A DNA stretch of 64,000 bases, from NCBI GenBank assembly GCA_037042915.1, contig CM073196.1, positions 62,001 to 126,000 of the forward strand, read 5' to 3'. The notes beneath the pieces are model-generated. The model ran no database searches. It had not been told where the DNA came from and was given only the letters and a program-made list of their open reading frames with translations. This stretch comes from Auricularia sp. M13 (Eukaryota > Basidiomycota > Agaricomycetes > Auriculariales > Auriculariaceae). Position numbers and translations under genes: made by a program. Positions 1-64,000 of this stretch are shown piece after piece. Position 1 is the stretch's first letter; every line of letters begins with the position of its first letter.

Positions 1-221
1 ACAGGCGCTGAGCACTGCTTCGCACGCAATCAAACTGAATACAGTGCGCCGGTTGAACGTTGAACACTGGCAATTGCGGCTCACGAGAGCTCGCCTCAAT
101 CGCCTGATTGGTCTCTTGCAAGACCAGCGATCCCGCGCCATCCTCGCACGTCCAGAGACGAGTGTGTCAACGCGAGGATGAATGTGTGACAGACTGCGGT
201 GCCTTTGAACAACTTCACCGT
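1..221. other. left flank, no gene recognised
   Basis: I see no convincing coding sequence, repeat or RNA gene here. It ends at the 5-bp target site of the retrotransposon. Confidence 0.4.
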
Positions 222-226
222 CGACT
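222..226. repeat. 5-bp target-site duplication, left copy (CGACT)
   Basis: CGACT lies directly against the left LTR at 222-226 and is repeated at 6416-6420 directly after the right LTR. Five bp is the usual target duplication for Ty3/gypsy integrases. Confidence 0.92.
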
Positions 227-553
227 TGTGAGAGCTCGCTACGTCGGAGCGAGATCACGCGAGGTCGAGGTCGTGCGAGGTCGAGGCGAGGCAGCGAGAG
301 TGCAAAGAGAAATCTAAGCGGTGTTGCAAGCGTACTGTAACTACAAATGAGACTGAGGAATATATACAATCGGACGAGGGACAGGAGAGATCAGGCGGAA
401 TGAGAATATGAGAGTACGGACCGAGATATAGTGTACATGGATAACGGGATCATCGGAAGAGGTCATCGCGAACGGGACTGATGACGGGGAGCACGGGGCG
501 TGCGAGGCGGGCGTCGGGAGCCGGGTGATGCGTGCGGGGACCGTGCCATCACA
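227..553 (-). repeat. 3' LTR
   Basis: 327 bp, identical by eye to 6089-6415. On the element strand it starts TGTGATGG and ends CTCTCACA. It follows the polypurine tract, and its third to fifth bases supply the pol stop codon. Confidence 0.93.
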
Positions 554-3500
554 GTATCCCCCTCTTGCGGCGAGGATCCGGTGGAGGATCCTGCAAGCCA
601 GCGCGAGGTTTGGCCTTGCGTCCGGAGCGCGTCGTGGTGACGGGTGGGACGACGTATTGTGTGCGCTGAGATACGGAGCGGACAGGCGGAGGGGTGGGAA
701 TGCGGGCGGGCTCGATGCGTCTGACGGGCTGAGAGTCGACGGGCAAGGCGTCTGCTGCGGCGGGCGAGACGGAGCGTGGCGTGCGAACGTCGTCTGAGGC
801 GTGCGAGGGCGCGTCGGGAATGGATGCGTGGATGAGTTCACCGACGAACGCGTGCGGGCGCGGAATAGACGGATGACGACGGTGGAAACGCTCGATGAGT
901 TCGTTGCAGCGGCGCGGCAGGTCAGAGAAAGGCACCCAGGAGCGCTCGGACTCGGGCAGGTCGGCCCAGTTGACGAGATAGTCGACGCGGCGTCCGATGC
1001 GGCGGCAATCGACGATGTCGTCCACAATTGGCACCAACCCGTTCTCCTCGTCATCGAGATGAATGGGTGCGAAGCGGGGCGCGGGGGAACGGTCAGGAAT
1101 TACAGACGGATCTTCAAAGGGTTCTAGAAGTGAGACGTGAAATACGGGATGTAAACGAGACATAGAAGCGGGGAGACGTAGCCTATATACGAGAGGAGAG
1201 TATTTCTTGATAATCTTGTATGGACCGATGCGGCGGTAATCGAGTTTGTCGGATGGACGAGTTGTTTTGATGTTGCAGCGGCGAAGCCAGACGAGATCAT
1301 TTTCTTGGAAGTCGGGAGGCGGAATACGATGGCGGTTGGCGAAGAGCGAGTACATATCTTGAGCGTGCTGGATTTCGGCCTTGAGTTCGGCTTGGATGGT
1401 GGCGAGACGTTTAGCGAGAGATTCGGCGGACGGGTTGCTGGCGGGCACAGAGAACGAAGGAGTGAACGAAGGGTGGAAACCGTAGTTGGCAAAGAATGGT
1501 GAGACGTTGGTCGAAGAGTTGCGAAGATTGTTGAACGAGAATTCGGCGAGCGGCAAGTAATCGACCCAGTCGTCCTGCTGATACGAAACGTAGGCGCGGA
1601 GAGTTGCTTCGATTGTCTGGTTCGTGCGCTCGGTTTGACCGTCGGACTGCGGGTGGTACGCGGTCGACGTGTTGGACTTGATACCGAGGTGCGAGAGAAG
1701 TGCGCGCCAGAATTGAGAGACGAAGATTGGGCCGCGGTCTGAGACGATGGACTGCGGCAGTCCGTGAAGCCTGAAGATGTGAGTAACAAAAAGACGAGCT
1801 AAATCTTCAGCGGTAATGGACTCGACGGTGGGAATGAGGTGGCAAAGCTTGGTCATGCGATCACACACCACGAGGATAGAGTCGCAGCCGTGCGAGAGTG
1901 GCAGCTTGACGATGAGATCCACTGAGATCGACGACCAGGGCATCGCCGGAATGGGCAGCGGTTGCAGAAGGCCATACGGCGGGTGGCGCTCAGATTTGGT
2001 GCGTTTGCAGGTGACACATGTCGCGACGTAGATGCGGACGAAGCGTGATATGCCAGGCCATGAGAAGTCGCGTTGTACGAGCTCCAGCGTGCGGATACGG
2101 CCAGGGTGTCCTGCGATGACAGAGTCGTGACGTGAGTGCAGGATTTCAGCGCGCAGTGGTTCGGGCACGAAGAGTCGCCCGTTGTGATAGACCGTGCCAT
2201 TTGCCTCTTTGAAGAGCGAATTGGGCGCTAGTAAGCCCTCGCGCCATTCTGTGTCAGTCTTGTACGCGTGGAGGAACTTGTCACGGAGCTCGGAGGAGTC
2301 GAGAATAAAAAGCGAGGGTGGTGCGTACGTAGTGGCAATGGAATCCGTGACAGCGGGTACGCGATGCGGATAGAGATCAGCGTAGTGCTGAGGTTTGAGC
2401 AGCGACTGATGCTGGAGGCGCAGGACGTCATCCCCCTCTTGAGGAACGTAGTCAGCGCGTCGAGAAGGCGCGTCCGCGGGATTTTGAACGCCGGGCAAGT
2501 GTGCGAGCTTGAAATTAAATTCGGTGAGAAACATTGACCAGCGCGCTTGGCGCCGGTTCAAGGAACGAGAATCCATAAAGTACTCAAGATTTTTATGATC
2601 ACACGAGACGTGGATCGGGTCTTGTGTGCCAATAAGCCAGTGTTGCCATTCGCGGAATGCTTCGACGACGCCGAGGAGTTCCTTGTCGTGTACGTCGTAA
2701 TTGATTTCTGCGGGTGAGAATTTGCGGGAGTAGAAGGCAACAGGGTGTAGATCGCCGGCGTCGTCAGGCTGGTGGAGAATTGCGGCCATCGCGAAGTCGG
2801 ATGCGTCGGTCACGACGGTGCAGGCGCGCTCGAAATCGAAATGCCGGAGGACCGGACCCGAAAGGAACGCGGTCTTGAGCTTCTCGAACGCGGCGAGCGC
2901 ATCGTCGGGGAGCGCGAACGAAGCGCGAGGGTCGGGATTGAGCGTCTTGTGAGTGAGACGATTGAGTGGTATGACGGTCTCGGCGTAATGGTCGATGAAG
3001 CGTCTGTAAAAGTTTGTGAATCCCAAAAATGACTGGATCTCCTTGACTGAGCGCGGAGGACGCCAGTCGGAGATGGTTGCAAGTTTCTGGGGATGCATGC
3101 GAAGCCCGTCAGTCGACAAGAGGAATCCGAGGTACTTCACCTCGGTCTTGGCGAACTCGCATTTGTCGACGTTTGCGTAGAGTTTAGCTTTGCGTAGGCG
3201 TTCGAGGACCATGCGGACATGACGGGTGTGCTCTTCTGCATCGCGCGAGAAGATAAGTATGTCGTCCAAGTAGACGACACAGCAAATGTCGAGGAGATCG
3301 CGTAGCGTGTCTTGGATGAACGACTGAAAATTGGCCGGAGCATTGGTCAGCCCAAAGGGCATGACGCAGTACTCAAACAAGCCGTAGTGAGTTCTGAACG
3401 CAGTCTTCCATTCGTCTCCTTCTGCAATGCGTACCAAGTTATAGGCGTGCTTGAGGTCGAGCTTGGTGAAGACCTTGCAGCCGCGAACATTGGAGAGCAA

Positions 3501-4883
3501 ATCGTTGACGAGTGGGAGAGGGAAGCGGTTCTTCTTCGTGATTTTGTTGAGTGCACGATAGTCGACGCAAAGTCGAAGATCGCCGTTCTTCTTCTTGGCG
3601 AAGAGGATGGGCGAAGCGGCCGAGGAGTGCGACTTGCGGATGAAGCCCTTGGCCAAGTTCTTCTCGATCCACACGAAGAGTGCGGCACGTTCGTCGCGCG
3701 ACAGTGAATACAGCGGGCCGAACGGAGGTGTCTTGCCGTCTTCAATGTCGATTTTGAGGTCGTACGGACGATGATCTGCGAGGTGTTCAGCTTCCTCGGC
3801 AGAGAAGACGTCCGCGAAGTCTTTGAGATCGTCTGGCAGTGCCTCAGCAGCCTTGTCAGGCGGCAGGGGGTCAGAATCGTCTGGAAATAGATCGTCAGTA
3901 GTACGAGGCGGTGTCTCACCGCAGGGAGCGTCAGTTGACGTCGAGTTGATCTGCTCGGCGGCAAGCCGAGCGCCGATCTGGAAATCGTTGAGGTAACTCA
4001 AAACACCTACCTCCTTGTTCTTCGCGACCTTGCAGAAGCGCTTCCAGGGAAGTAGTTCGATGTTGGGACTGGGGTCGAAGACTGGGGGCTTGATGACGGT
4101 GGCACCGGCGACGAAGGAAGCGAAGGAACCAGTGTGACGATGGCCAGGCTGGTCCGTGGGCGGCGAGGAGTCCGAGGGTGCGTCCGCTGGCTGGGTAGCT
4201 AATCCAGGGTCGCGCGGAACGCGAAGACACTCGATGTGAGCCGGGTAGTACGGTTGGAAGCCGTACCGCTCGTTGTCTTCTTCGGAGTACGAGAGTGCGG
4301 CGGTCTGACGTTGGCCAGTTTGCGGCAGCGAGGCGTCGAGAGTGTGATCCTGTGGATTGCATTTAGAAAGATCAATATGTTGACGCACCCAGTCAATGGC
4401 GGGGTTGTGGCGTTGCAGCCAGTCCATGCCGAGAATGACGGGGTACGGGCAAGTGATGAGGCCGAGACGGAGATATTCGTGGTGAGAACCACATGAGAGT
4501 CGTACCATAGTGTCGTGAGTCATGAGACCCGACACTAGAGGGCGGTCGTCGATGGTGTAGACAGGGCGAGGTTCGGGAAGGCGAGTGAGCGGAACTTGAT
4601 GGTTCTTGACGAACTCGAGCGAAATAAAAGAGTGAGTGGCACCGCAGTCAATAAAAGCATACGTGCGAATTGTCCTGCGGTCGGGAAGAGTGATTGAGAT
4701 CGAGATGAAGAGGTGCTGAGCCGAGCGGGGCGCCGCACGAATGTGGGCACCAAACACATATCGTGGAGCCGATTTCGGGCGCACGATCCAATTGCCGGAT
4801 GCTGAGCGCGAGAAATCGTCTTCTTGCAGCTTCCTAACGGGCCCCGAAGACGCGGAAGCGTCAATTACGCCTTCGGGCTGGCT
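549..4883 (-). CDS. Pol polyprotein (protease-RT-RNase H-integrase-chromodomain)
   Basis: Pol is in the -1 frame relative to gag. It stays open upstream to the slippery site, so it is probably made as a Gag-Pol fusion rather than from its own start; the coordinate begins at the first codon after the predicted slip. Counting from the GTG codon at 4784: aspartic protease DCGAT (about residue 46); reverse transcriptase with YLDD (505-508); RNase H with VTDAS (658-662); integrase with an HHCC zinc site (H885, H893, C923, C926) and D956, D1016, E1052; a chromodomain at about 1252-1305 (YLVNW, SWVP); then a proline-rich tail. All catalytic residues are present and there is no internal stop. The last codons lie in the polypurine tract and the stop in the 3' LTR. 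The chromodomain predicts targeting to H3K9-methylated chromatin by family knowledge. Confidence 0.94.
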   Translation of the reverse strand, partial: SQPEGVIDASASSGPVRKLQEDDFSRSASGNWIVRPKSAPRYVFGAHIRAAPRSAQHLFISISITLPDRRTIRTYAFIDCGATHSFISLEFVKNHQVPLTRLPEPRPVYTIDDRPLVSGLMTHDTMVRLSCGSHHEYLRLGLITCPYPVILGMDWLQRHNPAIDWVRQHIDLSKCNPQDHTLDASLPQTGQRQTAALSYSEEDNERYGFQPYYPAHIECLRVPRDPGLATQPADAPSDSSPPTDQPGHRHTGSFASFVAGATVIKPPVFDPSPNIELLPWKRFCKVAKNKEVGVLSYLNDFQIGARLAAEQINSTSTDAPCGETPPRTTDDLFPDDSDPLPPDKAAEALPDDLKDFADVFSAEEAEHLADHRPYDLKIDIEDGKTPPFGPLYSLSRDERAALFVWIEKNLAKGFIRKSHSSAASPILFAKKKNGDLRLCVDYRALNKITKKNRFPLPLVNDLLSNVRGCKVFTKLDLKHAYNLVRIAEGDEWKTAFRTHYGLFEYCVMPFGLTNAPANFQSFIQDTLRDLLDICCVVYLDDILIFSRDAEEHTRHVRMVLERLRKAKLYANVDKCEFAKTEVKYLGFLLSTDGLRMHPQKLATISDWRPPRSVKEIQSFLGFTNFYRRFIDHYAETVIPLNRLTHKTLNPDPRASFALPDDALAAFEKLKTAFLSGPVLRHFDFERACTVVTDASDFAMAAILHQPDDAGDLHPVAFYSRKFSPAEINYDVHDKELLGVVEAFREWQHWLIGTQDPIHVSCDHKNLEYFMDSRSLNRRQARWSMFLTEFNFKLAHLPGVQNPADAPSRRADYVPQEGDDVLRLQHQSLLKPQHYADLYPHRVPAVTDSIATTYAPPSLFILDSSELRDKFLHAYKTDTEWREGLLAPNSLFKEANGTVYHNGRLFVPEPLRAEILHSRHDSVIAGHPGRIRTLELVQRDFSWPGISRFVRIYVATCVTCKRTKSERHPPYGLLQPLPIPAMPWSSISVDLIVKLPLSHGCDSILVVCDRMTKLCHLIPTVESITAEDLARLFVTHIFRLHGLPQSIVSDRGPIFVSQFWRALLSHLGIKSNTSTAYHPQSDGQTERTNQTIEATLRAYVSYQQDDWVDYLPLAEFSFNNLRNSSTNVSPFFANYGFHPSFTPSFSVPASNPSAESLAKRLATIQAELKAEIQHAQDMYSLFANRHRIPPPDFQENDLVWLRRCNIKTTRPSDKLDYRRIGPYKIIKKYSPLVYRLRLPASMSRLHPVFHVSLLEPFEDPSVIPDRSPAPRFAPIHLDDEENGLVPIVDDIVDCRRIGRRVDYLVNWADLPESERSWVPFSDLPRRCNELIERFHRRHPSIPRPHAFVGELIHASIPDAPSHASDDVRTPRSVSPAAADALPVDSQPVRRIEPARIPTPPPVRSVSQRTQYVVPPVTTTRSGRKAKPRAGLQDPPPDPRRKRGIL
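557..566 (-). other. polypurine tract for plus-strand priming
   Basis: On the element strand AAGAGGGGGA lies three bases before the 3' LTR, the expected place for the plus-strand primer. The same bases encode the C-terminal residues of Pol. Confidence 0.8.
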
Positions 4884-6016
4884 TTTCCCGCCGATTTGTC
4901 GGTCGCGGCGACGATGCGAATGCGAGATTTGTTCTTGACGTCCTCAGGGGCGGTAGGGCAGTTGAAGATCTTGTATTCGCCCGAGCCGCACCAGAAGCAG
5001 AGGTTGTTGGCGAGGCGGCGAGCTTTCTCCTTGAGGCGGTCGGCAGGCGACAGTTTAGACATCTTGACGGCGTCAACCTGCATGGGCGTGTCCGTCGGGA
5101 GGGAGACGGTTTCGTTGGAGCCGGACGAGGTCGTCGACGATGTGTGAGGCGAATTGGAGGGCTGAGAACGCCAGAATGAGGAGGATGAGCCGCCGCGTTG
5201 ATTAGACGCTGAGCGGTTTGAGTTATTGGCGGTATTGCCATTGCCCTGCGAACTGGATGAGTTCTTGTTGTTATTGGACTTACCTTCAGTCTTTGAATGG
5301 TTGTCAACGCTGCGGATGCGTGCCTCCGCGGAGGTAGCGGCTTTCTGCAGGTCGTGTAGCTTGGTCGGACGGTCGATGTTGCGGAAGACGTCCTTGATCT
5401 CCTGCTTCAAGCCGTTAAAGAACGATTTGCACTTGGTGAATTCTGAGAGATCAAGATACGAAGCATACTCGTTGAAGCGGGCAGCGTAATTGGAGACGTT
5501 ACCGGATTGCTTCAAGTTCTCGAGCTTGGCGTCCATCGTTTCGACCAGGTTGGCGTCGGCGAAATGAGTCTTGAAGTTCTGAACGAACAGAGCATAATCC
5601 GTAAGGCTGGGATCGTTCTGAACGCGTAGGCCTTGATAGTACGACCAGCCGGGCCCCTTGCCCAAGTTTGACGCGAAGAACTTGACTTTCGTCGCGTCGT
5701 CAGGAAGTTGAGCAGTCTGCGCGTCGATGCGAAGTTGGACATTGAAGAGGAACGACTCGAGGCTGGCGGCCTTGCCATCGAACGGCTCGACGTCGTGATC
5801 GAAACGCAGGGTGGGTGCGCGTGCAGCAGGAACGTTCGCGGGACCAGAACCGGCCGGCGCGGCAACGTGCACAACCGGCGCGGGAAATGCAGCCGCGAAC
5901 GCTGCCGCATCAATTTGAATTGTTGGTGCGCGATTCTGTAAATCGTGAATAAGCTGCGCCTGGACGTTGATCTGGTTGATCAAGTCCTCCATAGTGACTT
6001 GGGTGGCTTCAGGCAT
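4865..6016 (-). CDS. Gag polyprotein
   Basis: 383 aa from the first ATG, at 6016; the frame is open a few codons further up through a GTG. It has an N-terminal coiled stretch, a central retrotransposon Gag domain (about residues 85-235, with WSYYQGL, FFNGLK and FRNI-type motifs), a Ser/Asn/Gln-rich linker, and one C-terminal knuckle reading CFWCGSGEYKIFNC. The normal knuckle is CX2CX4HX4C; here the His position is Tyr, which should weaken zinc and RNA binding. A slippery heptamer lies 15 nt before the stop and leads into pol. Gag forms the virus-like particle and packages the RNA. Confidence 0.9.
   Translation of the reverse strand: MPEATQVTMEDLINQINVQAQLIHDLQNRAPTIQIDAAAFAAAFPAPVVHVAAPAGSGPANVPAARAPTLRFDHDVEPFDGKAASLESFLFNVQLRIDAQTAQLPDDATKVKFFASNLGKGPGWSYYQGLRVQNDPSLTDYALFVQNFKTHFADANLVETMDAKLENLKQSGNVSNYAARFNEYASYLDLSEFTKCKSFFNGLKQEIKDVFRNIDRPTKLHDLQKAATSAEARIRSVDNHSKTEGKSNNNKNSSSSQGNGNTANNSNRSASNQRGGSSSSFWRSQPSNSPHTSSTTSSGSNETVSLPTDTPMQVDAVKMSKLSPADRLKEKARRLANNLCFWCGSGEYKIFNCPTAPEDVKNKSRIRIVAATDKSAGKASPKA
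4883..4889 (-). promoter_or_regulatory. -1 ribosomal frameshift slippery heptamer (G GGA AAA)
   Basis: On the element strand the gag frame reads G GGA AAA, a perfect X XXY YYZ heptamer, 15 nt before the gag stop at 4865-4867. The pol frame is open at this point in exactly the -1 frame and continues to 549. I did not establish a downstream pseudoknot. Confidence 0.75.
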
Positions 6017-6073
6017 GGTGACGTCGTCAGTGGTCACGGGTCAAAGAAGCACTTATCGTGAATGGGTGCTTGG

Positions 6074-6086
6074 AGTACGCTTGCAA
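6074..6086 (-). other. self-priming primer-binding site (Tf1 type)
   Basis: The 13 bases just inside the 5' LTR (6074-6086, plus-strand AGTACGCTTGCAA) are the exact reverse complement of 6186-6198 inside the LTR, where the transcript is predicted to start. The RNA 5' end could therefore fold back and prime cDNA synthesis without a tRNA, as known for Tf1 of fission yeast. Two bases separate the site from the LTR. Confidence 0.75.
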
Positions 6087-6088
6087 AC

Positions 6089-6415
6089 TGTGAGAGCTCG
6101 CTACGTCGGAGCGAGATCACGCGAGGTCGAGGTCGTGCGAGGTCGAGGCGAGGCAGCGAGAGTGCAAAGAGAAATCTAAGCGGTGTTGCAAGCGTACTGT
6201 AACTACAAATGAGACTGAGGAATATATACAATCGGACGAGGGACAGGAGAGATCAGGCGGAATGAGAATATGAGAGTACGGACCGAGATATAGTGTACAT
6301 GGATAACGGGATCATCGGAAGAGGTCATCGCGAACGGGACTGATGACGGGGAGCACGGGGCGTGCGAGGCGGGCGTCGGGAGCCGGGTGATGCGTGCGGG
6401 GACCGTGCCATCACA
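6089..6415 (-). repeat. 5' LTR
   Basis: 327 bp, identical by eye to 227-553. It contains the element promoter: TATATA at 6223-6228 and predicted transcript start near 6198, giving U3 of about 217 bp and R-U5 of about 110 bp. Confidence 0.93.
6198..6228 (-). promoter_or_regulatory. LTR promoter: TATA box and predicted start site
   Basis: On the element strand TATATA (6228-6223) lies 25-30 bases upstream of 6198, where the 13-nt block complementary to the primer site begins. TATA spacing and self-primer position independently point to the same start. Confidence 0.65.
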
Positions 6416-6420
6416 CGACT
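6416..6420. repeat. 5-bp target-site duplication, right copy (CGACT)
   Basis: Matches 222-226 exactly and abuts the right LTR. Confidence 0.92.
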
Positions 6421-6962
6421 CCGGAAAACACGGAAGTGAAGCAGTTGAAACTGCAGTGCAGACCCGTTCATAAGGCGCAACAAATAATAACGCGGCGAAG
6501 AGCGAGACTAGCGACGCCAGAGCGGTTATTGCCACGATGCCAGTCTCGCAGTCGCCCAATTTAGACATACTGTACCAGGCGCGGGACTGCGTGCCGCGCA
6601 ACGTCGTCGAGACTCGAGGACGGCGGTCCAGAATTTCACGTGCGAGCAGCTACGCGCGGCTGGTCGTGTTGATATTGCCCTTTCCCACATTGAAATGATG
6701 ATTCAATATCCAAGGAGCGCATATCACTCACATTCGGCCCCAAAAGCAGCGCTAGAAGCCACGTGAACCGGCAGCGTCGATGCTGGAGAGAGATGCTGAG
6801 ATCGCTCGCCGGAGAGCCTTTGAGCGTACGACCGGACAGCACCGACCAGACACGACGGTATGGTACAGTAGACACGCCGAGTGCAATTATGAGAGTGAAT
6901 TGTCCCGATGCAGCTCAAATCTCACCCTCTTTCAGCTAGTATCTACATCAGCAAACGCTTTC
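6421..6962. other. intergenic, no gene seen
   Basis: About 540 bp between the retrotransposon and the 3' end of the next minus-strand gene. I see no coding frame with splice support. Confidence 0.4.
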
Positions 6963-8419
6963 CTAATGCCGATTCTGAAAATGTGATATCTTCTCGACTA
7001 CGTGCTGGAGATGCTCGGTGGCACCTGGGGGACTGCTTAGAGAGCCGAGCCCAGTGCTCGTAGCGGCATGCACAAGCGGCGATATGTTGTCCAGTGATTG
7101 AGCTTTCTTTATCCCTGGAATCCAGACGGACCGCAGGTACTCTCTGCGCTGCAGATTAGCACCAAGAAAATGCGAGAAGTCGGGGTGTGCGGAACTTACG
7201 GGTCAGGACCTTCGGAAAGGATGTGCTTTATGTCCAAGTACAGGCCGTAACGGTCCAACTCCGGACCCAGGGTGCTCGCCCTCATCATATACAGATCTGC
7301 AGCCTCCGCGTAAGTCCGAGCCGAATTCTCGCGTCTCTGGACGGATTTCCGCTGTTGCGCGCGACAGCGGGCCGTATTCCCCTGGCAATTGCACTGCTCA
7401 TCGAAGGTGTGCCGCCGCTCAAGCAAGAATTTTAGAACATGATCGAATTCGGAGACCTGCGGTCGCGTGCCGATGAGGACTTGCCATTGCCCGAATGCCG
7501 CGTCTTTGAAGAACATGCAGCTCATTTGGATGCCGCAGTACCTGCGGATCGTAAGTAGTGGTACATATTTCCCCGCTGCACTGGGCGGCCCACCTGATGT
7601 CCAAGGGTGTCTTTCTCTGAATATGGTTCAGACATTTCTCCCACGACAGCTGCCACCAGCGGTCCGCGATGAAGCGCTTGAGGTCGAAGTCGATGAGCCC
7701 CTTCCACACCTCGCAGAGCCGCTGTCCACTGGTCAGTACAAATTATCAACGCGCGGCGGCTATATCAGACCTCAAGCGATGTTCGCGCCAGCGGCTGATA
7801 GTACGCCCCGGACTCGTAGAACAGGAAGGATGGCACACCGACGTCAAATCGGATTTGTATGTCTTGGAGAACGCTGCAGATGCGCCCAAGAGTTGCGCCT
7901 TGCAGGTGGAGCTGGTCCTCAATCGCGTGCTGATTGTGGCTGCGAAGAATAGTTAGTCGATCGGGCCTGCACGCGCGAGCGGACGAACGCCTGAGATAAA
8001 CCCAAATACAATTGGATGACGTTGACCTGGTCGGTGAGGACGCGGCGAAGTCCCTCGACCTGCGTCTTGCTGCCAAGGATGCACCATGCAACGCTGCCCA
8101 AATGCTTCTGCCACCCCGACCCCGAGCAACGCGCGTCGGCTTGCTTGATCCGCTGGAGGATCGCACGCAGCGTCTCGCGACAGCGTGCAAGCGCAGCACC
8201 GATGCCGTTGATGATGTCGGGCCGTAGCGTTTTGCGCTGTCGCTCGACGAATGTTTGGATGTTCTGCAGGGCGCTGACGAAGATGTCGACGTCTGCGGCA
8301 AGCGTCTTGATCTCGGCGCAGGCGCCCGTCGCCTCGTCCAGTTCTGCGCGCAGCTGCCATGCGAGCTGAAGGACTGTGACGATATCGCCGAACGAGCCGA
8401 AGGTAAAAGCGACGGACAT
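6963..8419 (-). CDS. STAND-type N-terminal domain-like protein, paralogue A
   Basis: Five exons on the minus strand: 8419-7985, 7929-7771, 7721-7594, 7541-7200, 7143-6963, giving 414 aa with consistent phases. Exon 1 (145 codons) is an alpha-helical region starting with FTFGSFGDIV and VLQLAWQL. It resembles the helical N-terminal domain found on many agaricomycete STAND or ubiquitin-like-domain proteins; that link is from memory. No NACHT, kinase or TIR motif follows. Later conserved blocks are IRFDVGVPSF and FFKDAAFGQW. Introns are 51-56 nt, the first with a CTAAC branch point. The paralogue at 14296-15836 has the same exon 1 length and intron positions, which supports the model. Function unknown. 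Confidence 0.7.
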
Positions 8420-11400
8420 GGTCAGCAAGACGTTACGAAGAGGAACGCGGGCACAGTCGCGAAACAGGCACCTTTATAAGCGCCGCGTATCGCCTTTGCG
8501 GTCCCATCGGCTGCTATTGCCGGCGTGCGGTGCGCCTGCAGGTTGCAGGGAGGTTAGGGAGCAATAGATGGCGCGCTTCCCGTGCTATTCGCAGAGAGGG
8601 GATTGCAGCTAGGAGCCTCGGGAAGTCAGGGTCGCCGAATTTGAGGGTAGACGGCTCCGCTCTCGGATTTGTGATTGACTGTCGCCGAGCTATAGGTGCG
8701 TTATATGAGGTTGATAGTGCAAGGCCAATGAGAAGCGCACCGGAATCCAGTATCATGCCGCGATTTAATGGCACGCTCAGCGCAGAGCTCTGGGCTACCG
8801 CCGAGAGCGGGTGTCTCATATGACAGCCAGCCTGCGCACTACCAGTGCTGGAGTGACGCGAGGACGGGCACGATGCGGTTGGAAAGCGGTGAGTACGAGA
8901 GAACACTGGCGCCTAAGGCGAATACGTACTGGGAGTATGGAAATTGCGTCCGTTGTGCCACATGAGCGTGTGCGCGAAGGACCTCTGTAGATGATTTGCA
9001 ATAAGGAACAGCCCGCGCAAGAGAAGGACCAGCGTCAGTGCCTATCGAAGTATGAAACCGGGTAATTTGACAGAATAGCGTAGTGGATGCCCGTTCCAAT
9101 GGCGTCTGCGACGCTTGATGAGTGGGCAGAGGTGCACCCCACTCAGGCGACATACGTACTCGCGCGTGTCCTGATGGGATTATTTGGCTGTAAAAGGCGT
9201 ACTGAGTCCACCAGTGGAACGGTATGTTGGCAGTCGAACTGGGTCTGACAGGATAACCTGCGATACGCATCAAGCAATGGATTTGGCTTTCATAAAAAAG
9301 ATTAAAAATTGACATATACGGCGCAAAGCACTGTAAGAGCTCAGTATCAATAGCCCGTGAGCGAGCGAGTGCGCGACGGCGCGTTCGCGGTGTCATTAGG
9401 TGTCATGATGGTGGCGAAAACAGAGAAGTGGAGCGGAGTTGACCGCGGTGCCGCTCTCTTTCCAGTTTCTCTCCGTAACCGCCGCTTGCGAGCGAGCTAC
9501 GTGACACCGAACGTCTACCCATGTGCCCACGGTACGTTGCAGTCATTCTGGGTCCGAGCGCGCTATCTGACGGCCATCCAGACGATTTACGCGCTCTGGT
9601 CTTCAATTCCAAATGGCGCGCACCACCCGCCAAGCTGTGCGTGATCTGCTTTGCTTTTATTATTATTCATGATTCATTAATACAGGCCTTAGTGCGCTAT
9701 CAGCAATGCCTGACGCTGAACACTGGAATGTGCGCACCCTGAGCTCGCCAGCGACGAGCGATTCGGACGACGAACGGGTTAGCAGCAGCAACCAAACACA
9801 GTGCACTCCCAGATCGAAAAAGGGTCATGCCGACGTGCCGATACTAGGTCTTTAACCTGCCCTCGTGAGTATCGACCTTTTCATTTCTATTCTGTTTCCA
9901 CTGGCGCGGCGAAATTCCGTGAACAGCTAAGCCCGCTCTTCAGCGCCGGCTCGTCTCGCATCGGCGTCGGTGTAGAACTCTGAGCGCTAGCGTCACTGCT
10001 CGCGCGACGCGTACGCCGGAGCGGTGATGCTGCATGCCTCGCAGCGAGCCGAACACAGCGCCCCGCCGGGGCCGACCGCGCTCCTCGTCCTGCCCGCCCG
10101 CAGAGTATCTTGCGTCTTGTAGGGCAGCGCGTGACGCCCAGCTGCCGATATACGCCGTGTTTGCGCGTCGTCATTCCAGCGAGCATGTCTCTGTCCTCCC
10201 GCTCCGTAAGCTGTTTTGTTCCCTCCTTGGCACACGCGTGCGGCTTTCGCGAAATCCATCTCCATTCCCGCTCATTGTCTCCGTCTGCCGCCCTTCGTCA
10301 CGCCGCGCCTTCGCGCTCACGCGCCCCGCCTGCGCTTTGCCGGTTTCCATGACGTGCACATCAATGCTCGAGCCCGCGCTGGCGCCTGTGGCCGCGGCTC
10401 ATGTTCGCAGTTGCGCCTTTCGTGACACACGCTCTTCGTCTGCATGGCAGGCTGTTCACATCCACGCGCGCCGGTCGTGTCCGCCGTTGCACCTGCATTG
10501 GGCACGCGCGTTCAGATGAGCTCCCCCCTGCGACGGCTTTCCGCGCGGCTCGTATCGCGCGTGCACCCGCAGCTCGGGTTCACATCACGTCCCTGTGCGC
10601 CCTTCTGTGCGCGCGTGCTATCCTGACCGCGCGCGTCGCCGGCTTGGTTATCGCGCCCCTTCCCTGCGCGCAGACACCGTCGCTTTCCGCCGCCACTCGT
10701 TATCCTATTCCCAGTCCGCCCGCGCACGTCGCGTGTTCGCGTCCGCAATTCGCAGTTTCCTTTAAAATGTTTGCGCCTGCCATCCTCAAGCTCGCTCATT
10801 TTCCTTCGCGCTAGCTAACGCCTGTTAACGCCTGTTGCAGACTCAAAAATTAGATGCTCGGAAGTCAAACTGGGCGCCAAGTGGTGGACCGACTGCCGAC
10901 ATATCGATCGTGCTTGGTGAGTGGATTCTCTCTGTCTGCAGTCTGGCGCGGCCACGCGTGTCGAGCCGTCAGTGTGACCGTCGCGCGCTGGCGAGGTGTT
11001 TGGAGCAGCAGCTTTGCACGCGGGCGCTTCGTGGTACCTAGGCAGAGTGCAACGCAGTCTACGTCGAGCGCGACGCGGCGCAGCGTGCGATGCCCGCGGG
11101 CACACTCAACGCCTGCGCATCTGCCGCCGCCGCTGTTCGTCGTGACTATACCAGCGCGGCTCTCGCCCGCTCCCTAGTGCTTTCTGTGCAGCAATTCACG
11201 TCGCGCTGTCTTTGCCTGCCGGCGTTCAGTCGCTCACGGCCTCGCAGTTCTTCGGGTTGCTTACGCAGACTAGCGGCAGCCGCCTTTCCGAGCGGATGGG
11301 TCGTGACCCAATACACGGAGGAGTACAACCGCACTCGCGCACATCATTGAGCTCGTCGGCGAGTTGTCCAAGGGGCACGCGCTCTCGTAAGTTGAGCAAC

Positions 11401-11600
11401 TTCTTCAACCAGGAGGTGAGCTCTGTTTTGAATCACGCCCTCGGTCGCTTGCTCGGAGCGCACCCTTCACTGCGCGCTCTACGGCGACCGCGTGCTCGCG
11501 CGCGGTCCTGGTCTCAAGCAGTACGCGGCGGCTTCGGCTTCGCGCTTCTTCCCTCGTTCGCGCTTGCCCGTGTACTGACGCGCTGCATCGCAGGGGAACT
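8420..11600. other. GC-rich stretch without a supported gene
   Basis: The only sizeable frames are short, overlapping on both strands, and C- or Arg-rich in translation (for example 10034-10519 and 10401-10814), typical of GC-rich non-coding DNA. The first bases would hold the promoter of paralogue A. No terminal repeats or target duplications were found. Confidence 0.4.
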
Positions 11601-11860
11601 GCGACACATAACTACTTGGAAGCTGCGCCTCTGGGTGCTGCAGGATGGGCCTGACGACGAGTACCTGGTGCTGCGCGAGCAGGTGCAGCGCGTAGCATCA
11701 TCGGTGGCTCGCGTGCCCGGTGTTGAGCAGTACCAGCGGCGACGCGATGAAGCGCGTCGAGCCGTCGGTTCAGGACCAGACGAGGAGGTCCTGGAGCGCG
11801 CGGGGCGACTACGCTGCGCGGCGTGCGCGGCGCTGTTGGACTGGCCGACTGGGGAAGCTG
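11601..11860 (+). CDS. possible exon of an unrecognised gene
   Basis: After a plausible CAG acceptor near 11592 there is an open stretch with protein-like composition (segments WKLRLWVLQDG and EEVLERAGRLR). It lies within a longer open frame (11212-11958) whose flanks look non-coding. I could not join it to other exons and do not recognise the family. It may be a gene remnant. Confidence 0.2.
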
Positions 11861-14295
11861 ATAATGGCGCGCTGTGTTATAGCTATCCGTGCTGTGTTGG
11901 CGACATGTCTTGCCCGCCAATGAAATATAGTTTGTCCTTTGTGCATTCTCTTTGCTGATTGCGCTGTAGTGCGGGTATGCCGTGGGCGCAGTTTAGCAGA
12001 TGATGAGAGCGTATTAATGCGACCGTTGGAAATAGGGCAAGTACCTCGCTGTGCTTTGGAGGTACATATACGCGTATCGCGTCATCTCGATGCTCCTGAA
12101 GCTCGAATGCATCTGGATTACACCCTTCCTGCATCTAAGAGACGGATGACACGCAGTGGTCGCATACTCGGCACCCGGAAGTCGGGATGTGGGTCTAGAT
12201 GATTCGCACATGTGGGAAAGGGTCGGAGCAGTCTGAGTGGCCTCGGCGAGTCGGATGTCAATGGACTGACGTACTGTACGTTTATTGCCCTGAGCATGTC
12301 AATTGCTGTTCAAAAAGACAACAGAGCATTGTAAATGACTTGAATTTGATTAAAATTTAAGTTCGTAGACTGTACGGTCTTCACATTTGTGCTTTGTGAC
12401 CTGATCATGAGCGGCTGTCAGTGTCCGGGTCTGGACCGAAGCTTCCGTTGTCCGCGTTTCTGCTCTCGACCACGACGCGCGTGGGCTGCACAGTTCGCCA
12501 TAAGCTTACGCGTCTCGCGCCTCGCCCACCCAATCGATACTCTGTTTGCGTTGGCTTAGGCTCTTTATTCAGAGTAAAAGCTCACTTGCTTTGAGCAGCA
12601 CCCGCACTCCCGATTCCGCTGAGCTCGCCGCCTGTGCTCTGCGTTGACGACATTACGCAACGGTTGACAGTATGCGCTGTGCTAAAGTTCTTTTTTGTCC
12701 TTGTAGACTCTGCCTGGACGCGTGGCGGTCTGCGCACATTGCCCGACATGCTCGTTTACTGCCGGACGACGGTCGTCAGTCTATGCGTGCGCAATATGCC
12801 TCCAGACATCGTAAGCCTCAAATTGTCCGCGTTTGAGCGTATCATGATGCTGACCGCTCGTTTTATATAGTCTGTACGGACGCCATGTCGGCCCCGTCCA
12901 GGAGCTCACGCTGCCGCCGCACAGACAAGCCGCCACTGACAGTTCAGCGGTGCATAGCGCTGACGCGTCAGCGAGCGCTCCTGAGGGCTCGGGCTCGAGC
13001 AAGAGGCGCGCGCAGCTTGCCAATACGCCGTCGAGCTCACGATCCAACGTCGTGCTACGATGCCACCGCGGACGCTGCATATTCGCCCCCCCTCTCTACA
13101 CCTGCACAAGCGTTTGCCTGCGGCAATCAAGCGCCATTGGCGTCTGCGGCGACGCCAGGATTCCAGGCATGCGCAGCGGCGCCATGTCACATTACACCGA
13201 CATGACCCGCCCCTCTGCGCCGCCGACCGCGCGTATATGCTCACCTCCCACTTGCCGCTTGCGCCATAATCAGCGTTTTGGTCGGCCCCGGGTGCCACAG
13301 CTCGCCCGAGCAAGACTGCTGTACGGCCAGTGACTGTGCCGCCGACGCCGACGGTGTCCCGGGCTGCGCTCAGCCACGAGCGCGCACATGCCGCCCGGCC
13401 TGCACTGTTAAACGGCGGCATCGGCGTTGCGTCCTTGTTTCCGACGTTACCCCCCGCACAACCGTCTAGACGAGCTCGTGACACGTTCGCCGCTGCCCGT
13501 TATCCCTCAGCGTTTTGCGCGCCCGCGCTGCTTCGCTGGCCGCTGACCGCCCTCATCGCCGACTGCTCCCCGTTCTGAACACGGCCATGGCGCATACCTA
13601 CGAACCCGCCGGTCGCGGCGCGCACAGCACGCACGTTCCTTCGTCGCTGCACGAGCTCACTCGATGCAGACCCAACGCCGCGCCGTCGAGCCAAATGGTC
13701 TGTGCTTCGCCCAGTTTGCATGACCGCGCGCTTCGAACGGATCGAATTGTGCTGTTTCATCGCGCGCAGGGCACCAGCTATCCGTGCATGGACTCTGTAG
13801 CCAATACGCGAGCACGTCGTCCCCAACGCGCCGTTACACGCATACGGATGACAGCTGCTGGTGCAAGCGGCCTGGCCCCGCGCCGCGCCGCGCGCGCTCT
13901 ACCTACCGCTTGCTCAACTTCGACATCGCGCGTATAGACGACAAAGGCTACGCGCGACATGTTTCGTTCGGCTGGCGACGTCGGCTCCCTGGCCGCGAGC
14001 CCGCAGTGCACGCTCTACCCCTGTCGCTCGCACAATGCCCACATCGGCCGTACCGACGACCAAGCTCTATGTAAGGCAGCGCCGTGTGACTCTCAACGGC
14101 CTCCATAAACTTTCTCGACAGATGCCTGCACCGTGATCAGCTAACCGCACCGTGATGAGCTCAGGTGTGACGCCCGTCGCAGGCCGATTGACGTTCGGCG
14201 CGCAGATGAGTCGCCATCAGAGTCATAAACCGCGTTTTAGATCGCTCCAGGATCATCGTCGCACTGCGAGCCATCGCGATCTTTGTGTTGATATT
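11861..14295. other. intergenic / degenerate GC-rich DNA
   Basis: No supported gene. 12.9-14.1 kb is CpG-rich with many overlapping short frames on both strands. The last bases adjoin the 3' end of paralogue B. Confidence 0.35.
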
Positions 14296-15836
14296 CTACA
14301 CACTGATGAGGAGGGAATGCAGGATGGGCTGTACGTTCTGAGCCCATAGATGGATGTATCCTCTCATGGGACTAATCGCCTGTTATGGCACTGAGAGATG
14401 GATCGAAATACAAGGCGCGCTACTTACCAACCCCAGTTTCTGATTTCGGCCGACGTCGATGCTCGGGGCGGCGAGCAGAAGCTTCCACATCGCGTCCGGA
14501 GACCTGAGAGTTCCGTTTATGGCTCTGGGCATCCAGATGGAGTGAATGAAGTCGCTGTTTTTGGGCTTAGTAATCCCTCAAAGAGCCAAATTGTCTAACA
14601 CGTACGGCGAAGGTAGACGCGCAAAAGCTTTCAGCATGGCGACCCGCAGTACTTCACTATCGTATTCTAGCGCTGTCTCAAATAGGTTGTGCAACAGGAC
14701 TTGCGCTGCTTCAGCGTATAGCTGCATCGCATCTTCGAGTTTCCGTTCCTGCTGAAGATAGTACTGGTGGATCGCGGAGCAGCTCCGCATGTCGCAGTTG
14801 CAGGCCTCGTCGATTGAGTGTCCCCGCTCAAGCAAGTGTTTGAATATCCGATCGCCGTCCCGGACGCGCGGGCCGGTGTAAATGAGTGTCTGCCACTGTC
14901 CAAACGCAGCTTCCTGGAAGAAAAGGCAGCCGAATCTTATCGTGCGGTAACTGTTGTGCTTAACGTGTAAGTATCGTCTCGATTCCATGCAGAGACAGGT
15001 TACCTAAAATTCACAACCCGTTTGCTTTGAACGCGGTTGAGGACGGCTTCCCAAGGAAGCTTGGATCGGGCTTCTAGGTAGCTCGTAATGCTTTGGCAAT
15101 CAGCAGCTATCATGATCTCATTGAGCCTCTAGGAACCGTACTAAGTGGGGAGTCGCATTTCACCATGAAAATGCTTGCCTGAAGAGACGTGCGCGCGAGC
15201 GGTGTGTAATATCTCCCCGAATTTCGGTCGTAGAAACGAAAAGACGGGACCCCCACGTCGAATCTGATCTGCATGTCGTGAAGTACTCCACAAATGTGCT
15301 CGAGCGTGGCGCCTTGGCGGGCGAGTTGAACTTCGACCGCATTCTGGTCCTGGCTACAGCTATAATCAGGATCATGTGGCGATAGTAGAGCACGAGAAAA
15401 CGAACGCCTGTGAGAGCCCCAAGTAAAGTTGAATAATGTTGATCTGTTCGGCAAGATGCTGGCGAAGGGCATCGACCTCCTTCATCGTACCAAGGACGCT
15501 CCACGCTGCGCGCCCCAGATGCCTGTGCCATGTTGAGCCCGAAACGCGCGCCTGCGCACGCTTGATTTTCTGGACGAGCGTGCGCAGCGTGTCGCGACAG
15601 CGCCCGAGCGCAGCGCAGAGCCCGTTGACGACGTCGGGTCGCAGAGTTTTCCGCCGTCGCTCGACAAAGGCTTGGATGTTCTGCAACGCGCCGATAAAGA
15701 CGTCGACATCCTCGATCAGAGACTGGATCTCGGCGCATGCACCGTGAGCGTCGTCAAGCGCCGCGCGGAGCTGCCAAGCGAGTTGCAGGACAGCAACAAT
15801 GTCGCCGAACGAGCCAAACATGAAGTTTGCAGGCAT
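14296..15836 (-). CDS. STAND-type N-terminal domain-like protein, paralogue B
   Basis: Six exons: 15836-15402, 15343-15179, 15128-15004, 14950-14606, 14554-14428, 14379-14296; 426 aa, phases consistent. Exon 1 has the same length as in paralogue A and the same FMFGSFGDIV / VLQLAWQL start. Later shared blocks include IRFDVGVPSF, PWEAVLNR and FFQEAAFGQW. The second intron uses a GC donor (CAG|GCAAGC ... TTCCTAG) where paralogue A uses GT. The final two exons have their own canonical intron (GTAAGT...ATAACAG). The same helical N-terminal domain is present and no downstream enzyme domain is recognisable. A and B are an old duplication on the same strand, now diverged over most of their length. 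Confidence 0.7.
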
Positions 15837-16090
15837 GGTCGATCGATTTGTGGGGTGCGCAAGAAACCCTGTGGTAGCCCGCCTAAAGGTCGCGAACCGT
15901 GCACAGCGTTCTCGGTTCCGTCGGTTCTTGTTGTCGGCATGCAACGGCGAACCCGAGAAGTTGGCGGGTATTGACAGTATGCACTCGACGCCACTTGAGG
16001 GGGGACGGCAGGATGTTCAACCTGCAGTCCCGCGTGGGTTGCGAACCCCTAGCTAGCGACCTCGTGAAGCAAAAAGCACCGGCTCGTCAC

Positions 16091-16697
16091 GCTGCGCCTA
16101 GTGATGGGTCGGCTTCGGCTCAAGCCGCGAGCCGGCCGAGCCGAGCCGCTTGCAGGCCGAGCCTGGCCGGGCCGTCCGACCGGCTCGGGAGGGCTTGCGG
16201 CTCGGCTTGCGCTCTGTCAAGCCGCGAGCCGGCCGCTGGGCCGGGGCTTACACTGTACAGTGTTGACAATGCTATACTTCAGAGTAAGTGACCCTCTAGG
16301 TGTTTCATTTTTCAGTATACCCAATCTAATTGTTGCTGTAGAATGGTTTGACTTTGAACGGACCGACCGACGGCTCGGATCGTTTGTCGGATCGCGCAGC
16401 GGCGCTCCGTTCATCCCCGCCGCGCTGTTCGCAGCCCTCCATACACGCTACAACACCGCAGAAGAGCTAAGGAACTATTAGTTGAGTATATGAGCATTAA
16501 ATGGTGAGGTTAGAGCTTCTTCTTCATTGCTGATATCCGTCGTGCTCCGGCCGTTCTGAGCCGCGGCTGGGCCGCCGGCTTACATGAGCCGCCGGCTCAG
16601 GGCCCGGCTCACGACGTCGTCGAGCCTGAGCCCCTCGAAGCCGAGCCGTAGCCGGCGGCTTTGAGCCGAGCCGGGCCGGCACATCACTAGCTGCGCC
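16091..16697. mobile_element. hAT-type MITE with 8-bp target duplication
   Basis: A 591-bp element (16099-16689) starts TAGTGATG and ends CATCACTA, with GC-rich imperfect inverted ends full of GCCGGC/GAGCCG motifs. It is flanked by an exact 8-bp direct repeat GCTGCGCC (16091-16098 and 16690-16697). Eight-bp duplication and T/CAGTGATG-like ends are typical of hAT. There is no transposase inside. Confidence 0.85.
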
Positions 16698-16835
16698 ACG
16701 ATGCGCACCTGTAATGGCATTGCTGGAGCGCAACTGGACCAGCTTCAGCGCGGTAATGGTGATTAAATGAGGGCGCGAAAGACCAAGCACCGTCTGGATG
16801 TGAGGGAGGTAGGTAGGTAGGGAAGCAGCTGTGTC
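16698..16835. other. short spacer before the giant element
   Basis: Contains a GGTA/GGTAG simple run near 16808-16821. I found no target duplication matching the sequence after 44915. Confidence 0.4.
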
Positions 16836-17586
16836 GGGACTTTTCGCTTAAGCGATACCCGCACTTTGTGCAATGCATCGGTTCTAGGGTTCTGTGTACA
16901 ATGCCACGTTTTAAACACGGGTTAAAAAACAGTGTTTAAAACATTGTTTTAAAACAGACGTCCGAAAATTGGCTGTTTAAAAACAAAATACAGTTCAGTT
17001 GCAGGACCTCTGAGACATGTGTTGGAGGCATGGATTTTGTCTTTGTGCCATTTCCCGCTATATCCTAGTAGCCTCCATTGCTGGTAGCATATGAGTTAGC
17101 TGCATCTCGCATCTCACACAGGTGATCAGTGAAAGATTCATTCAACTGCAGGAGCTGTCTCAGTGCTGTAAGTAACTAATTAGCAAGATCTCACAAGAGA
17201 ACAGCATTCTTCCAGTGCCCAGACCTGAGAGTGTTGTTAAACATCTAGTATAGAAAGTGGCTCATTCTGACCTATATTCTCACAGGTAGAAGTTTACAAC
17301 ATTACATCGAGCATTAAAGTTTCAAGAACCATGCATTACCAATCATACCTGGCAAGTATCTGTGATATCCTAGGGTATGAGGAGGTATACCTGGGCAAAT
17401 TTGACTGGAAGGTTGCTTTTTCTAAGCTTGTCTCGATGTTTCTAATGCATTACATAAGCAGTGTTTTAAACACTGTTTTAAACACCTGTTAAATAACGGG
17501 TTGGTTAAAAAACATGTTGAGAATAGCTCGGGCATTTTACACAGAACCCTAATCGGTTCAGCGATTCCCACACTTTGGCACGTTTT
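16836..17586 (+). repeat. left terminal inverted repeat, split by a nested MITE
   Basis: Starts GGGACTTTTCGCTTAAGCG, continues through CCGCACTTTGTGCAA and GCATCGGTTC, is interrupted by the hAT MITE at 16885-17551, and resumes with AGCGATTCCCACACTTTGGC. With the MITE and one target copy removed it matches the reverse complement of 44841-44915 at all but about six positions plus one indel. It contains small palindromes (CGCTTAAGCG). Confidence 0.8.
16877..17559. mobile_element. hAT-type MITE nested in the giant element's end
   Basis: A 667-bp element (16885-17551) with inverted ends TAGGGTTCTGTGTA / TACACAGAACCCTA and an exact 8-bp duplication ATCGGTTC (16877-16884 and 17552-17559). Both ends are rich in GTTTAAAAC-like motifs. 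No coding capacity. A different family from the MITE at 16.1 kb. Confidence 0.87.
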
Positions 17587-17639
17587 CAGTGTTCAAACGT
17601 CTGTAGTGTAATGGTACTAGCTATCTAATAATAATATTT

Positions 17640-17935
17640 AAATCGCTTGGAATCGCTGGTAATCGCTTGAGCTCGCTGAAATATGAGCACGGACGGTCAG
17701 CGCTCGCATGGCAGTGAGCCTGGCAGTGAGCCTCGCTGACAATCGCTGAGCATCGCTGGGGGCCGCTTAAATATGAACATAGTCGGGCAGCACCCACACA
17801 GCTTGGAATCGCTGAATTAACATGGAGCATCGCTGAGAAGCGCAGTGCATCGCTGGACAATGTGCAAATACTGATACCGTCAATCAGCCCCCCGCACCGC
17901 TGAGAATCGCTGCGCATCGCTGAGCATAGCTATGC
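17640..17935 (+). repeat. left subterminal ATCGCT repeat cluster
   Basis: About ten copies of ATCGCT (AATCGCTTG, GCATCGCTGAG and variants) in 300 bp, all in one orientation, with a mirror-image cluster at the other end. Likely transposase binding sites by analogy with other large DNA transposons. Confidence 0.7.
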
Positions 17936-18096
17936 GAGCGACCACGGACCTACCGCCGCTTACCCCAGCGTCAAGCAATTATGAATGGCTGAAAAATCAT
18001 GGAACATGTTAGCGTTGTTGCAGCAGTGCGTCATATACAGTCGTTTCACCAAAGCAGAGTCTACGAGAGGGGATTTGACAAAGTATCTACATTACA

Positions 18097-21000
18097 TCAC
18101 GAGACAAACGGATTGGCGGGCATCACGGTGGGCATAGTGGGCAGAATCCCAAAGTAATCCTGGAAGCTCTGCGCGTAGAAGCTCCAGACCTCGCGCTTAA
18201 TATCGAGCAACTTCTCCATTGACAAACCCTCTGTTGCAGTGTAGCGCCGGAGGTTGGTAACCTCGCGGCACCTCGGCCACGCGCGCACAATCTTCCACAG
18301 GCTATATATTGAGACCTTGCGGTTCTCGGGGTTTGGGTCAGTGTGAGGCGGCTGCCGTAATCCTAGAGGTACAAATCCGTCTTGCCCGCCCCAGCAATTG
18401 AGCCAGAGAGCTTCGCGGTCCTGCCGCACGGCGTCGTTCCAGATCTTGAGCGACTTGAGAATGTAGGTGTCGAGGTCCCGCAGCTGAAATCGAAACGAGG
18501 TTTCCTGCACCTCCCACACCAAGAAGGCGCGCACGTCGGCCCGAGCGAGATCCTCTTCGGCCAGAGGATGTTGACCGATGAAGAGGGTCTTCGTTGCGCG
18601 TCCATTCGGCTGCTCGGCCTCGTAGCCGTAAACTGGATCGGGCGGCGGCTTATTGCCTTCCCCAGCATCTGCACCCTGCGTTGGGGGGTTCGGCGTAACC
18701 GCAGCTGAGCGCCCAGCGAACACAGCTGTTTCCTACATGCATTGATTAGCAACATTCAGCCACAGAAAGATAAGACGCACCTGACGAAGGGGCACGGCGG
18801 CCATCCACATCGCCCGAGAGCCGGAGGCCAGGCCATCAGCATCTGCCACTGACTGGTGCCAGGCCAAGTTATTCTCGTCGAGCAGAATCTCGTTGTCCTC
18901 GCCCACAGCCTCCTCCTCTGGTACGCGGGACGATTTGCGGAACAGCAGCAAGCGGCAGCTTTCGTAATCCCAGAACTCATCCCATTCCCCGGTCAGCAGG
19001 AGCTCGCGGTCCGCAGTATCCGCTGCATACATGTGCCCAGTGGTGCGCTCGAAGAATACTGAAGCAGATTTGACCTTCTGCTTCCATTGGTACGGCTCGG
19101 CAAACGCTCGCGCGCTCTTGACGATAAGATCCTCGCCCTCAGAGGGCAGACGTGTATAAGCCATGCTGGGGCGAGCTTCAGCGGCGGCGACAGGCGGCAG
19201 AACCAAGCTCATATCCGCATTCGCGGCAAGAGTCGACGTGGTGGTGGCGTTGTGCAGCAGAATATGTGTCCTGCTGGTGAGCGAGGCGGCTTTGTTCACG
19301 TCGCTGGCCTTGATGCCCAGGCCCGTGCAGTTCTCCTTGACCCACGACTCATGCTCCGGGGTTGTATGGTACTTGTCGTCAAGAACCTTCCGCCATATTT
19401 TAGCCGATAAACCAATGAAGCCGTCGCGCATGATGCGCCGCAGCCAGAAGTTGCGCAACGCAACCCAGGACCTGAAGACAAAGACCATGCGGCTCTCCTT
19501 CTGCGCAACAAAGTGGTGGAAGGGTGGCATGGTATACTGTAAAGGCTCTCCGAATCGCGCCTGCGGAACTGGGTGCAGAACGTCGGGTGCGCATAGCCGA
19601 TATTCGCGCATTCGAGAGCGGTCCACTGAAGCAGCAACGTGCGCAAGCCATTTTGGCGGTCGCGGCACCCACTCTGGAAGAGCAGGGTGGTCATTGGCCT
19701 GGTGCCCTGGGTCGGTTTCCCAGGTCCGTGCGATCCAAGCCGGGGGTGCGTCTGCGGGCCGACGCGACTTGCTACCAGCTAAAGCAAACACGTGAGCAAG
19801 GGCACCAAAAACAACCCACAAACGTACCAGGGTAACGAGGCTCTTCCCTCAGCAAATATTGAGGCACCCTTGACGCTGGTTCCGTTCTTGTTGTGCGTGG
19901 CGGCGATCGTGCTCGAGGACGTGCCCGTCCAGGCCTCGGAGACCGGGATCGATCACGGGAGACTGAGCGTGTTGCGGGCTCAGGTCCGCGCGCAGGCGCT
20001 TCATCGACTGGCTCATCGTCCTGGGGTCGTGGTGTACCCACATGCTCGTCGTCGTCGGGGTAATACGGCGGGGTGGGTGGCCGATACACTACCCCACTCC
20101 AATCCCGTCCCTCAGTGTCTAGAGCGTCCCGCGGCATCATCTCAACTCGGCGGAAGTGCTCAAACACGCGTGACAGCTGGTCTTTCCTCATATTGGGCGG
20201 CATGGATTTTGAGACGAACCAAACGGGTATCCCGAGACGGTGAAGGAGCGTCACCATCGCGCTGTCCGTGCTGAAGACGCCAACACAGTCGTACATGCGA
20301 TCCGATACAAAGCGTTCATCGCCAACATGATATTTTACATCGAGCCTGAACAATCTGAAAGCCCGGAGTTCGGCGATGCCGCGTTGTATGCGGGTGACGG
20401 ACACAGCGGTCTCGCGGAACGTTGCTGTCAGACTTTGGAAGTCTGACAGCAAGCGGATGCAGTCGTTGATGGTGGTGGTGGGGAGCAAGATGCGCGTCCT
20501 TGCCGTCCGCAGAAGAGGCAGCACGAGCACGTATATCTCGTAGAACGAGTCTTGCAAACGCGCCAGCAATGGCCGCCCAGGCGCCCGTAACTAGCGCCGT
20601 CCTGCACCGGCAGCCAGTCTTCGGGCTGCATGACATAGCCCGTGATGTTTTCTCCGTACAGGTCACGGTGCGGCTTGACCAGAGGAATCCACGCCATGTG
20701 CGGTGCCGCAGGCTGCCAGTACTGAGGGTACTGCATCGGATCGTGTACGCCCAGCCGGAAGTCTGTGCGCAGGCGCGGGTACTCGTTGATGGGCAGGTCC
20801 GGGATGGGCTCGCCCGGGAGAACGAGTAGATATACCGCTTGGCCTCAGAGTCGAACGCGACAGCTTGCGGCTTGCAGGGCCATGGATCGTTCTCGAGCCG
20901 CGGGCGCCATGACGCAGAAAGCGTGGCCACGGCCTCCTTCGAGTCGCCGCGGGCGCGAATGGTATCCGGGAGCATCCTATTCCCGACAAATCAGTCTCAT

Positions 21001-21375
21001 CCTAACAGTTGAGCGGTATGCATACCTGCTCCTCGGCAGCAGGCACAGGCGCGTCTGCAGAGTGCGATCCACCGTGCCCGTCATCCTGAGAGAATGTGAG
21101 CAGCGCGCCCATCGGCTGCACTTATGGATGCAACCCACCTGCATGTTCACGTCGTCGGCATCTCCACCCACATGGATATCGTCGAGTCCAATCTCGATTT
21201 CTTCGGCTTGGGTGCTGGCGGTGGCAGCAGCGGCGGCGGCGGTCGCGATATTGCCCTCGTGATGCTGGATGCTTGTATCGCCGCCATGGTCACCCATGTC
21301 GACGTCGCGCGGCGCGATTGACCCCGGGGCGATCGCCAGCAAGTCGTAAATGTCGGGTTCGAATGGGTTCTGCAC
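18097..21375 (-). CDS. large unknown cargo protein
   Basis: Minus-strand gene of about 1,000 aa read from spliced segments: 21375 to about 21140 (acidic, Ala-rich start), about 21085-20990 (two small exons), about 20975-19830, 19790-18781, 18732-18097. Introns near 21.1, 21.0, 19.8 and 18.75 kb have good GT/AG signals. Conserved-looking blocks are IPDLPINEYPRLRTDFRLG, MYDCVGVFSTDSAMVTLLHR followed by GIPVWFV, then an Arg/Ser/Pro-rich linker and a C-terminal part with WRKVLDDKY and FQDYFGIL. I do not recognise a domain; I recall similar GIPVWFV blocks in multi-copy agaricomycete proteins but cannot name them. The frame changes near 20,835 and 20,590 without clean splice sites, so the copy may carry frameshifts. 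Confidence 0.5.
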
Positions 21376-21800
21376 TATGCGTCAGATGGGCCCAGCAGCA
21401 GACAGCTAGGACAGTACACACTGCGGCCATCGTGTGTGCAATGCTTGAGCTTGAGATGTCAGGGCAATCAGGCAGCTGGGAGCTGCATATGGTTAGATAT
21501 TCGCTTTCGCAGATGATCATCCTCCACGGGTCTGCCATGCATGCCTTGGGCCCACCTGCTGCCCATGGTGAGAAGGGGCATGCATGTCGCGCGCGGCGAG
21601 CGGGAGGCACTCGCCCCACGCGACGTGATACTTCGCCCAACTGTTACGCACGCCCGGTCACGATCTCCTGCTCTCCCCCGGTATGATGCTTTGGGTCCCT
21701 GCGTGGCCGCAGTGTCTCAGACTCGCCGCGCCAGGGGTGCCCGTCTGCTGCTCGCTGCGTGCGCGCTGCGGTCTCCAGCTCTCCCGGCCCACTGTGACAG
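21376..21800. other. spacer upstream of the large cargo gene
   Basis: May hold a first exon and promoter of the minus-strand gene (an ATG frame begins at 21640). Splicing to 21375 could not be settled. Confidence 0.3.
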
Positions 21801-22520
21801 CCACGGGCTCAACGGACCGCGCCGTAAACATCTGCTACACGGCCGTGGCGGCCGCAGCATGCTCGCCGTGCGCCCGCTGCCGGCCTGCTGCTCTACGTGT
21901 GCGCGGCCATGGTCTGCGGCACGTCCCCACGCCCGCGGCGGCCGTCAGCCATTCGTTCGTGCGCGGAGACCGTCTTCAGCTCTCCCGTTGGCCGCGACCA
22001 TCCCGGGCTCGATGCACCCTCCCGTAAACACCTGCCGCACGTTGCGGCGGTCCAAGCTTCTTGTGCGCGCAGTGACTGTCTGCCGTTCGTCGCGCGCACA
22101 GTCTCGGATCCGCCTCGCGCGGCATGACCTTCGGCGCTCATAGCGCGCGCGGTGACTGTCATGGGCTCGCTGGGGAAGGCCAGCTTGTGCTCGCCCCGCC
22201 TGCGGCGGCCGTCAGCCGCTCGTTCGCGCACGGAGAGTCTTCGCCTCTCCCTGCCCGCCGTGACCATCCCGGGCTCGACGTGCCCGCCCGTATACATCTG
22301 CCGCACGTATGCGGCGGTCCATGCTTGCTGTGCGCGCGGTGACGATCTGCAGCTCGTCGCGCGCACGGTCTCAGATCCGCCTCGCGTGACAAGACCATCG
22401 GCGCTCATCGCGCGCGCAGTGACTGTCTTGGGCTCACTGGGGACCAGCTTGCGCTCCCGCGCCCGCAGCGGCCGTCAGCCGCTCGTTCGCGCGCGGAGAG
22501 TGCGTGGCTATGCCAAGCTC
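21800..22520. repeat. ~265-bp degenerate tandem repeat
   Basis: The block with GGCCGTCAGCC followed by CGTTCGYGCGCGGAGA recurs at about 21941, 22208 and 22471 (spacing 267 and 263). Other shared blocks are CATCCCGGGCTCGA and GATCCGCCTCGCG. About 2.5 copies. GC-rich, with open frames on both strands that are probably fortuitous. Confidence 0.65.
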
Positions 22521-24558
22521 GGACGCGTGCGCCCGTAAGCATCTGCCGCACGTCCCCCGCGGCCGCACCACCCTTGCCCGCGTGCTGATGGTCGCCAGGC
22601 GTCCCGCCCGCCGTCATTGCCACATGCTCAACTAGGGCTGCCTTCTGACGCGCGTGCAGCGTTGGTCTTGGCCTCGCCCAGCCCGCCGTGGAAACAGTCT
22701 CACACCACACACACTCGCGCGAGCGAGAACTCGAGCCAACCCCGGCAAACGAAAATAAGACAACACACCTTTAATGCTCCAAGTGAAGAGCACAATAATT
22801 TCAGAGCCGGGGGAGTCGCTGACCCTGCGAGGTTTGCACGCTCTTGCCGCTGTGGTCGTCGATGAGAAGCGGCACCAGCACCAGCACCAGCTAGCAGACC
22901 TACCGTAGGATCTGGCGAAGAAATGTGCCACCACTCTCGAATGAGAGTAGCAGCGAGTGGGCGGGACGTGGACACGGCCTTGCAGCCTGGGGTCGAGCAC
23001 GACGCGCACGCCTGCGCTGGTGGTGGAGTGATTGCACACCCCCGAATGGAGGTGCGCAGACGATGTCGACGCGCACGAATGCACGCGCCAACGGATCCTG
23101 GAGCTGGTCTTCGCGGCGCGGGCGCGGCGGGCGGTGGGTGTCGGGCGCTGGGTGCTGGGTGCTGGGGCGGGACTTGGCGCGAGGAGGATGAGTTTCGGCC
23201 GGAGTCCGAATCGGACTTGGCCAATCTTGCTCTCGTCCCGCCAAGTCCCGCCGCCACCCCGCCACCCACCGGCGCCGGGCTCATTCGAGTCCGGCGCCAT
23301 CGACACACTCTGCGCCGCTGGCGCTGGCCGCGCCGTCGTTGGGGCTACTCCCATTCGGGAGCGGTCGATCCTTCCGCACGGGGCGCCAGCCCCTATCAGC
23401 TGGCCACGCAGGCCATCGGCCACGATCGCCTTGTCGAGGGCGGCTGCCATTCGGCAGCCGTCCTCAGCGCCCATGGGCCATGGTGCAGCTTCGTTATGGG
23501 GCCGCGATGTAGCACGGTTCGCGAGTCGAGACCAGGTAGGTGCCACATTGGTGATCTCGCCGTCGTAGTCGCGTCTGACCATGCCATTAATTTACAGCCG
23601 CTGTCCAGGCCTCGCAGAGTCTCAGGGGTCATTGTCGAGGCTATTCACGAGGTATGTAACGTTCAGTATATTTGACCATGGCGCGCGCTCAAGTCCTTCG
23701 ACGTCTCATCTCACCAGCGCCAAGGCCTGTACCAGGTATGTTAACCGTACATATTTTGTAGCTTTTCGGCCCGCTCTCACGCAGTGACATCTCAGGCCTG
23801 CTGCCATCGTCTCCGAAGAGTAGGTATGCATCCATGTGACCGTTCGGTGTCCGGCATTGCCCTCATGCACAGCAGGTCGGCGCCGGCCATCGTCTCACAT
23901 TCTAAGGTCACCTGTACTATCTCCCTGCCCATACCTGTGCTCACGCTCATGTAGCCTAGGCCGCTTGAAGTTCTCATTAAGGTATGCATCTTATGTCATA
24001 CGGCAGATCCTCACGCCCGCAGCTGCAGGTCCCGACTCGTCGATGTACTCGTTCTTTGTAGTTTAACCCACACCTCTCATATCCTCTCGCCCCGTGTTTT
24101 TGTGTCGTGTTTGTTTGTATCATATCCGCATTATTACTCTAGAGCTCTTCTCGCTCGGCCGAAGGTCCGTGCTGGTGCCGGCAACTAAATTGTCCGGCAA
24201 ACCCGCTGAGCACAATCCAGTCGAGCACAGGTTGGTCAAGTCCCGACTGCCCAACACCAAAGTTCTCGCGCCAGCCCAACTCCAAAGCGCCCGCGCCCGA
24301 GGTTCTGACAAAGCTCAAGTCCGAAGCGCCCGCCCGAGTCCGGAATGCCCAAGTCCGAAGCGCCCGCAAGTCCGAAGCGCCCAAGTCCGAAGCGCCCGGC
24401 AACTGGCCGGCGAACTCGGTAACTCATGAATGGCCGGCCACATCCCGCTCGCACAAGGACTTCGTCTTACGGGCGGACCTCTCGTGTGCGCTTGAGCTCG
24501 GTGGCAGGCAACAAGGTAATGAAATTATACTGAAAATATTCCGATAGCTAATAGCGCA
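22521..24558. other. GC-rich stretch, possible degraded gene
   Basis: Long frames run on both strands (minus 22632-23582; plus 22923-23675) and exclude each other. Neither shows a known motif. The plus strand from 23.6 to 24.4 kb has several GTATG/GTATGT donor-like sites and a short CAAGTCCGAAGCGCC-type repeat (24318-24398), which could be remains of an intron-rich plus-strand gene. A 13-bp inverted repeat lies at 23167-23179 / 23239-23251. Confidence 0.3.
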
Positions 24559-26642
24559 CTACGCAGTGATCATATGGAGCGCGCCGTGCGCGTCGCGGCG
24601 GATATACGGCGGGAGTTCGCGCATGCCGTCCAAATTCAACAGCGGCAGGTACGGCTGGAGTTTCTGAATGCGGTGGTGGACGAAGGGCAAAATCTGGTCC
24701 ACCTTGTCCTCCATCAACGGTTCGTCGCCGTCCAGCGCAAACGCGTTGCGCATCACCGTCAGCTCGAGCTCACGCTGATCGCCCGTCAATAGGTCAAGCG
24801 TGGCACGGTCAAGCTCAGGAATGGCGGCGTCCTGCTCGGCGGGCACGATACCATAATCGAGCGCAATGCCGTAGGCCAATCGGGGCAGATGTTCTGCCAG
24901 ACGCTCGAGTCGAGCGTTGCGGATGGCATCGACCAGCCGGGCAATCACACCGGCCTGGTCGCCTGATAGATCGTCGAGTATGTCCCGATATTCGTACCTC
25001 CACAACGTGAGCTCATCGGCGCAGCCAGTCAATAGGTCAACCGTCGCCGCGGGGACGGGCGGATCGAGGTGGAGGTCCCGCGGAAAATGGTTGAAATAGT
25101 CGAGCGTCACTGGCAGTGCTTCCATCCAACCGTCCTCTGAGCGGTTGTTGTCGTCGTCGTCGTCCTCAAGCATGTCAACATCGCCGTCGTTCGACCCGTT
25201 GTCTTCGTCGCTGGGCTGATAGTCAGGGTCAGCTGGATCGTCCGGTGCTGCCGCGGCCGGTACGAATCCGAGTGGGAGTGGCAGCTCGTCGAGCTCTGGG
25301 GCATTGTTGAAAACTCTACGCGGCGCTGCACCACCCCATACGACGCGATCCAGCCAGGTTGAGTCAAAGCCGTCATCCGGATTGGGGTCCATGTTACCGT
25401 GCTCGCACGCCTCTCGCAAGTTCCAATTCTCGACGGGCGGCTGTCGTATTGTACCGCGGCAGGTCGGGCACTGAGGCGCCCTGTAGAGGAAGCGACCGTG
25501 CTGCGAATGAGCTTCCTGCAGACAGCTCAGATGGAAAGGGCCGTGTCCGCATCGCAAGCTACATCTCTGGTAAGTTCACTTTGCGCGCAGTACGAACATA
25601 AAACTCACCTGTAATATCTGTGCACCCGCCGCGCGCAGAAGCACGTTAGGCTGTTCTCCTTGACCTCGCGCTGCAAGTAGTTAGCATTGCGCCTGGTCTC
25701 GATATGTCTTTTGTACGTACCTCGGCCGCCAGATCGGCTTTCACTTTCTCTAACTCCTGCCGCAGTGCCGCTAGCTCCGGCGCGTGTTGCTGCGTGTCAA
25801 CCTCCTGCGCCGCAAGCCGTAAGTAAAACATACCAACTATAACGCTGTACTCACCATTGTTTCCAGCGCGAGAAGCTGGGGATCAAACTCCTGCGAACAG
25901 AACGTAAGTGTCAAGGCCGTGCCACTTTGCGTTGCCTAACCTCCTCGCTCTCCCCATTAGCCTCAGCAGCTACAGCAGCGTCGTCGTCGCCAGCCATTTT
26001 CTCGAGACGAGCGTGCATGTGAACCGCGGAACTCTCGCTCACCGAGACCGCCACGACGTCGTCCTGTAGTGCTGTGAGTACAATCATGCGCTGGAGACCT
26101 GTGCACTAACGTCGTCTTTTTCAACCAGGATGCCGTTGACCAAGTCGAACCCGAAGTCGCGAGGACTCGTCCCATCGTTTGTCTTTTCGTCCTCGGTATC
26201 GGAGATCTCGATGACGGTGCTCGGCTTGCGGATGCGACGCGAGGTGGCCGACGTCGAATGCGCCTGTGTGGGAACTTCATCCTCAGAGTCGGACGAGATC
26301 ATGATCACGTCCGCGGGTGGCGTCTTGGCCTTATTCTATAAAATATTGTCAGTACGACTTCGCCGCGGCGACGCCAGTATATTGATGCGCGTACCTTGCG
26401 ATTTGCAGCCACACCGTGCCCTTCGCCTGCCTGGAAAACTGTCCATCAACTGCGGTTCGTGAAGTCGACAAGAGCATACCTGGCTGCCAGTGTGTAATGC
26501 CGCACGTACGTGTGCGACCTGCACGAGCTAGTCAGCTTGCTGAACAGCTATAGCAGAGACAAATCACCGTGAGAGCAATAGGCTTAGCAGACGCTGCGCG
26601 TGCTGTTGTGGCGCCGCGACGATGAGAGGCTTTGGACTCCAT
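24559..26642 (-). CDS. RING-type zinc finger / coiled-coil cargo protein
   Basis: Starts at ATG 26642 (exon 1, 25 codons, to 26568; intron with a CTGAC branch point). Small exons follow: a Ser/Asp/Glu-rich segment (26308 region, SSDSEDE and SDTEDE motifs like SUMO-interaction sites), a coiled coil (ALRQELEKVKADLAAE), then a C-terminal exon from about 25568. Introns are about 39-60 nt with clear GT/AG signals. Cys/His spacing CFC...RCSLRCGHGPFHLSCL...CPTCRG is RING-like though the first pair is tight (CxC). An acidic linker with DDDDDN and a helical tail follow. The likely role is an E3 ubiquitin or SUMO-targeted ligase; the substrate is unknown. It is divergent from the dioxygenase gene across a 483-bp gap. 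Confidence 0.65.
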
Positions 26643-27125
26643 GGGTGCGCGTTCGATCTGCGGGTCTGACGATGAAGTCCGCAATTCGCCATCGGCATAT
26701 ATATTTGTTGCGCCTGCTGTAGCTGCTCCTGTCTGCGAGCCGCAAATGTTTCACACGCTACCTTGGCGATCGTCTGCGCAGTTCGGCAAGCGCCAATCTC
26801 CATGCGTTCCGTCTGACCTTTTCTCCGGTCAAAATCACAATCGTCTCCTTTGATGTCGGCCGAACGAGCCCGTCGAGGACCCCGAACGGCAAAATCAGTC
26901 ACGGTACATCATCGTCGACAACACACATGCATTCATCCAACTCTGGCTCAAGACCTGAAACCCTGGTGAGTACAGTCGAAGCGCCCAGGTGTCTGACTGA
27001 CCTCATCGTCAGGTCCATTTCCTCCCGCGCGGCCCGACAGCATTACCCCTCTCACTCGAGGGGGTGCTCGGATGGGCCATATAAGAGCGCTCACCGTGAA
27101 AGGTCGCCTACGCTCCCCGCCTACG
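26643..27125. promoter_or_regulatory. shared upstream region of divergent cargo genes
   Basis: A 483-bp gap between the start codons of the minus-strand RING gene and the plus-strand dioxygenase gene. A bidirectional promoter is an inference from the arrangement. TATATA-like sequence lies at 26699-26705. Confidence 0.35.
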
Positions 27126-29589
27126 ATGGAACTTCGCAGTGGCCGCTTCGTCAACGACGCCCCAGTCATCCGCTCAGACTTCGACCTTATAGCGAGCGCC
27201 GCTGAGATCAGCGAATTCGACGGGTTTACCGCACGTGATGTCCACCCGCACGCAAACCTCAACCTCGCCGTCAACCTCATGCCCCCTAAATAATACGGGT
27301 TCGAGGAGGACTCTGGCTCTGAGTACGAGCCGTCAGACTCGTCGGGCTCAGAGAGCTCAGACGGTCGCGAGGAGCCTGTGCGCCTCAAGCGCAAGGGTGA
27401 GTCCATCTCTTCATCCGTCTCTTCATCCGCTGAACAGCGCTGACTTCGCACCCACAGCTGGTGTGACGCTCGTCTCGGGGAGCAAAGGTCAGCATATATG
27501 CTGCATCTCTCGCTACCGTTAACTCTGGTCTTGTAGGCGATCGTTACACGTCCGGCGCGCCAGCGCCCACCGTGCGTGCTCCGCGCGGTATGCATTTCAT
27601 CTGACACCGCGCCATGTGTTGATCTCTTCCCCGCGTACAGCTACCTCAAGTCCCACGTTCCGGGAGCTGTGCGTCCTGGTCCCCCAGCTGTCAGCACGCA
27701 CCAAGGCTCTCCACCGTCCTCTGCAACACCAAGTTCCTGTTATCCGCGGTAGTGGTATGTTTGTCCGGTATATATTTGAGCATAATGCCGACGAGCTCTA
27801 GGACGCGATGTTAAGCTTGGCGACGGGCGCGTTATTTGCATGGCACCGCCGCAGATTGTGCGGCACGATCAGCGACGTGAGTTCTTGGTGTTGTTTATAT
27901 TTCTGAGCTCATCTATGTGGGATAGGTGCTCTACGCAAAGCCCAAGTGCTGGACGCACGTCGAACCGATGATTCCCAGCTGCAAGAGGGTGTGTTTGTCA
28001 TGCATGGCTTGTTGTCGCTTTCTTACACTTCTCTTATCCAAGAACATCGTCCGCGCAAGGTACAGCGGCTGATGAAGAGCAAGAAGCAAGTCAAATCGTC
28101 CGCTGAGTCTACGAAGAAGCATGGCGAGCCATCCGTGTCTACGAAGAAGCAAGTTGGGACATCCATGGTAACCAAGGTCAAGACCGATGCGCAACGCGAG
28201 CGCGCGCGGCGTCACCGATTGAAGCAACGTGCGCGGGGTGGACCCAACGCTGCCCATGCTGCGAAACAGATCAAGGAGGCGGTCCGCATCGAGTCCAACA
28301 TTGACGTTAAGTCTCACGTTACTGGCAAGAGCTCGTTCATCGCGCCGTCGAAGTTCCGCGAGGAACAAGTTCAAAGCTCCACTTCGTCTGCCCGCACACC
28401 TCTACGTTAGACCCCAACGTTTCGACGATGGTACGCGATCTTGTGGAGAAGCAGGGCGCTCTATACGTGGTTGCAGACGAAAGGTGTGCGCGTACCATGC
28501 ACTGGCGCTGGTTGAGCTCACGATTAAAATTTGCAGGGGCGTGATCATGACAGATAACAAGGGTCGCATCTACTGTGTCAAGGCGCCAGCATGCACAGAT
28601 CCCGGCTATCTGGATGCGCAGCGTCATTGTGCGCAGGAGTTGAAGCGTCTGCAGGAAGAGCTCAGTATATGCCATGAGGACAACTCCCCCAGCACGAACA
28701 CATGTGGCAACTTCTCGAAAATCCAGGTCGGCACTTCCTTTGGCGGTGGTCAGAAGGTGTGTTCTGTTTGTAGCCTCGTCTTCATTGCGGCTGAGAGTTC
28801 TTTAGCAGCCCACTCGTTTTTCGTCGGACATCGGTAGCGACGTCAAGTGCACCGCACGGCAGGAAAGGAATCGTCGACTCATTGGCACCTTCCTCAAGGA
28901 TAAGAAAGTGCGCCGGGTCGTCCAGTACGCGCAATGTACGTGCATGTCAGTTCATAATACGCGTGCTGATTGTCGTTAGCATCTGCCAACAACGCGTTCC
29001 CGGAAGTGATGGCAGAGTATCGTCAGCTCAACGAGGACTTGAACCTCAACGAAGCGTTCCGCCTGGACGACGATGACGATGACGAAGACGAAGAACCATT
29101 CAACTATTATTTTGCGGCGATGACCTTCAATCTCGGCCCACAGGCGAGTTATATTTTCTTTGTGCACGTCCGTCTTGACTGACGGTGTATAGGTTACGAC
29201 GCTCTTCCATCGCGACGCTATGAACTTGCAGCAGGGCATTTGCACCATCATCGCAATGGGCAAATATAACCCGAAGACTTCGGGTCACTTCATCATGAAG
29301 GAGCCCAACGTCGTCGTCGAGTTCGCCCGGCGATATCCTCTTCGTCATGTCAGCGCTCATCACTCACGGCAACGCACCGTTGAAGTCACACGAGTACCGG
29401 CAATCGTGGACTTTCTACACCGCCGGTGGATTGTTCCGTTGGCGTTGTGCGGGCGAGAGATGTTTGAACGAGCTGCAGACGGACGAGGAAAAGCGGGCAT
29501 ATATGCGCGCTGCCAAGAGTTGGAGTGAACTAGCTTGGGCTAACCTTCTGACCATTGATCAGCTTGTTCGATACTATGCTCGCGATTGA
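27126..29589 (+). pseudogene. TET/JBP-like 2OG-Fe(II) dioxygenase, mutated
   Basis: Plus-strand, about 12 exons with short introns; the 5' introns are all phase 1. Basic Lys/Arg-rich middle (28050-28380), then the C-terminal dioxygenase core: NLGPQ|VTTLFHRDAMN (HxD iron ligands), GICTIIAMGKYNP, ALITHGN (distal His), EYRQSWTFYTAGGLFRW (Arg for 2-oxoglutarate). This order matches the agaricomycete TET/JBP family, which oxidises 5-methylcytosine and is often carried with KDZ transposons. Lesions: an in-frame TAA at 27291-27293 (exon 1); a frame change near 28,370-28,410 without a splice site; a net +1/-2 shift at about 29325 between VVEF and PGDILF, inside the catalytic core. One intron uses a GC donor (CAG|GCGAGT, about 29143). 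Confidence 0.75.
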
Positions 29590-29769
29590 TTCATGTAAAA
29601 GCTTTTAGAAGAAACAGACACTGCAATTATCGTCCAAGCGCTATTATTTTGTGAAACTTTACTTAATGGTAAGTAAGTACTTGCTCAATTAACCTCTCAT
29701 TATCCGAGCCAACTTGTTATACTCAATTTATTTTATTTTATTTTGAATATGCAGATTTATATGATGCGG
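29590..29769. other. AT-rich spacer
   Basis: Short A/T-rich gap with a TTTTA run near 29729-29745. Probably the 3' region of the dioxygenase gene. Confidence 0.4.
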
Positions 29770-30790
29770 TACACAAGCTGGGGTGCGGGCTCAAGTGCAA
29801 GGGCAATGCGCGAACCCAACAAGGTATGTGCGCGAGCTCGAAATCGGGCTACAGCGACGGGCGCGGGCTCAAGTGTGTGGCGCGAGCTCGGGCGCGGGCT
29901 ACAGCGACGGGGTGCACGAGTTCGGGTGCGGGCTCAAGTGCGTGGGCAGCGCGAGCTCGGGAACGGGCTACAGCGACTTGGGTGCACGAGCTCGGGCGCG
30001 GGCTCAAGTGTGTGGCGCGAGCTCGGGAGCGGGCTACAGCGACGGGGTGCACGAGCTCGGGTGCGGGCTCAAGTGCGTGGGAAGTGCGCGAGCTCGGGAA
30101 CGGGCTACAGCGACTTGGGTGCACGAGCTCGGGCGCGGGCTCAAGTGTGTGGCGCGAGCTCGGGAGCGGGCTACAGCGACGGGGTGCACGAGTTTGGGTG
30201 CGGGCTCAAGTGCGTGGGCAGCGCGCGAGCTCGGGAACGGGCTACAGCGACTTGGGTGCACGAGCTCGGGCGCGGGCTCAAGTGTGTGGCGCGAGCTCGG
30301 GAGCGGGCTACAGCGACGGGGGTGCACGAGCTCGGGTGCGGGCTCAAGTGCGTGGGAAGTGCGCGAGCTCGGGAACGGGCTACAGCGACTCGGGTGCACG
30401 AGCTCGGGCGCGGGCTCGAGTGCGCACCGCGAGCTCGGGAGCGGGCTACAGCGACCGGGGTGCACGAGCTCGGGCCCGGGCTCACGTGCGTGGGAAGTGC
30501 GCGAGCTCGGGAACGGGCTACAGCGACTCGGGTGCACGAGCTCGGGCGCGGGCTCAAGTGCGTACCGCGAGCTCGGGAGCGGGCTACAGCGACGGGGGTG
30601 CACGAGCTCGGGTGCGGGCTCAAGTGCGTAGGCAGTGTGCGAGCACGGGAAAGGGGTGCATGGTGCGCAAGCTCGGGAGCGGGCTCAAGTGCAGCGGTGC
30701 GCGTGCGGGTGCGAGGACGGCGGCATGATGAAATGACGTATGAATCAGCAGTGCACAAGCTCGGGGCCGGGCTCAAGTGCAGGAGGACAA
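29770..30790. repeat. ~137-bp higher-order minisatellite
   Basis: Tandem array with a repeat of 135-138 bp, each built from four ~34-bp subunits around GCGAGCTCGGGAGCGGGCTACAGCGAC-like and GAGCTCGGGTGCGGGCTCAAG-like blocks (shown in part). The TGTGTGGCGCGAGC landmark recurs at about 29874, 30009, 30146 and 30283, with diverged copies at about 30421 and 30559. Because the period is not a multiple of three and contains no stop, all three plus frames stay open for 280-370 codons. I treat those frames as non-coding. Confidence 0.85.
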
Positions 30791-30890
30791 GGGCTAATGC
30801 TAGCGTAGCCCGCCGTGCGCGGGTTTATATACCTTCAAGTATAGGGGCGCACTAAGGTACTTTACTAGCAATCACATGCTGTCATAGTAT

Positions 30891-31684
30891 CTAATCAATG
30901 GCTATGACATCAGGCAGGGGCGCATCGACCTGAGTCGCCAGCTGAATCCAAAGTCCATCCGGGCAGCGCCCAGCTATAACAAACGCCTGCTTCACCTCGG
31001 GCGGTGCATACTTCCAGGTGCGTGCTGCCGCCGTATACAGCGCAGGGGACCACCAATCGCAGCGCGGAAACGCAGCGAGGAAGGCCTGTTTTAGTGTCTG
31101 CTGCGGCTGACGCTTGCAGCAGGCATCCATACCATCCGCCATGTCCACGGTGTACACGAGCGGGAACGCCAGCCGGCGCACAGCGCGCAGCAAGACGGTA
31201 CGGGCTCCGCGCAAGTGTATGATATCGTCCATGCTGACAGGGAGCCAGTCGTCCACGCCCGCGTCAAAGACCTCCATAGTATTAAGAACAACGTTGTGAA
31301 GCTGAAGGCCGACGGTGTGGACGCAGACGACCGTGCGAAGGCTGAACGAGTCGTGGTGTACGGGATATCGCACTGTCATCGTCTGCGCCTACAAAAGTAA
31401 GCCGGCGGCGCGGGCGTCTGCAACAGGTTGCATACCGCTGACCCTTGCTCTGCATCCACCGACAGCACGATCTCGATCACAACTGGCTCGGTGGTTGGTG
31501 TGTCAGATGCTGGCTGACGGCGAACACCGTGGCCCGTCGCTGGGCAGACGGCGAGCTGACAGCAATGGATACACTGTCGCAGACGACATCGATGATTGCC
31601 AGGCTTCGGGTGCGGCCGTCGACGGCGGCAGTCTGCGCCATCGCAGACGATGCGCTGCGGTGGGCCCTGTACGATGGGGCGCAT
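30891..31684 (-). CDS. Cys-rich (zinc-ribbon-like) cargo protein
   Basis: Two exons, 31684-31436 and 31388-30891; 48-nt intron GTATGC...TTTTGTAG; 248 aa. The N-terminus has a Cys/His cluster (CDGADC, HRCRLRQCIHCC, CPATGHG) that probably binds zinc. The C-terminal two thirds is a globular region with MEVFDAGVDDWLPVSMDD and FPRCDWWSPALYT. I do not recognise the family. An upstream exon beyond 31684 is possible because the frame stays open. It is encoded opposite to its neighbours within the giant element. Confidence 0.5.
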
Positions 31685-32323
31685 GCGACGCGGGTCGACA
31701 GAGCCGAATGTCTGCAGGTTCCAAGCCGCGCATATTGTGCCGTATCGAGGACACTATATCAGGTGAGCTGCGAGCTTGTATTACGGGCATGCACAGTGCT
31801 CACAATTACTATAGCATGCCCGGCGTATTCTGGGTAGCTGTCGACGGTGGCCATGATGGTCGGATGGCGCTGTCGACAAGCAAGCTCTATGCACACAGCG
31901 GCTCGAGGTATACCTCTGGGGACATGGCGAGGTACTGTGACCAGCGGCATGGTGGGAAGACTTGGCTTCGCAGCGCACGCGGTGTGCTGGTGAGTGTTTG
32001 ATAATTATGAGCCCAAGACCTCGCCCGATTGACCTGTACGCTGTGCTAGGACCCCGAGGTTCATTACATTACCCACTGAAACGTGAGAGAAATCTCCCAT
32101 CTCAAGGGATCGACGCAACCTGGTCCTTAAGCGATATCTGTATTCAACGGACTTCGGTCAGGCTCATGATCCCACCGGGACCTGCCGTGATGCGCGCGTT
32201 TTGACCTCTCGACGTGACCCAGCCCCAGCGTGACCTCGCGCAAGCCCCCATTGACTTATATGGCGTCTGCGTTCTGGCACCCACACAGTCATTCCCCACC
32301 CCGCTGGCCCGCGAACGTGCAAC
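31685..32323. other. intergenic between divergent cargo genes
   Basis: About 640 bp. May include a 5' exon of the minus-strand gene and the promoter of the plus-strand gene. Nothing else is supported. Confidence 0.35.
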
Positions 32324-33568
32324 ATGCCGCTCCCTTCCATCATCAGCGACGAGCCCGACGTCCTCTGCCCGGTGACGGAATGCGACCATGCTGCACGCTG
32401 GTACCGAGTGTACCGTGGTACAACGCCGATGAAGGTCGCCGCGGTATGTGCAGCGACGCTCGTGTGTGACCCAACATGCTCACTGTCGCCGTGTAGTGCA
32501 AGGAGCACGGTATAATCTACCAGCTCTCGTCTGCTCGCACCGTCATTCCGTTCAGCTTTGCACACGCCCGCACCCCAAACGAAGTCCAACTGGCCCTCGA
32601 CAACCCAGACTGTTGCCTGATCTGCCGCCGTCGCAGCGACGTTCACTGCTCATTGATGTTGTGCTGCGAGTGCTGTGCCATCTTTCGCGTCCGCTGCCGC
32701 CTCCGCACCCATACTGCCCGTGGCCAAGCCATGTACCCGGAGCGCCCGCCAAACCTCTCCAGGAACTTGACGTGCGGGATTTGCAAGTTGAGCACCGCAT
32801 CAAGCTACTTGTATCCTGCGCTCATGTCTGGGTGGTGCGTACTCCGTCCCTGCTGTCGACGACGTTCAGCTCATCCTTCCCTCCAGGGCAGCCCAGTCCG
32901 CCCAGCTGGCCACAAAACCTACTCCATCACAATGTGCACGCGTGCCAGCCATCGCAGGTTCACCTACTACCACGAGCTCGCCACCAGTGATCGCACCATG
33001 CATGACCTTCGCCTCGACAACATTACCCTGGACCGTATCTACTACAACGACGCCTACGAAGAGGACGACCCTCCTTTTGCTGGGGATCTCGCATTCTACA
33101 AAGGGCATGCTATGTACGAGGAGTTGAACACCCACACCGCGGTGCTACGGCTTGTGGTGTACGTCGACGTCGCGGAGCTCGGGCGCCATGTCAACGATCT
33201 TCGACCGGAGGAGCTCGACTACAATCGAGATTGGGACACCCTCGGCAACATCTTCGCTCACGTGCAGTGCGTCTTCCAGTCTCGCAACTTTGTATGTGCA
33301 TTTTTCCCCTATCCCTTCATGGTTGCCTGATTATTCACAGATCCAGGACGTGGATGCCGAGGGCGCGGATGGCGAGGCGGATTGGTGTGTTGTGGAGCTA
33401 CCTCGCCGTCGGCTCAGGGTGGCCGACTGCCGATTCTATCTCAAGGACTTCTCCGAGGAAGCCCGCACCATCCTTGGCATCGAAGATATCGCTGACGACT
33501 GCATCAACGACGGTCCCGACGTGGCTCTACAGTACGATCTCTATGATGAGGCCGAGGGGGTGAGGTGA
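32324..33568 (+). CDS. Cys-rich cargo protein of unknown function
   Basis: Starts at ATG 32324; first intron GTATGT...GTGTAG (about 32442-32492), a second at about 32835-32888, a third GTATGTGC...TTCACAG at about 33292-33341; about 350 aa. The N-terminal half is Cys-rich: CPVTECDHAARW, CKEHG, CCLICRRRSDVHC, LCCECC, CGICK, suggesting one or two zinc-binding units. The C-terminal half is acidic and hydrophilic (EELDYNRDWDTLGNIF, FYLKDFSEEARTILGIED). No catalytic motif recognised. It lies on the same strand as, and about 390 bp before, the proline-rich gene. Confidence 0.55.
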
Positions 33569-33954
33569 CGGAGGTCACAGATGTGCAGATGAAGCTGGTC
33601 GTTCGAACGTAAAAGATAGAGAGATATTCTCCCCGTAGCATCCATCAATTGCAGTTCTTCTGAGGCAACCTGAAACATCAATATGTTAAGCGGCACAGTG
33701 GGCCTGAGTCCTAAGCGAAATCAAATGCCGACGTAGCTTACTACACAATCATAGGAACAGGATTTGCGTGCTTCTCTGCCAAATCAACTGCGAAGCCCGT
33801 GGGAATCGGTGAGGTATGTACGTTATCATCTCGATGGACCGTGCGGCTGAATGCTAAATGCCGGTTGACTCGGTCAATGGATTATGCGGGGACGATTGTT
33901 TCACAGGATATCATAAATGCATGCGCCCGGCGTGGTGTTCTGTGGAGTGCTCAG
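33569..33954. other. intergenic spacer
   Basis: About 390 bp between two plus-strand cargo genes. No feature recognised; the frame upstream of the chosen ATG at 33955 is open to 33799, so a 5' exon is possible. Confidence 0.35.
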
Positions 33955-36195
33955 ATGTCGCCACCAGGTGGTGGTGGACCCGATGATCCGCCCTCGTCGA
34001 CTCAGCCAAAGCGCAGGGGCAAGTGTCACGTACAGCGGCCTATCTGGACGGTGGTCGGCGATCCCAATCTCGTTGTCACCCCAGCATGCATGAAAGAGCT
34101 CAAGCCTGAGTTGTACAAGTTATACCAGTTGAAGCGCTCAGGTGCATCAAAAGCAGAAGTACGCATATACACTTCCCAGCACATCATTCCCATCTGGGAG
34201 GCGCACGGGCTGCACGTTGTGGACAAATTTCCTGAGCTTTATGACGCGGACTGCAAGTCGCAAGACGCTCGCACGGTAAAACTGTTTGCTTGCTTTTATG
34301 CTCCTAGCTGACAGCTGCGTAAGGCATTTCGGCAGGACGTTCGTAACAACTCACTCGCAGACTGCGTGTGGATCAAGATTTACGAACAGTCGCTCAATGC
34401 GTCGAACAAGAACACGCGGTGAGTATTTTCTAAATTCTTTACCCTCGTCGTCCGTGCTAACGGGGGCCAGCACTGCAGCAACACCCGAGGGTGCCCTTCA
34501 GGCGGGTCAGTCTCGGCCGCCAACGACGGCTGATAAAGGTCGGGCGGATAGCGCAAGAGAGCTATATGCGCGGATGATCAAGGCCGACTTGGACCGTGAA
34601 ATTGCCGAGAGGCTCGCCGCAGAGTTTGACACTGCGGATTGGAACCAGGAGCGGATTCCGGTGCGAAATCGAGTTCTTTCTGACCGATGGGCGCTGTTGG
34701 ACACGGAGGAGAAGATGCGCTATGCGGGGGCCGCACAGGAACTGTCCTCCGAGCGAAGTTCGCCCGCCAACTTGGAGGCGCAGGAGGAAGTGTAAGCATC
34801 GAGTCAATGCATTTCCCTGTCTAATTCGATTATTAGGATCGAGCAAGAGCTTATCCAAAAAATCGCAGATCTTATGGGAAAGCTCTCTTATCGCTCCACG
34901 AACATGGCCGTTTTCCAGCTCGCGCAACTCGATCCTACAACCGGCAACGTCGTAATCAAGTCGTACGTTTGTACTCTTAATACTTTCTATTATGTCTTAC
35001 ATGGGAACAGACTACAGGGTATAGGCGGGAAAGGCAAGGTTGGCGAGTGGCTCAAGAGCACAGAGCATAACCGGCACGATGAAGCTCTAAGAGATTACTG
35101 CATGCGGGTTTTACCAGGTATGGTCTTTCTTGCAGGTGGAAGTGGTCGCTGACATCTTTGTAGGTATTCACGCAGCCGAAGTCAAGCGACTGTCCAAAGT
35201 AGCAGTGCGCGCTACTCGCGGTAAGTTCAGTACGGGTTGCTTTGGCATCTCATCTCACGCCGAGAATATACAGGCTCAAGCTCAATTGAGCAGACACCCA
35301 AACCGCCGGACCAGCAGGCGCTGCTGCTCCCGCAGACTCCGGTGCTGCCGGAGCAAACGCCCAGACCGCCAGATGTGCAGACGGTGCCGCTGCTTCAGCA
35401 GACGCCTGAGCCACCGCCGGAGCAGACGCCTGAGCCGCCGGAGCAGCAGATGCCTCAGCCGCCGCCGCCGCAGCAGACGCCCGAGCCGCCGGAGCAGCAG
35501 ACGCCCGAGCCGCCGCCCCAGCAGACGCCCGAGCCGCCGGAGTTAACGCCCAAACCGCGGGATGTGCAGATGGTGCCGCTGCTTCAGCAGACACCGCAGC
35601 CGCCGGAGCAGCAGACGCCCAAGCCCGCGGAGCAGCTGACGCCGCAACCGCCGGAGCAACAGACGCCCATATCGTCGCCCCGGGAGCAGCAGACGGTGGA
35701 GCAGCACCAGACGCCTGTGCGCTCGAGGTTCGGATCACAAGTGGTAAGTCGGGTTGTTCTAAGTTTAACATAATCGTTGATCGGCTGCAGCTTCCGACGC
35801 CAACTGCGTTCCCCAGCACACCCGGCGGCAGCCCTTTCCGCACCGTAGACCCGGAATCGCCTCTCACTCCCATACCCGCCGAATCAACCGCTGTGGGAAA
35901 CGGAAAAAAGTATGTATTTTCTGGCAGTACACCCAGTGATTTTAAAGTCTTCACCAGGCGCAAGGTCAAGGATGGCAGCGATGCACCGTTGAAACGGATG
36001 AGAGCTGCAGATGCCCAAACTTCCGATCGTACGATGCGCTCACGTGCGCAGAAGGTACCGGCTCGGCCACGTGAACCGGCACCGGCGAGGAACATCGCTC
36101 GCACCGTCAAAAATACAGCACCTGCAACCGCAGGTAATGGACCTCAAAGGCCCAAGAGAGTATGCACTACAGGGGTAGATTACAAGGATAGCTAG
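33955..36195 (+). CDS. cargo protein with proline-rich tandem repeat
   Basis: About eight to nine exons with short introns (for example GTAAAA...CTGACAG at 34276-34314). N-terminal part: SPPGGGGPDD, RPIWTVVGDPNLVVTP, KLYQLKRSGASKAEVRIY, then helical segments (ELYARMIKADLDREIAERL). A repeat-rich exon at about 35270-35740 encodes 12 or more units of the form QTPEPPEQ/QTPEPPPQ, a polyproline-II-like linker. The C-terminus is basic (RRKVKDGSDAPLKRMR, RPKRVCTTG). No catalytic domain recognised. The gene ends 239 bp before the transposase start codon on the same strand, so it is likely a transposon accessory protein. Confidence 0.6.
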
Positions 36196-36434
36196 GCTGG
36201 AAAACATAAAACAATGTTCTGGTTTTTACAATCTCGGCCGATGGGCCGTGTGTTTCCGAGAGAATTCAAAGTCCGGACTTCCCTTTCGTACTCGCCGTAC
36301 CTGCGGCCTGCTAGGCTCTGTTGCCGCCAGCACGCTTGCTGCATCCGCATTCGTGGGTGTAGATTATATGCGCCGCCATTCGGTGGTGTATTACATCGTG
36401 ACCAGGACTTCGGCTCTCGCTGTGTTTTTACAGG

Positions 36435-37122
36435 ATGCCGCCTCGCAGCAAGCGTCCCCGTATCCGAGCGCCAGAGCTCACCCAAACTGTCTATACAGTC
36501 CAAACTACTGCTAGCTCTTCTACGTCTGTCGATGTAACTTCCGTTCACTCCCCTACCCGTACTTTAAGACCCAAGAAACGCAAGGCTGCCGAAGTGTATG
36601 TACATAGTATAGAGTACAGTGCCAGGGAGGGTCCGTTACCAGCGGGCGATGATACAGCCTTGCAGCCAGCTCCTAGCTCGGCGCCTCACCGGCAAACCAC
36701 AGGGCGGGCCAGGGGCGTGGGTACAACCCATGGCAAGGTACGCTGTGCTTTCGACTTGTGTGATACTTTTACTGACATTGAGTGTATAGACTACATCGGA
36801 ATTCAACAAAGAATTCGAAAGGGCGCGAGCACAGTTGCTGGACGGTATGATGAGCTTGGAGTGGAACGAGGATGTTGGCAAAGTCTGCGACTGCGAAGAG
36901 CATGGACGTCGTCTTTATCGATGCCTTGACTGTTTTGGATCCTCCGTCCACTGTCATACCTGCTTCCTTGAGCGCCATGGGAGTCTGCCGCTGCACGCCA
37001 TCGAGAAATGGAACGGGTCGTCGTTCGAGCCCGCCGCGCTAGGCGATCACCCAGAATTCAAGGTACATCTTGGACACAACGGCGCTGCGTGCCCGACAAC
37101 GTTGATGGAAGTTCAAGCCTGC
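36435..37122 (+). pseudogene. KDZ transposase, 5' part (CxC2 domain), interrupted
   Basis: Exons 36435-36737 and 36790-37122, both in phase. The Ser/Thr/Pro-rich N-terminus has PKKRKA (likely nuclear signal). Exon 2 begins the Cys cluster associated with KDZ transposases: VCDCEEHG, LYRCLDC, CHTCFLERH, PLHAIEKWNG, LGHNGAACP. The gene is cut after the codons GCC TGC by a 4,236-bp insertion with an 8-bp duplication. The reading frame continues exactly at 41367, so without the insertion the coding sequence would be uninterrupted. Confidence 0.85.
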
Positions 37123-40100
37123 CACCCCAGGCACTTGCCTCGGAAGCAAAATTTGGTTCCGTAGGGGGGTTTCTCCCATACAGAGAAAACCCCCTATGAT
37201 CTGGCCGATGGCCAGCTTCGTCTGCCGCCGCCATGTGCTCGTCGGCCGCTGCCGCGCGTTCGTCGGCTGCTGCCGCGCGCTCGTCGGCCGCCACCCCCTA
37301 CTCATCGGCCGCCGCCCCCTGATCATCGGCGGCCACCGGCGCTTCCGGCAAATCCCGAAGGGGGCGCTGGGGCCGTCGGGACCGGCCGGAAAGATCCGGA
37401 AATGAAGCGTCGGGCTGCCCAATGCTTCGTCGGCCCAGTCTGCAGACCGGCGCTTAATTCGTCGGCCGGCCGTTGACCGGCTTCGCCAGCGGCCGGTCGG
37501 AAATGGCCGACGGCACTTCTAATCCTTCGTCAGCAGCCCTTCTGACCGGCGCTTAATTTCTGTTCGTCGGCCGGCTGTTGACCGGCGCTTAATTGGCTTC
37601 GCCAGCGGCTGGTCGGAAACAGCCGATGGCGCTTTCAATTGTTCGTCGGCGGCCGTATCCTTCATCGGCGGCCATATCCTTCGTCAGCAGCCGTGCTGAC
37701 CGGCGCTTAATTGCTGTTCGTCGGCGGGCTGTTGATTGGTGCCTAATTGGCTTCGCCAGCAGCTGGTTGGAAACGGCCAATGGCCATCTCAAGCCTTCGT
37801 CGGCCACCATGGCTGACCGGTGCTTAATAGGTTCTTTGTCGGCCAGCTGAGGAATCGCACTTAATCAGCTTCAACAGCAGATGGTCCTTGGCCAGTGGCC
37901 AAGCAATGCTTGCCTGCCGACGAACCAATGCTTGCTTGCCGACGAACCAACGCTCGGCGGCCACCAAGGAACATACTCAGTAGCTTGGATCACTGTTTGT
38001 TGGCCAGCTGCCCAATGCCATAACAAAGACATTGAAATGTGTATCAGAGTAGTTTCGGTGGCAGGCAAACAAAATCTTGGCTGCTGGCCAGGGAAAGCTT
38101 GCCTGCTGAGGAACAAACGGTCGGCCGCCGCCGAACAAATGGTCGGCCGCCGACGAAGGTCGTTCAGTGGCGGGCGGTGGCCAGATACTGCTGAAATGAA
38201 TCTCCTTGAAAATTTGGCTGTGTGATCCCATATATACTCATGTTGTCCCAGTGAATTATCAGACTCCCAGATGGTCTGGATGGAGTGCTATCCATGCTTC
38301 AAGTGAGGAAGCACAACAGGCCAACCACTGCTCCAATTGTCGAGCTCAAATGGTGAAAGTGTGCTGTTTGACATCTATGAAGGCGGTCCAGGTTGCAAAT
38401 TGTGAGTAGATGCATTGGTTGGCCTTCGGTGCAAATGGCCACTTTTTGCTCAACAATGATCAGTTCACCCAGGAGGGTTTGTTAATTATATCCTTAGTAA
38501 CTCTCGCTGTGGGTTTCAGGACACCATAGAAGATTTTCGAGATAGTATGCAGGTCTGCATATTTTGAAATGACGGTGCAGTGTGCGATTTTGGCGGCCGG
38601 TCTCCCAAGGCCAACAGACCTCATAATCTGAGGTCAGACATTGCTCCACGCATGTGGATTTGTTGGCATACATCCATAACATCCTATCCCAGAGTTTGGT
38701 TGCAGGGGATGCGGAATTGATGGAGGAATTGCATTCGCAATTCTGTCCCTCAGTTTCTGTCCAGAAGGACTTTCACCCAGAGCGCATTTGTTAATTATAT
38801 TCTTAGCAATTTAGGGTGCGTATGCCAGGACCTCATACATGATTTTTGAAATAGTTTACAGGGCTGTATATTTTGAAATGATGGTGGGGTGAGCGATTTA
38901 TCGCTCCCAGCCTTCCCACCCTCCCAGAGCTCAGTACCCGAGCTTAGTACATACTCCAAGCACGTGGAACTGTTGGATTGTATGCCTACATAAACCTCCT
39001 GAAGTATGAACGCGATTGATTAAGGACTGGTGGAGGAATGACATGCGCATGTGGTGGAACTGAGTTGCAGCCAAGTTCACCATGAACTGCACATGCAACC
39101 TACCCCACCTTCCAGGTCAAGTGTCTCAGTGCCCATAAAGTACATGATCTCAAGGATGGCATTGGGTACATTGGTTTCGTGAGGTCCTAGCTTCTGAGAA
39201 GCATGGGCTGGAGGGTGGTATGACTTGCAGTGAGATCACCAGGACATGTGGTTGCAACCTACTCCACACTCCAGTCCATGCTTCTCAGAGGTTAGGACCT
39301 CATGAAACCAGTGTACCCAATGCCATCCTTGGGATCATGTACTTTATGGGCACTGAGACACTTGACCTGGAAGGTGGGGTAGGTTGCATGTGCAGTTCAT
39401 GGTGAACTTGGCTGCAACTCAGTTCCACCACATGCGCATGTCATTCCTCCACCAGTCCTTAATCAATCGCGTTCATACTTCAGGAGGTTTATGTAGGCAT
39501 ACAATCCAACAGTTCCACGTGCTTGGAGTATGTACTAAGCTCGGGTACTGAGCTCTGGGAGGGTGGGAAGGCTGGGAGCGATAAATCGCTCACCCCACCA
39601 TCATTTCAAAATATACAGCCCTGTAAACTATTTCAAAAATCATGTATGAGGTCCTGGCATACGCACCCTAAATTGCTAAGAATATAATTAACAAATGCGC
39701 TCTGGGTGAAAGTCCTTCTGGACAGAAACTGAGGGACAGAATTGCGAATGCAATTCCTCCATCAATTCCGCATCCCCTGCAACCAAACTCTGGGATAGGA
39801 TGTTATGGATGTATGCCAACAAATCCACATGCGTGGAGCAATGTCTGACCTCAGATTATGAGGTCTGTTGGCCTTGGGAGACCGGCCGCCAAAATCGCAC
39901 ACTGCACCGTCATTTCAAAATATGCAGACCTGCATACTATCTCGAAAATCTTCTATGGTGTCCTGAAACCCACAGCGAGAGTTACTAAGGATATAATTAA
40001 CAAACCCTCCCTGGGTGAACTGATCATTGTTGAGCAAAAAGTGGCCATTTGCACCGAAGGCCAACCAATGCATCTACTCACAATTTGCAACCTGGACCGC

Positions 40101-41366
40101 CTTCATAGATGTCAAACAGCACACTTTCACCATTTGAGCTCGACAATTGGAGCAGTGGTTGGCCTGTTGTGCTTCCTCACTTGAAGCATGGATAGCACTC
40201 CATCCAGACCATCTGGGAGTCTGATAATTCACTGGGACAACATGAGTATATATGGGATCACACAGCCAAATTTTCAAGGAGATTCATTTCAGCAGTATCT
40301 GGCCACCGCCCGCCACTGAACGACCTTCGTCGGCGGCCGACCATTTGTTCGGCGGCGGCCGACCGTTTGTTCCTCAGCAGGCAAGCTTTCCCTGGCCAGC
40401 AGCCAAGATTTTGTTTGCCTGCCACCGAAACTACTCTGATACACATTTCAATGTCTTTGTTATGGCATTGGGCAGCTGGCCAACAAACAGTGATCCAAGC
40501 TACTGAGTATGTTCCTTGGTGGCCGCCGAGCGTTGGTTCGTCGGCGAGCAAGCATTGGTTCGTCGGCAGGCAAGCATTGCTTGGCCACTGGCCAAGGACC
40601 ATCTGCTGTTGAAGCTGATTAAGTGCGATTCCTCAGCTGGCCGACAAAGAACCTATTAAGCACCGGTCAGCCATGGTGGCCGACGAAGGCTTGAGATGGC
40701 CATTGGCCGTTTCCAACCAGCTGCTGGCGAAGCCAATTAGGCACCAATCAACAGCCCGCCGACGAACAGCAATTAAGCGCCGGTCAGCACGGCTGCTGAC
40801 GAAGGATATGGCCGCCGATGAAGGATACGGCCGCCGACGAACAATTGAAAGCGCCATCGGCTGTTTCCGACCAGCCGCTGGCGAAGCCAATTAAGCGCCG
40901 GTCAACAGCCGGCCGACGAACAGAAATTAAGCGCCGGTCAGAAGGGCTGCTGACGAAGGATTAGAAGTGCCGCCGGCCATTTCCGACCGGCCGCTGGCGG
41001 CCAGTCAACGGCCGGCCGACGAATTAAGCGCCGGTCTGCAGACTGGGCCGACGAAGCATTGGGCAGCCCGACGCTTCATTTCCGGATCTTTCCGGCCGGT
41101 CCCGACGGCCCCAGCGCCCCCTTCGGGATTTGCCGGAAGCGCCGGTGGCCGCCGATGATCAGGGGGCGGCGGCCGATGAGTAGGGGGTGGCGGCCGACGA
41201 GCGCGCGGCAGCAGCCGACGAACGCGCGGCAGCGGCCGACGAGCACACGGCGGCGGCAGACGAAGCTGGCCATCGGCCAGATCATAGGGGGTTTTCTCTG
41301 TATGGGAGAAACCCCCCTACGGAACCAAATTTTGCTTCCGAGGCAGGTGCCTGGGGTGAAGCCTGC
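37115..41366. mobile_element. 4.2-kb near-perfect palindromic element with hAT-type duplication
   Basis: 37123-41358 is one inverted repeat: two arms of about 2.1 kb around a spacer of about 40 bp centred at 39240. It begins CACCCCAGGCAC and ends GTGCCTGGGGTG, flanked by the 8-bp direct repeat AAGCCTGC (37115-37122, 41359-41366). Arms have equal length and only scattered differences. Outer parts carry TCGTCGGCCG-type repeats. Small mirrored frames (such as 38494-38682 minus and 39800-39988 plus) are identical on the two arms and resemble no transposase. A non-autonomous foldback-like element; hAT assignment rests on the 8-bp duplication. Confidence 0.9.
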
Positions 41367-44300
41367 CCTGAAATCTTGCCTGAGCATCGTTACACTCACT
41401 CCATGACCGTGGTACACCTGAATGGTCATCACACCTTGAACTTCGTCCTCTGCCGGTGTCGGGGCCCTCGACAGGAGCTGCCCAGTCTGGTGCATCAGCT
41501 CATCCGGGCACGCATCTTCCCCAGCACGTTCAGTCGACCGACCGTCGGCTATACATTCGAGCTTATGATGCATTGGCACTTGGAGTCGCTCCAGAGCAAA
41601 AAATCAACTTGGGACTACTGGCAGGCCGTGTGTCAGAAAAATAAACGCGGCAAGGAGAGAGTGAGTTTACATCTTCAGGATATTATTTTTTGGCTCATAC
41701 CCCGAGAGAAAGGCTACCATGCATTTCTTCGAGCCGGACACTTTTGGCGCGTACTTAAAATGCAGCTTCGAAGCGGTCAGGCTCTCGGAATTGACGGGCA
41801 TCTCCCCGCCAATCGTTGGCCTGGCTCGGTCATCGTCGCTTGCCCTGCGTGTCCAGAGCCAGAGTTCAATCTGCAGCCGGGCTGGCATGACTTGGCCAAC
41901 GACGAGAAGCACAGGTGAGAGATCAGGCCTCCAGGATTCATGTATTCATGCGACACAAGGTTCAAATTCATCCTGTGGCACGGTACAGACGCATCGTTCA
42001 AGGTTTATTTGAAGGTCAAACTTCGGGACGCTGGGGACACTTCCTTGCTCGATGGATGCGCTTTCCTTCCTCGACGCTCAGATTGGGAAGCATACACGTC
42101 CAAAAATAGCGATATTTCGCAGGCATGACCATTTGTTCATCAAATGCCTAAGCAGTACTAATAAACTCTCAGGAGGCTGGATCGTGTCCTGGATACGACA
42201 AGATGCATAAAATCCAGGACCTCAGCAATCGAGAGGTTTCGGGTTTGTCTGCTGTGTGCTGCATACGTCACAGCTGCTTCCCGGCGATGGGAATGGTAGA
42301 CTTGAAGCTGGGCGAAAAGTACGTCTGAGCACAGAGATTCGAGGCTGAAAAATGCTAATGTCTTCAGGTATTATATGATTGGCCACGGCTGGGTATACGC
42401 CCAAGGACCGAAGCCTGACACCGACTTACCCCGCGCGCTGTCGAGTGACAGAGCCTGCTCTTTGTGCATCAACATCATGCGGCGTTTGCGAGACGAATTC
42501 CCCGACCGACAGGACGTCCAGCAGATCGCGAAAGAGCTCGTGTGGGTTATACCCAAAATGCATATACAGGGTCATTGTGAGAAGTGTCAATATGTGTATC
42601 ATCTTCTGTACACACCGGGTGCTGGGAGAGCGTGCGGAGAAGGGGTTGAGCGGCCGTGGGCAGAAACAAAGCTCGCGGCGGCCATATGTCGGGACGCGAA
42701 CGCCGGTCATCGTCATGACATCCTCAACGACGTTCATAATTTCTGGAATTTCAACAAACTGGTTGGACTTGGTGAGTGCGGCTCGATTTGCTGTTGGCAA
42801 GGACTTAGAAAATTTGTAAGCAAAATATCTTTACTCCCAGGCCGCAGAAGCACACAAACACATTGCCGTGTCCAAGGCAGAATTCGAGGAGTTTTCGAGC
42901 TCCATTGATCCTGCGCGCATAGCTGCCTGGGAAGCAGAGTATCCGACGGAGACAGCGGTGGTCAAGGACGATACTATTCGCGGGCGATACTGTGTTGACC
43001 CTGCCAACCGTGAAGTTCAAACGCTAATCTGTGAAGAGCCAATCACTTACGCACTGATAGGCCCTAATCACAAGGACGTCATAGCAAGGCTTGAACGGGA
43101 GGAGCGTCTTCCTGGACAGATCCGTAAGAGCGGTGTTGTGGGCATGATGGCTAAAGGCGTGCAGTTAGCAGAAGATCAGTACGTGCCTTTCACAATTTAC
43201 TGTTTACAGCTCAACGTGCGCAGAGTGCGACTACGTGGGAAAGCCGCCAACGCACGAAAGAATAAGCAGGACAAGGAAGCTCAGCAGAGCGTGAGACAAA
43301 AGCGTCGTAACTTGAGCGAGCGCATAGCCAGCTTTCGCCGACTGCAGCTCAGGCATATGCCTTACCTTGCCGAGGCTATTACGGAGGGTGAAATCGACTC
43401 CGGTGATTCCGAAGACGAGGAGAGTCTCGAGGAGACCGGTTACGCTGAGGATGTGCCGTTGATGCTACCCTCCTGGTTCAGCGAGGAGGAGCGGAAGGAG
43501 AATGGCGTGCCAGATCGCTTGGTCCACATGGAGCGAGAGCTTCGAAAGGCACATGCTGAGGGCACGCTCTCGAACCTGCGATTCAGCATTCGACTTTTCG
43601 GCTCCAATGCTGATGAAGCTCGAGATCAGGTGGACAGCACGGGTGGTAAGACGAGAGCGAGAGCATACCTAAAAAGAATGAAGTCCAAGCAAAATGTCTT
43701 TGTCAATATCTATTCGGAGCATCTAAGCGCGCTCAGGGCCTTGGGTCTGAGCCGGGAGGACACAACCTATCAGGATCTGGACGCTACTATGCTGCGCGCT
43801 CACGCACCCGTCGACAAACCTCAGCCACTGAATGTTGGCAAGTCCAAGGGAGATGTTGCTTGGTTTTGGCGAGGGGAACTGGACGTTGGGCTTGTTTCCA
43901 AGCAGGAGAAAACCAAACTTGCTCTTCTGACAGATGACGGTGCGTGCAACGGACAGAGTTGTCTTTGCAAAATTAACATACTGCATAGACAACCGCGTCC
44001 GGTATTTTCGTTTGCAAGGCCATTATCGGCGCTGGTCTGAACAGATGTCGATTGTGGGCGCAGAATTTGGGCGCAGCGAACGGCACTTTTCTCGAATGCG
44101 TTCTATTTGGCAGGCCATCGGTAACCAGCAGGGCGAGAAAGCGGAGGAGATGGAGCATACTGCCGCAGCAGCGGCAGCAAACTACGGCCCCGATGTTCCG
44201 CGGTGGCAGCGTCAGCCCGCCGATGAGCTGCGTAGCCGGCAAATTGCACAAGGGGCTGCAGCCTATGCCTTCCAGAAGGCGTCATTTTATGGCGCTATGT

Positions 44301-44469
44301 TGGAGGAGGTCAAGCGGCTGAGAGCTACAGCCTGTGCTCAGTTCAAGGTAGCCGAAGGGTGGAATGAGTTCGACTCTGACCGTGAGTGTATGCTCAGCCC
44401 TCAGCATGCGTACAAGCTCATATTATCTATGCAGTGTACTCCGTAAACAAAGATAGCGTTTCGGCTTGA
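41359..44469 (+). pseudogene. KDZ transposase, 3' part (rest of CxC2 and catalytic core)
   Basis: Exons 41367-41660, 41709-41914, 41960-42122, 42173-42318, 42368-42771, then about 42841-43940, 43988-44382 and a short last exon. Finishes the CxC2 region (MTVVHLNGHH, LCRCRG), then the KDZ core: CPACPEPEFNLQ, GTDASFK (presumed first catalytic Asp), SSDRACSL (second Asp), WVIPKMHIQGHCEKCQY, GAGRACGEGVERPWAE (Glu), GHRHDILND. The C-terminal part (42868-44380) is helical. No stop or frameshift seen, so apart from the 4.2-kb insertion the gene looks intact, about 1,000 aa in all. One intron has a GC donor (CAG|GCATGA at 42122). Splicing at 42772-42840 is unclear. Confidence 0.82.
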
Positions 44470-44529
44470 AATCGGAGGCTATTTATATTTTAATGTAATA
44501 TGCGAGCGGACGGTGGTGTAGTTAGCAGG

Positions 44530-44790
44530 GATATTTAGCGATTACTAGCGATGTCTACCGATCTTCACCGATTTTCAGCGATTTTGTGGTACAGCGATCA
44601 CAAGCGATGGTGAACGCACCGGCTTTCCCTACACGCCGCTTTCCACCGATGCCCACCGATTTCGACCGAATATCCTCATGTTCTATCCGTGCTGATTCCG
44701 TAGCTCAGCGATGCGAAGCGATGTCAACCGAAACCCAGCGATCACAAGCGGCCCAAAACGCTGTCCTCAGCGATGCCCAGCGATTTATAC
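44530..44790 (-). repeat. right subterminal ATCGCT repeat cluster
   Basis: About ten AGCGAT motifs on the plus strand (ATCGCT on the minus), mirror image of 17640-17935. Related ACCGAT variants are interspersed. Confidence 0.7.
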
Positions 44791-44840
44791 TGTAGTAACG
44801 TGTCTCTATCTACACTCGGATTACATTTACTTACTTTTCA

Positions 44841-44915
44841 AAAACGTGCCAAAGTGCGGGAATCGCTTAACCGATGCGTTGCACAAAGTGCGGCAATCGC
44901 TTAAGCGAAAGTCCC
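44841..44915 (-). repeat. right terminal inverted repeat of the giant element
   Basis: Reverse complement begins GGGACTTTCGCTTAAGCGAT and continues CCGCACTTTGTGCAACGCA, matching the left end closely over about 75 bp. Confidence 0.8.
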
Positions 44916-45213
44916 CGGTACCATTGAGGGAAGAGCGTCAGGTAACCAGGTTCCGGCTCGCGGATGAACTCCGCTCCCGCCCTATGGTTCGCTTGCTGTT
45001 TGAAATCGCAAAATTGCGTCTTGTATGAGGTTTCATTCAGCCCGCGTTTCCCAAAGGCTCCAAACCCAGTTGTAAATTACGAACGAAAAACTAAAGAACG
45101 AATGGAACGTAAATCTACTCAGTAATAAGTACCAAAATTACAGGATGCAGGGCCGATCACGAAGGAAATCAGGCCCCAAATACTGACATTTATCGGACAT
45201 GCTGCAATTGCCA
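44916..45213. other. spacer right of the giant element
   Basis: No gene seen. The sequence from 44916 (CGGTACCATTGAG) does not match the left flank, so no target duplication is identified. Confidence 0.35.
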
Positions 45214-46422
45214 CTAGTCTGTGTATGGCGGCAGTTTCTCAGCACTGAGATGGCGAGAGTGCAAAGCATCCGGCGCTGCAGCTAGCGGCGACCTCAGTGC
45301 GCGCAGCTTCTGCCATACGAAGGCGCTACTGGCGGAGATATCTACGCCACTTTGCAGCCCCGGTCCCGCGTGATGGAGAACGTACGGAGATACCAATGAG
45401 TTTCTCCTCCTCGAAGCCCTGACTCGGCGCATGTAGAAGTACACCACGAGCGCCAGAAGCGCGAGAAAGATAGCTGCGATGGGCACGGCAATGGCTATGG
45501 CCACAGCGTTGGTGCGTGAACGTCCCGCGGAAGCTGTCTTGGTCGGAAGGACGGAAGTGGAAGAAGCGGTGAATGGCGAAGGCCCGCTGGATGGCGGGCT
45601 ACCCGTTCCCGATAGAGAAGCATCGCCTGTCAATGTGTTTATGGTCCCTGTCGTTTGGACTGTCGGGGTCTGAGCGTGGGAGTCTGACGAACCCGACTCA
45701 ATCGGTCCTCCTCCCGGGGAAGGCGAAGAAGAGTGAGGCCGCGTCACGTTATGTTCGAAGTTGACGAGGTACTGCTGGCCGATAGTATGCACGCCTTCAT
45801 CGCTGGTGTATGCAGTGCAAACGCCCAACGTGTCCGTACCGAGGCACAGCAGCTCATACTCTCCCACGTTGCAGCTAGGCTTGTCGTAGTCTTTGGTGAT
45901 AAATAAGTGGCTGCCGGAGGGGTCACTCGCCAGCGGGCAGCAGAGTACGGCGGCTGTTGTCGATGAAAGCTCCGGCCAGTTCTTCTGGGCCATTTCTTGA
46001 ACATTGTCGTTCAGCAGATGCACGACGTTCTCCGCCCCGACAGGCGAAATGCCAAATGCCTGGCCCCGTTCGCCAGTGTAACCAGCGCAGGGTGCGCTCC
46101 ACTGCGCGCTGGGTGGAACTATGCATGCCTGCGAGTCGCCGGCTTGCATGCAGTTGACCCATAGATCATTTGAACCTGGATACACCGCTGCATTGTGAGA
46201 ACTGTCGACTAAATAATTAACGTAACACGCACATCCTACTCCAGATGGGTCGTAGCACGAAAGCGACGTGATATTGCAACATACGGGGGACTGTCCTTGG
46301 ATCTTGGCGGGTTTGAAGGCAATTTCAGCGATATCCGTGCATTGCGTTTCCGCATGGACCACCGATATAAAAAACAGCAGATGAGAGCTTATTGACAGGA
46401 AGATAATCTGGTGAGACAGCAT
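45214..46422 (-). CDS. secreted single-pass membrane protein with Ser/Thr-rich stalk
   Basis: Single exon, 402 aa from ATG 46422 (the frame is open further up but this Met starts a good signal peptide: LFFISVVHA then a likely cut). Lumenal part of about 230 aa with many Cys (VCCNITSLSCYDPSGVGCAC, AVLCCPL, LLCLGTDTLGVC). A Ser/Thr/Pro-rich stalk follows, then a transmembrane helix (AVAIAIAVPIAAIFLALLAL), RRVRASRRR as stop-transfer, and a cytosolic tail of about 65 aa. The layout resembles fungal cell-surface or wall-sensor proteins, but no WSC or Mid2 motif is certain. This is an ordinary host gene. Confidence 0.75.
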   Translation of the reverse strand: MLSHQIIFLSISSHLLFFISVVHAETQCTDIAEIAFKPAKIQGQSPVCCNITSLSCYDPSGVGCACYVNYLVDSSHNAAVYPGSNDLWVNCMQAGDSQACIVPPSAQWSAPCAGYTGERGQAFGISPVGAENVVHLLNDNVQEMAQKNWPELSSTTAAVLCCPLASDPSGSHLFITKDYDKPSCNVGEYELLCLGTDTLGVCTAYTSDEGVHTIGQQYLVNFEHNVTRPHSSSPSPGGGPIESGSSDSHAQTPTVQTTGTINTLTGDASLSGTGSPPSSGPSPFTASSTSVLPTKTASAGRSRTNAVAIAIAVPIAAIFLALLALVVYFYMRRVRASRRRNSLVSPYVLHHAGPGLQSGVDISASSAFVWQKLRALRSPLAAAPDALHSRHLSAEKLPPYTD

Positions 46423-48509
46423 GGTTATGAAATGAAATCGAAGAGACGAAGATTGAGTGCGTACGAGGGGTGGCTTTCGCAAAAACATCTCGTGAATATC
46501 GCAGCAGTCCTGTATGACAACGGCTTGAAAGCGCGACAGCCATTATATGTCCGACCAATATATCGCGGCGCGGGCAGTCTCCACGCTGCTAGATGGACCG
46601 GACCCTGTAATTTTGAGAGAGGCTGTCACAATCCTAGATAGGTTTCCCTGGATTTGCTGATTCTTGAATTGGGTTACCCAGCACGAGACCGCTTTTGAGT
46701 GAGCGTGCACAGCTGCGATGTCAAAATCGGCGAAAAGCGTATAGCGACACCGGCATCGAACAGACCTTAACCCACGGAACAGCGGCCAAGCGCCTGTCGG
46801 GCACGCATACAGCCGGCATTGTAGGCCCAGTGAGGCAGTCCTCCGAGCACGGGCGGCTGACTATACCGAAGTTGGGATGCTTGGAATGGCTACAGAATGC
46901 AGCCCATGGTAGCAGATACGATTCCCACAGATTTAGACACGCGCGTAGACCAAGTCTCGAGGCAATGCAGGAGAATGGGGTTGGAGTAACAAGGGCGCGT
47001 AAGATCGTAGTTCAGAGAAATGGGACGAGCGGCTGGCCTCCGCGGTGATGTACAGCAAGGCGTTGCTAAAAGGCGTGCGAGTGTTAAGCGGATACGACTT
47101 GGGTGGAAGAAAAGGCGCCGACGCAGCGGGCTTCACGGATACGATGATGGATGCGGTCAATGAGCCCATTGATGAATCGTGCGGAAAGGCGGAATTAACA
47201 GGCCAGGACCTGAGCCGAAAGCCGCCTGCGGGGCGGATTAAACCCCAAGCGGAGACCGTGGCAAAATAATCCTATTATGCTCGTCGGCGTCGAGGTTAAG
47301 CCTGGCTAGAGAGTCTAGTAGAATGTGAGACTGGCGACGTCGAGGTCAAGAAGCATTCGAGCCGGTCCGAATTCCCGAACTCCGCTAAGCGCTCCTTGCC
47401 CTCATGCCAGCTCGATTTGCCTTGTCAAATTGGCATAGGCCAACACCGTGCATGAGTTCGATTCTGGAATTTTGTCATCGCCGATTTTTTTCCGCACGAC
47501 AGGGCCTCGAGAGCTCGCACTAAAGCTCGCTGCCGTGCAATTTGTCTTTCACCAGCATTCAGCCCCTTGACACACGGCGCGTGGTGACGAGCATCGATGA
47601 GCCGGTGGCGACACGTATGCACGTGCACATCAGCGCTCTGCTGGCTCATCGATGCTCGTCACCGTGCGCGCCAGGTGCGTGCCTTTATAACAACTCCTGA
47701 GGCATATTTAACACTGAAAGCTAATCGACTTAGCCCACTTTGATCACTGAATCGTTCATGCAGAGATCGACAACTCTGCGAGGCATGGCGTCTGGTTCGT
47801 CTCGTTTAAAACGGACACTGCTCGACGCGCATCTTGATATCAGTCATCCCGCGCAGAAACACAAGGTTCATCTTCACCGGTGAATGCTTTTGTCTCTGGC
47901 ATTGAATGCTTCGTATTGACTACATGTTGTCAGCGGAGGAAATCGCAGCATGCAGGTCCTGTAGGCGCATGATGGAAGTCTATATGGGTCATTTACGCCC
48001 ATGTGCGCTTCCTGCGGCCCTTGCGCTACCTGTTCGTCGGTCATAAAGAAGCTCACATGCCGAATAGCACCCATATCGCCCCGTCGCTGCCGCTCGATGC
48101 ACGTAAACTGTACGATGACTGGGCGGCCTGGTACATAATATCATCGACATCCCGCCACATCTGTTCGACTTTTCGTCCTCCCCGGGTGCGCGTTACTGCC
48201 GCAACTCGCCCATCTCGCGTCTGCATCGTGCCTTACCCGGAGGAGTTCTTTGCACACCCTTATCCATGCATGTCTGGCAATTTTGCGCACGATTGGCGTT
48301 CAATTTCCTGTGCTATGCGTGTAGACGTCGCCTTTTGTCGACGCCGCGTGTTTTTGGCCAGCCATCACCGCCTTCGCTAACCCACGCGCCGATGTTCCGA
48401 ACACGTTGCCCGCCACATTTCCTGGTGCAGTTGATGTAATCCCGCCCGATTTCTGCAAGATAAAGCTGCGCCCCTTCGTCCTTGTACTCGACAGACATCC
48501 ACTGCCAGC
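46423..48509. other. intergenic, no supported gene
   Basis: Several short frames on both strands without splice support or recognisable motifs. Contains the 21-bp hairpin listed separately, and upstream sequence of the AAA ATPase gene. Confidence 0.4.
47583..47663. repeat. perfect 21-bp inverted repeat (hairpin)
   Basis: Arms 47583-47603 and 47643-47663 (GGTGACGAGCATCGATGAGC plus one base, and its reverse complement) are exact, with a 39-bp loop. The pairing extends imperfectly outward (GGCGCGT / GCGCGCC). No adjacent transposon ends seen. Confidence 0.8.
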
Positions 48510-51500
48510 ATGTCCTCTCCCGCCAACAGTGCCGTCCCCGTCGGCCAGCCTGAATCTCCCGCATCTGCTCCCTCTATTCATCTCCCGCCCTCCTTCCTTG
48601 AGAAATGCTACATCCCTTACACGCGCAACGTCGCGCCGACGCTCAACGGTCATCTGATCGTCGTGAAGGACGCCAAGACGACTGCGCCTGAAGACGCGCT
48701 CTGCCTGTCGCCGGTTCTCATCGACCTTGCGCAGCGCGTGCTCAAGGCAGAGCTCGCCGTACCCCTCGATGCCGCAAAACTCCGCGTGACCGCGCTCTGT
48801 ACTCCCCAGCTCGACTCGCCGCTCGCCGTCGACGCCGCCGTGCGCTATCTCACTCACCAGTTCAAGTCCGACATCATTGTCCTCGACGCTGACAACCTCG
48901 CCGACGGAGAGCACGGTTGCCTTGGTGCAGGTGAGTGACTCGCCATTGCCGCCTTCCCAGTGACGTCAACTGATATTGCCCGTATTAGATTTCTGCGCCG
49001 CCCTTTGGACCCTGTACTCGCGGCACTACGAGCTCAAGGATGAATCCAACGCCATTTACGCGCTCGAGCACTCTGCGACCGAAGCCCGCGAAAATTTGTC
49101 AGAGTGGGAAGGCGTTCTCGAAAGACGGAAGCGGGCAGTGGCCCAATACGAAGAGGACAACGGTCTTCTGGTGCGTTCAGATTCCTCGTATCGTTGTGCG
49201 CCCGCAATGCTTACATCAGTCGTGCAAAGCGTGCCGAGCCTGAAGAAGAGCCCGTCGAAGCGGTTGGAAAAGAAAGCTCGGCGCCGGAGTGCGCGGCCAA
49301 GGATGACGAATCCGCCGCTGACGACGACAAGGTGCATGCGAAGGATTCCGAATTGGTTGGCGGGAACGAAGAACCATCCACCGATGCAGACGCGCCTCCA
49401 GCATGCCAAGAAGCGGCTTCCATCGAGAAAGAAGAGCCGCCAGTCGCTGAAGAAGAACAGGCCATTGAAGACGAGGAGCTCCGCGACCTCAGACAGGACG
49501 TCGCCGACGCACAAGCCAGAGTCGATTCCATCCGATCCGACGTCGAGACCCGCACCAAGGCGCTCGACGAGCTAAAGGCGCAGCATGCTCAAAACGCAGA
49601 GGTCCGCGCGGCGCAGTACACGACCACGTTGACCTGGCTGCGCGCGCTCCTCAAGGCGGGCGGCCCGCCATCGCGGCGTCGCTTCCTGTACTTGCGCAAC
49701 TTCGCCGCGATGAGCTACGCCTTCTCGCCGCTCGTGCAGCCGCTTCTGGCAGCAATCTCCGAGTCCGGTCTGCCCGTCACCGTCGTCGCAGGCATCTGGC
49801 GCGTGTCCGTCATGCACGGCGTCGACTCCGAGGCCGCAGAGCTGGCGAAAAAGTGCAAGCGCAAGCACAACGCGTTCCTCAAGGCGTTCGACAGCGACGC
49901 GACGCTGCTCAGCTACGTCAATCGGAAATGCCGCACCGAATGGCGCCAGGCGGACACGAGCAGCTATCGCGCCGAGTCCCTCTCTGACCAGTTTTTCAGG
50001 GCCGTCATGCACCGGTACTATGTCGCTGACTGCCTTCGTCGTCGGCATTATACGGAGGACTTGCACGTTGATAGCAAGGCCGTCGTCGAGCTGACGGCTG
50101 CGCTGACAGTTACACTGCTGGGGGAGTCGCCCACGCCTCGCGCGTCAGACCATCCTCTATCCCGTCGTTTGCTCGCTCTCCACATTCCGGCCCTACAAAA
50201 TGCACTCCGCAATTCCCACAAGAAGAAATGGGTTGGGTCCACTGCAGCCATTTTCGACGAATGGATGGCCCTTGCACAGACGAGGTCGTCAGGTCAGCCG
50301 CTTGCACATGTAGCAAGGGCCGCGCTTATGGTTTATGTAGACTCGAAGACACCCCTCACGCCCTCGTCCGTCAGCAAGCTCACTACCCTCGTGCACAAGG
50401 CAGAGAACATCAACTCACTCGCGTCGCGCTTGGCCTCTTGGCTCCCACAGTCAGAGTGCATCACAACGGCCGACGTGTTTTCAGCCATCAAGAAGGCCGA
50501 CGCTGCGCAAGACGAGCTGCAGACTTCACTCAGCGTCGCGCGGGACGGGCCGTCAAAGAAGACGGAGAGCGCGCCGTCCATTGCCGAGCAGGTGAAGAAT
50601 GCCACCGATCTCGACGATTTCGAGCAGCGCCTCTTGGACGCCATCATCGACCCCGGTCAGTACATGATCATTTCTGTGGCACTTTTTCTTCCCACTGACA
50701 TCGCGTTCAGCTACGATCAACACCACATACAAAGATGTGTGCCTTCAGCCGCACATCATCGAGACCTTGCGCTCTGCCGTCTCGCTTCCTCTGCTCTACG
50801 CCGATGCGTACAGCACGGGTATCCTCGGGCGGGAATCCATGGCCGGCGTCTTGCTCTTTGGCCCACCAGTGCGTACTACTCGCGCTCGCCGTCACCATGA
50901 CTGCCTCAGCTCACAAACCGGTCTCACAGGGCACGGGAAAGACTATGATATGCCGCGCGCTCGCGAAAGAGAGCGGCGCGAACATGCTGCAGATCCAAGC
51001 GAGCACGATCCGGTCCAAGTGGCATTCCGAGGATGAAAAACTCATCCATGCAACCTTTGTATGCCTCAGCTTTCCAAACTCATCCAGATCTCACTCAGAT
51101 CTCTTGCTTGATTCGCAGACTCTTGCGCGGCGTCTCGGCCCATGCGTCATCTTCATCGACGAAATCGAGGCACTGTTCGGGAGCCGCGCGCATGGGGGAT
51201 CAATCCACCGCGCGACGTTGACCGAGTTCCTGCAGGTACGGCGTATTGATCTTCTGTTTTACGTCTGTTCTGATCATGTACTTGCAGGAGATGGACGGTC
51301 TGAAGTCCGCGTCCGAAAACAAGGCGAGCAAGGTTGTCATTGTCGGCGCGACCAACCGGCCACAAGATCTCGACGACGCCGTCCTGCGCCGTCTCCCGCG
51401 ACGCGTGCTAGTCGACCTGCCCAGCTGTGCCCAGCGCGAGAGTGCGTCCCTCATACTCCTTTGATTTGTTCACATCTCACATTCCCAACAGCAATCATCA

Positions 51501-51799
51501 AGCACTATCTAAAAGGAGAGAAGACCGACGCGACGGTCGACATTCCAGCGCTCGCGGCGCGTACAATTTCGTATTCCGGCTCGGACCTCAAGCACCTCGT
51601 CTTCGCCGCCGCACTGGCTGCGTTCAAAGACACCGTGCCCGATCTGTGGGAGGCGGGCAAAGAGACCGGGCCTTTGCCCCAGCGCGTGATCGGCTCGCAC
51701 CATTTCGAGCAGGCGCTGCGCGAGATAGTCGCGAGCGCCAGCACGCACCTGGATAGCATCGCGGAGTTGAGGAAATGGGGTGGATCGTCGGGCGTGTGA
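48510..51799 (+). CDS. AAA ATPase, Msp1/spastin-like (meiotic clade)
   Basis: Exon 1 48510-48930, then 48989 to about 49170, a long exon from about 49222 to 50655, and five or six small exons to the stop at 51799; about 950 aa. The N-terminal 600 residues have a coiled coil (DLRQDVADAQARVDSI), an acidic stretch, and a helical region with FLYLRNFAAM. The C-terminal AAA module: Walker A GPPGTGKT split by an intron, Walker B CVIFIDEIEALFG, sensor and arginine region GATNRPQDLDDAVLRRLPRR, and SGSDLKHL. The family extracts or severs protein assemblies; Msp1 removes mistargeted tail-anchored proteins at mitochondria. All ATPase residues are present. The exact substrate is unknown. Confidence 0.82.
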
Positions 51800-52056
51800 A
51801 CACGAGCGTAGAATTATCATAGAACTCGGTGAAGCACGGGAAAAACATCAGTTGCGCTGTAGCGGCACTTGCAGAACAGAATAGTATATGTAGTGCGCGG
51901 AGTCACGAAGAAATATTTTTTGCACATTCATATCCTGCCATGGGTTAAAGATCGAGGTTTCGTGCGAGTGTAGTGCATCGACAATGAACAGATTTTCACA
52001 GTATCTACGCAATTCTTATGCCGTGTAGAGCTCGAGGAAACGTATCATAATCCAAG
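51800..52056. other. convergent intergenic spacer
   Basis: Short gap between convergent 3' ends; presumably the two 3' UTRs. Confidence 0.4.
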
Positions 52057-53208
52057 TCATTCCTTCACGAAACGAATCCGATGGGAGCGGCACCATGTTG
52101 CAAGGAGTGGGAAGTTGCGCGTCCCCGGCGCCAAGCCGCCTATTTGAAAAAATCGAAGGCCCCGCAGTGGTCCGTGCGCCTGAGCCAAAAGCTCAGAAAA
52201 AGCTTTGTCGATGGCGCTGAGGCTAGCAGCATCGTCGACGTCAACGAAGACCGAGAGGCTAGCCAACGGGCCGACCAAGGACGAGAATAATGGCGGTAGC
52301 GGGCCTGGGACTACTGCATTCTTGAACATACAGAAACCTAAATGTCTGAGGTTGATGCAACGGGCAACGACGACCCCGTAGTCAATGACGGACGGTGGGC
52401 TCCTGATGACGAGCGAAAGCTGGTGCACAAAAGATAGGTCGACGTCGGCATCGGTGAGCTCGTCAAAATGACGTTGGTAGTCGAAATCAATAACGAGTTT
52501 GGACATTGGTGCGTTACGGTGCGCGCGGGATTTCAAAGGCACAGTCCAGGCGCGGGACGTGCATGATTCGTTCTGGCCGTCGTACCAATACCAGTACTCA
52601 TTCAGCGAGAAAGGGAGACGGGGCAGGCTTTCTGGCTCGTCGCTCGGGTCAAATGCAACGCCTCGCACCTCCAGACGCGAGAGATCCGGTGTGAGTTGCA
52701 AGGGTCCCAGCAACGCCCGAGACGAGTGCAGAAACCCGCTGGAACTATCGAGAACCAGGCTGCGCAGCGGGACAGGCGCAGGACTAGCATATGCGTCAGG
52801 AGTTAGCTCAGTCGGGCTGGCAGCGGAGTTGCTCGGGGCACAAATCAGCAAGTCAAAGCCGGACAGATCTAGTGCGCGCAGATTGGGGTAGTTAAGGAGG
52901 AAGTCGTTCAGGATGTCGAATTGCGCGGAGCGCCCAAGCACGGGTTCCGGATTTACGCTGACTACGAGAGACTTCACGTCGCGTCGCACGACAGCAGGGC
53001 TGCTAGCGAGATCACGGAGTTCGAGGGCCCCGCGCGCACCATCGTGGATGCGCACCGATATAGGCGGATGCCAAGTGTAACAGAATGTCATACTGCGCAG
53101 AGATGAACGACAAGGTGTCAATGAATCGTCGATCGTGCTCGATGGGGATTCTGGATGAAGCAGAGAGAACGATTGTATCCGAAACTCCGATGCACGCTTG
53201 TTGGCCAA
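52057..53208 (-). CDS. leucine-rich protein of the F-box/LRR type, no visible F-box
   Basis: Open frame of about 380 codons on the minus strand. The coordinate starts at a TTG codon, so the true start is likely in an upstream exon I could not place; in-frame Met occurs at SLRSMTFCY. Segments like LLNYPNLRALDLSGFDLLI, LSRLEVRGVAF and CINLRHLGF give an irregular leucine-rich pattern seen in agaricomycete F-box-associated proteins. No F-box motif was found up to 53530. Could be a truncated family member. Confidence 0.5.
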   Translation of the reverse strand: MANKRASEFRIQSFSLLHPESPSSTIDDSLTPCRSSLRSMTFCYTWHPPISVRIHDGARGALELRDLASSPAVVRRDVKSLVVSVNPEPVLGRSAQFDILNDFLLNYPNLRALDLSGFDLLICAPSNSAASPTELTPDAYASPAPVPLRSLVLDSSSGFLHSSRALLGPLQLTPDLSRLEVRGVAFDPSDEPESLPRLPFSLNEYWYWYDGQNESCTSRAWTVPLKSRAHRNAPMSKLVIDFDYQRHFDELTDADVDLSFVHQLSLVIRSPPSVIDYGVVVARCINLRHLGFCMFKNAVVPGPLPPLFSSLVGPLASLSVFVDVDDAASLSAIDKAFSELLAQAHGPLRGLRFFQIGGLAPGTRNFPLLATWCRSHRIRFVKE

Positions 53209-54219
53209 GGGACAATTTGCGGCATTATTTCTTCGTAAGCTCGGAGTGCGAGTTTTCAGCGTCGTTCATATCCCAGAGAATGACCCGACGCGCGAGACAC
53301 ATTCTGATGTCCGCTCGACTTCTCGCGCCCTGAGACTTTGCTGCAGCTGGAGGGAGGAAGTACGACGTCCCACCGACGGCGAGCAGCAGGGATGCTTGTG
53401 GTTGCTGGCGCCGGACAGCTTGCATCCGTCGGCAGAATGGCGAGTCCGTCGAGCTGCAACGTCCAGAAGCTCGTTGAAACTATGCGCACACACTGACTGG
53501 CAGATGTGCTCAGGGTGGGATGGAGTCACAGAGTCCCAGACGGCGCAGACGGTATAGTCACAGTGACACAGTTCCGGACGGTCGCGTTACAGTAAGGAGA
53601 CAGAGTACGGAAGAAAAGACCTTGAACGGTGCATTTCGGAGGATGAAAGCACGACAGAGACGGCTCGCGTCAACGGTTCCTCTCAGTCTGTAACGAGTGG
53701 GAGCCGCGCGTTGTACGATCAAACAAGGGTGGTCAAGCAACGAAAATAAGCGGGAGTAAGCGGCGGAGAAGATAGACAGGTAGGCGAAGAGGCGAGAGAG
53801 GTTGTGGCGAGGCGAAATGACCAACAAGGCTGTGACGAAGGCGATGTTGGTGGCACAACCATCGGGATATAGTGCAGAGCCAATATCGCAGCCTCATATA
53901 GAAGGAAGGAGTCTGGGACGCCGTATAAGGCGAGTAAAGGACCTAGGATGCTGCCGCCGAAAAAAGAGGGTGGCAAGGATTCGCCACATCCCACAGTGTG
54001 AGAGCAGAAGTCCGTCTCAGCATTCCAAAACGCCAATTAATTTAGAGGAAGGAGGTTTGTTCGCGTATGGCGGCGTCTCGCTGCATCGCCATGGAGTGAC
54101 GCGTGGTGGTGGTAGACGGGCTGCGGGGGGATTCCTAGCCGATTGGAAGTCCGACGGGGTCACGTGTTCGCGGTACGAGGCCTTTTCTCCCCCACCACGA
54201 CCGGCGCAGCGCCCGCATC
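53209..54219. other. intergenic
   Basis: No supported gene; probably 5' regions of both divergent neighbours. Short frames on both strands lack motifs. Confidence 0.35.
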
Positions 54220-56424
54220 TTGGCCATGGCCGCATCCCAGGCCGAGGCTGGCCCATCGACGCTGCCCGCGGACGGCAGGCGCAGCCCCAACGACGACGGC
54301 GAGCCCGCGGCCGACGGGGCACGACCAGGCGACGAGGAGGAGGAGCAGGAGCCGCTGGACGATGCGGCGATCGAGGGCATGCGGCAGCGCGTGCTCGACA
54401 TGGGCGTCGTCGGCGACGACGGCGGCGAGGGCAAGGGCAAGGGCAAGCTGCAAGCGACGGAGCGCGAATCCGAGCTCGGGCGGCTTGTGCGTTTCCGTTC
54501 TTCCTTCCGTCCACCTTCCTTCACCGGCGCTGACGCTGACGACGACGAGCAGGTGCTTCAACTATGCGACCACGCCCAGGCGCTGAGCGGGCAGCTGGCG
54601 GCGCAGGCTGCGCACATCGGGCACCTGCACGACCAGACGGCGCACCTCGTCGAGCGCGAGCGCGACGAGCGCCTGCGCTGGGACGCCGAGCGCGAGGGCT
54701 GGGCGCGCACCGCCGAGGTCCTCATCCTCCAGGCCCGCAAGGGCGGCAACTCGTCCCACCGTGTCGACGTCCGTACCTTCGTCTTCATATCCTGTGCTCA
54801 TGCTCGTGCTCATTCCTGGGATTATATAGGACCTCGAAAAGGCGCTCAATATCGCGCATAGGGACAACAAGTTCCTCCGTCAGCAGGTGCGTATCTCGAG
54901 TGGGCTGTAGACAGCCGTAGCTGACGACGTTCGGCGTTGCAGCTCGAGGAAGCCAACACGCAGCGCCACATCCTGGACAACCAGCTCGTCTACGCGCAGC
55001 CCGCCGTCCTTATGTCGCCCGCCGTTATCCTGGAGGGCTCCCGGCGCATGATCGAGCTCCAGCACCAGCGCATGGTCGCGCAGCACCAGCACCAGCTCGC
55101 CGCGCGCCCGCCGCCGCCGCCAGCACAATCCACGAAGGGCGTCAAGCGCAAGCAGTCCGACGCCCAGCCGCAACCACAAGCATCCACCTCCAAAGCCCCC
55201 GCCCAATCCACCTCCAAAGCCGCTGCCCCCGCCGCCGCCCAATCGACCTCCAAAGCCGCGCAGCCCCAACCGCACCGCCCGCCGCCAATGCCGCCGCGCT
55301 TCGTGCCGCAGCCGCCGGCGCGGCGCAAGGCGCCGCTGATGCCGGACGCGCGGCACGAGCATCTGCTGCTGGCGATGCGCAAGCTCGCGCTGCCGCGCGC
55401 GCAGAAGGCGTACGCCGCGGGCGCCGCGGCGTACCTGCAGGCGCAGCCGCCGCCCGTGCAGCCGTCGTACTTCCTCCCGCCGGCGTATGCGCCGCTCCCG
55501 CACGGCATCGTGCTGCCGCCTCTCCCAGACAAAGAGAAGGACAAGGACAAGGAAAAGGAGGGCGGCAAGGAGCCGCCGCGCACGCCCGCGCGCAAACGCA
55601 AGGAACGCGAAAAGGACAGGGACGTCGGCCCGCCGCCCGTCACGCCGAAAGTCGCTGCGCCTTCCGGCTCAGGGCAGCAGAGGACGCCGCTGGACTCGCT
55701 CGTCAGCGCCGCGCGCATGCTCGAGAACGGGCACGGACACGGAAATGCACAGAACAACGAGTCGCCGTCGCGCAAGCGGCGCAAGCTGTCGTCCGGCCAG
55801 CACCAGGACACGCCGAGCCGGACGATGAGCGCGCTCGACGTGCTCGCCGCGCAGGCTGTCGGCTCGTCGGACGAGGACGACGACGAGCTGGAGAGCGAGG
55901 AGGACGCGCCTGCTGTAGGGAGGAAGGTGCCGGGCAGCGCGCCGCGCCTAGCGACTCTACACGAAGCGCCTGATGAGGAGGACGAGGAGGAGGAGGAGAT
56001 CGACGAGCTGGAGGACGACGACGACGTCGACGTCGACCTGTCCGGCTCGCTGTCCGTCTCCGCCATGGACACCGACGACGCGGACGAGGACCCGCCGGAG
56101 CCGGAGCAGCTCGGGCGGGGGATGCGTAACCGCGTGCCGAGCGTCAAAACGCGCGCTTCGGGGTCGCGGGGAGGGGCAGCAGCTGCTAGGGGTAGGAGTG
56201 CCAGGGCTTCGCGCGCCCCGGCACCGGCCCCGGCGCCGACGAATGGTTCTGCCGCGGGGCCGTCGCGCCCGCCCCTGCCGCCGCCCGCGGTGCAGGAGAG
56301 CCCGGTCGCGCCCGCGCGCATACGGCGGATGAAGGTGCGTCCCGCGCGCCGTTTTCTTTTTTGCCTTCCTTTCTGACTTGGATGCGCCTTGGCGCAGGGC
56401 CAGACCGTGTGGCATAAACGATGA
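54220..56424 (+). CDS. low-complexity coiled-coil, probably nuclear protein
   Basis: Starts at ATG 54220 (MAMAASQ). Introns at about 54487-54551, 54766-54829, 54886-54940 and 56335-56396; the last short exon ends GQTVWHKR at 56424. The N-terminus is acidic (DEEEEQEPL), a coiled coil follows (QLCDHAQALSGQL, RERDERLRWDAEREGW, NIAHRDNKFLRQQ), then Pro/Ala/Gln-rich stretches, Lys/Glu-rich runs (DKEKDKDKEKEGGKE), basic nuclear-signal-like patches (GVKRKQ, SRKRRKL) and an acidic block (DEEDEEEEEIDELEDDDDVD). No enzymatic domain; likely a chromatin or transcription-related scaffold. Confidence 0.65.
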
Positions 56425-57012
56425 GCGCCAGTGTCCGATGAATCCGAATCGGCTCGTGCGCGAGTTCCGGCAATGGATGCGGGAGGGTTGGGCGTAACGC
56501 GCCGTGGTGTATCTGAGTCCGAGTCTCTGTCTCTGTCTCTGTCTCTGTCTGAATCTCTGTCCGATTTGTCTGTGTGTGTCTGAATCGCTCTCGCTGTCTT
56601 GCTCGCTAGCTAGCTAACGGTCTGGTTGGTATATACATACACATCTGTGGCCTTGAATGAATATATAACTCCTTGCCTGTATAGCACTTAAACTCCTAAA
56701 TTGATCGGCGCGCTCCGAGTCGACACTATGCACCGCGTCTTAAGCGATTCAGTAAGCTGAAAACTGTAGGTTAAAGGTACGAATGCGCTTGGCTCCGCGT
56801 TGGGGGAGTTTTGGATACAGGCCATCAGTACCTGCGTCGAATATGGCAAATAAGAATAGGATAGACGATTTGATATCAAAATCTAAAGCTGTTCCGGTTG
56901 CAGTCTGCCTTCGAGCTTTGGCACTGGAAACCTGACAGAATTTGGCGTCTGGAGCGGGACAACGACAGATGCAAACTCCGCTGATCCGTCGCTTATCTCT
57001 CGTCATCGGGAC
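56425..57012. other. intergenic with a (TCTCTG)n microsatellite
   Basis: GTCTCT repeats run from about 56520 to 56560. Otherwise no feature; includes the 5' region of the F-box gene. Confidence 0.55.
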
Positions 57013-58702
57013 ATGGTGCCACGAGCAGCGAAAGACCAGATGTTGGATCTATTACCTGACCACTTTGAGCATGACCTGGTACGCAATGTGCAACTCATCG
57101 CGGAGAACGCGTTGGCCAACGCAGAGTAAGCTGGGCAATGAATATTTCGACGTACAATGCACTCATTCCTCGCAAAATAGCGGCAGCAACCTGGAGTCTC
57201 TCGTTGATGCTTTCCAGTGCGTCTTTGATAGAGCATTAACATCCGTCTTGTGCGTGTATAACTCGAAGCACTCGCGTCAACATCGACTGCCGAACGAATT
57301 ATGGTGTATCGTCTGGGGATTTTTGCCATCGCGGAGCTTGCTAGCTGTGACACATGTCTGCCAACTCTGGCGTTCCCTGGCTATATCATGCCCGCGGCTA
57401 TGGTGTACGCTCAAATTCTGGTCATCCATTCATTCCAAGCAGTGCGCATGCAACGACTGTTTTCGCCGGCCCGGCCACGGCTTGGGACTTATGCCTAGCA
57501 CGGGTATCAGCAACCTCGACGAAGTCGTCGCGCTGATTCCTAGGAGCAACCCACTGCCTTTGACCGTGCATATCAGCGTTTCTGCTAAATCTGCCGACCT
57601 CAACGTCGTCGGGCGACTGGCGCACTCTCTGGCTCCTCACTCGCATCGCATCAAAGACATACACTTTCATTCGGCGGGGTCGATGGTCCCGCTCGTCTTT
57701 TTCCCGTGCTTTGAAGAACTGCCCAGGCTGGTGTCTCTGGTCGTCGAGTCACCGCAGGACGACTCGGACGGCGGGTTTCCACTTCTGCCGGGTGCCAAGA
57801 GCACGAGGCGCCTTCTCCTGCCGTCCCTCAGGCACATGTCACTGACGGCTGGAATCGGCACCCATCCGCAGCTCACAAAGTCGCTGAGGTCCTTGCGCCT
57901 CCCGTACGACTCCGCCAACCACGTCCTTGCGTATATACAACAAACACCCAATCTCCAGCTGCTCTGCCTCCGTCTCCCACACCACCGCCCCCGCACGCAG
58001 GGCACGCAAAATTATGCTGCGCTCAAATCCGCCTGCATTCGTGTTCCCCGCGTGATCGTGACCCACGTCGGACCAGCCGTGATAGACCAGCACGCCATGC
58101 ACCTCCTCGACCCGCGGTATCGCGACCTGACGTTCAGCTATGCCGGCGCATACGATTACGAGGGCCTCTGCGTTCTGGCTACGGTCCTCCGTCCAGAATG
58201 GTTCCGCCTTGTGCGCCGGCGCGAGGACACATCTGAGAGGCTGGTCTTCGCGCTCGGCGACGGCATGCACACGCGCACGCTGTCGCTCCCGTATTCTGCA
58301 TGCAACGCCGACCCCGGGCTGACGGCCGCATGGGACGCATATCCCGCGCAGCTGCACGCGCCGACGGCCACTGTGGACCTCGCGCTCCTCCCTCGCGTCC
58401 CGCTCCGCGTTGCGGCGATGGTCAGCGCGCTCGTCGTCGAGATGCCTGCGTCCGCCGCAGGCCCGCTGCCTGCCGGCGTCCCTGCATTCCCGGCGCTCGA
58501 GACCGTCGAGTTCCGCATTGACAGGCTGCACGCGCCCGCACATTACTCGGAAATGAGGATATTCAACGTCGCGCAGTTGCTGCGGCGGGGGACGGACCGC
58601 AAGCTGCAGACCGTCGTTATTGCCGACGTCTTGCTGGACGGTGATGATAGCTTGCTTTCGAGTATTGCGGATGATGTCGTGCGCGTGGCGCGGAGGTCTT
58701 AG
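57013..58702 (+). CDS. F-box protein, copy 1
   Basis: Exon 1 57013-57125 (MVPRAAKDQML), intron GTAAGC...AAAATAG, exon 2 57181-58702; about 540 aa. The F-box at about residues 65-110 reads LPNELWCIVWGFLP, AVTHVCQLWR, CPRLWCTL, the standard Skp1-binding pattern (LP..L, VC..W). The rest is a leucine-rich-like substrate region (LVSLVVESP, LPSLRHMSL, LRSLRLPYD, FPALETVEF). F-box proteins deliver substrates to SCF ubiquitin ligase. The start is uncertain because the frame stays open upstream. A paralogue lies 1.3 kb downstream. Confidence 0.8.
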
Positions 58703-60017
58703 TATGACTCAACGAGAAGTTAAAGAAGCTTTTGATCTCGTTCTGGTGTGAATTTACTTACTGTACGTAGTTGAATGGGTCCTCGGTTAACTTGTACAGT
58801 GGGAATCTGTAGCTCAGCATGGTGCAGATTCCCTCGGGAAAGCTGCACCAACTCCGCTGATCCGCCGGTTGCCTTTTTTCCACCAACCAACTCCCCGCCC
58901 GCGTCGTCGAATGCCGCGTGTGCTACCTGAAGACTTCCAGCGCGACTTGACGCGCAAAGTGCCCTTTATTACGCAGAATGCATTGCTTGAGTACGCCGTG
59001 ACCCCGAAGGCCACTTCTGTAAAGACCGACTTGCTGTATAGACTCGCTTCACGCTTTGAAAGGGCATCATAGGTATGATATTCTTTGTTTGAGCCGCGAT
59101 AGTCCTTCATAGACTCCATAGCGCTGACTTGCCGCTCCACAGACTTTGGAGACGAAGCTTAGGTCTATGGGACAGTGCAGTGCCCAGCCTTCGTGCTCTC
59201 CACTGATTTGGGAGATCCAATCGAATAACGAGTTCTCCAATTAGCTCAAATTTATCGCAGGCAGGCCCGCCCGATTTAAAAGGAAGATGGGACGTCCCCA
59301 AATGTTTGCAAGTCCTCTCGCTGTCCCCACCAACCAGCCAGTCCGAGGCGTGCGCTCGTCGCAAGTCGCGGCACCACTTCCGGGCGTCAGGCCTCTACGT
59401 CAAGTACGTCGTATCTTTTTATTCCGGGCCGCTGTGAACTCGCCAGTCTTCGTAGATTCGAGTACAACGCCTGGTCGTAGTCCTGAGCTCTAGGGTGCGT
59501 CGTCCGACTCGTGCTGTTTGAGCTCTTCCGGTCAAGTCGCTGACCTGATGCTGCGCATTTACAGTTGCTCGTGGGATGTGAGACTTGGATTGGGGGGTAT
59601 GATTTGGATTTCCACGCATGGACTTAGTTCTTGGAGCCGCATGTACGGTATCACTCTTTCGAAATTCATTGCTACTCTCCTCTGCCTACGCCATCATCCC
59701 GCACACCTCGAAGGAACTCAGAGCCAAGGAACCTAAATGGAGCTTTGACTGTGGCATTTGGGAACCTTGGTCAAACAAGCTACGAGTGATCGGCTTCGAA
59801 GCCTTGCCTTATCCGTCAGGCTCTGGCGGGATTTGAGAGCCTCCAGAGAGCTCTTTCGAAGCCCCTCAAAGCCATGATATGATGCTATCAGGATGGACTA
59901 TTAGGTTACAGAGCTGCTATAGAGGGGGGGTATACTTTGAGCTCTTCTGATCTCTGACGACCGTAAAGCACGTTATAGCGATGTCCTTTTTTACAGAAGC
60001 ATTCTTGAAGTACTGAT
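58703..60017. other. spacer with a possible stray first exon
   Basis: A frame at 58869-59072 contains VLPEDFQRDLTRKV, which resembles LLPDHFEHDLVRNV in exon 1 of the upstream F-box gene and could be the first exon of the downstream copy or its remnant; it ends in a stop just before a GTATGA site. The remaining ~950 bp shows nothing clear. Confidence 0.4.
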
Positions 60018-61499
60018 ATGTGGTGCAGCGTTGACCGTGCCGGAAGGCTTGCTCATGAGCTTCAGACCATCTTTGACGATACTGTGGCCTCCGTTCGACG
60101 CGCCTACAACGCCCGCCATTCCCGCCAATGCCGCCTTCCGAATGAGCTCTGGTGCCTCATCTGGGAATTTCTGCCAATGGCCAGCGTCCTTGCCGTGTCG
60201 CGCGTCTGCACGTCATGGCGCATGCTAGCTCTGAACTGTCCTCGCCTGTGGTGCTCGCTAGACTTCTGGTCCGGTATTCACGACCCACAGTGCGACTGCT
60301 GCCACTGCGAATACAGGGAAGAACCTGACAACTGCAACCTCGGCGAGATAATAGCACTCCTTCCCAGAAGCCGCATGCTGCCTGTTTCCTTGCATGTGAT
60401 ACTTTATCCCGAGTGCCCCGACGAATCCGTTCTATCGAGGCTCGCCGCGGTGTTGGTACCGTACGCCCTGCGTATAACGTCTTTGGATATCGAGACGGGT
60501 CACAGCGCGCCCGCCTTCCTCTCTGCTTTTACCGAACTTCAAGGACTTCGTTATCTGACGGTGAGATCGGACGACGACTATCCACAGGTTCCCAACGACC
60601 CCACCGGCCGCGCCTCTACGGTAAAGACTCTCCTTCTGCCTTCTCTGGAGCGCATGGAAATGCGATGTGGTATCGGCGCCCTGCCGCGTTTTCCGACGAC
60701 ACTGAAGTCGCTATCCTGCCCTTATGTCTCGGTTGAGGACGTGTTTGAGTATTTGGAACAGGTACCGAACCTGGAACAACTCGAGCTTTACCTCCCTTAT
60801 TCCTGTCATGAGTTCGAGCTCGCGCAGGATTTCGCCCGAATGAAACAAGCCTGCATACGAATTCCCTGCGTGCGGCTATACGGCATCCGCCCCGCGAGCA
60901 CTCACTACGCCTCCGCGCTTCTCGGAACTGAATATCGAGAGCTCTCTTTCAATTACGGGCTTAACGACGACCACGACGTCTTCGGGATCCTAAACACTAT
61001 CCGCCAACTGACCTGGTTCTCGCTCCTTTGCAGACCGAAGACCGTCGGCTTTGACAACGTCGAGATTATCGTCCGTGACGCAGGCTGGCGCACGCGCAGC
61101 ACGACGTTTGTACCTGGGAAAAATGAAGAGGTCGTCGAAAAGTGGCAGGCATCTCTGACGGGCCCAGTACGAGAGGTCAACATCGACATCGAGCTGCTGC
61201 CTTTGGTCCCGCCGTCTCTCGCTGCCGGCGTCACTGCGCTCGCCGTCAACATGCCCCAGACCAAAAATAACGCTAAGGAACTCGCACTCGACGGTATCCC
61301 CGTATTCGCAACCCTCCAAACGCTCGAGTTTCGCCTCACTGGCGCGCGCTGTCCCCCAAGTGAAGAGGAGACGTCAGCTCTCTACGTCGTTGCGCAGGGA
61401 CTTGTGAAACATACGGCAGATGGGGTAATCACAGACTTCCTGGTCAGTAGGGATGGGGGCCACTGGGCGGTTGATATGCTCCGGAAGATAGTGATTTAG
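60018..61499 (+). CDS. F-box protein, copy 2
   Basis: Open frame 60018-61499, 493 aa. A CAG acceptor at 60027-60029 suggests the annotated Met may lie in an intron, with an upstream exon. The F-box: LPNELWCLIWEFLP, AVSRVCTSWR, CPRLWCSL, closely parallel to copy 1 (also NARHSRQCR against NSKHSRQHR). The C-terminal region is leucine-rich and colinear with copy 1 (LQGLRYLTV, LPSLERMEM, TLKSLSCPY, FATLQTLEF). Same role by family: substrate receptor of an SCF ligase. Divergence is high in the substrate region. Confidence 0.78.
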   Translation: MWCSVDRAGRLAHELQTIFDDTVASVRRAYNARHSRQCRLPNELWCLIWEFLPMASVLAVSRVCTSWRMLALNCPRLWCSLDFWSGIHDPQCDCCHCEYREEPDNCNLGEIIALLPRSRMLPVSLHVILYPECPDESVLSRLAAVLVPYALRITSLDIETGHSAPAFLSAFTELQGLRYLTVRSDDDYPQVPNDPTGRASTVKTLLLPSLERMEMRCGIGALPRFPTTLKSLSCPYVSVEDVFEYLEQVPNLEQLELYLPYSCHEFELAQDFARMKQACIRIPCVRLYGIRPASTHYASALLGTEYRELSFNYGLNDDHDVFGILNTIRQLTWFSLLCRPKTVGFDNVEIIVRDAGWRTRSTTFVPGKNEEVVEKWQASLTGPVREVNIDIELLPLVPPSLAAGVTALAVNMPQTKNNAKELALDGIPVFATLQTLEFRLTGARCPPSEEETSALYVVAQGLVKHTADGVITDFLVSRDGGHWAVDMLRKIVI

Positions 61500-62718
61500 A
61501 TGTTGCGCACCGACTTCTGGCTAGGATTTTATGAGATCTCTCGTTTCAGGTATCGACAGGCCCGTCTTGATGTCATTTGCTCTGCCGGACAGCGTTCTGC
61601 CGGGCCAACTGAGTGGTCCTTAGTACGACTCAATGGTCCGACAGCACGACTCGTGGAAGGAGAGGAGCTTTTCATCGCTCAATCAAGTTCTTGTGCAGAG
61701 CACTGGCATGTACATAGCTCAATGGATCCGCAGGTTGGATGTCACCGAGAAAACTGCATCAAATTGCACGCTGTACAAAGATGAGATGAACAAATGGTAC
61801 AATGGGTAATTGATAGACATGAGCGGCTGTGAGTACCGTAGAAATGCCGATCAATTGCATAAAAATTGAAATATTCCCGTTATGAGGTAGGATGTGCTGC
61901 GGTCCATTTTCTCAGTTGTTGTTGCGTAGGTGGCTCGCAACTACAGCCTCAGGTGAGTCAGCTGAGAAAGACGGGGACAAAAATTGATATTGCATACCTT
62001 GGCTGCACATACCAAGAACAGTCAGGAGCTCATGAGCAGATGCTTTGAGATAAGTGCATGAAATGGACAGACCGTCTGGAGGACGCCAGGACACCTGTGC
62101 AGCGGGGGTGGCCGGTACTTGAACAATGGGAAGGAGACAAACGGGCAGTGGCGCCAGCTGGGATGGATTTTGTGCAACGTGAGAGCTCTCCGGAGAGGAG
62201 GGGAAGATGATGCGGGAATGGCACTATGTCAAGCGAACATGTCTCGCCGAGGTGAGACGACCAGGCGAATTGCGCGGTAAGGTACGCTGCGTAATGCGAA
62301 TGCATGAGCTCCCCCTTCTCACAGAGCAGCAGCGATCATAGCTCACCTGCAGAATCTGCTAGGCTGCATGGATACATAATCGTTCGTCGACGACGCAGCT
62401 GGCGATGGTGGTGGTGCCAAGATAAGAATCGGGCTTCGCAGTCGCCGGCTTTCGCTCGACCTGGTGTGCCGAACAGTTACCGTTACTGGCTGGCGCAGTT
62501 TCTCACGCTGTCTGATGCTACAGTGGCAGACCGCGCTGGCATTTCGCAATGGTATATTCACGCTCGATGCGCATGGAGGCGTGCAGGAAACTGATATGAT
62601 AACGTTCTGCACAACACCATAAATGCATTCACTTTCTACGCTCATGCTGACGCCGGGCGCTCGCGAAGTGCGCAGCTAACACAACTGGGAAGTGCAGCGT
62701 GAGAAGCGCCGTCCAATA
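61500..62718. other. intergenic, no supported gene
   Basis: Short frames only, no splice-supported model or motif. Ends at the TA target site of the palindromic element. Confidence 0.4.
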
Positions 62719-63562
62719 TCCTAGGCAGAGTGCACATTTAAAAAAACCTTCAAAAAAAGAGGTCCTCCACACTTTGAGACTGTCATCCAAGCTTTGAGAG
62801 TGCTTCATCCAAGAATCAGTCGTCATCCAAACTTGGATGAGTTTCATCCAAAATAAGCGCCCATCATCCCAAATTGGGCGCTGTCATCCCAACTGGGAAA
62901 CAGTGTCATCCAAAACTTGAGGTGGTCATCCAAGCTGAAACCCCTGCACTTCCTACTGAGATTCACTGGGATCCCAGCCTTGGGTGATTCAGTGGTTATA
63001 TAAGCAGCCCTGTGAATTCCGGACTTAAATCCCCTGGGTCCGATGTCCGGATACTTCCGGATACTTCCGGGTTCTTGGTTGGCATTTAATTGACCTTAGA
63101 ATGATCCATTTTTGACTAAAACTTGGGATAAATAAATTAATCTGCTATTCTGTGCTGTTTCAACCAGATTTCACAGTTCTCAGAGTATCCAATATTCAGG
63201 CTCCAAATCCGGAAGTATCCGGAGGTATCCGGACATCGGACCCAGGGGATTTAAGTCCGGAATTCACAGGACTGCTTATATAACCACTGAATCACCCAAG
63301 GCTGGGATCCCAGTGAATCTCAGTGGGAAGTAGAGGGGTCTCAGCTGGGATGACCACCTCAAGTTTTGGATGACACTGTTTCCCAGTTTGGATGACAGCG
63401 CCCGATTTGGGATGATGGGCGCTTATTTTGGATGAAACTCATCCAAGTTTGGATGACGACAAATTCTTGGATGAGACTCTCTCAAAGCTTGGATGACAGT
63501 CTCAAAGTGTGGAGGACCTCTTTTTTTGAAGGTTTTTTTAAATGTGCACTCTGCCTAGGATA
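62717..63562. mobile_element. 842-bp palindromic MITE with TA target duplication
   Basis: 62719-63560 is an inverted repeat with arms of about 360 bp and a central spacer of about 120 bp. Ends are TCCTAGGCAGAGTGCAC / GTGCACTCTGCCTAGGA, flanked by TA on both sides (62717-62718, 63561-63562), the Tc1/mariner signature. Arms carry many spaced CATCCAA / TTGGATG units and a TCCGGATACTTCCGG block. No coding capacity. Confidence 0.87.
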
Positions 63563-64000
63563 GTCCAATCACAGCGAGAGACCGGGCCGTCTCGCACTGG
63601 CCAGTACTCAATCAAAGCCGTAGATCTGTGAGAAAAGCGCTAGGGAGAGAGCTCTGCGAGTAGGACACATCAGGAAAACGCGTTTTTCTTAATATTGCGG
63701 CCTAAGTAAACTGTAGTGGCTCGCGCGCTGATGCTCGCTGCCACAGCCCGTCTCATTCGGGTTGGTGGCTTCCGAGCAACTCTACTTACATCTCGGGTCT
63801 CCGGGTGCGTCAGAAACCTCGCCTACAGCAATCCCGTAGCGTAGAAAGCTGTAAGCTGTCGCTGACGAGCTGCAAGCAACTTCCATCCATCCAATCTTCC
63901 CGGATTCTTTGACTGTACAAGGTTGGATGTAAGGAAGAAGGGACTAGCGAAGATACATAAATAGCCCTTAATCATCATTCCGGATCACAAGCCCGAAAAT
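63563..64000. other. right end, no gene recognised
   Basis: No coding frame or repeat supported. Confidence 0.35.

Follow-up and report, generated by a model that had tools for sequence, protein, structure and literature searches.

A family of multi-gene DNA transposons, most likely of the Kyakuja branch of KDZ elements, in the Auricularia sp. M13 genome

RESULTS

A multi-gene transposon with paired termini

The 64-kb stretch of Auricularia sp. M13 DNA analyzed here (the window) very probably carries a copy of a family of multi-gene, cut-and-paste DNA transposons, most likely from the Kyakuja branch of the KDZ superfamily. The family has defined tips, is flanked by 7-bp target site duplications, is present in about a dozen copies, has spread recently, and maintains seven genes in one order with conservation at the protein level. 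A preliminary description of the window had interpreted the block as a single mobile unit, a view supported by the paired termini, the 7-bp duplications, and the shared gene order.

Inverted repeats are present at both ends, as first described, the left one being split by a nested MITE. Its outer part (16836 to 16884, plus strand) resumes at 17560 beyond the MITE, and its inner part (17560 to 17586, plus strand) was recognized by inverted-repeat pairing; the 75-bp right inverted repeat (44841 to 44915, minus strand) was delimited by the same pairing and by terminus matches. Positions 16836 and 44915, initially given as the limits of the element, hold as the outer borders of these repeats but not as the element ends, as conserved sequence continues 10 to 11 bp further, to tips at 16826 and 44926. 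The left tip CAGCTGTGTC (16826 to 16835, plus strand) and the right tip ending GGTACCATTG (44916 to 44926, minus strand) thus lie outside the inverted repeat, and their outermost 10 bp, although unlike each other, are each identical in 11/11 bounded copies. The 59-bp left end (16826 to 16884) was matched in 10 other elements with 84 to 100% identity, and, among the 10 elements whose ends are not split, seven have 93% identity in the 75-bp inverted repeat; in element C2d it is 346 bp long. Directly outside the tips is the target duplication that remained to be sought, a perfect 7-bp AGGGAAG on both sides (16819 to 16825 and 44927 to 44933).

Our survey covered one 52-Mb assembly, in which 13 elements were bounded. 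All 13 have CA..TG tips; 12 are flanked by perfect 7-bp target duplications, no two of them alike, and the remaining one has a duplication with one mismatch, while 8-bp identity at the insertion sites was seen in 0/11 copies. The passages of Kojima 2025 (PMC12730594) on Kyakuja give 7-bp target duplications and CA..TG tips for this group, with TET-carrying members known. The transposase domains place the element in the KDZ superfamily, and these two sequence features place it most likely in the Kyakuja branch; none of 19 transposase homologues was labeled Kyakuja, Dileera, or Zisupton. A Zisupton or Dileera element would agree with the inverted repeats near the tips, the Cryptococcus KDZ elements being described with terminal inverted repeats of 139 to 241 bp in the relevant passages of PMC12810828. 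We regard this placement as unlikely, since the duplications made by Zisupton, and by Zisupton-1_PGr of the Dileera lineage, are 8 bp and not 7 bp long, and the combination of 7-bp duplications in 13/13 elements (one with the mismatch) and CA..TG tips is that of Kyakuja.

Copies in the genome

A search with the right terminus, following the BLASTN of the ends initially proposed, gave 25 matches. Of these, 23 form 11 paired elements, three of the 23 coming from the window copy, whose left end is split by the MITE. One further match belongs to C1d, a diverged element whose other end was then located with a matching 7-bp duplication. The last one, on C10, is an unpaired terminus 5.7 kb from a contig end, where 1.3 kb match the right end of the window copy before the sequences diverge; a plain full copy truncated by the contig end was rejected, as the match is only 1.3 kb. 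The same seven genes recur between the repeats, in the same order and orientation, in 12 of the 13 bounded elements, that is, in all 12 large ones including C1d and C2d, confirming the recurrence that the preliminary description had wanted checked; the other, 4.65 kb long, is a derivative whose interior is for the most part unrelated. Nine copies were colinear over their full length in the alignment.

Six copies differ by a substitution divergence of only 0.13 to 0.71%, indicating that movement has been recent. Six near-identical copies might also arise by segmental duplication, or from a gene cluster amplified through recombination instead of transposition, and recombination does happen in the family, copy C1b being a mosaic between subfamilies. 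Such an origin is nonetheless extremely improbable: the target duplications, different at each site, refute segmental duplication, the tips are sharp and identical, and the flanks are unrelated, comparison of the 1.9-kb flanks of 11 copies having revealed no similarity from one copy to another.

Nested insertions and native size

Two insertions account for most of the extra length of the window copy, which measures 28.1 kb. One is the 667-bp MITE in the left inverted repeat (16885 to 17551), correctly recognized at the outset, which has TAGGGTTCTGTGTA termini and is flanked by an 8-bp duplication, ATCGGTTC (16877 to 16884 and 17552 to 17559). Among the matches listed, it has 11 full-length copies, the window one included, and it is missing from the other copies of the giant element. 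The second, overlooked by the preliminary description, is a 4,235-bp near-perfect palindrome (fold-back element; 37124 to 41358) inside the transposase gene, with a 9-bp duplication, AAGCCTGCC, at 37115 to 37123 and 41359 to 41367; none of nine further large copies used for comparison has it. An assembly fold-back artifact was ruled out by palindromic relatives at six or more other loci. With the two insertions inflating the window copy, the ~28 kb originally proposed was rejected as the native length and corrected to ~22.9 kb, the family members ranging from 22.5 to 35.3 kb. Because the palindrome splits the transposase gene, the window copy has probably lost its autonomy; with both tips intact and with other copies free of the palindrome, it may still be mobilizable in trans.

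Subterminal repeats

Ten inward-pointing ATCGCT motifs were counted at each end (17642 to 17921, plus strand; 44537 to 44784, minus strand), in agreement with the original estimate, versus two outward-pointing ones at the left end and two at the right. Nowhere else in the window is the motif packed as densely over 300 bp as at the two ends of the element. The motif differs by subfamily, being ATCGCT in the window copy and of the CCGCT type at both ends of C2d and C1d, a comparison for which the two ends of C2d are not independent because its 346-bp repeats are identical. The right end of element S7 has only one inward ATCGCT, and the left end of C1d has five outward CCGCT motifs besides the inward ones.

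Gene content

Genes were modeled with a home-made gene finder from the genomic sequence alone. The models comprise six accessory genes plus the transposase, one of the former (g1) perhaps belonging to the core, and not at least seven cargo genes as initially counted. The large protein without known domain, the RING protein, the dioxygenase, the two Cys-rich proteins, and the transposase of the original list were all recovered; the proline-repeat protein was not, as no gene was modeled for it. Neither the proline-repeat open reading frame (ORF) nor the long ORFs made of tandem repeats at 29.67 to 30.86 kb were accepted as genes, none being modeled and no frame being prominent in the comparison between copies.

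The transposase gene, g7 (36405 to 44446, plus strand), is located just inside the right end, as anticipated, and encodes a KDZ domain (PF18758; E = 2e-33, 116.4 bits versus a cut-off of 26.6) with a CxC2 zinc cluster (E = 2.3e-18, 66.8 bits versus 27), both above the Pfam cut-offs. The start of g7 is mapped approximately, and its 3′ end is at 44446 or 44548 according to the choice of last intron. The window gene being interrupted by the palindrome, the protein is ~1,033 aa in the model of copy C7a.

Gene g3 (27126 to 29589, plus strand; ~600 aa) encodes a putative TET/JBP-type dioxygenase with HxD...H residues. Its match to the Tet_JBP model (E = 0.0013, 18.4 bits) is under the cut-off of 34.9, as is that of its relative P0020 (22.5 bits), and P0021 had no match to the model. 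In the alignment with these homologues (P0020 to P0023), H119, D121, and H172 of the query are invariant with P0020 to P0022. PDB sequence searches with g3 and P0020 found no TET, and the structure model of P0020 with three relatives had a mean pLDDT of only 32.4. Relatives of g3 are also present elsewhere in the genome.

Gene g2 (24570 to 26302, minus strand; ~400 aa) encodes a putative RING-type protein (zf-RING_2, E = 0.0015 to 0.0019, under the Pfam cut-off) found in 12/12 large elements, with nothing beyond these 12 in its match list. Two genes encode Cys-rich proteins: g4 (30891 to 31854, minus strand; ~256 aa), with 35/35 matches within the 12 elements, and g5 (32324 to 33568, plus strand; ~361 aa), matched in the 12 elements and in one fragment at C1:1213682-1214137. 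Gene g6 (34090 to 35409, plus strand; ~290 aa) has a very weak HMG-box similarity (E = 0.057) and 41/41 matches within the 12 elements; its C terminus may extend into the proline repeats, and it is possible that g5 and g6 form one 699-aa gene.

Gene g1 (18097 to 21144, minus strand; ~780 aa) has no known domain: a search that scored 7,989 candidates yielded no homologue at E 0.001, and Pfam and PDB searches gave no match. Relatives of g1 are present elsewhere in the genome, some near distant KDZ transposases, and g1 may be a core mobility gene instead of cargo. Five loci, on C2, C5, C6, C9, and C11, combine a g1 relative (54 to 60% in its best stretch) with a KDZ domain (24 to 29%) within ~9 to 15 kb. 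Other KDZ matches, some of them closer to that of the window copy, e.g., C3:230846 (52%) and C5:655122 (41%), lack a similarly arranged g1 match in their vicinity, and numerous g1-like ORFs lie away from any KDZ match. The ends of the g1-KDZ locus on C9 were not found in the 1.4 and 1.5 kb searched. The g1-like ORFs of 301 aa, present in high copy number, were considered as possible parts of Plavaka elements; this origin was rejected, as no co-location with the 87 Plavaka matches was seen.

Conservation of the gene set

Judging from the sequence comparisons, all seven genes look conserved at the protein level. The dN/dS values were 0.07 to 0.28 in 14/14 comparisons with C1a and C2a (g1, 0.15 to 0.17; g2, 0.22 to 0.28; g3, 0.14 to 0.15; g4, 0.14 to 0.21; g5, 0.16 to 0.28; g6, 0.12 to 0.17; g7, 0.07 to 0.15), with a dS of 0.49 to 1.49 versus C1a. 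These ratios are biased downward, as the copies from which they were computed also served the gene finder, which scores synonymous changes favorably. As independent support for protein-level conservation we used similarity in C1d and C2d, whose accessory proteins are 33 to 74% identical to those of the window copy in the matched stretches.

The close copies have 19 to 37 exonic indels not divisible by 3 per copy, with 0 to 12 frameshift-like indels per gene per copy (eight copies), counts of which we made no use as evidence for intact genes; the TET gene of C2b has one in-frame stop. Of the 1-bp indels, 45 to 62% are at runs of ≥3 bases, versus 24% of random positions, a pattern expected for assembly errors. 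Indels in young copies are not depleted in exons, and the genes may have been decaying, or under relaxed selection, after the most recent burst.

This lack of depletion would also fit a small KDZ transposon whose termini flank captured host genes, carried as passengers without a role, as would the relatives of g1 and TET elsewhere in the genome and the fact that RING and Cys-rich proteins have no recognized part in DNA transposition. We consider passengers quite improbable given that the seven genes keep one order in 12/12 elements, down to the protein identities seen in C1d and C2d, that dN/dS is low, if biased, at the dS values above, and that the RING, g4, and g6 match lists are empty outside the 12 elements, with a single extra fragment for g5.

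DISCUSSION

For this multi-gene transposon, we infer the following functions of the transposase and of accessory genes. The CxC2-KDZ transposase would bind the inverted repeats and the clusters of inward-pointing ATCGCT-type motifs, cleave at both tips, and insert the entire block at a target cut with a 7-bp stagger. The TET-type dioxygenase would oxidize 5-methylcytosine on the element and counteract silencing; from its predicted product, the element appears to bring its own enzyme to reverse silencing DNA marks. Protein g1 could be a second mobility protein, partner of the transposase, and the RING and Cys-rich proteins might target host silencing or protein turnover, or aid transposition.

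More broadly, the family may represent a giant basidiomycete cut-and-paste lineage with a two-gene mobility core (the KDZ transposase and the orphan g1) and a fixed anti-silencing module inherited as a block (TET oxidase, RING, and zinc proteins), i.e., a transposase-driven counterpart of Starships in which transposase and subterminal sites co-diverge between subfamilies. We give this reading somewhat less than an even chance; it is weakened by the several KDZ loci without nearby g1 and by exon indels not being depleted.

The findings show that a eukaryotic DNA transposon driven by a transposase can hold seven genes together in a single, recently mobile unit of 23 to 35 kb. With a dozen large copies in the assembly, some <0.3% apart, the family provides a test bed for the question whether TET enzymes borne by transposons do counteract silencing, and for the roles of g1, RING, and the zinc proteins. 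Repeat annotation may break such elements into seemingly unrelated host genes.

PIF/Harbinger, CACTA, and MULE elements combine a transposase with a helper or anti-silencing gene, usually one or two extra genes, compared with six here. A close likeness is to the TET-positive Kyakuja, described in PMC12730594 with a KDZ transposase, 7-bp duplications, CA..TG tips, an internal TET/JBP dioxygenase, and Agaricomycete hosts. Two Laccaria families are reported there without terminal inverted repeats (not a stated definition of Kyakuja), whereas the present elements have one of 75 bp (346 bp in C2d), which starts 8 to 11 bp inside the tips; the passages on Kyakuja mention neither element lengths nor further genes. 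Cryptococcus KDZ1 to KDZ3 are likewise active KDZ elements with inverted repeats but, according to the passages describing them (PMC12810828), are ~9.2 to 11 kb, have a CxC1+KDZ transposase and repeats of 139 to 241 bp, and make duplications of 8 bp (KDZ1) or 4 to 8 bp (KDZ2/3); those passages do not mention accessory genes.

Large size and many genes also recall virus-like or Starship-like giant elements (Polinton/Maverick or tyrosine-recombinase Starships), and Starships (PMC12134995, PMC13066641) likewise move several genes through fungal genomes as a single unit. That the element is one of these has a negligible probability: Starships are mobilized by a tyrosine recombinase captain, in contrast to the KDZ transposase here. 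Among the Pfam matches for 20 stop-to-stop frames and the seven predicted proteins is this transposase, but neither a polymerase nor an integrase, a capsid, or a tyrosine recombinase captain, and the 7-bp duplications likewise count against such elements. Relative to Starships, the load here is the same fixed gene set in 12/12 large elements. As far as our paper searches reach, the element size, the five further conserved genes, and a subterminal motif that changes at both ends between subfamilies are new to the literature.

Termini, copies and target duplications of the KDZ element

The inverted repeats that the preliminary description placed at both ends of the block are real. The assembly comprises 52.1 Mb in 14 contigs, with the window at C4:62001-126000. 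A search of all of it with the right terminus yielded 25 matches, 23 of which form 11 inverted pairs, bounding ten elements of 22.7 to 28.1 kb and one of 4.65 kb. The two remaining matches are one end of a diverged element and an unpaired right end on contig C10 (C10:3642359-3648102). The latter sits 5.7 kb from the contig end and matches the window element over 1.3 kb at 99.8% identity, followed by unrelated sequence.

Comparing the window copy with nine other large elements and the 4.65-kb one, flanks included, placed the borders of conserved sequence at CAGCTGTGTC on the left (window position 16826) and at GGTACCATTG on the right (position 44926). The limits first proposed, 16836 and 44915, are the borders of the inverted repeats, the true tips lying about ten bases further out at both ends. 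Directly outside the tips is a 7-bp target duplication, perfect in 10 of these 11 bounded copies (one mismatch in the eleventh) and differing in sequence from site to site.

Protein searches also traced the gene set of the element to two more places, C1:4.68-4.71 Mb and C2:2.29-2.31 Mb. Here, two diverged large elements, C1d (C1:4677134-4712389; 35,256 bp) and C2d (C2:2290002-2312478; 22,477 bp), are flanked by the perfect 7-bp duplications TGTCTCG and GAAATTG, respectively, bringing the total of perfect duplications to 12 of the 13 elements bounded on both sides. The inverted repeats of C2d (346 bp) are identical. Relative to the genes, each C2d end carries the outermost 10 bp typical of the other end, an arrangement that looks like an exchange of tips. 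A 181-bp piece of a C2d end is found at C12:1138726-1138906. The short element, S7 (C7:621711-626353; 4,653 bp), has the family tips and a perfect 7-bp duplication around a mostly unrelated interior and is probably a non-autonomous derivative.

Flanks of 1.9 kb, compared for 11 copies, show no similarity between copies, which are therefore separate insertions; an origin as duplicated segments is ruled out by the same comparison. Nine copies could be aligned colinearly over their whole length. Six of them (C7a, C1c, C6, C2b, C2c, and C4b) differ pairwise by 0.13 to 0.71% substitutions, while per-kilobase identity to C7a is 57 to 98% for C2a and 49 to 88% for C1a. In C1b (C1:6148150-6171411), identity to C7a is 56 to 91% per kilobase over the left 7 kb and 91 to 100% over the rest. 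On this profile C1b is a mosaic whose left 7 kb comes from a diverged subfamily, and recombination or gene conversion between subfamilies may have produced it.

Nested insertions in the window copy

The window copy does span the 28 kb initially reported (28,101 bp, versus 22.7 to 24.2 kb for the nine other large copies), and two nested insertions account for most of the difference. The first, a 667-bp MITE (window 16885-17551), carries TAGGGTTCTGTGTA at its termini and is flanked by an 8-bp duplication, the length of which makes it hAT-like; its family has 11 full-length copies at 98 to 100% identity. The other, inside the transposase gene, is a near-perfect 4,235-bp palindrome (window 37124-41358) with arms of about 2.1 kb, a 23-bp centre, and a 9-bp duplication. 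It belongs to a fold-back family with relatives at C5:78261-82534, C9:741318-745952, C6:3678659-3683310, C7:3278556-3282736, C2:3554228-3558750, and C11:1101076-1104063. Duplications of 9 bp are typical of Mutator, and these multi-kilobase palindromes are perhaps Mutator-like fold-back elements. The window copy probably relies on other copies to move. A tandem array with about 66- to 72-bp spacing (window 29763-30795), between the TET gene and g4, varies among copies.

Gene content and protein conservation

A comparative gene finder run on C7a predicted seven genes from the sequence: g1 (about 780 aa), a RING-type protein, and the Cys-rich g4 on the minus strand, and a TET/JBP-type dioxygenase, the Cys-rich g5, g6, and a CxC2-KDZ transposase (about 1033 aa) on the plus strand. 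From left to right they run g1, RING, TET, g4, g5, g6, and transposase. The proline-repeat protein of the preliminary description did not stand out in the between-copy comparison or the gene models. The expected recurrence of one gene set between the repeats was borne out by genome-wide protein searches, with all seven genes present in unchanged order and orientation in 12 of 12 large elements. Accessory proteins of C1d and C2d show 33 to 74% identity to those of the window element in matched stretches, a measure independent of gene finder scoring. Among the best candidates scored, no RING (41), g4 (35), or g6 (41) match lies outside the 12 elements; among the matches listed, a single g5 fragment (C1:1213682-1214137) lies elsewhere, as do eight TET loci and many g1 loci.

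Nei-Gojobori dN/dS was 0.07 to 0.28 in all 14 comparisons with C1a and C2a and 0.10 to 0.22 against C1b, except for g5 (0.59 at an uninformative dS of 0.008). Gene finder scoring favours synonymous changes in precisely these three copies, which pulls the ratios down. GT/GC..AG ends were kept at predicted introns in 94 of 108 checks (transposase, 24 of 24).

Relative to C7a, each close copy has 19 to 37 exonic indels not divisible by 3, which weigh against a picture of intact young genes, and the C2b TET gene has one in-frame stop. In the five close copies (C1c, C6, C2b, C2c, and C4b), 45 to 62% of 1-bp indels touch a run of at least three identical bases, versus 24% of random positions, a concentration that points to assembly errors, but the indels are not depleted in exons, which make up 49% of the unit and hold 40 to 54% of them. 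In C1c and C6, single-base indels also outnumber substitutions against C7a, which together with the homopolymer enrichment suggests errors of long-read assembly.

The Tet_JBP model match of the predicted dioxygenase is weak, its 18.4 bits (E 0.0013) falling below the cut-off of 34.9. Psilocybe and Mycena hold four homologues of it. The alignment, in which SFGGGQ, TFNxGP, HxD..N, a second H, and YTAGGLF are kept, supports a putative TET-type enzyme with the residues required for iron binding.

Subterminal motifs and the place of g1

The ATCGCT motifs were found as described, ten inward per end in the window copy; another two per end are outward, and the clusters are the densest of the motif in the 64-kb window. 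C2d has zero ATCGCT at its ends and carries a CCGCT-type motif instead, with 13 inward and 2 outward copies at either end. C1d has mainly the CCGCT type (left end, 9 inward and 5 outward; right end, 12 inward and 2 outward; ATCGCT 1 and 3), C1a is mixed (ATCGCT 14 and 5, CCGCT type 3 and 4), and in S7 nine ATCGCT lie on the left and one on the right. Since the motif changes at both ends, the putative transposase-binding sites may follow the transposase; the C2d ends are not independent, its two repeats being identical.

At five loci, on C2, C5, C6, C9, and C11, a g1 relative (54 to 60% identity in the best stretch) and a KDZ domain (24 to 29%) lie within spans of about 9 to 15 kb, which suggests that g1 is part of the mobility core. 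Counting against this, other KDZ matches lack a nearby g1 match in the same arrangement, and some of them are closer to the window element's KDZ (C3:230846, 52%; C6:859805, 47%; C5:655122, 41%). No matching ends were seen in the short stretches examined at the C9 locus. High-copy ORFs, many of 301 aa, are 37 to 38% identical to the C-terminal 130 residues of g1 (among others, C3:446588, C12:790520, C10:1924378, C5:3981409, C3:102613, C4:4359641, C9:3608559, and C11:3068689); none was seen beside the 87 Plavaka matches listed. At C7:2696457-2705801, a g1-like (48%) and a TET-like (46%) sequence are separated by about 9 kb, and none of the KDZ matches listed is near them.

Relation to known systems

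Both tips, the duplications, the copies, the gene order, and the protein conservation are direct observations. Mechanistically, the transposase would bind the terminal and subterminal repeats with g1 as a possible partner, TET could let the element escape silencing, and the RING and Cys-rich proteins may have roles of their own in the element.

Searches of the accessible article texts turned up no KDZ element of such length with several genes, which does not prove that none has been described. Cryptococcus KDZ elements are about 9.2 to 11 kb with 139- to 241-bp repeats (PMC12810828), and KDZ and Plavaka groups make up about half of the DNA elements of Marasmius oreades (PMC8290104). Kojima 2025 (PMC12730594) describes TET-positive Kyakuja transposons in mushrooms, 8-bp duplications for Zisupton and the Dileera-lineage Zisupton-1_PGr, and two Laccaria Kyakuja families with 7-bp duplications, CA..TG ends, and no terminal inverted repeats. 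The window element is Kyakuja-like in duplication length and tips and differs from the two Laccaria families in having inverted repeats just inside the tips.
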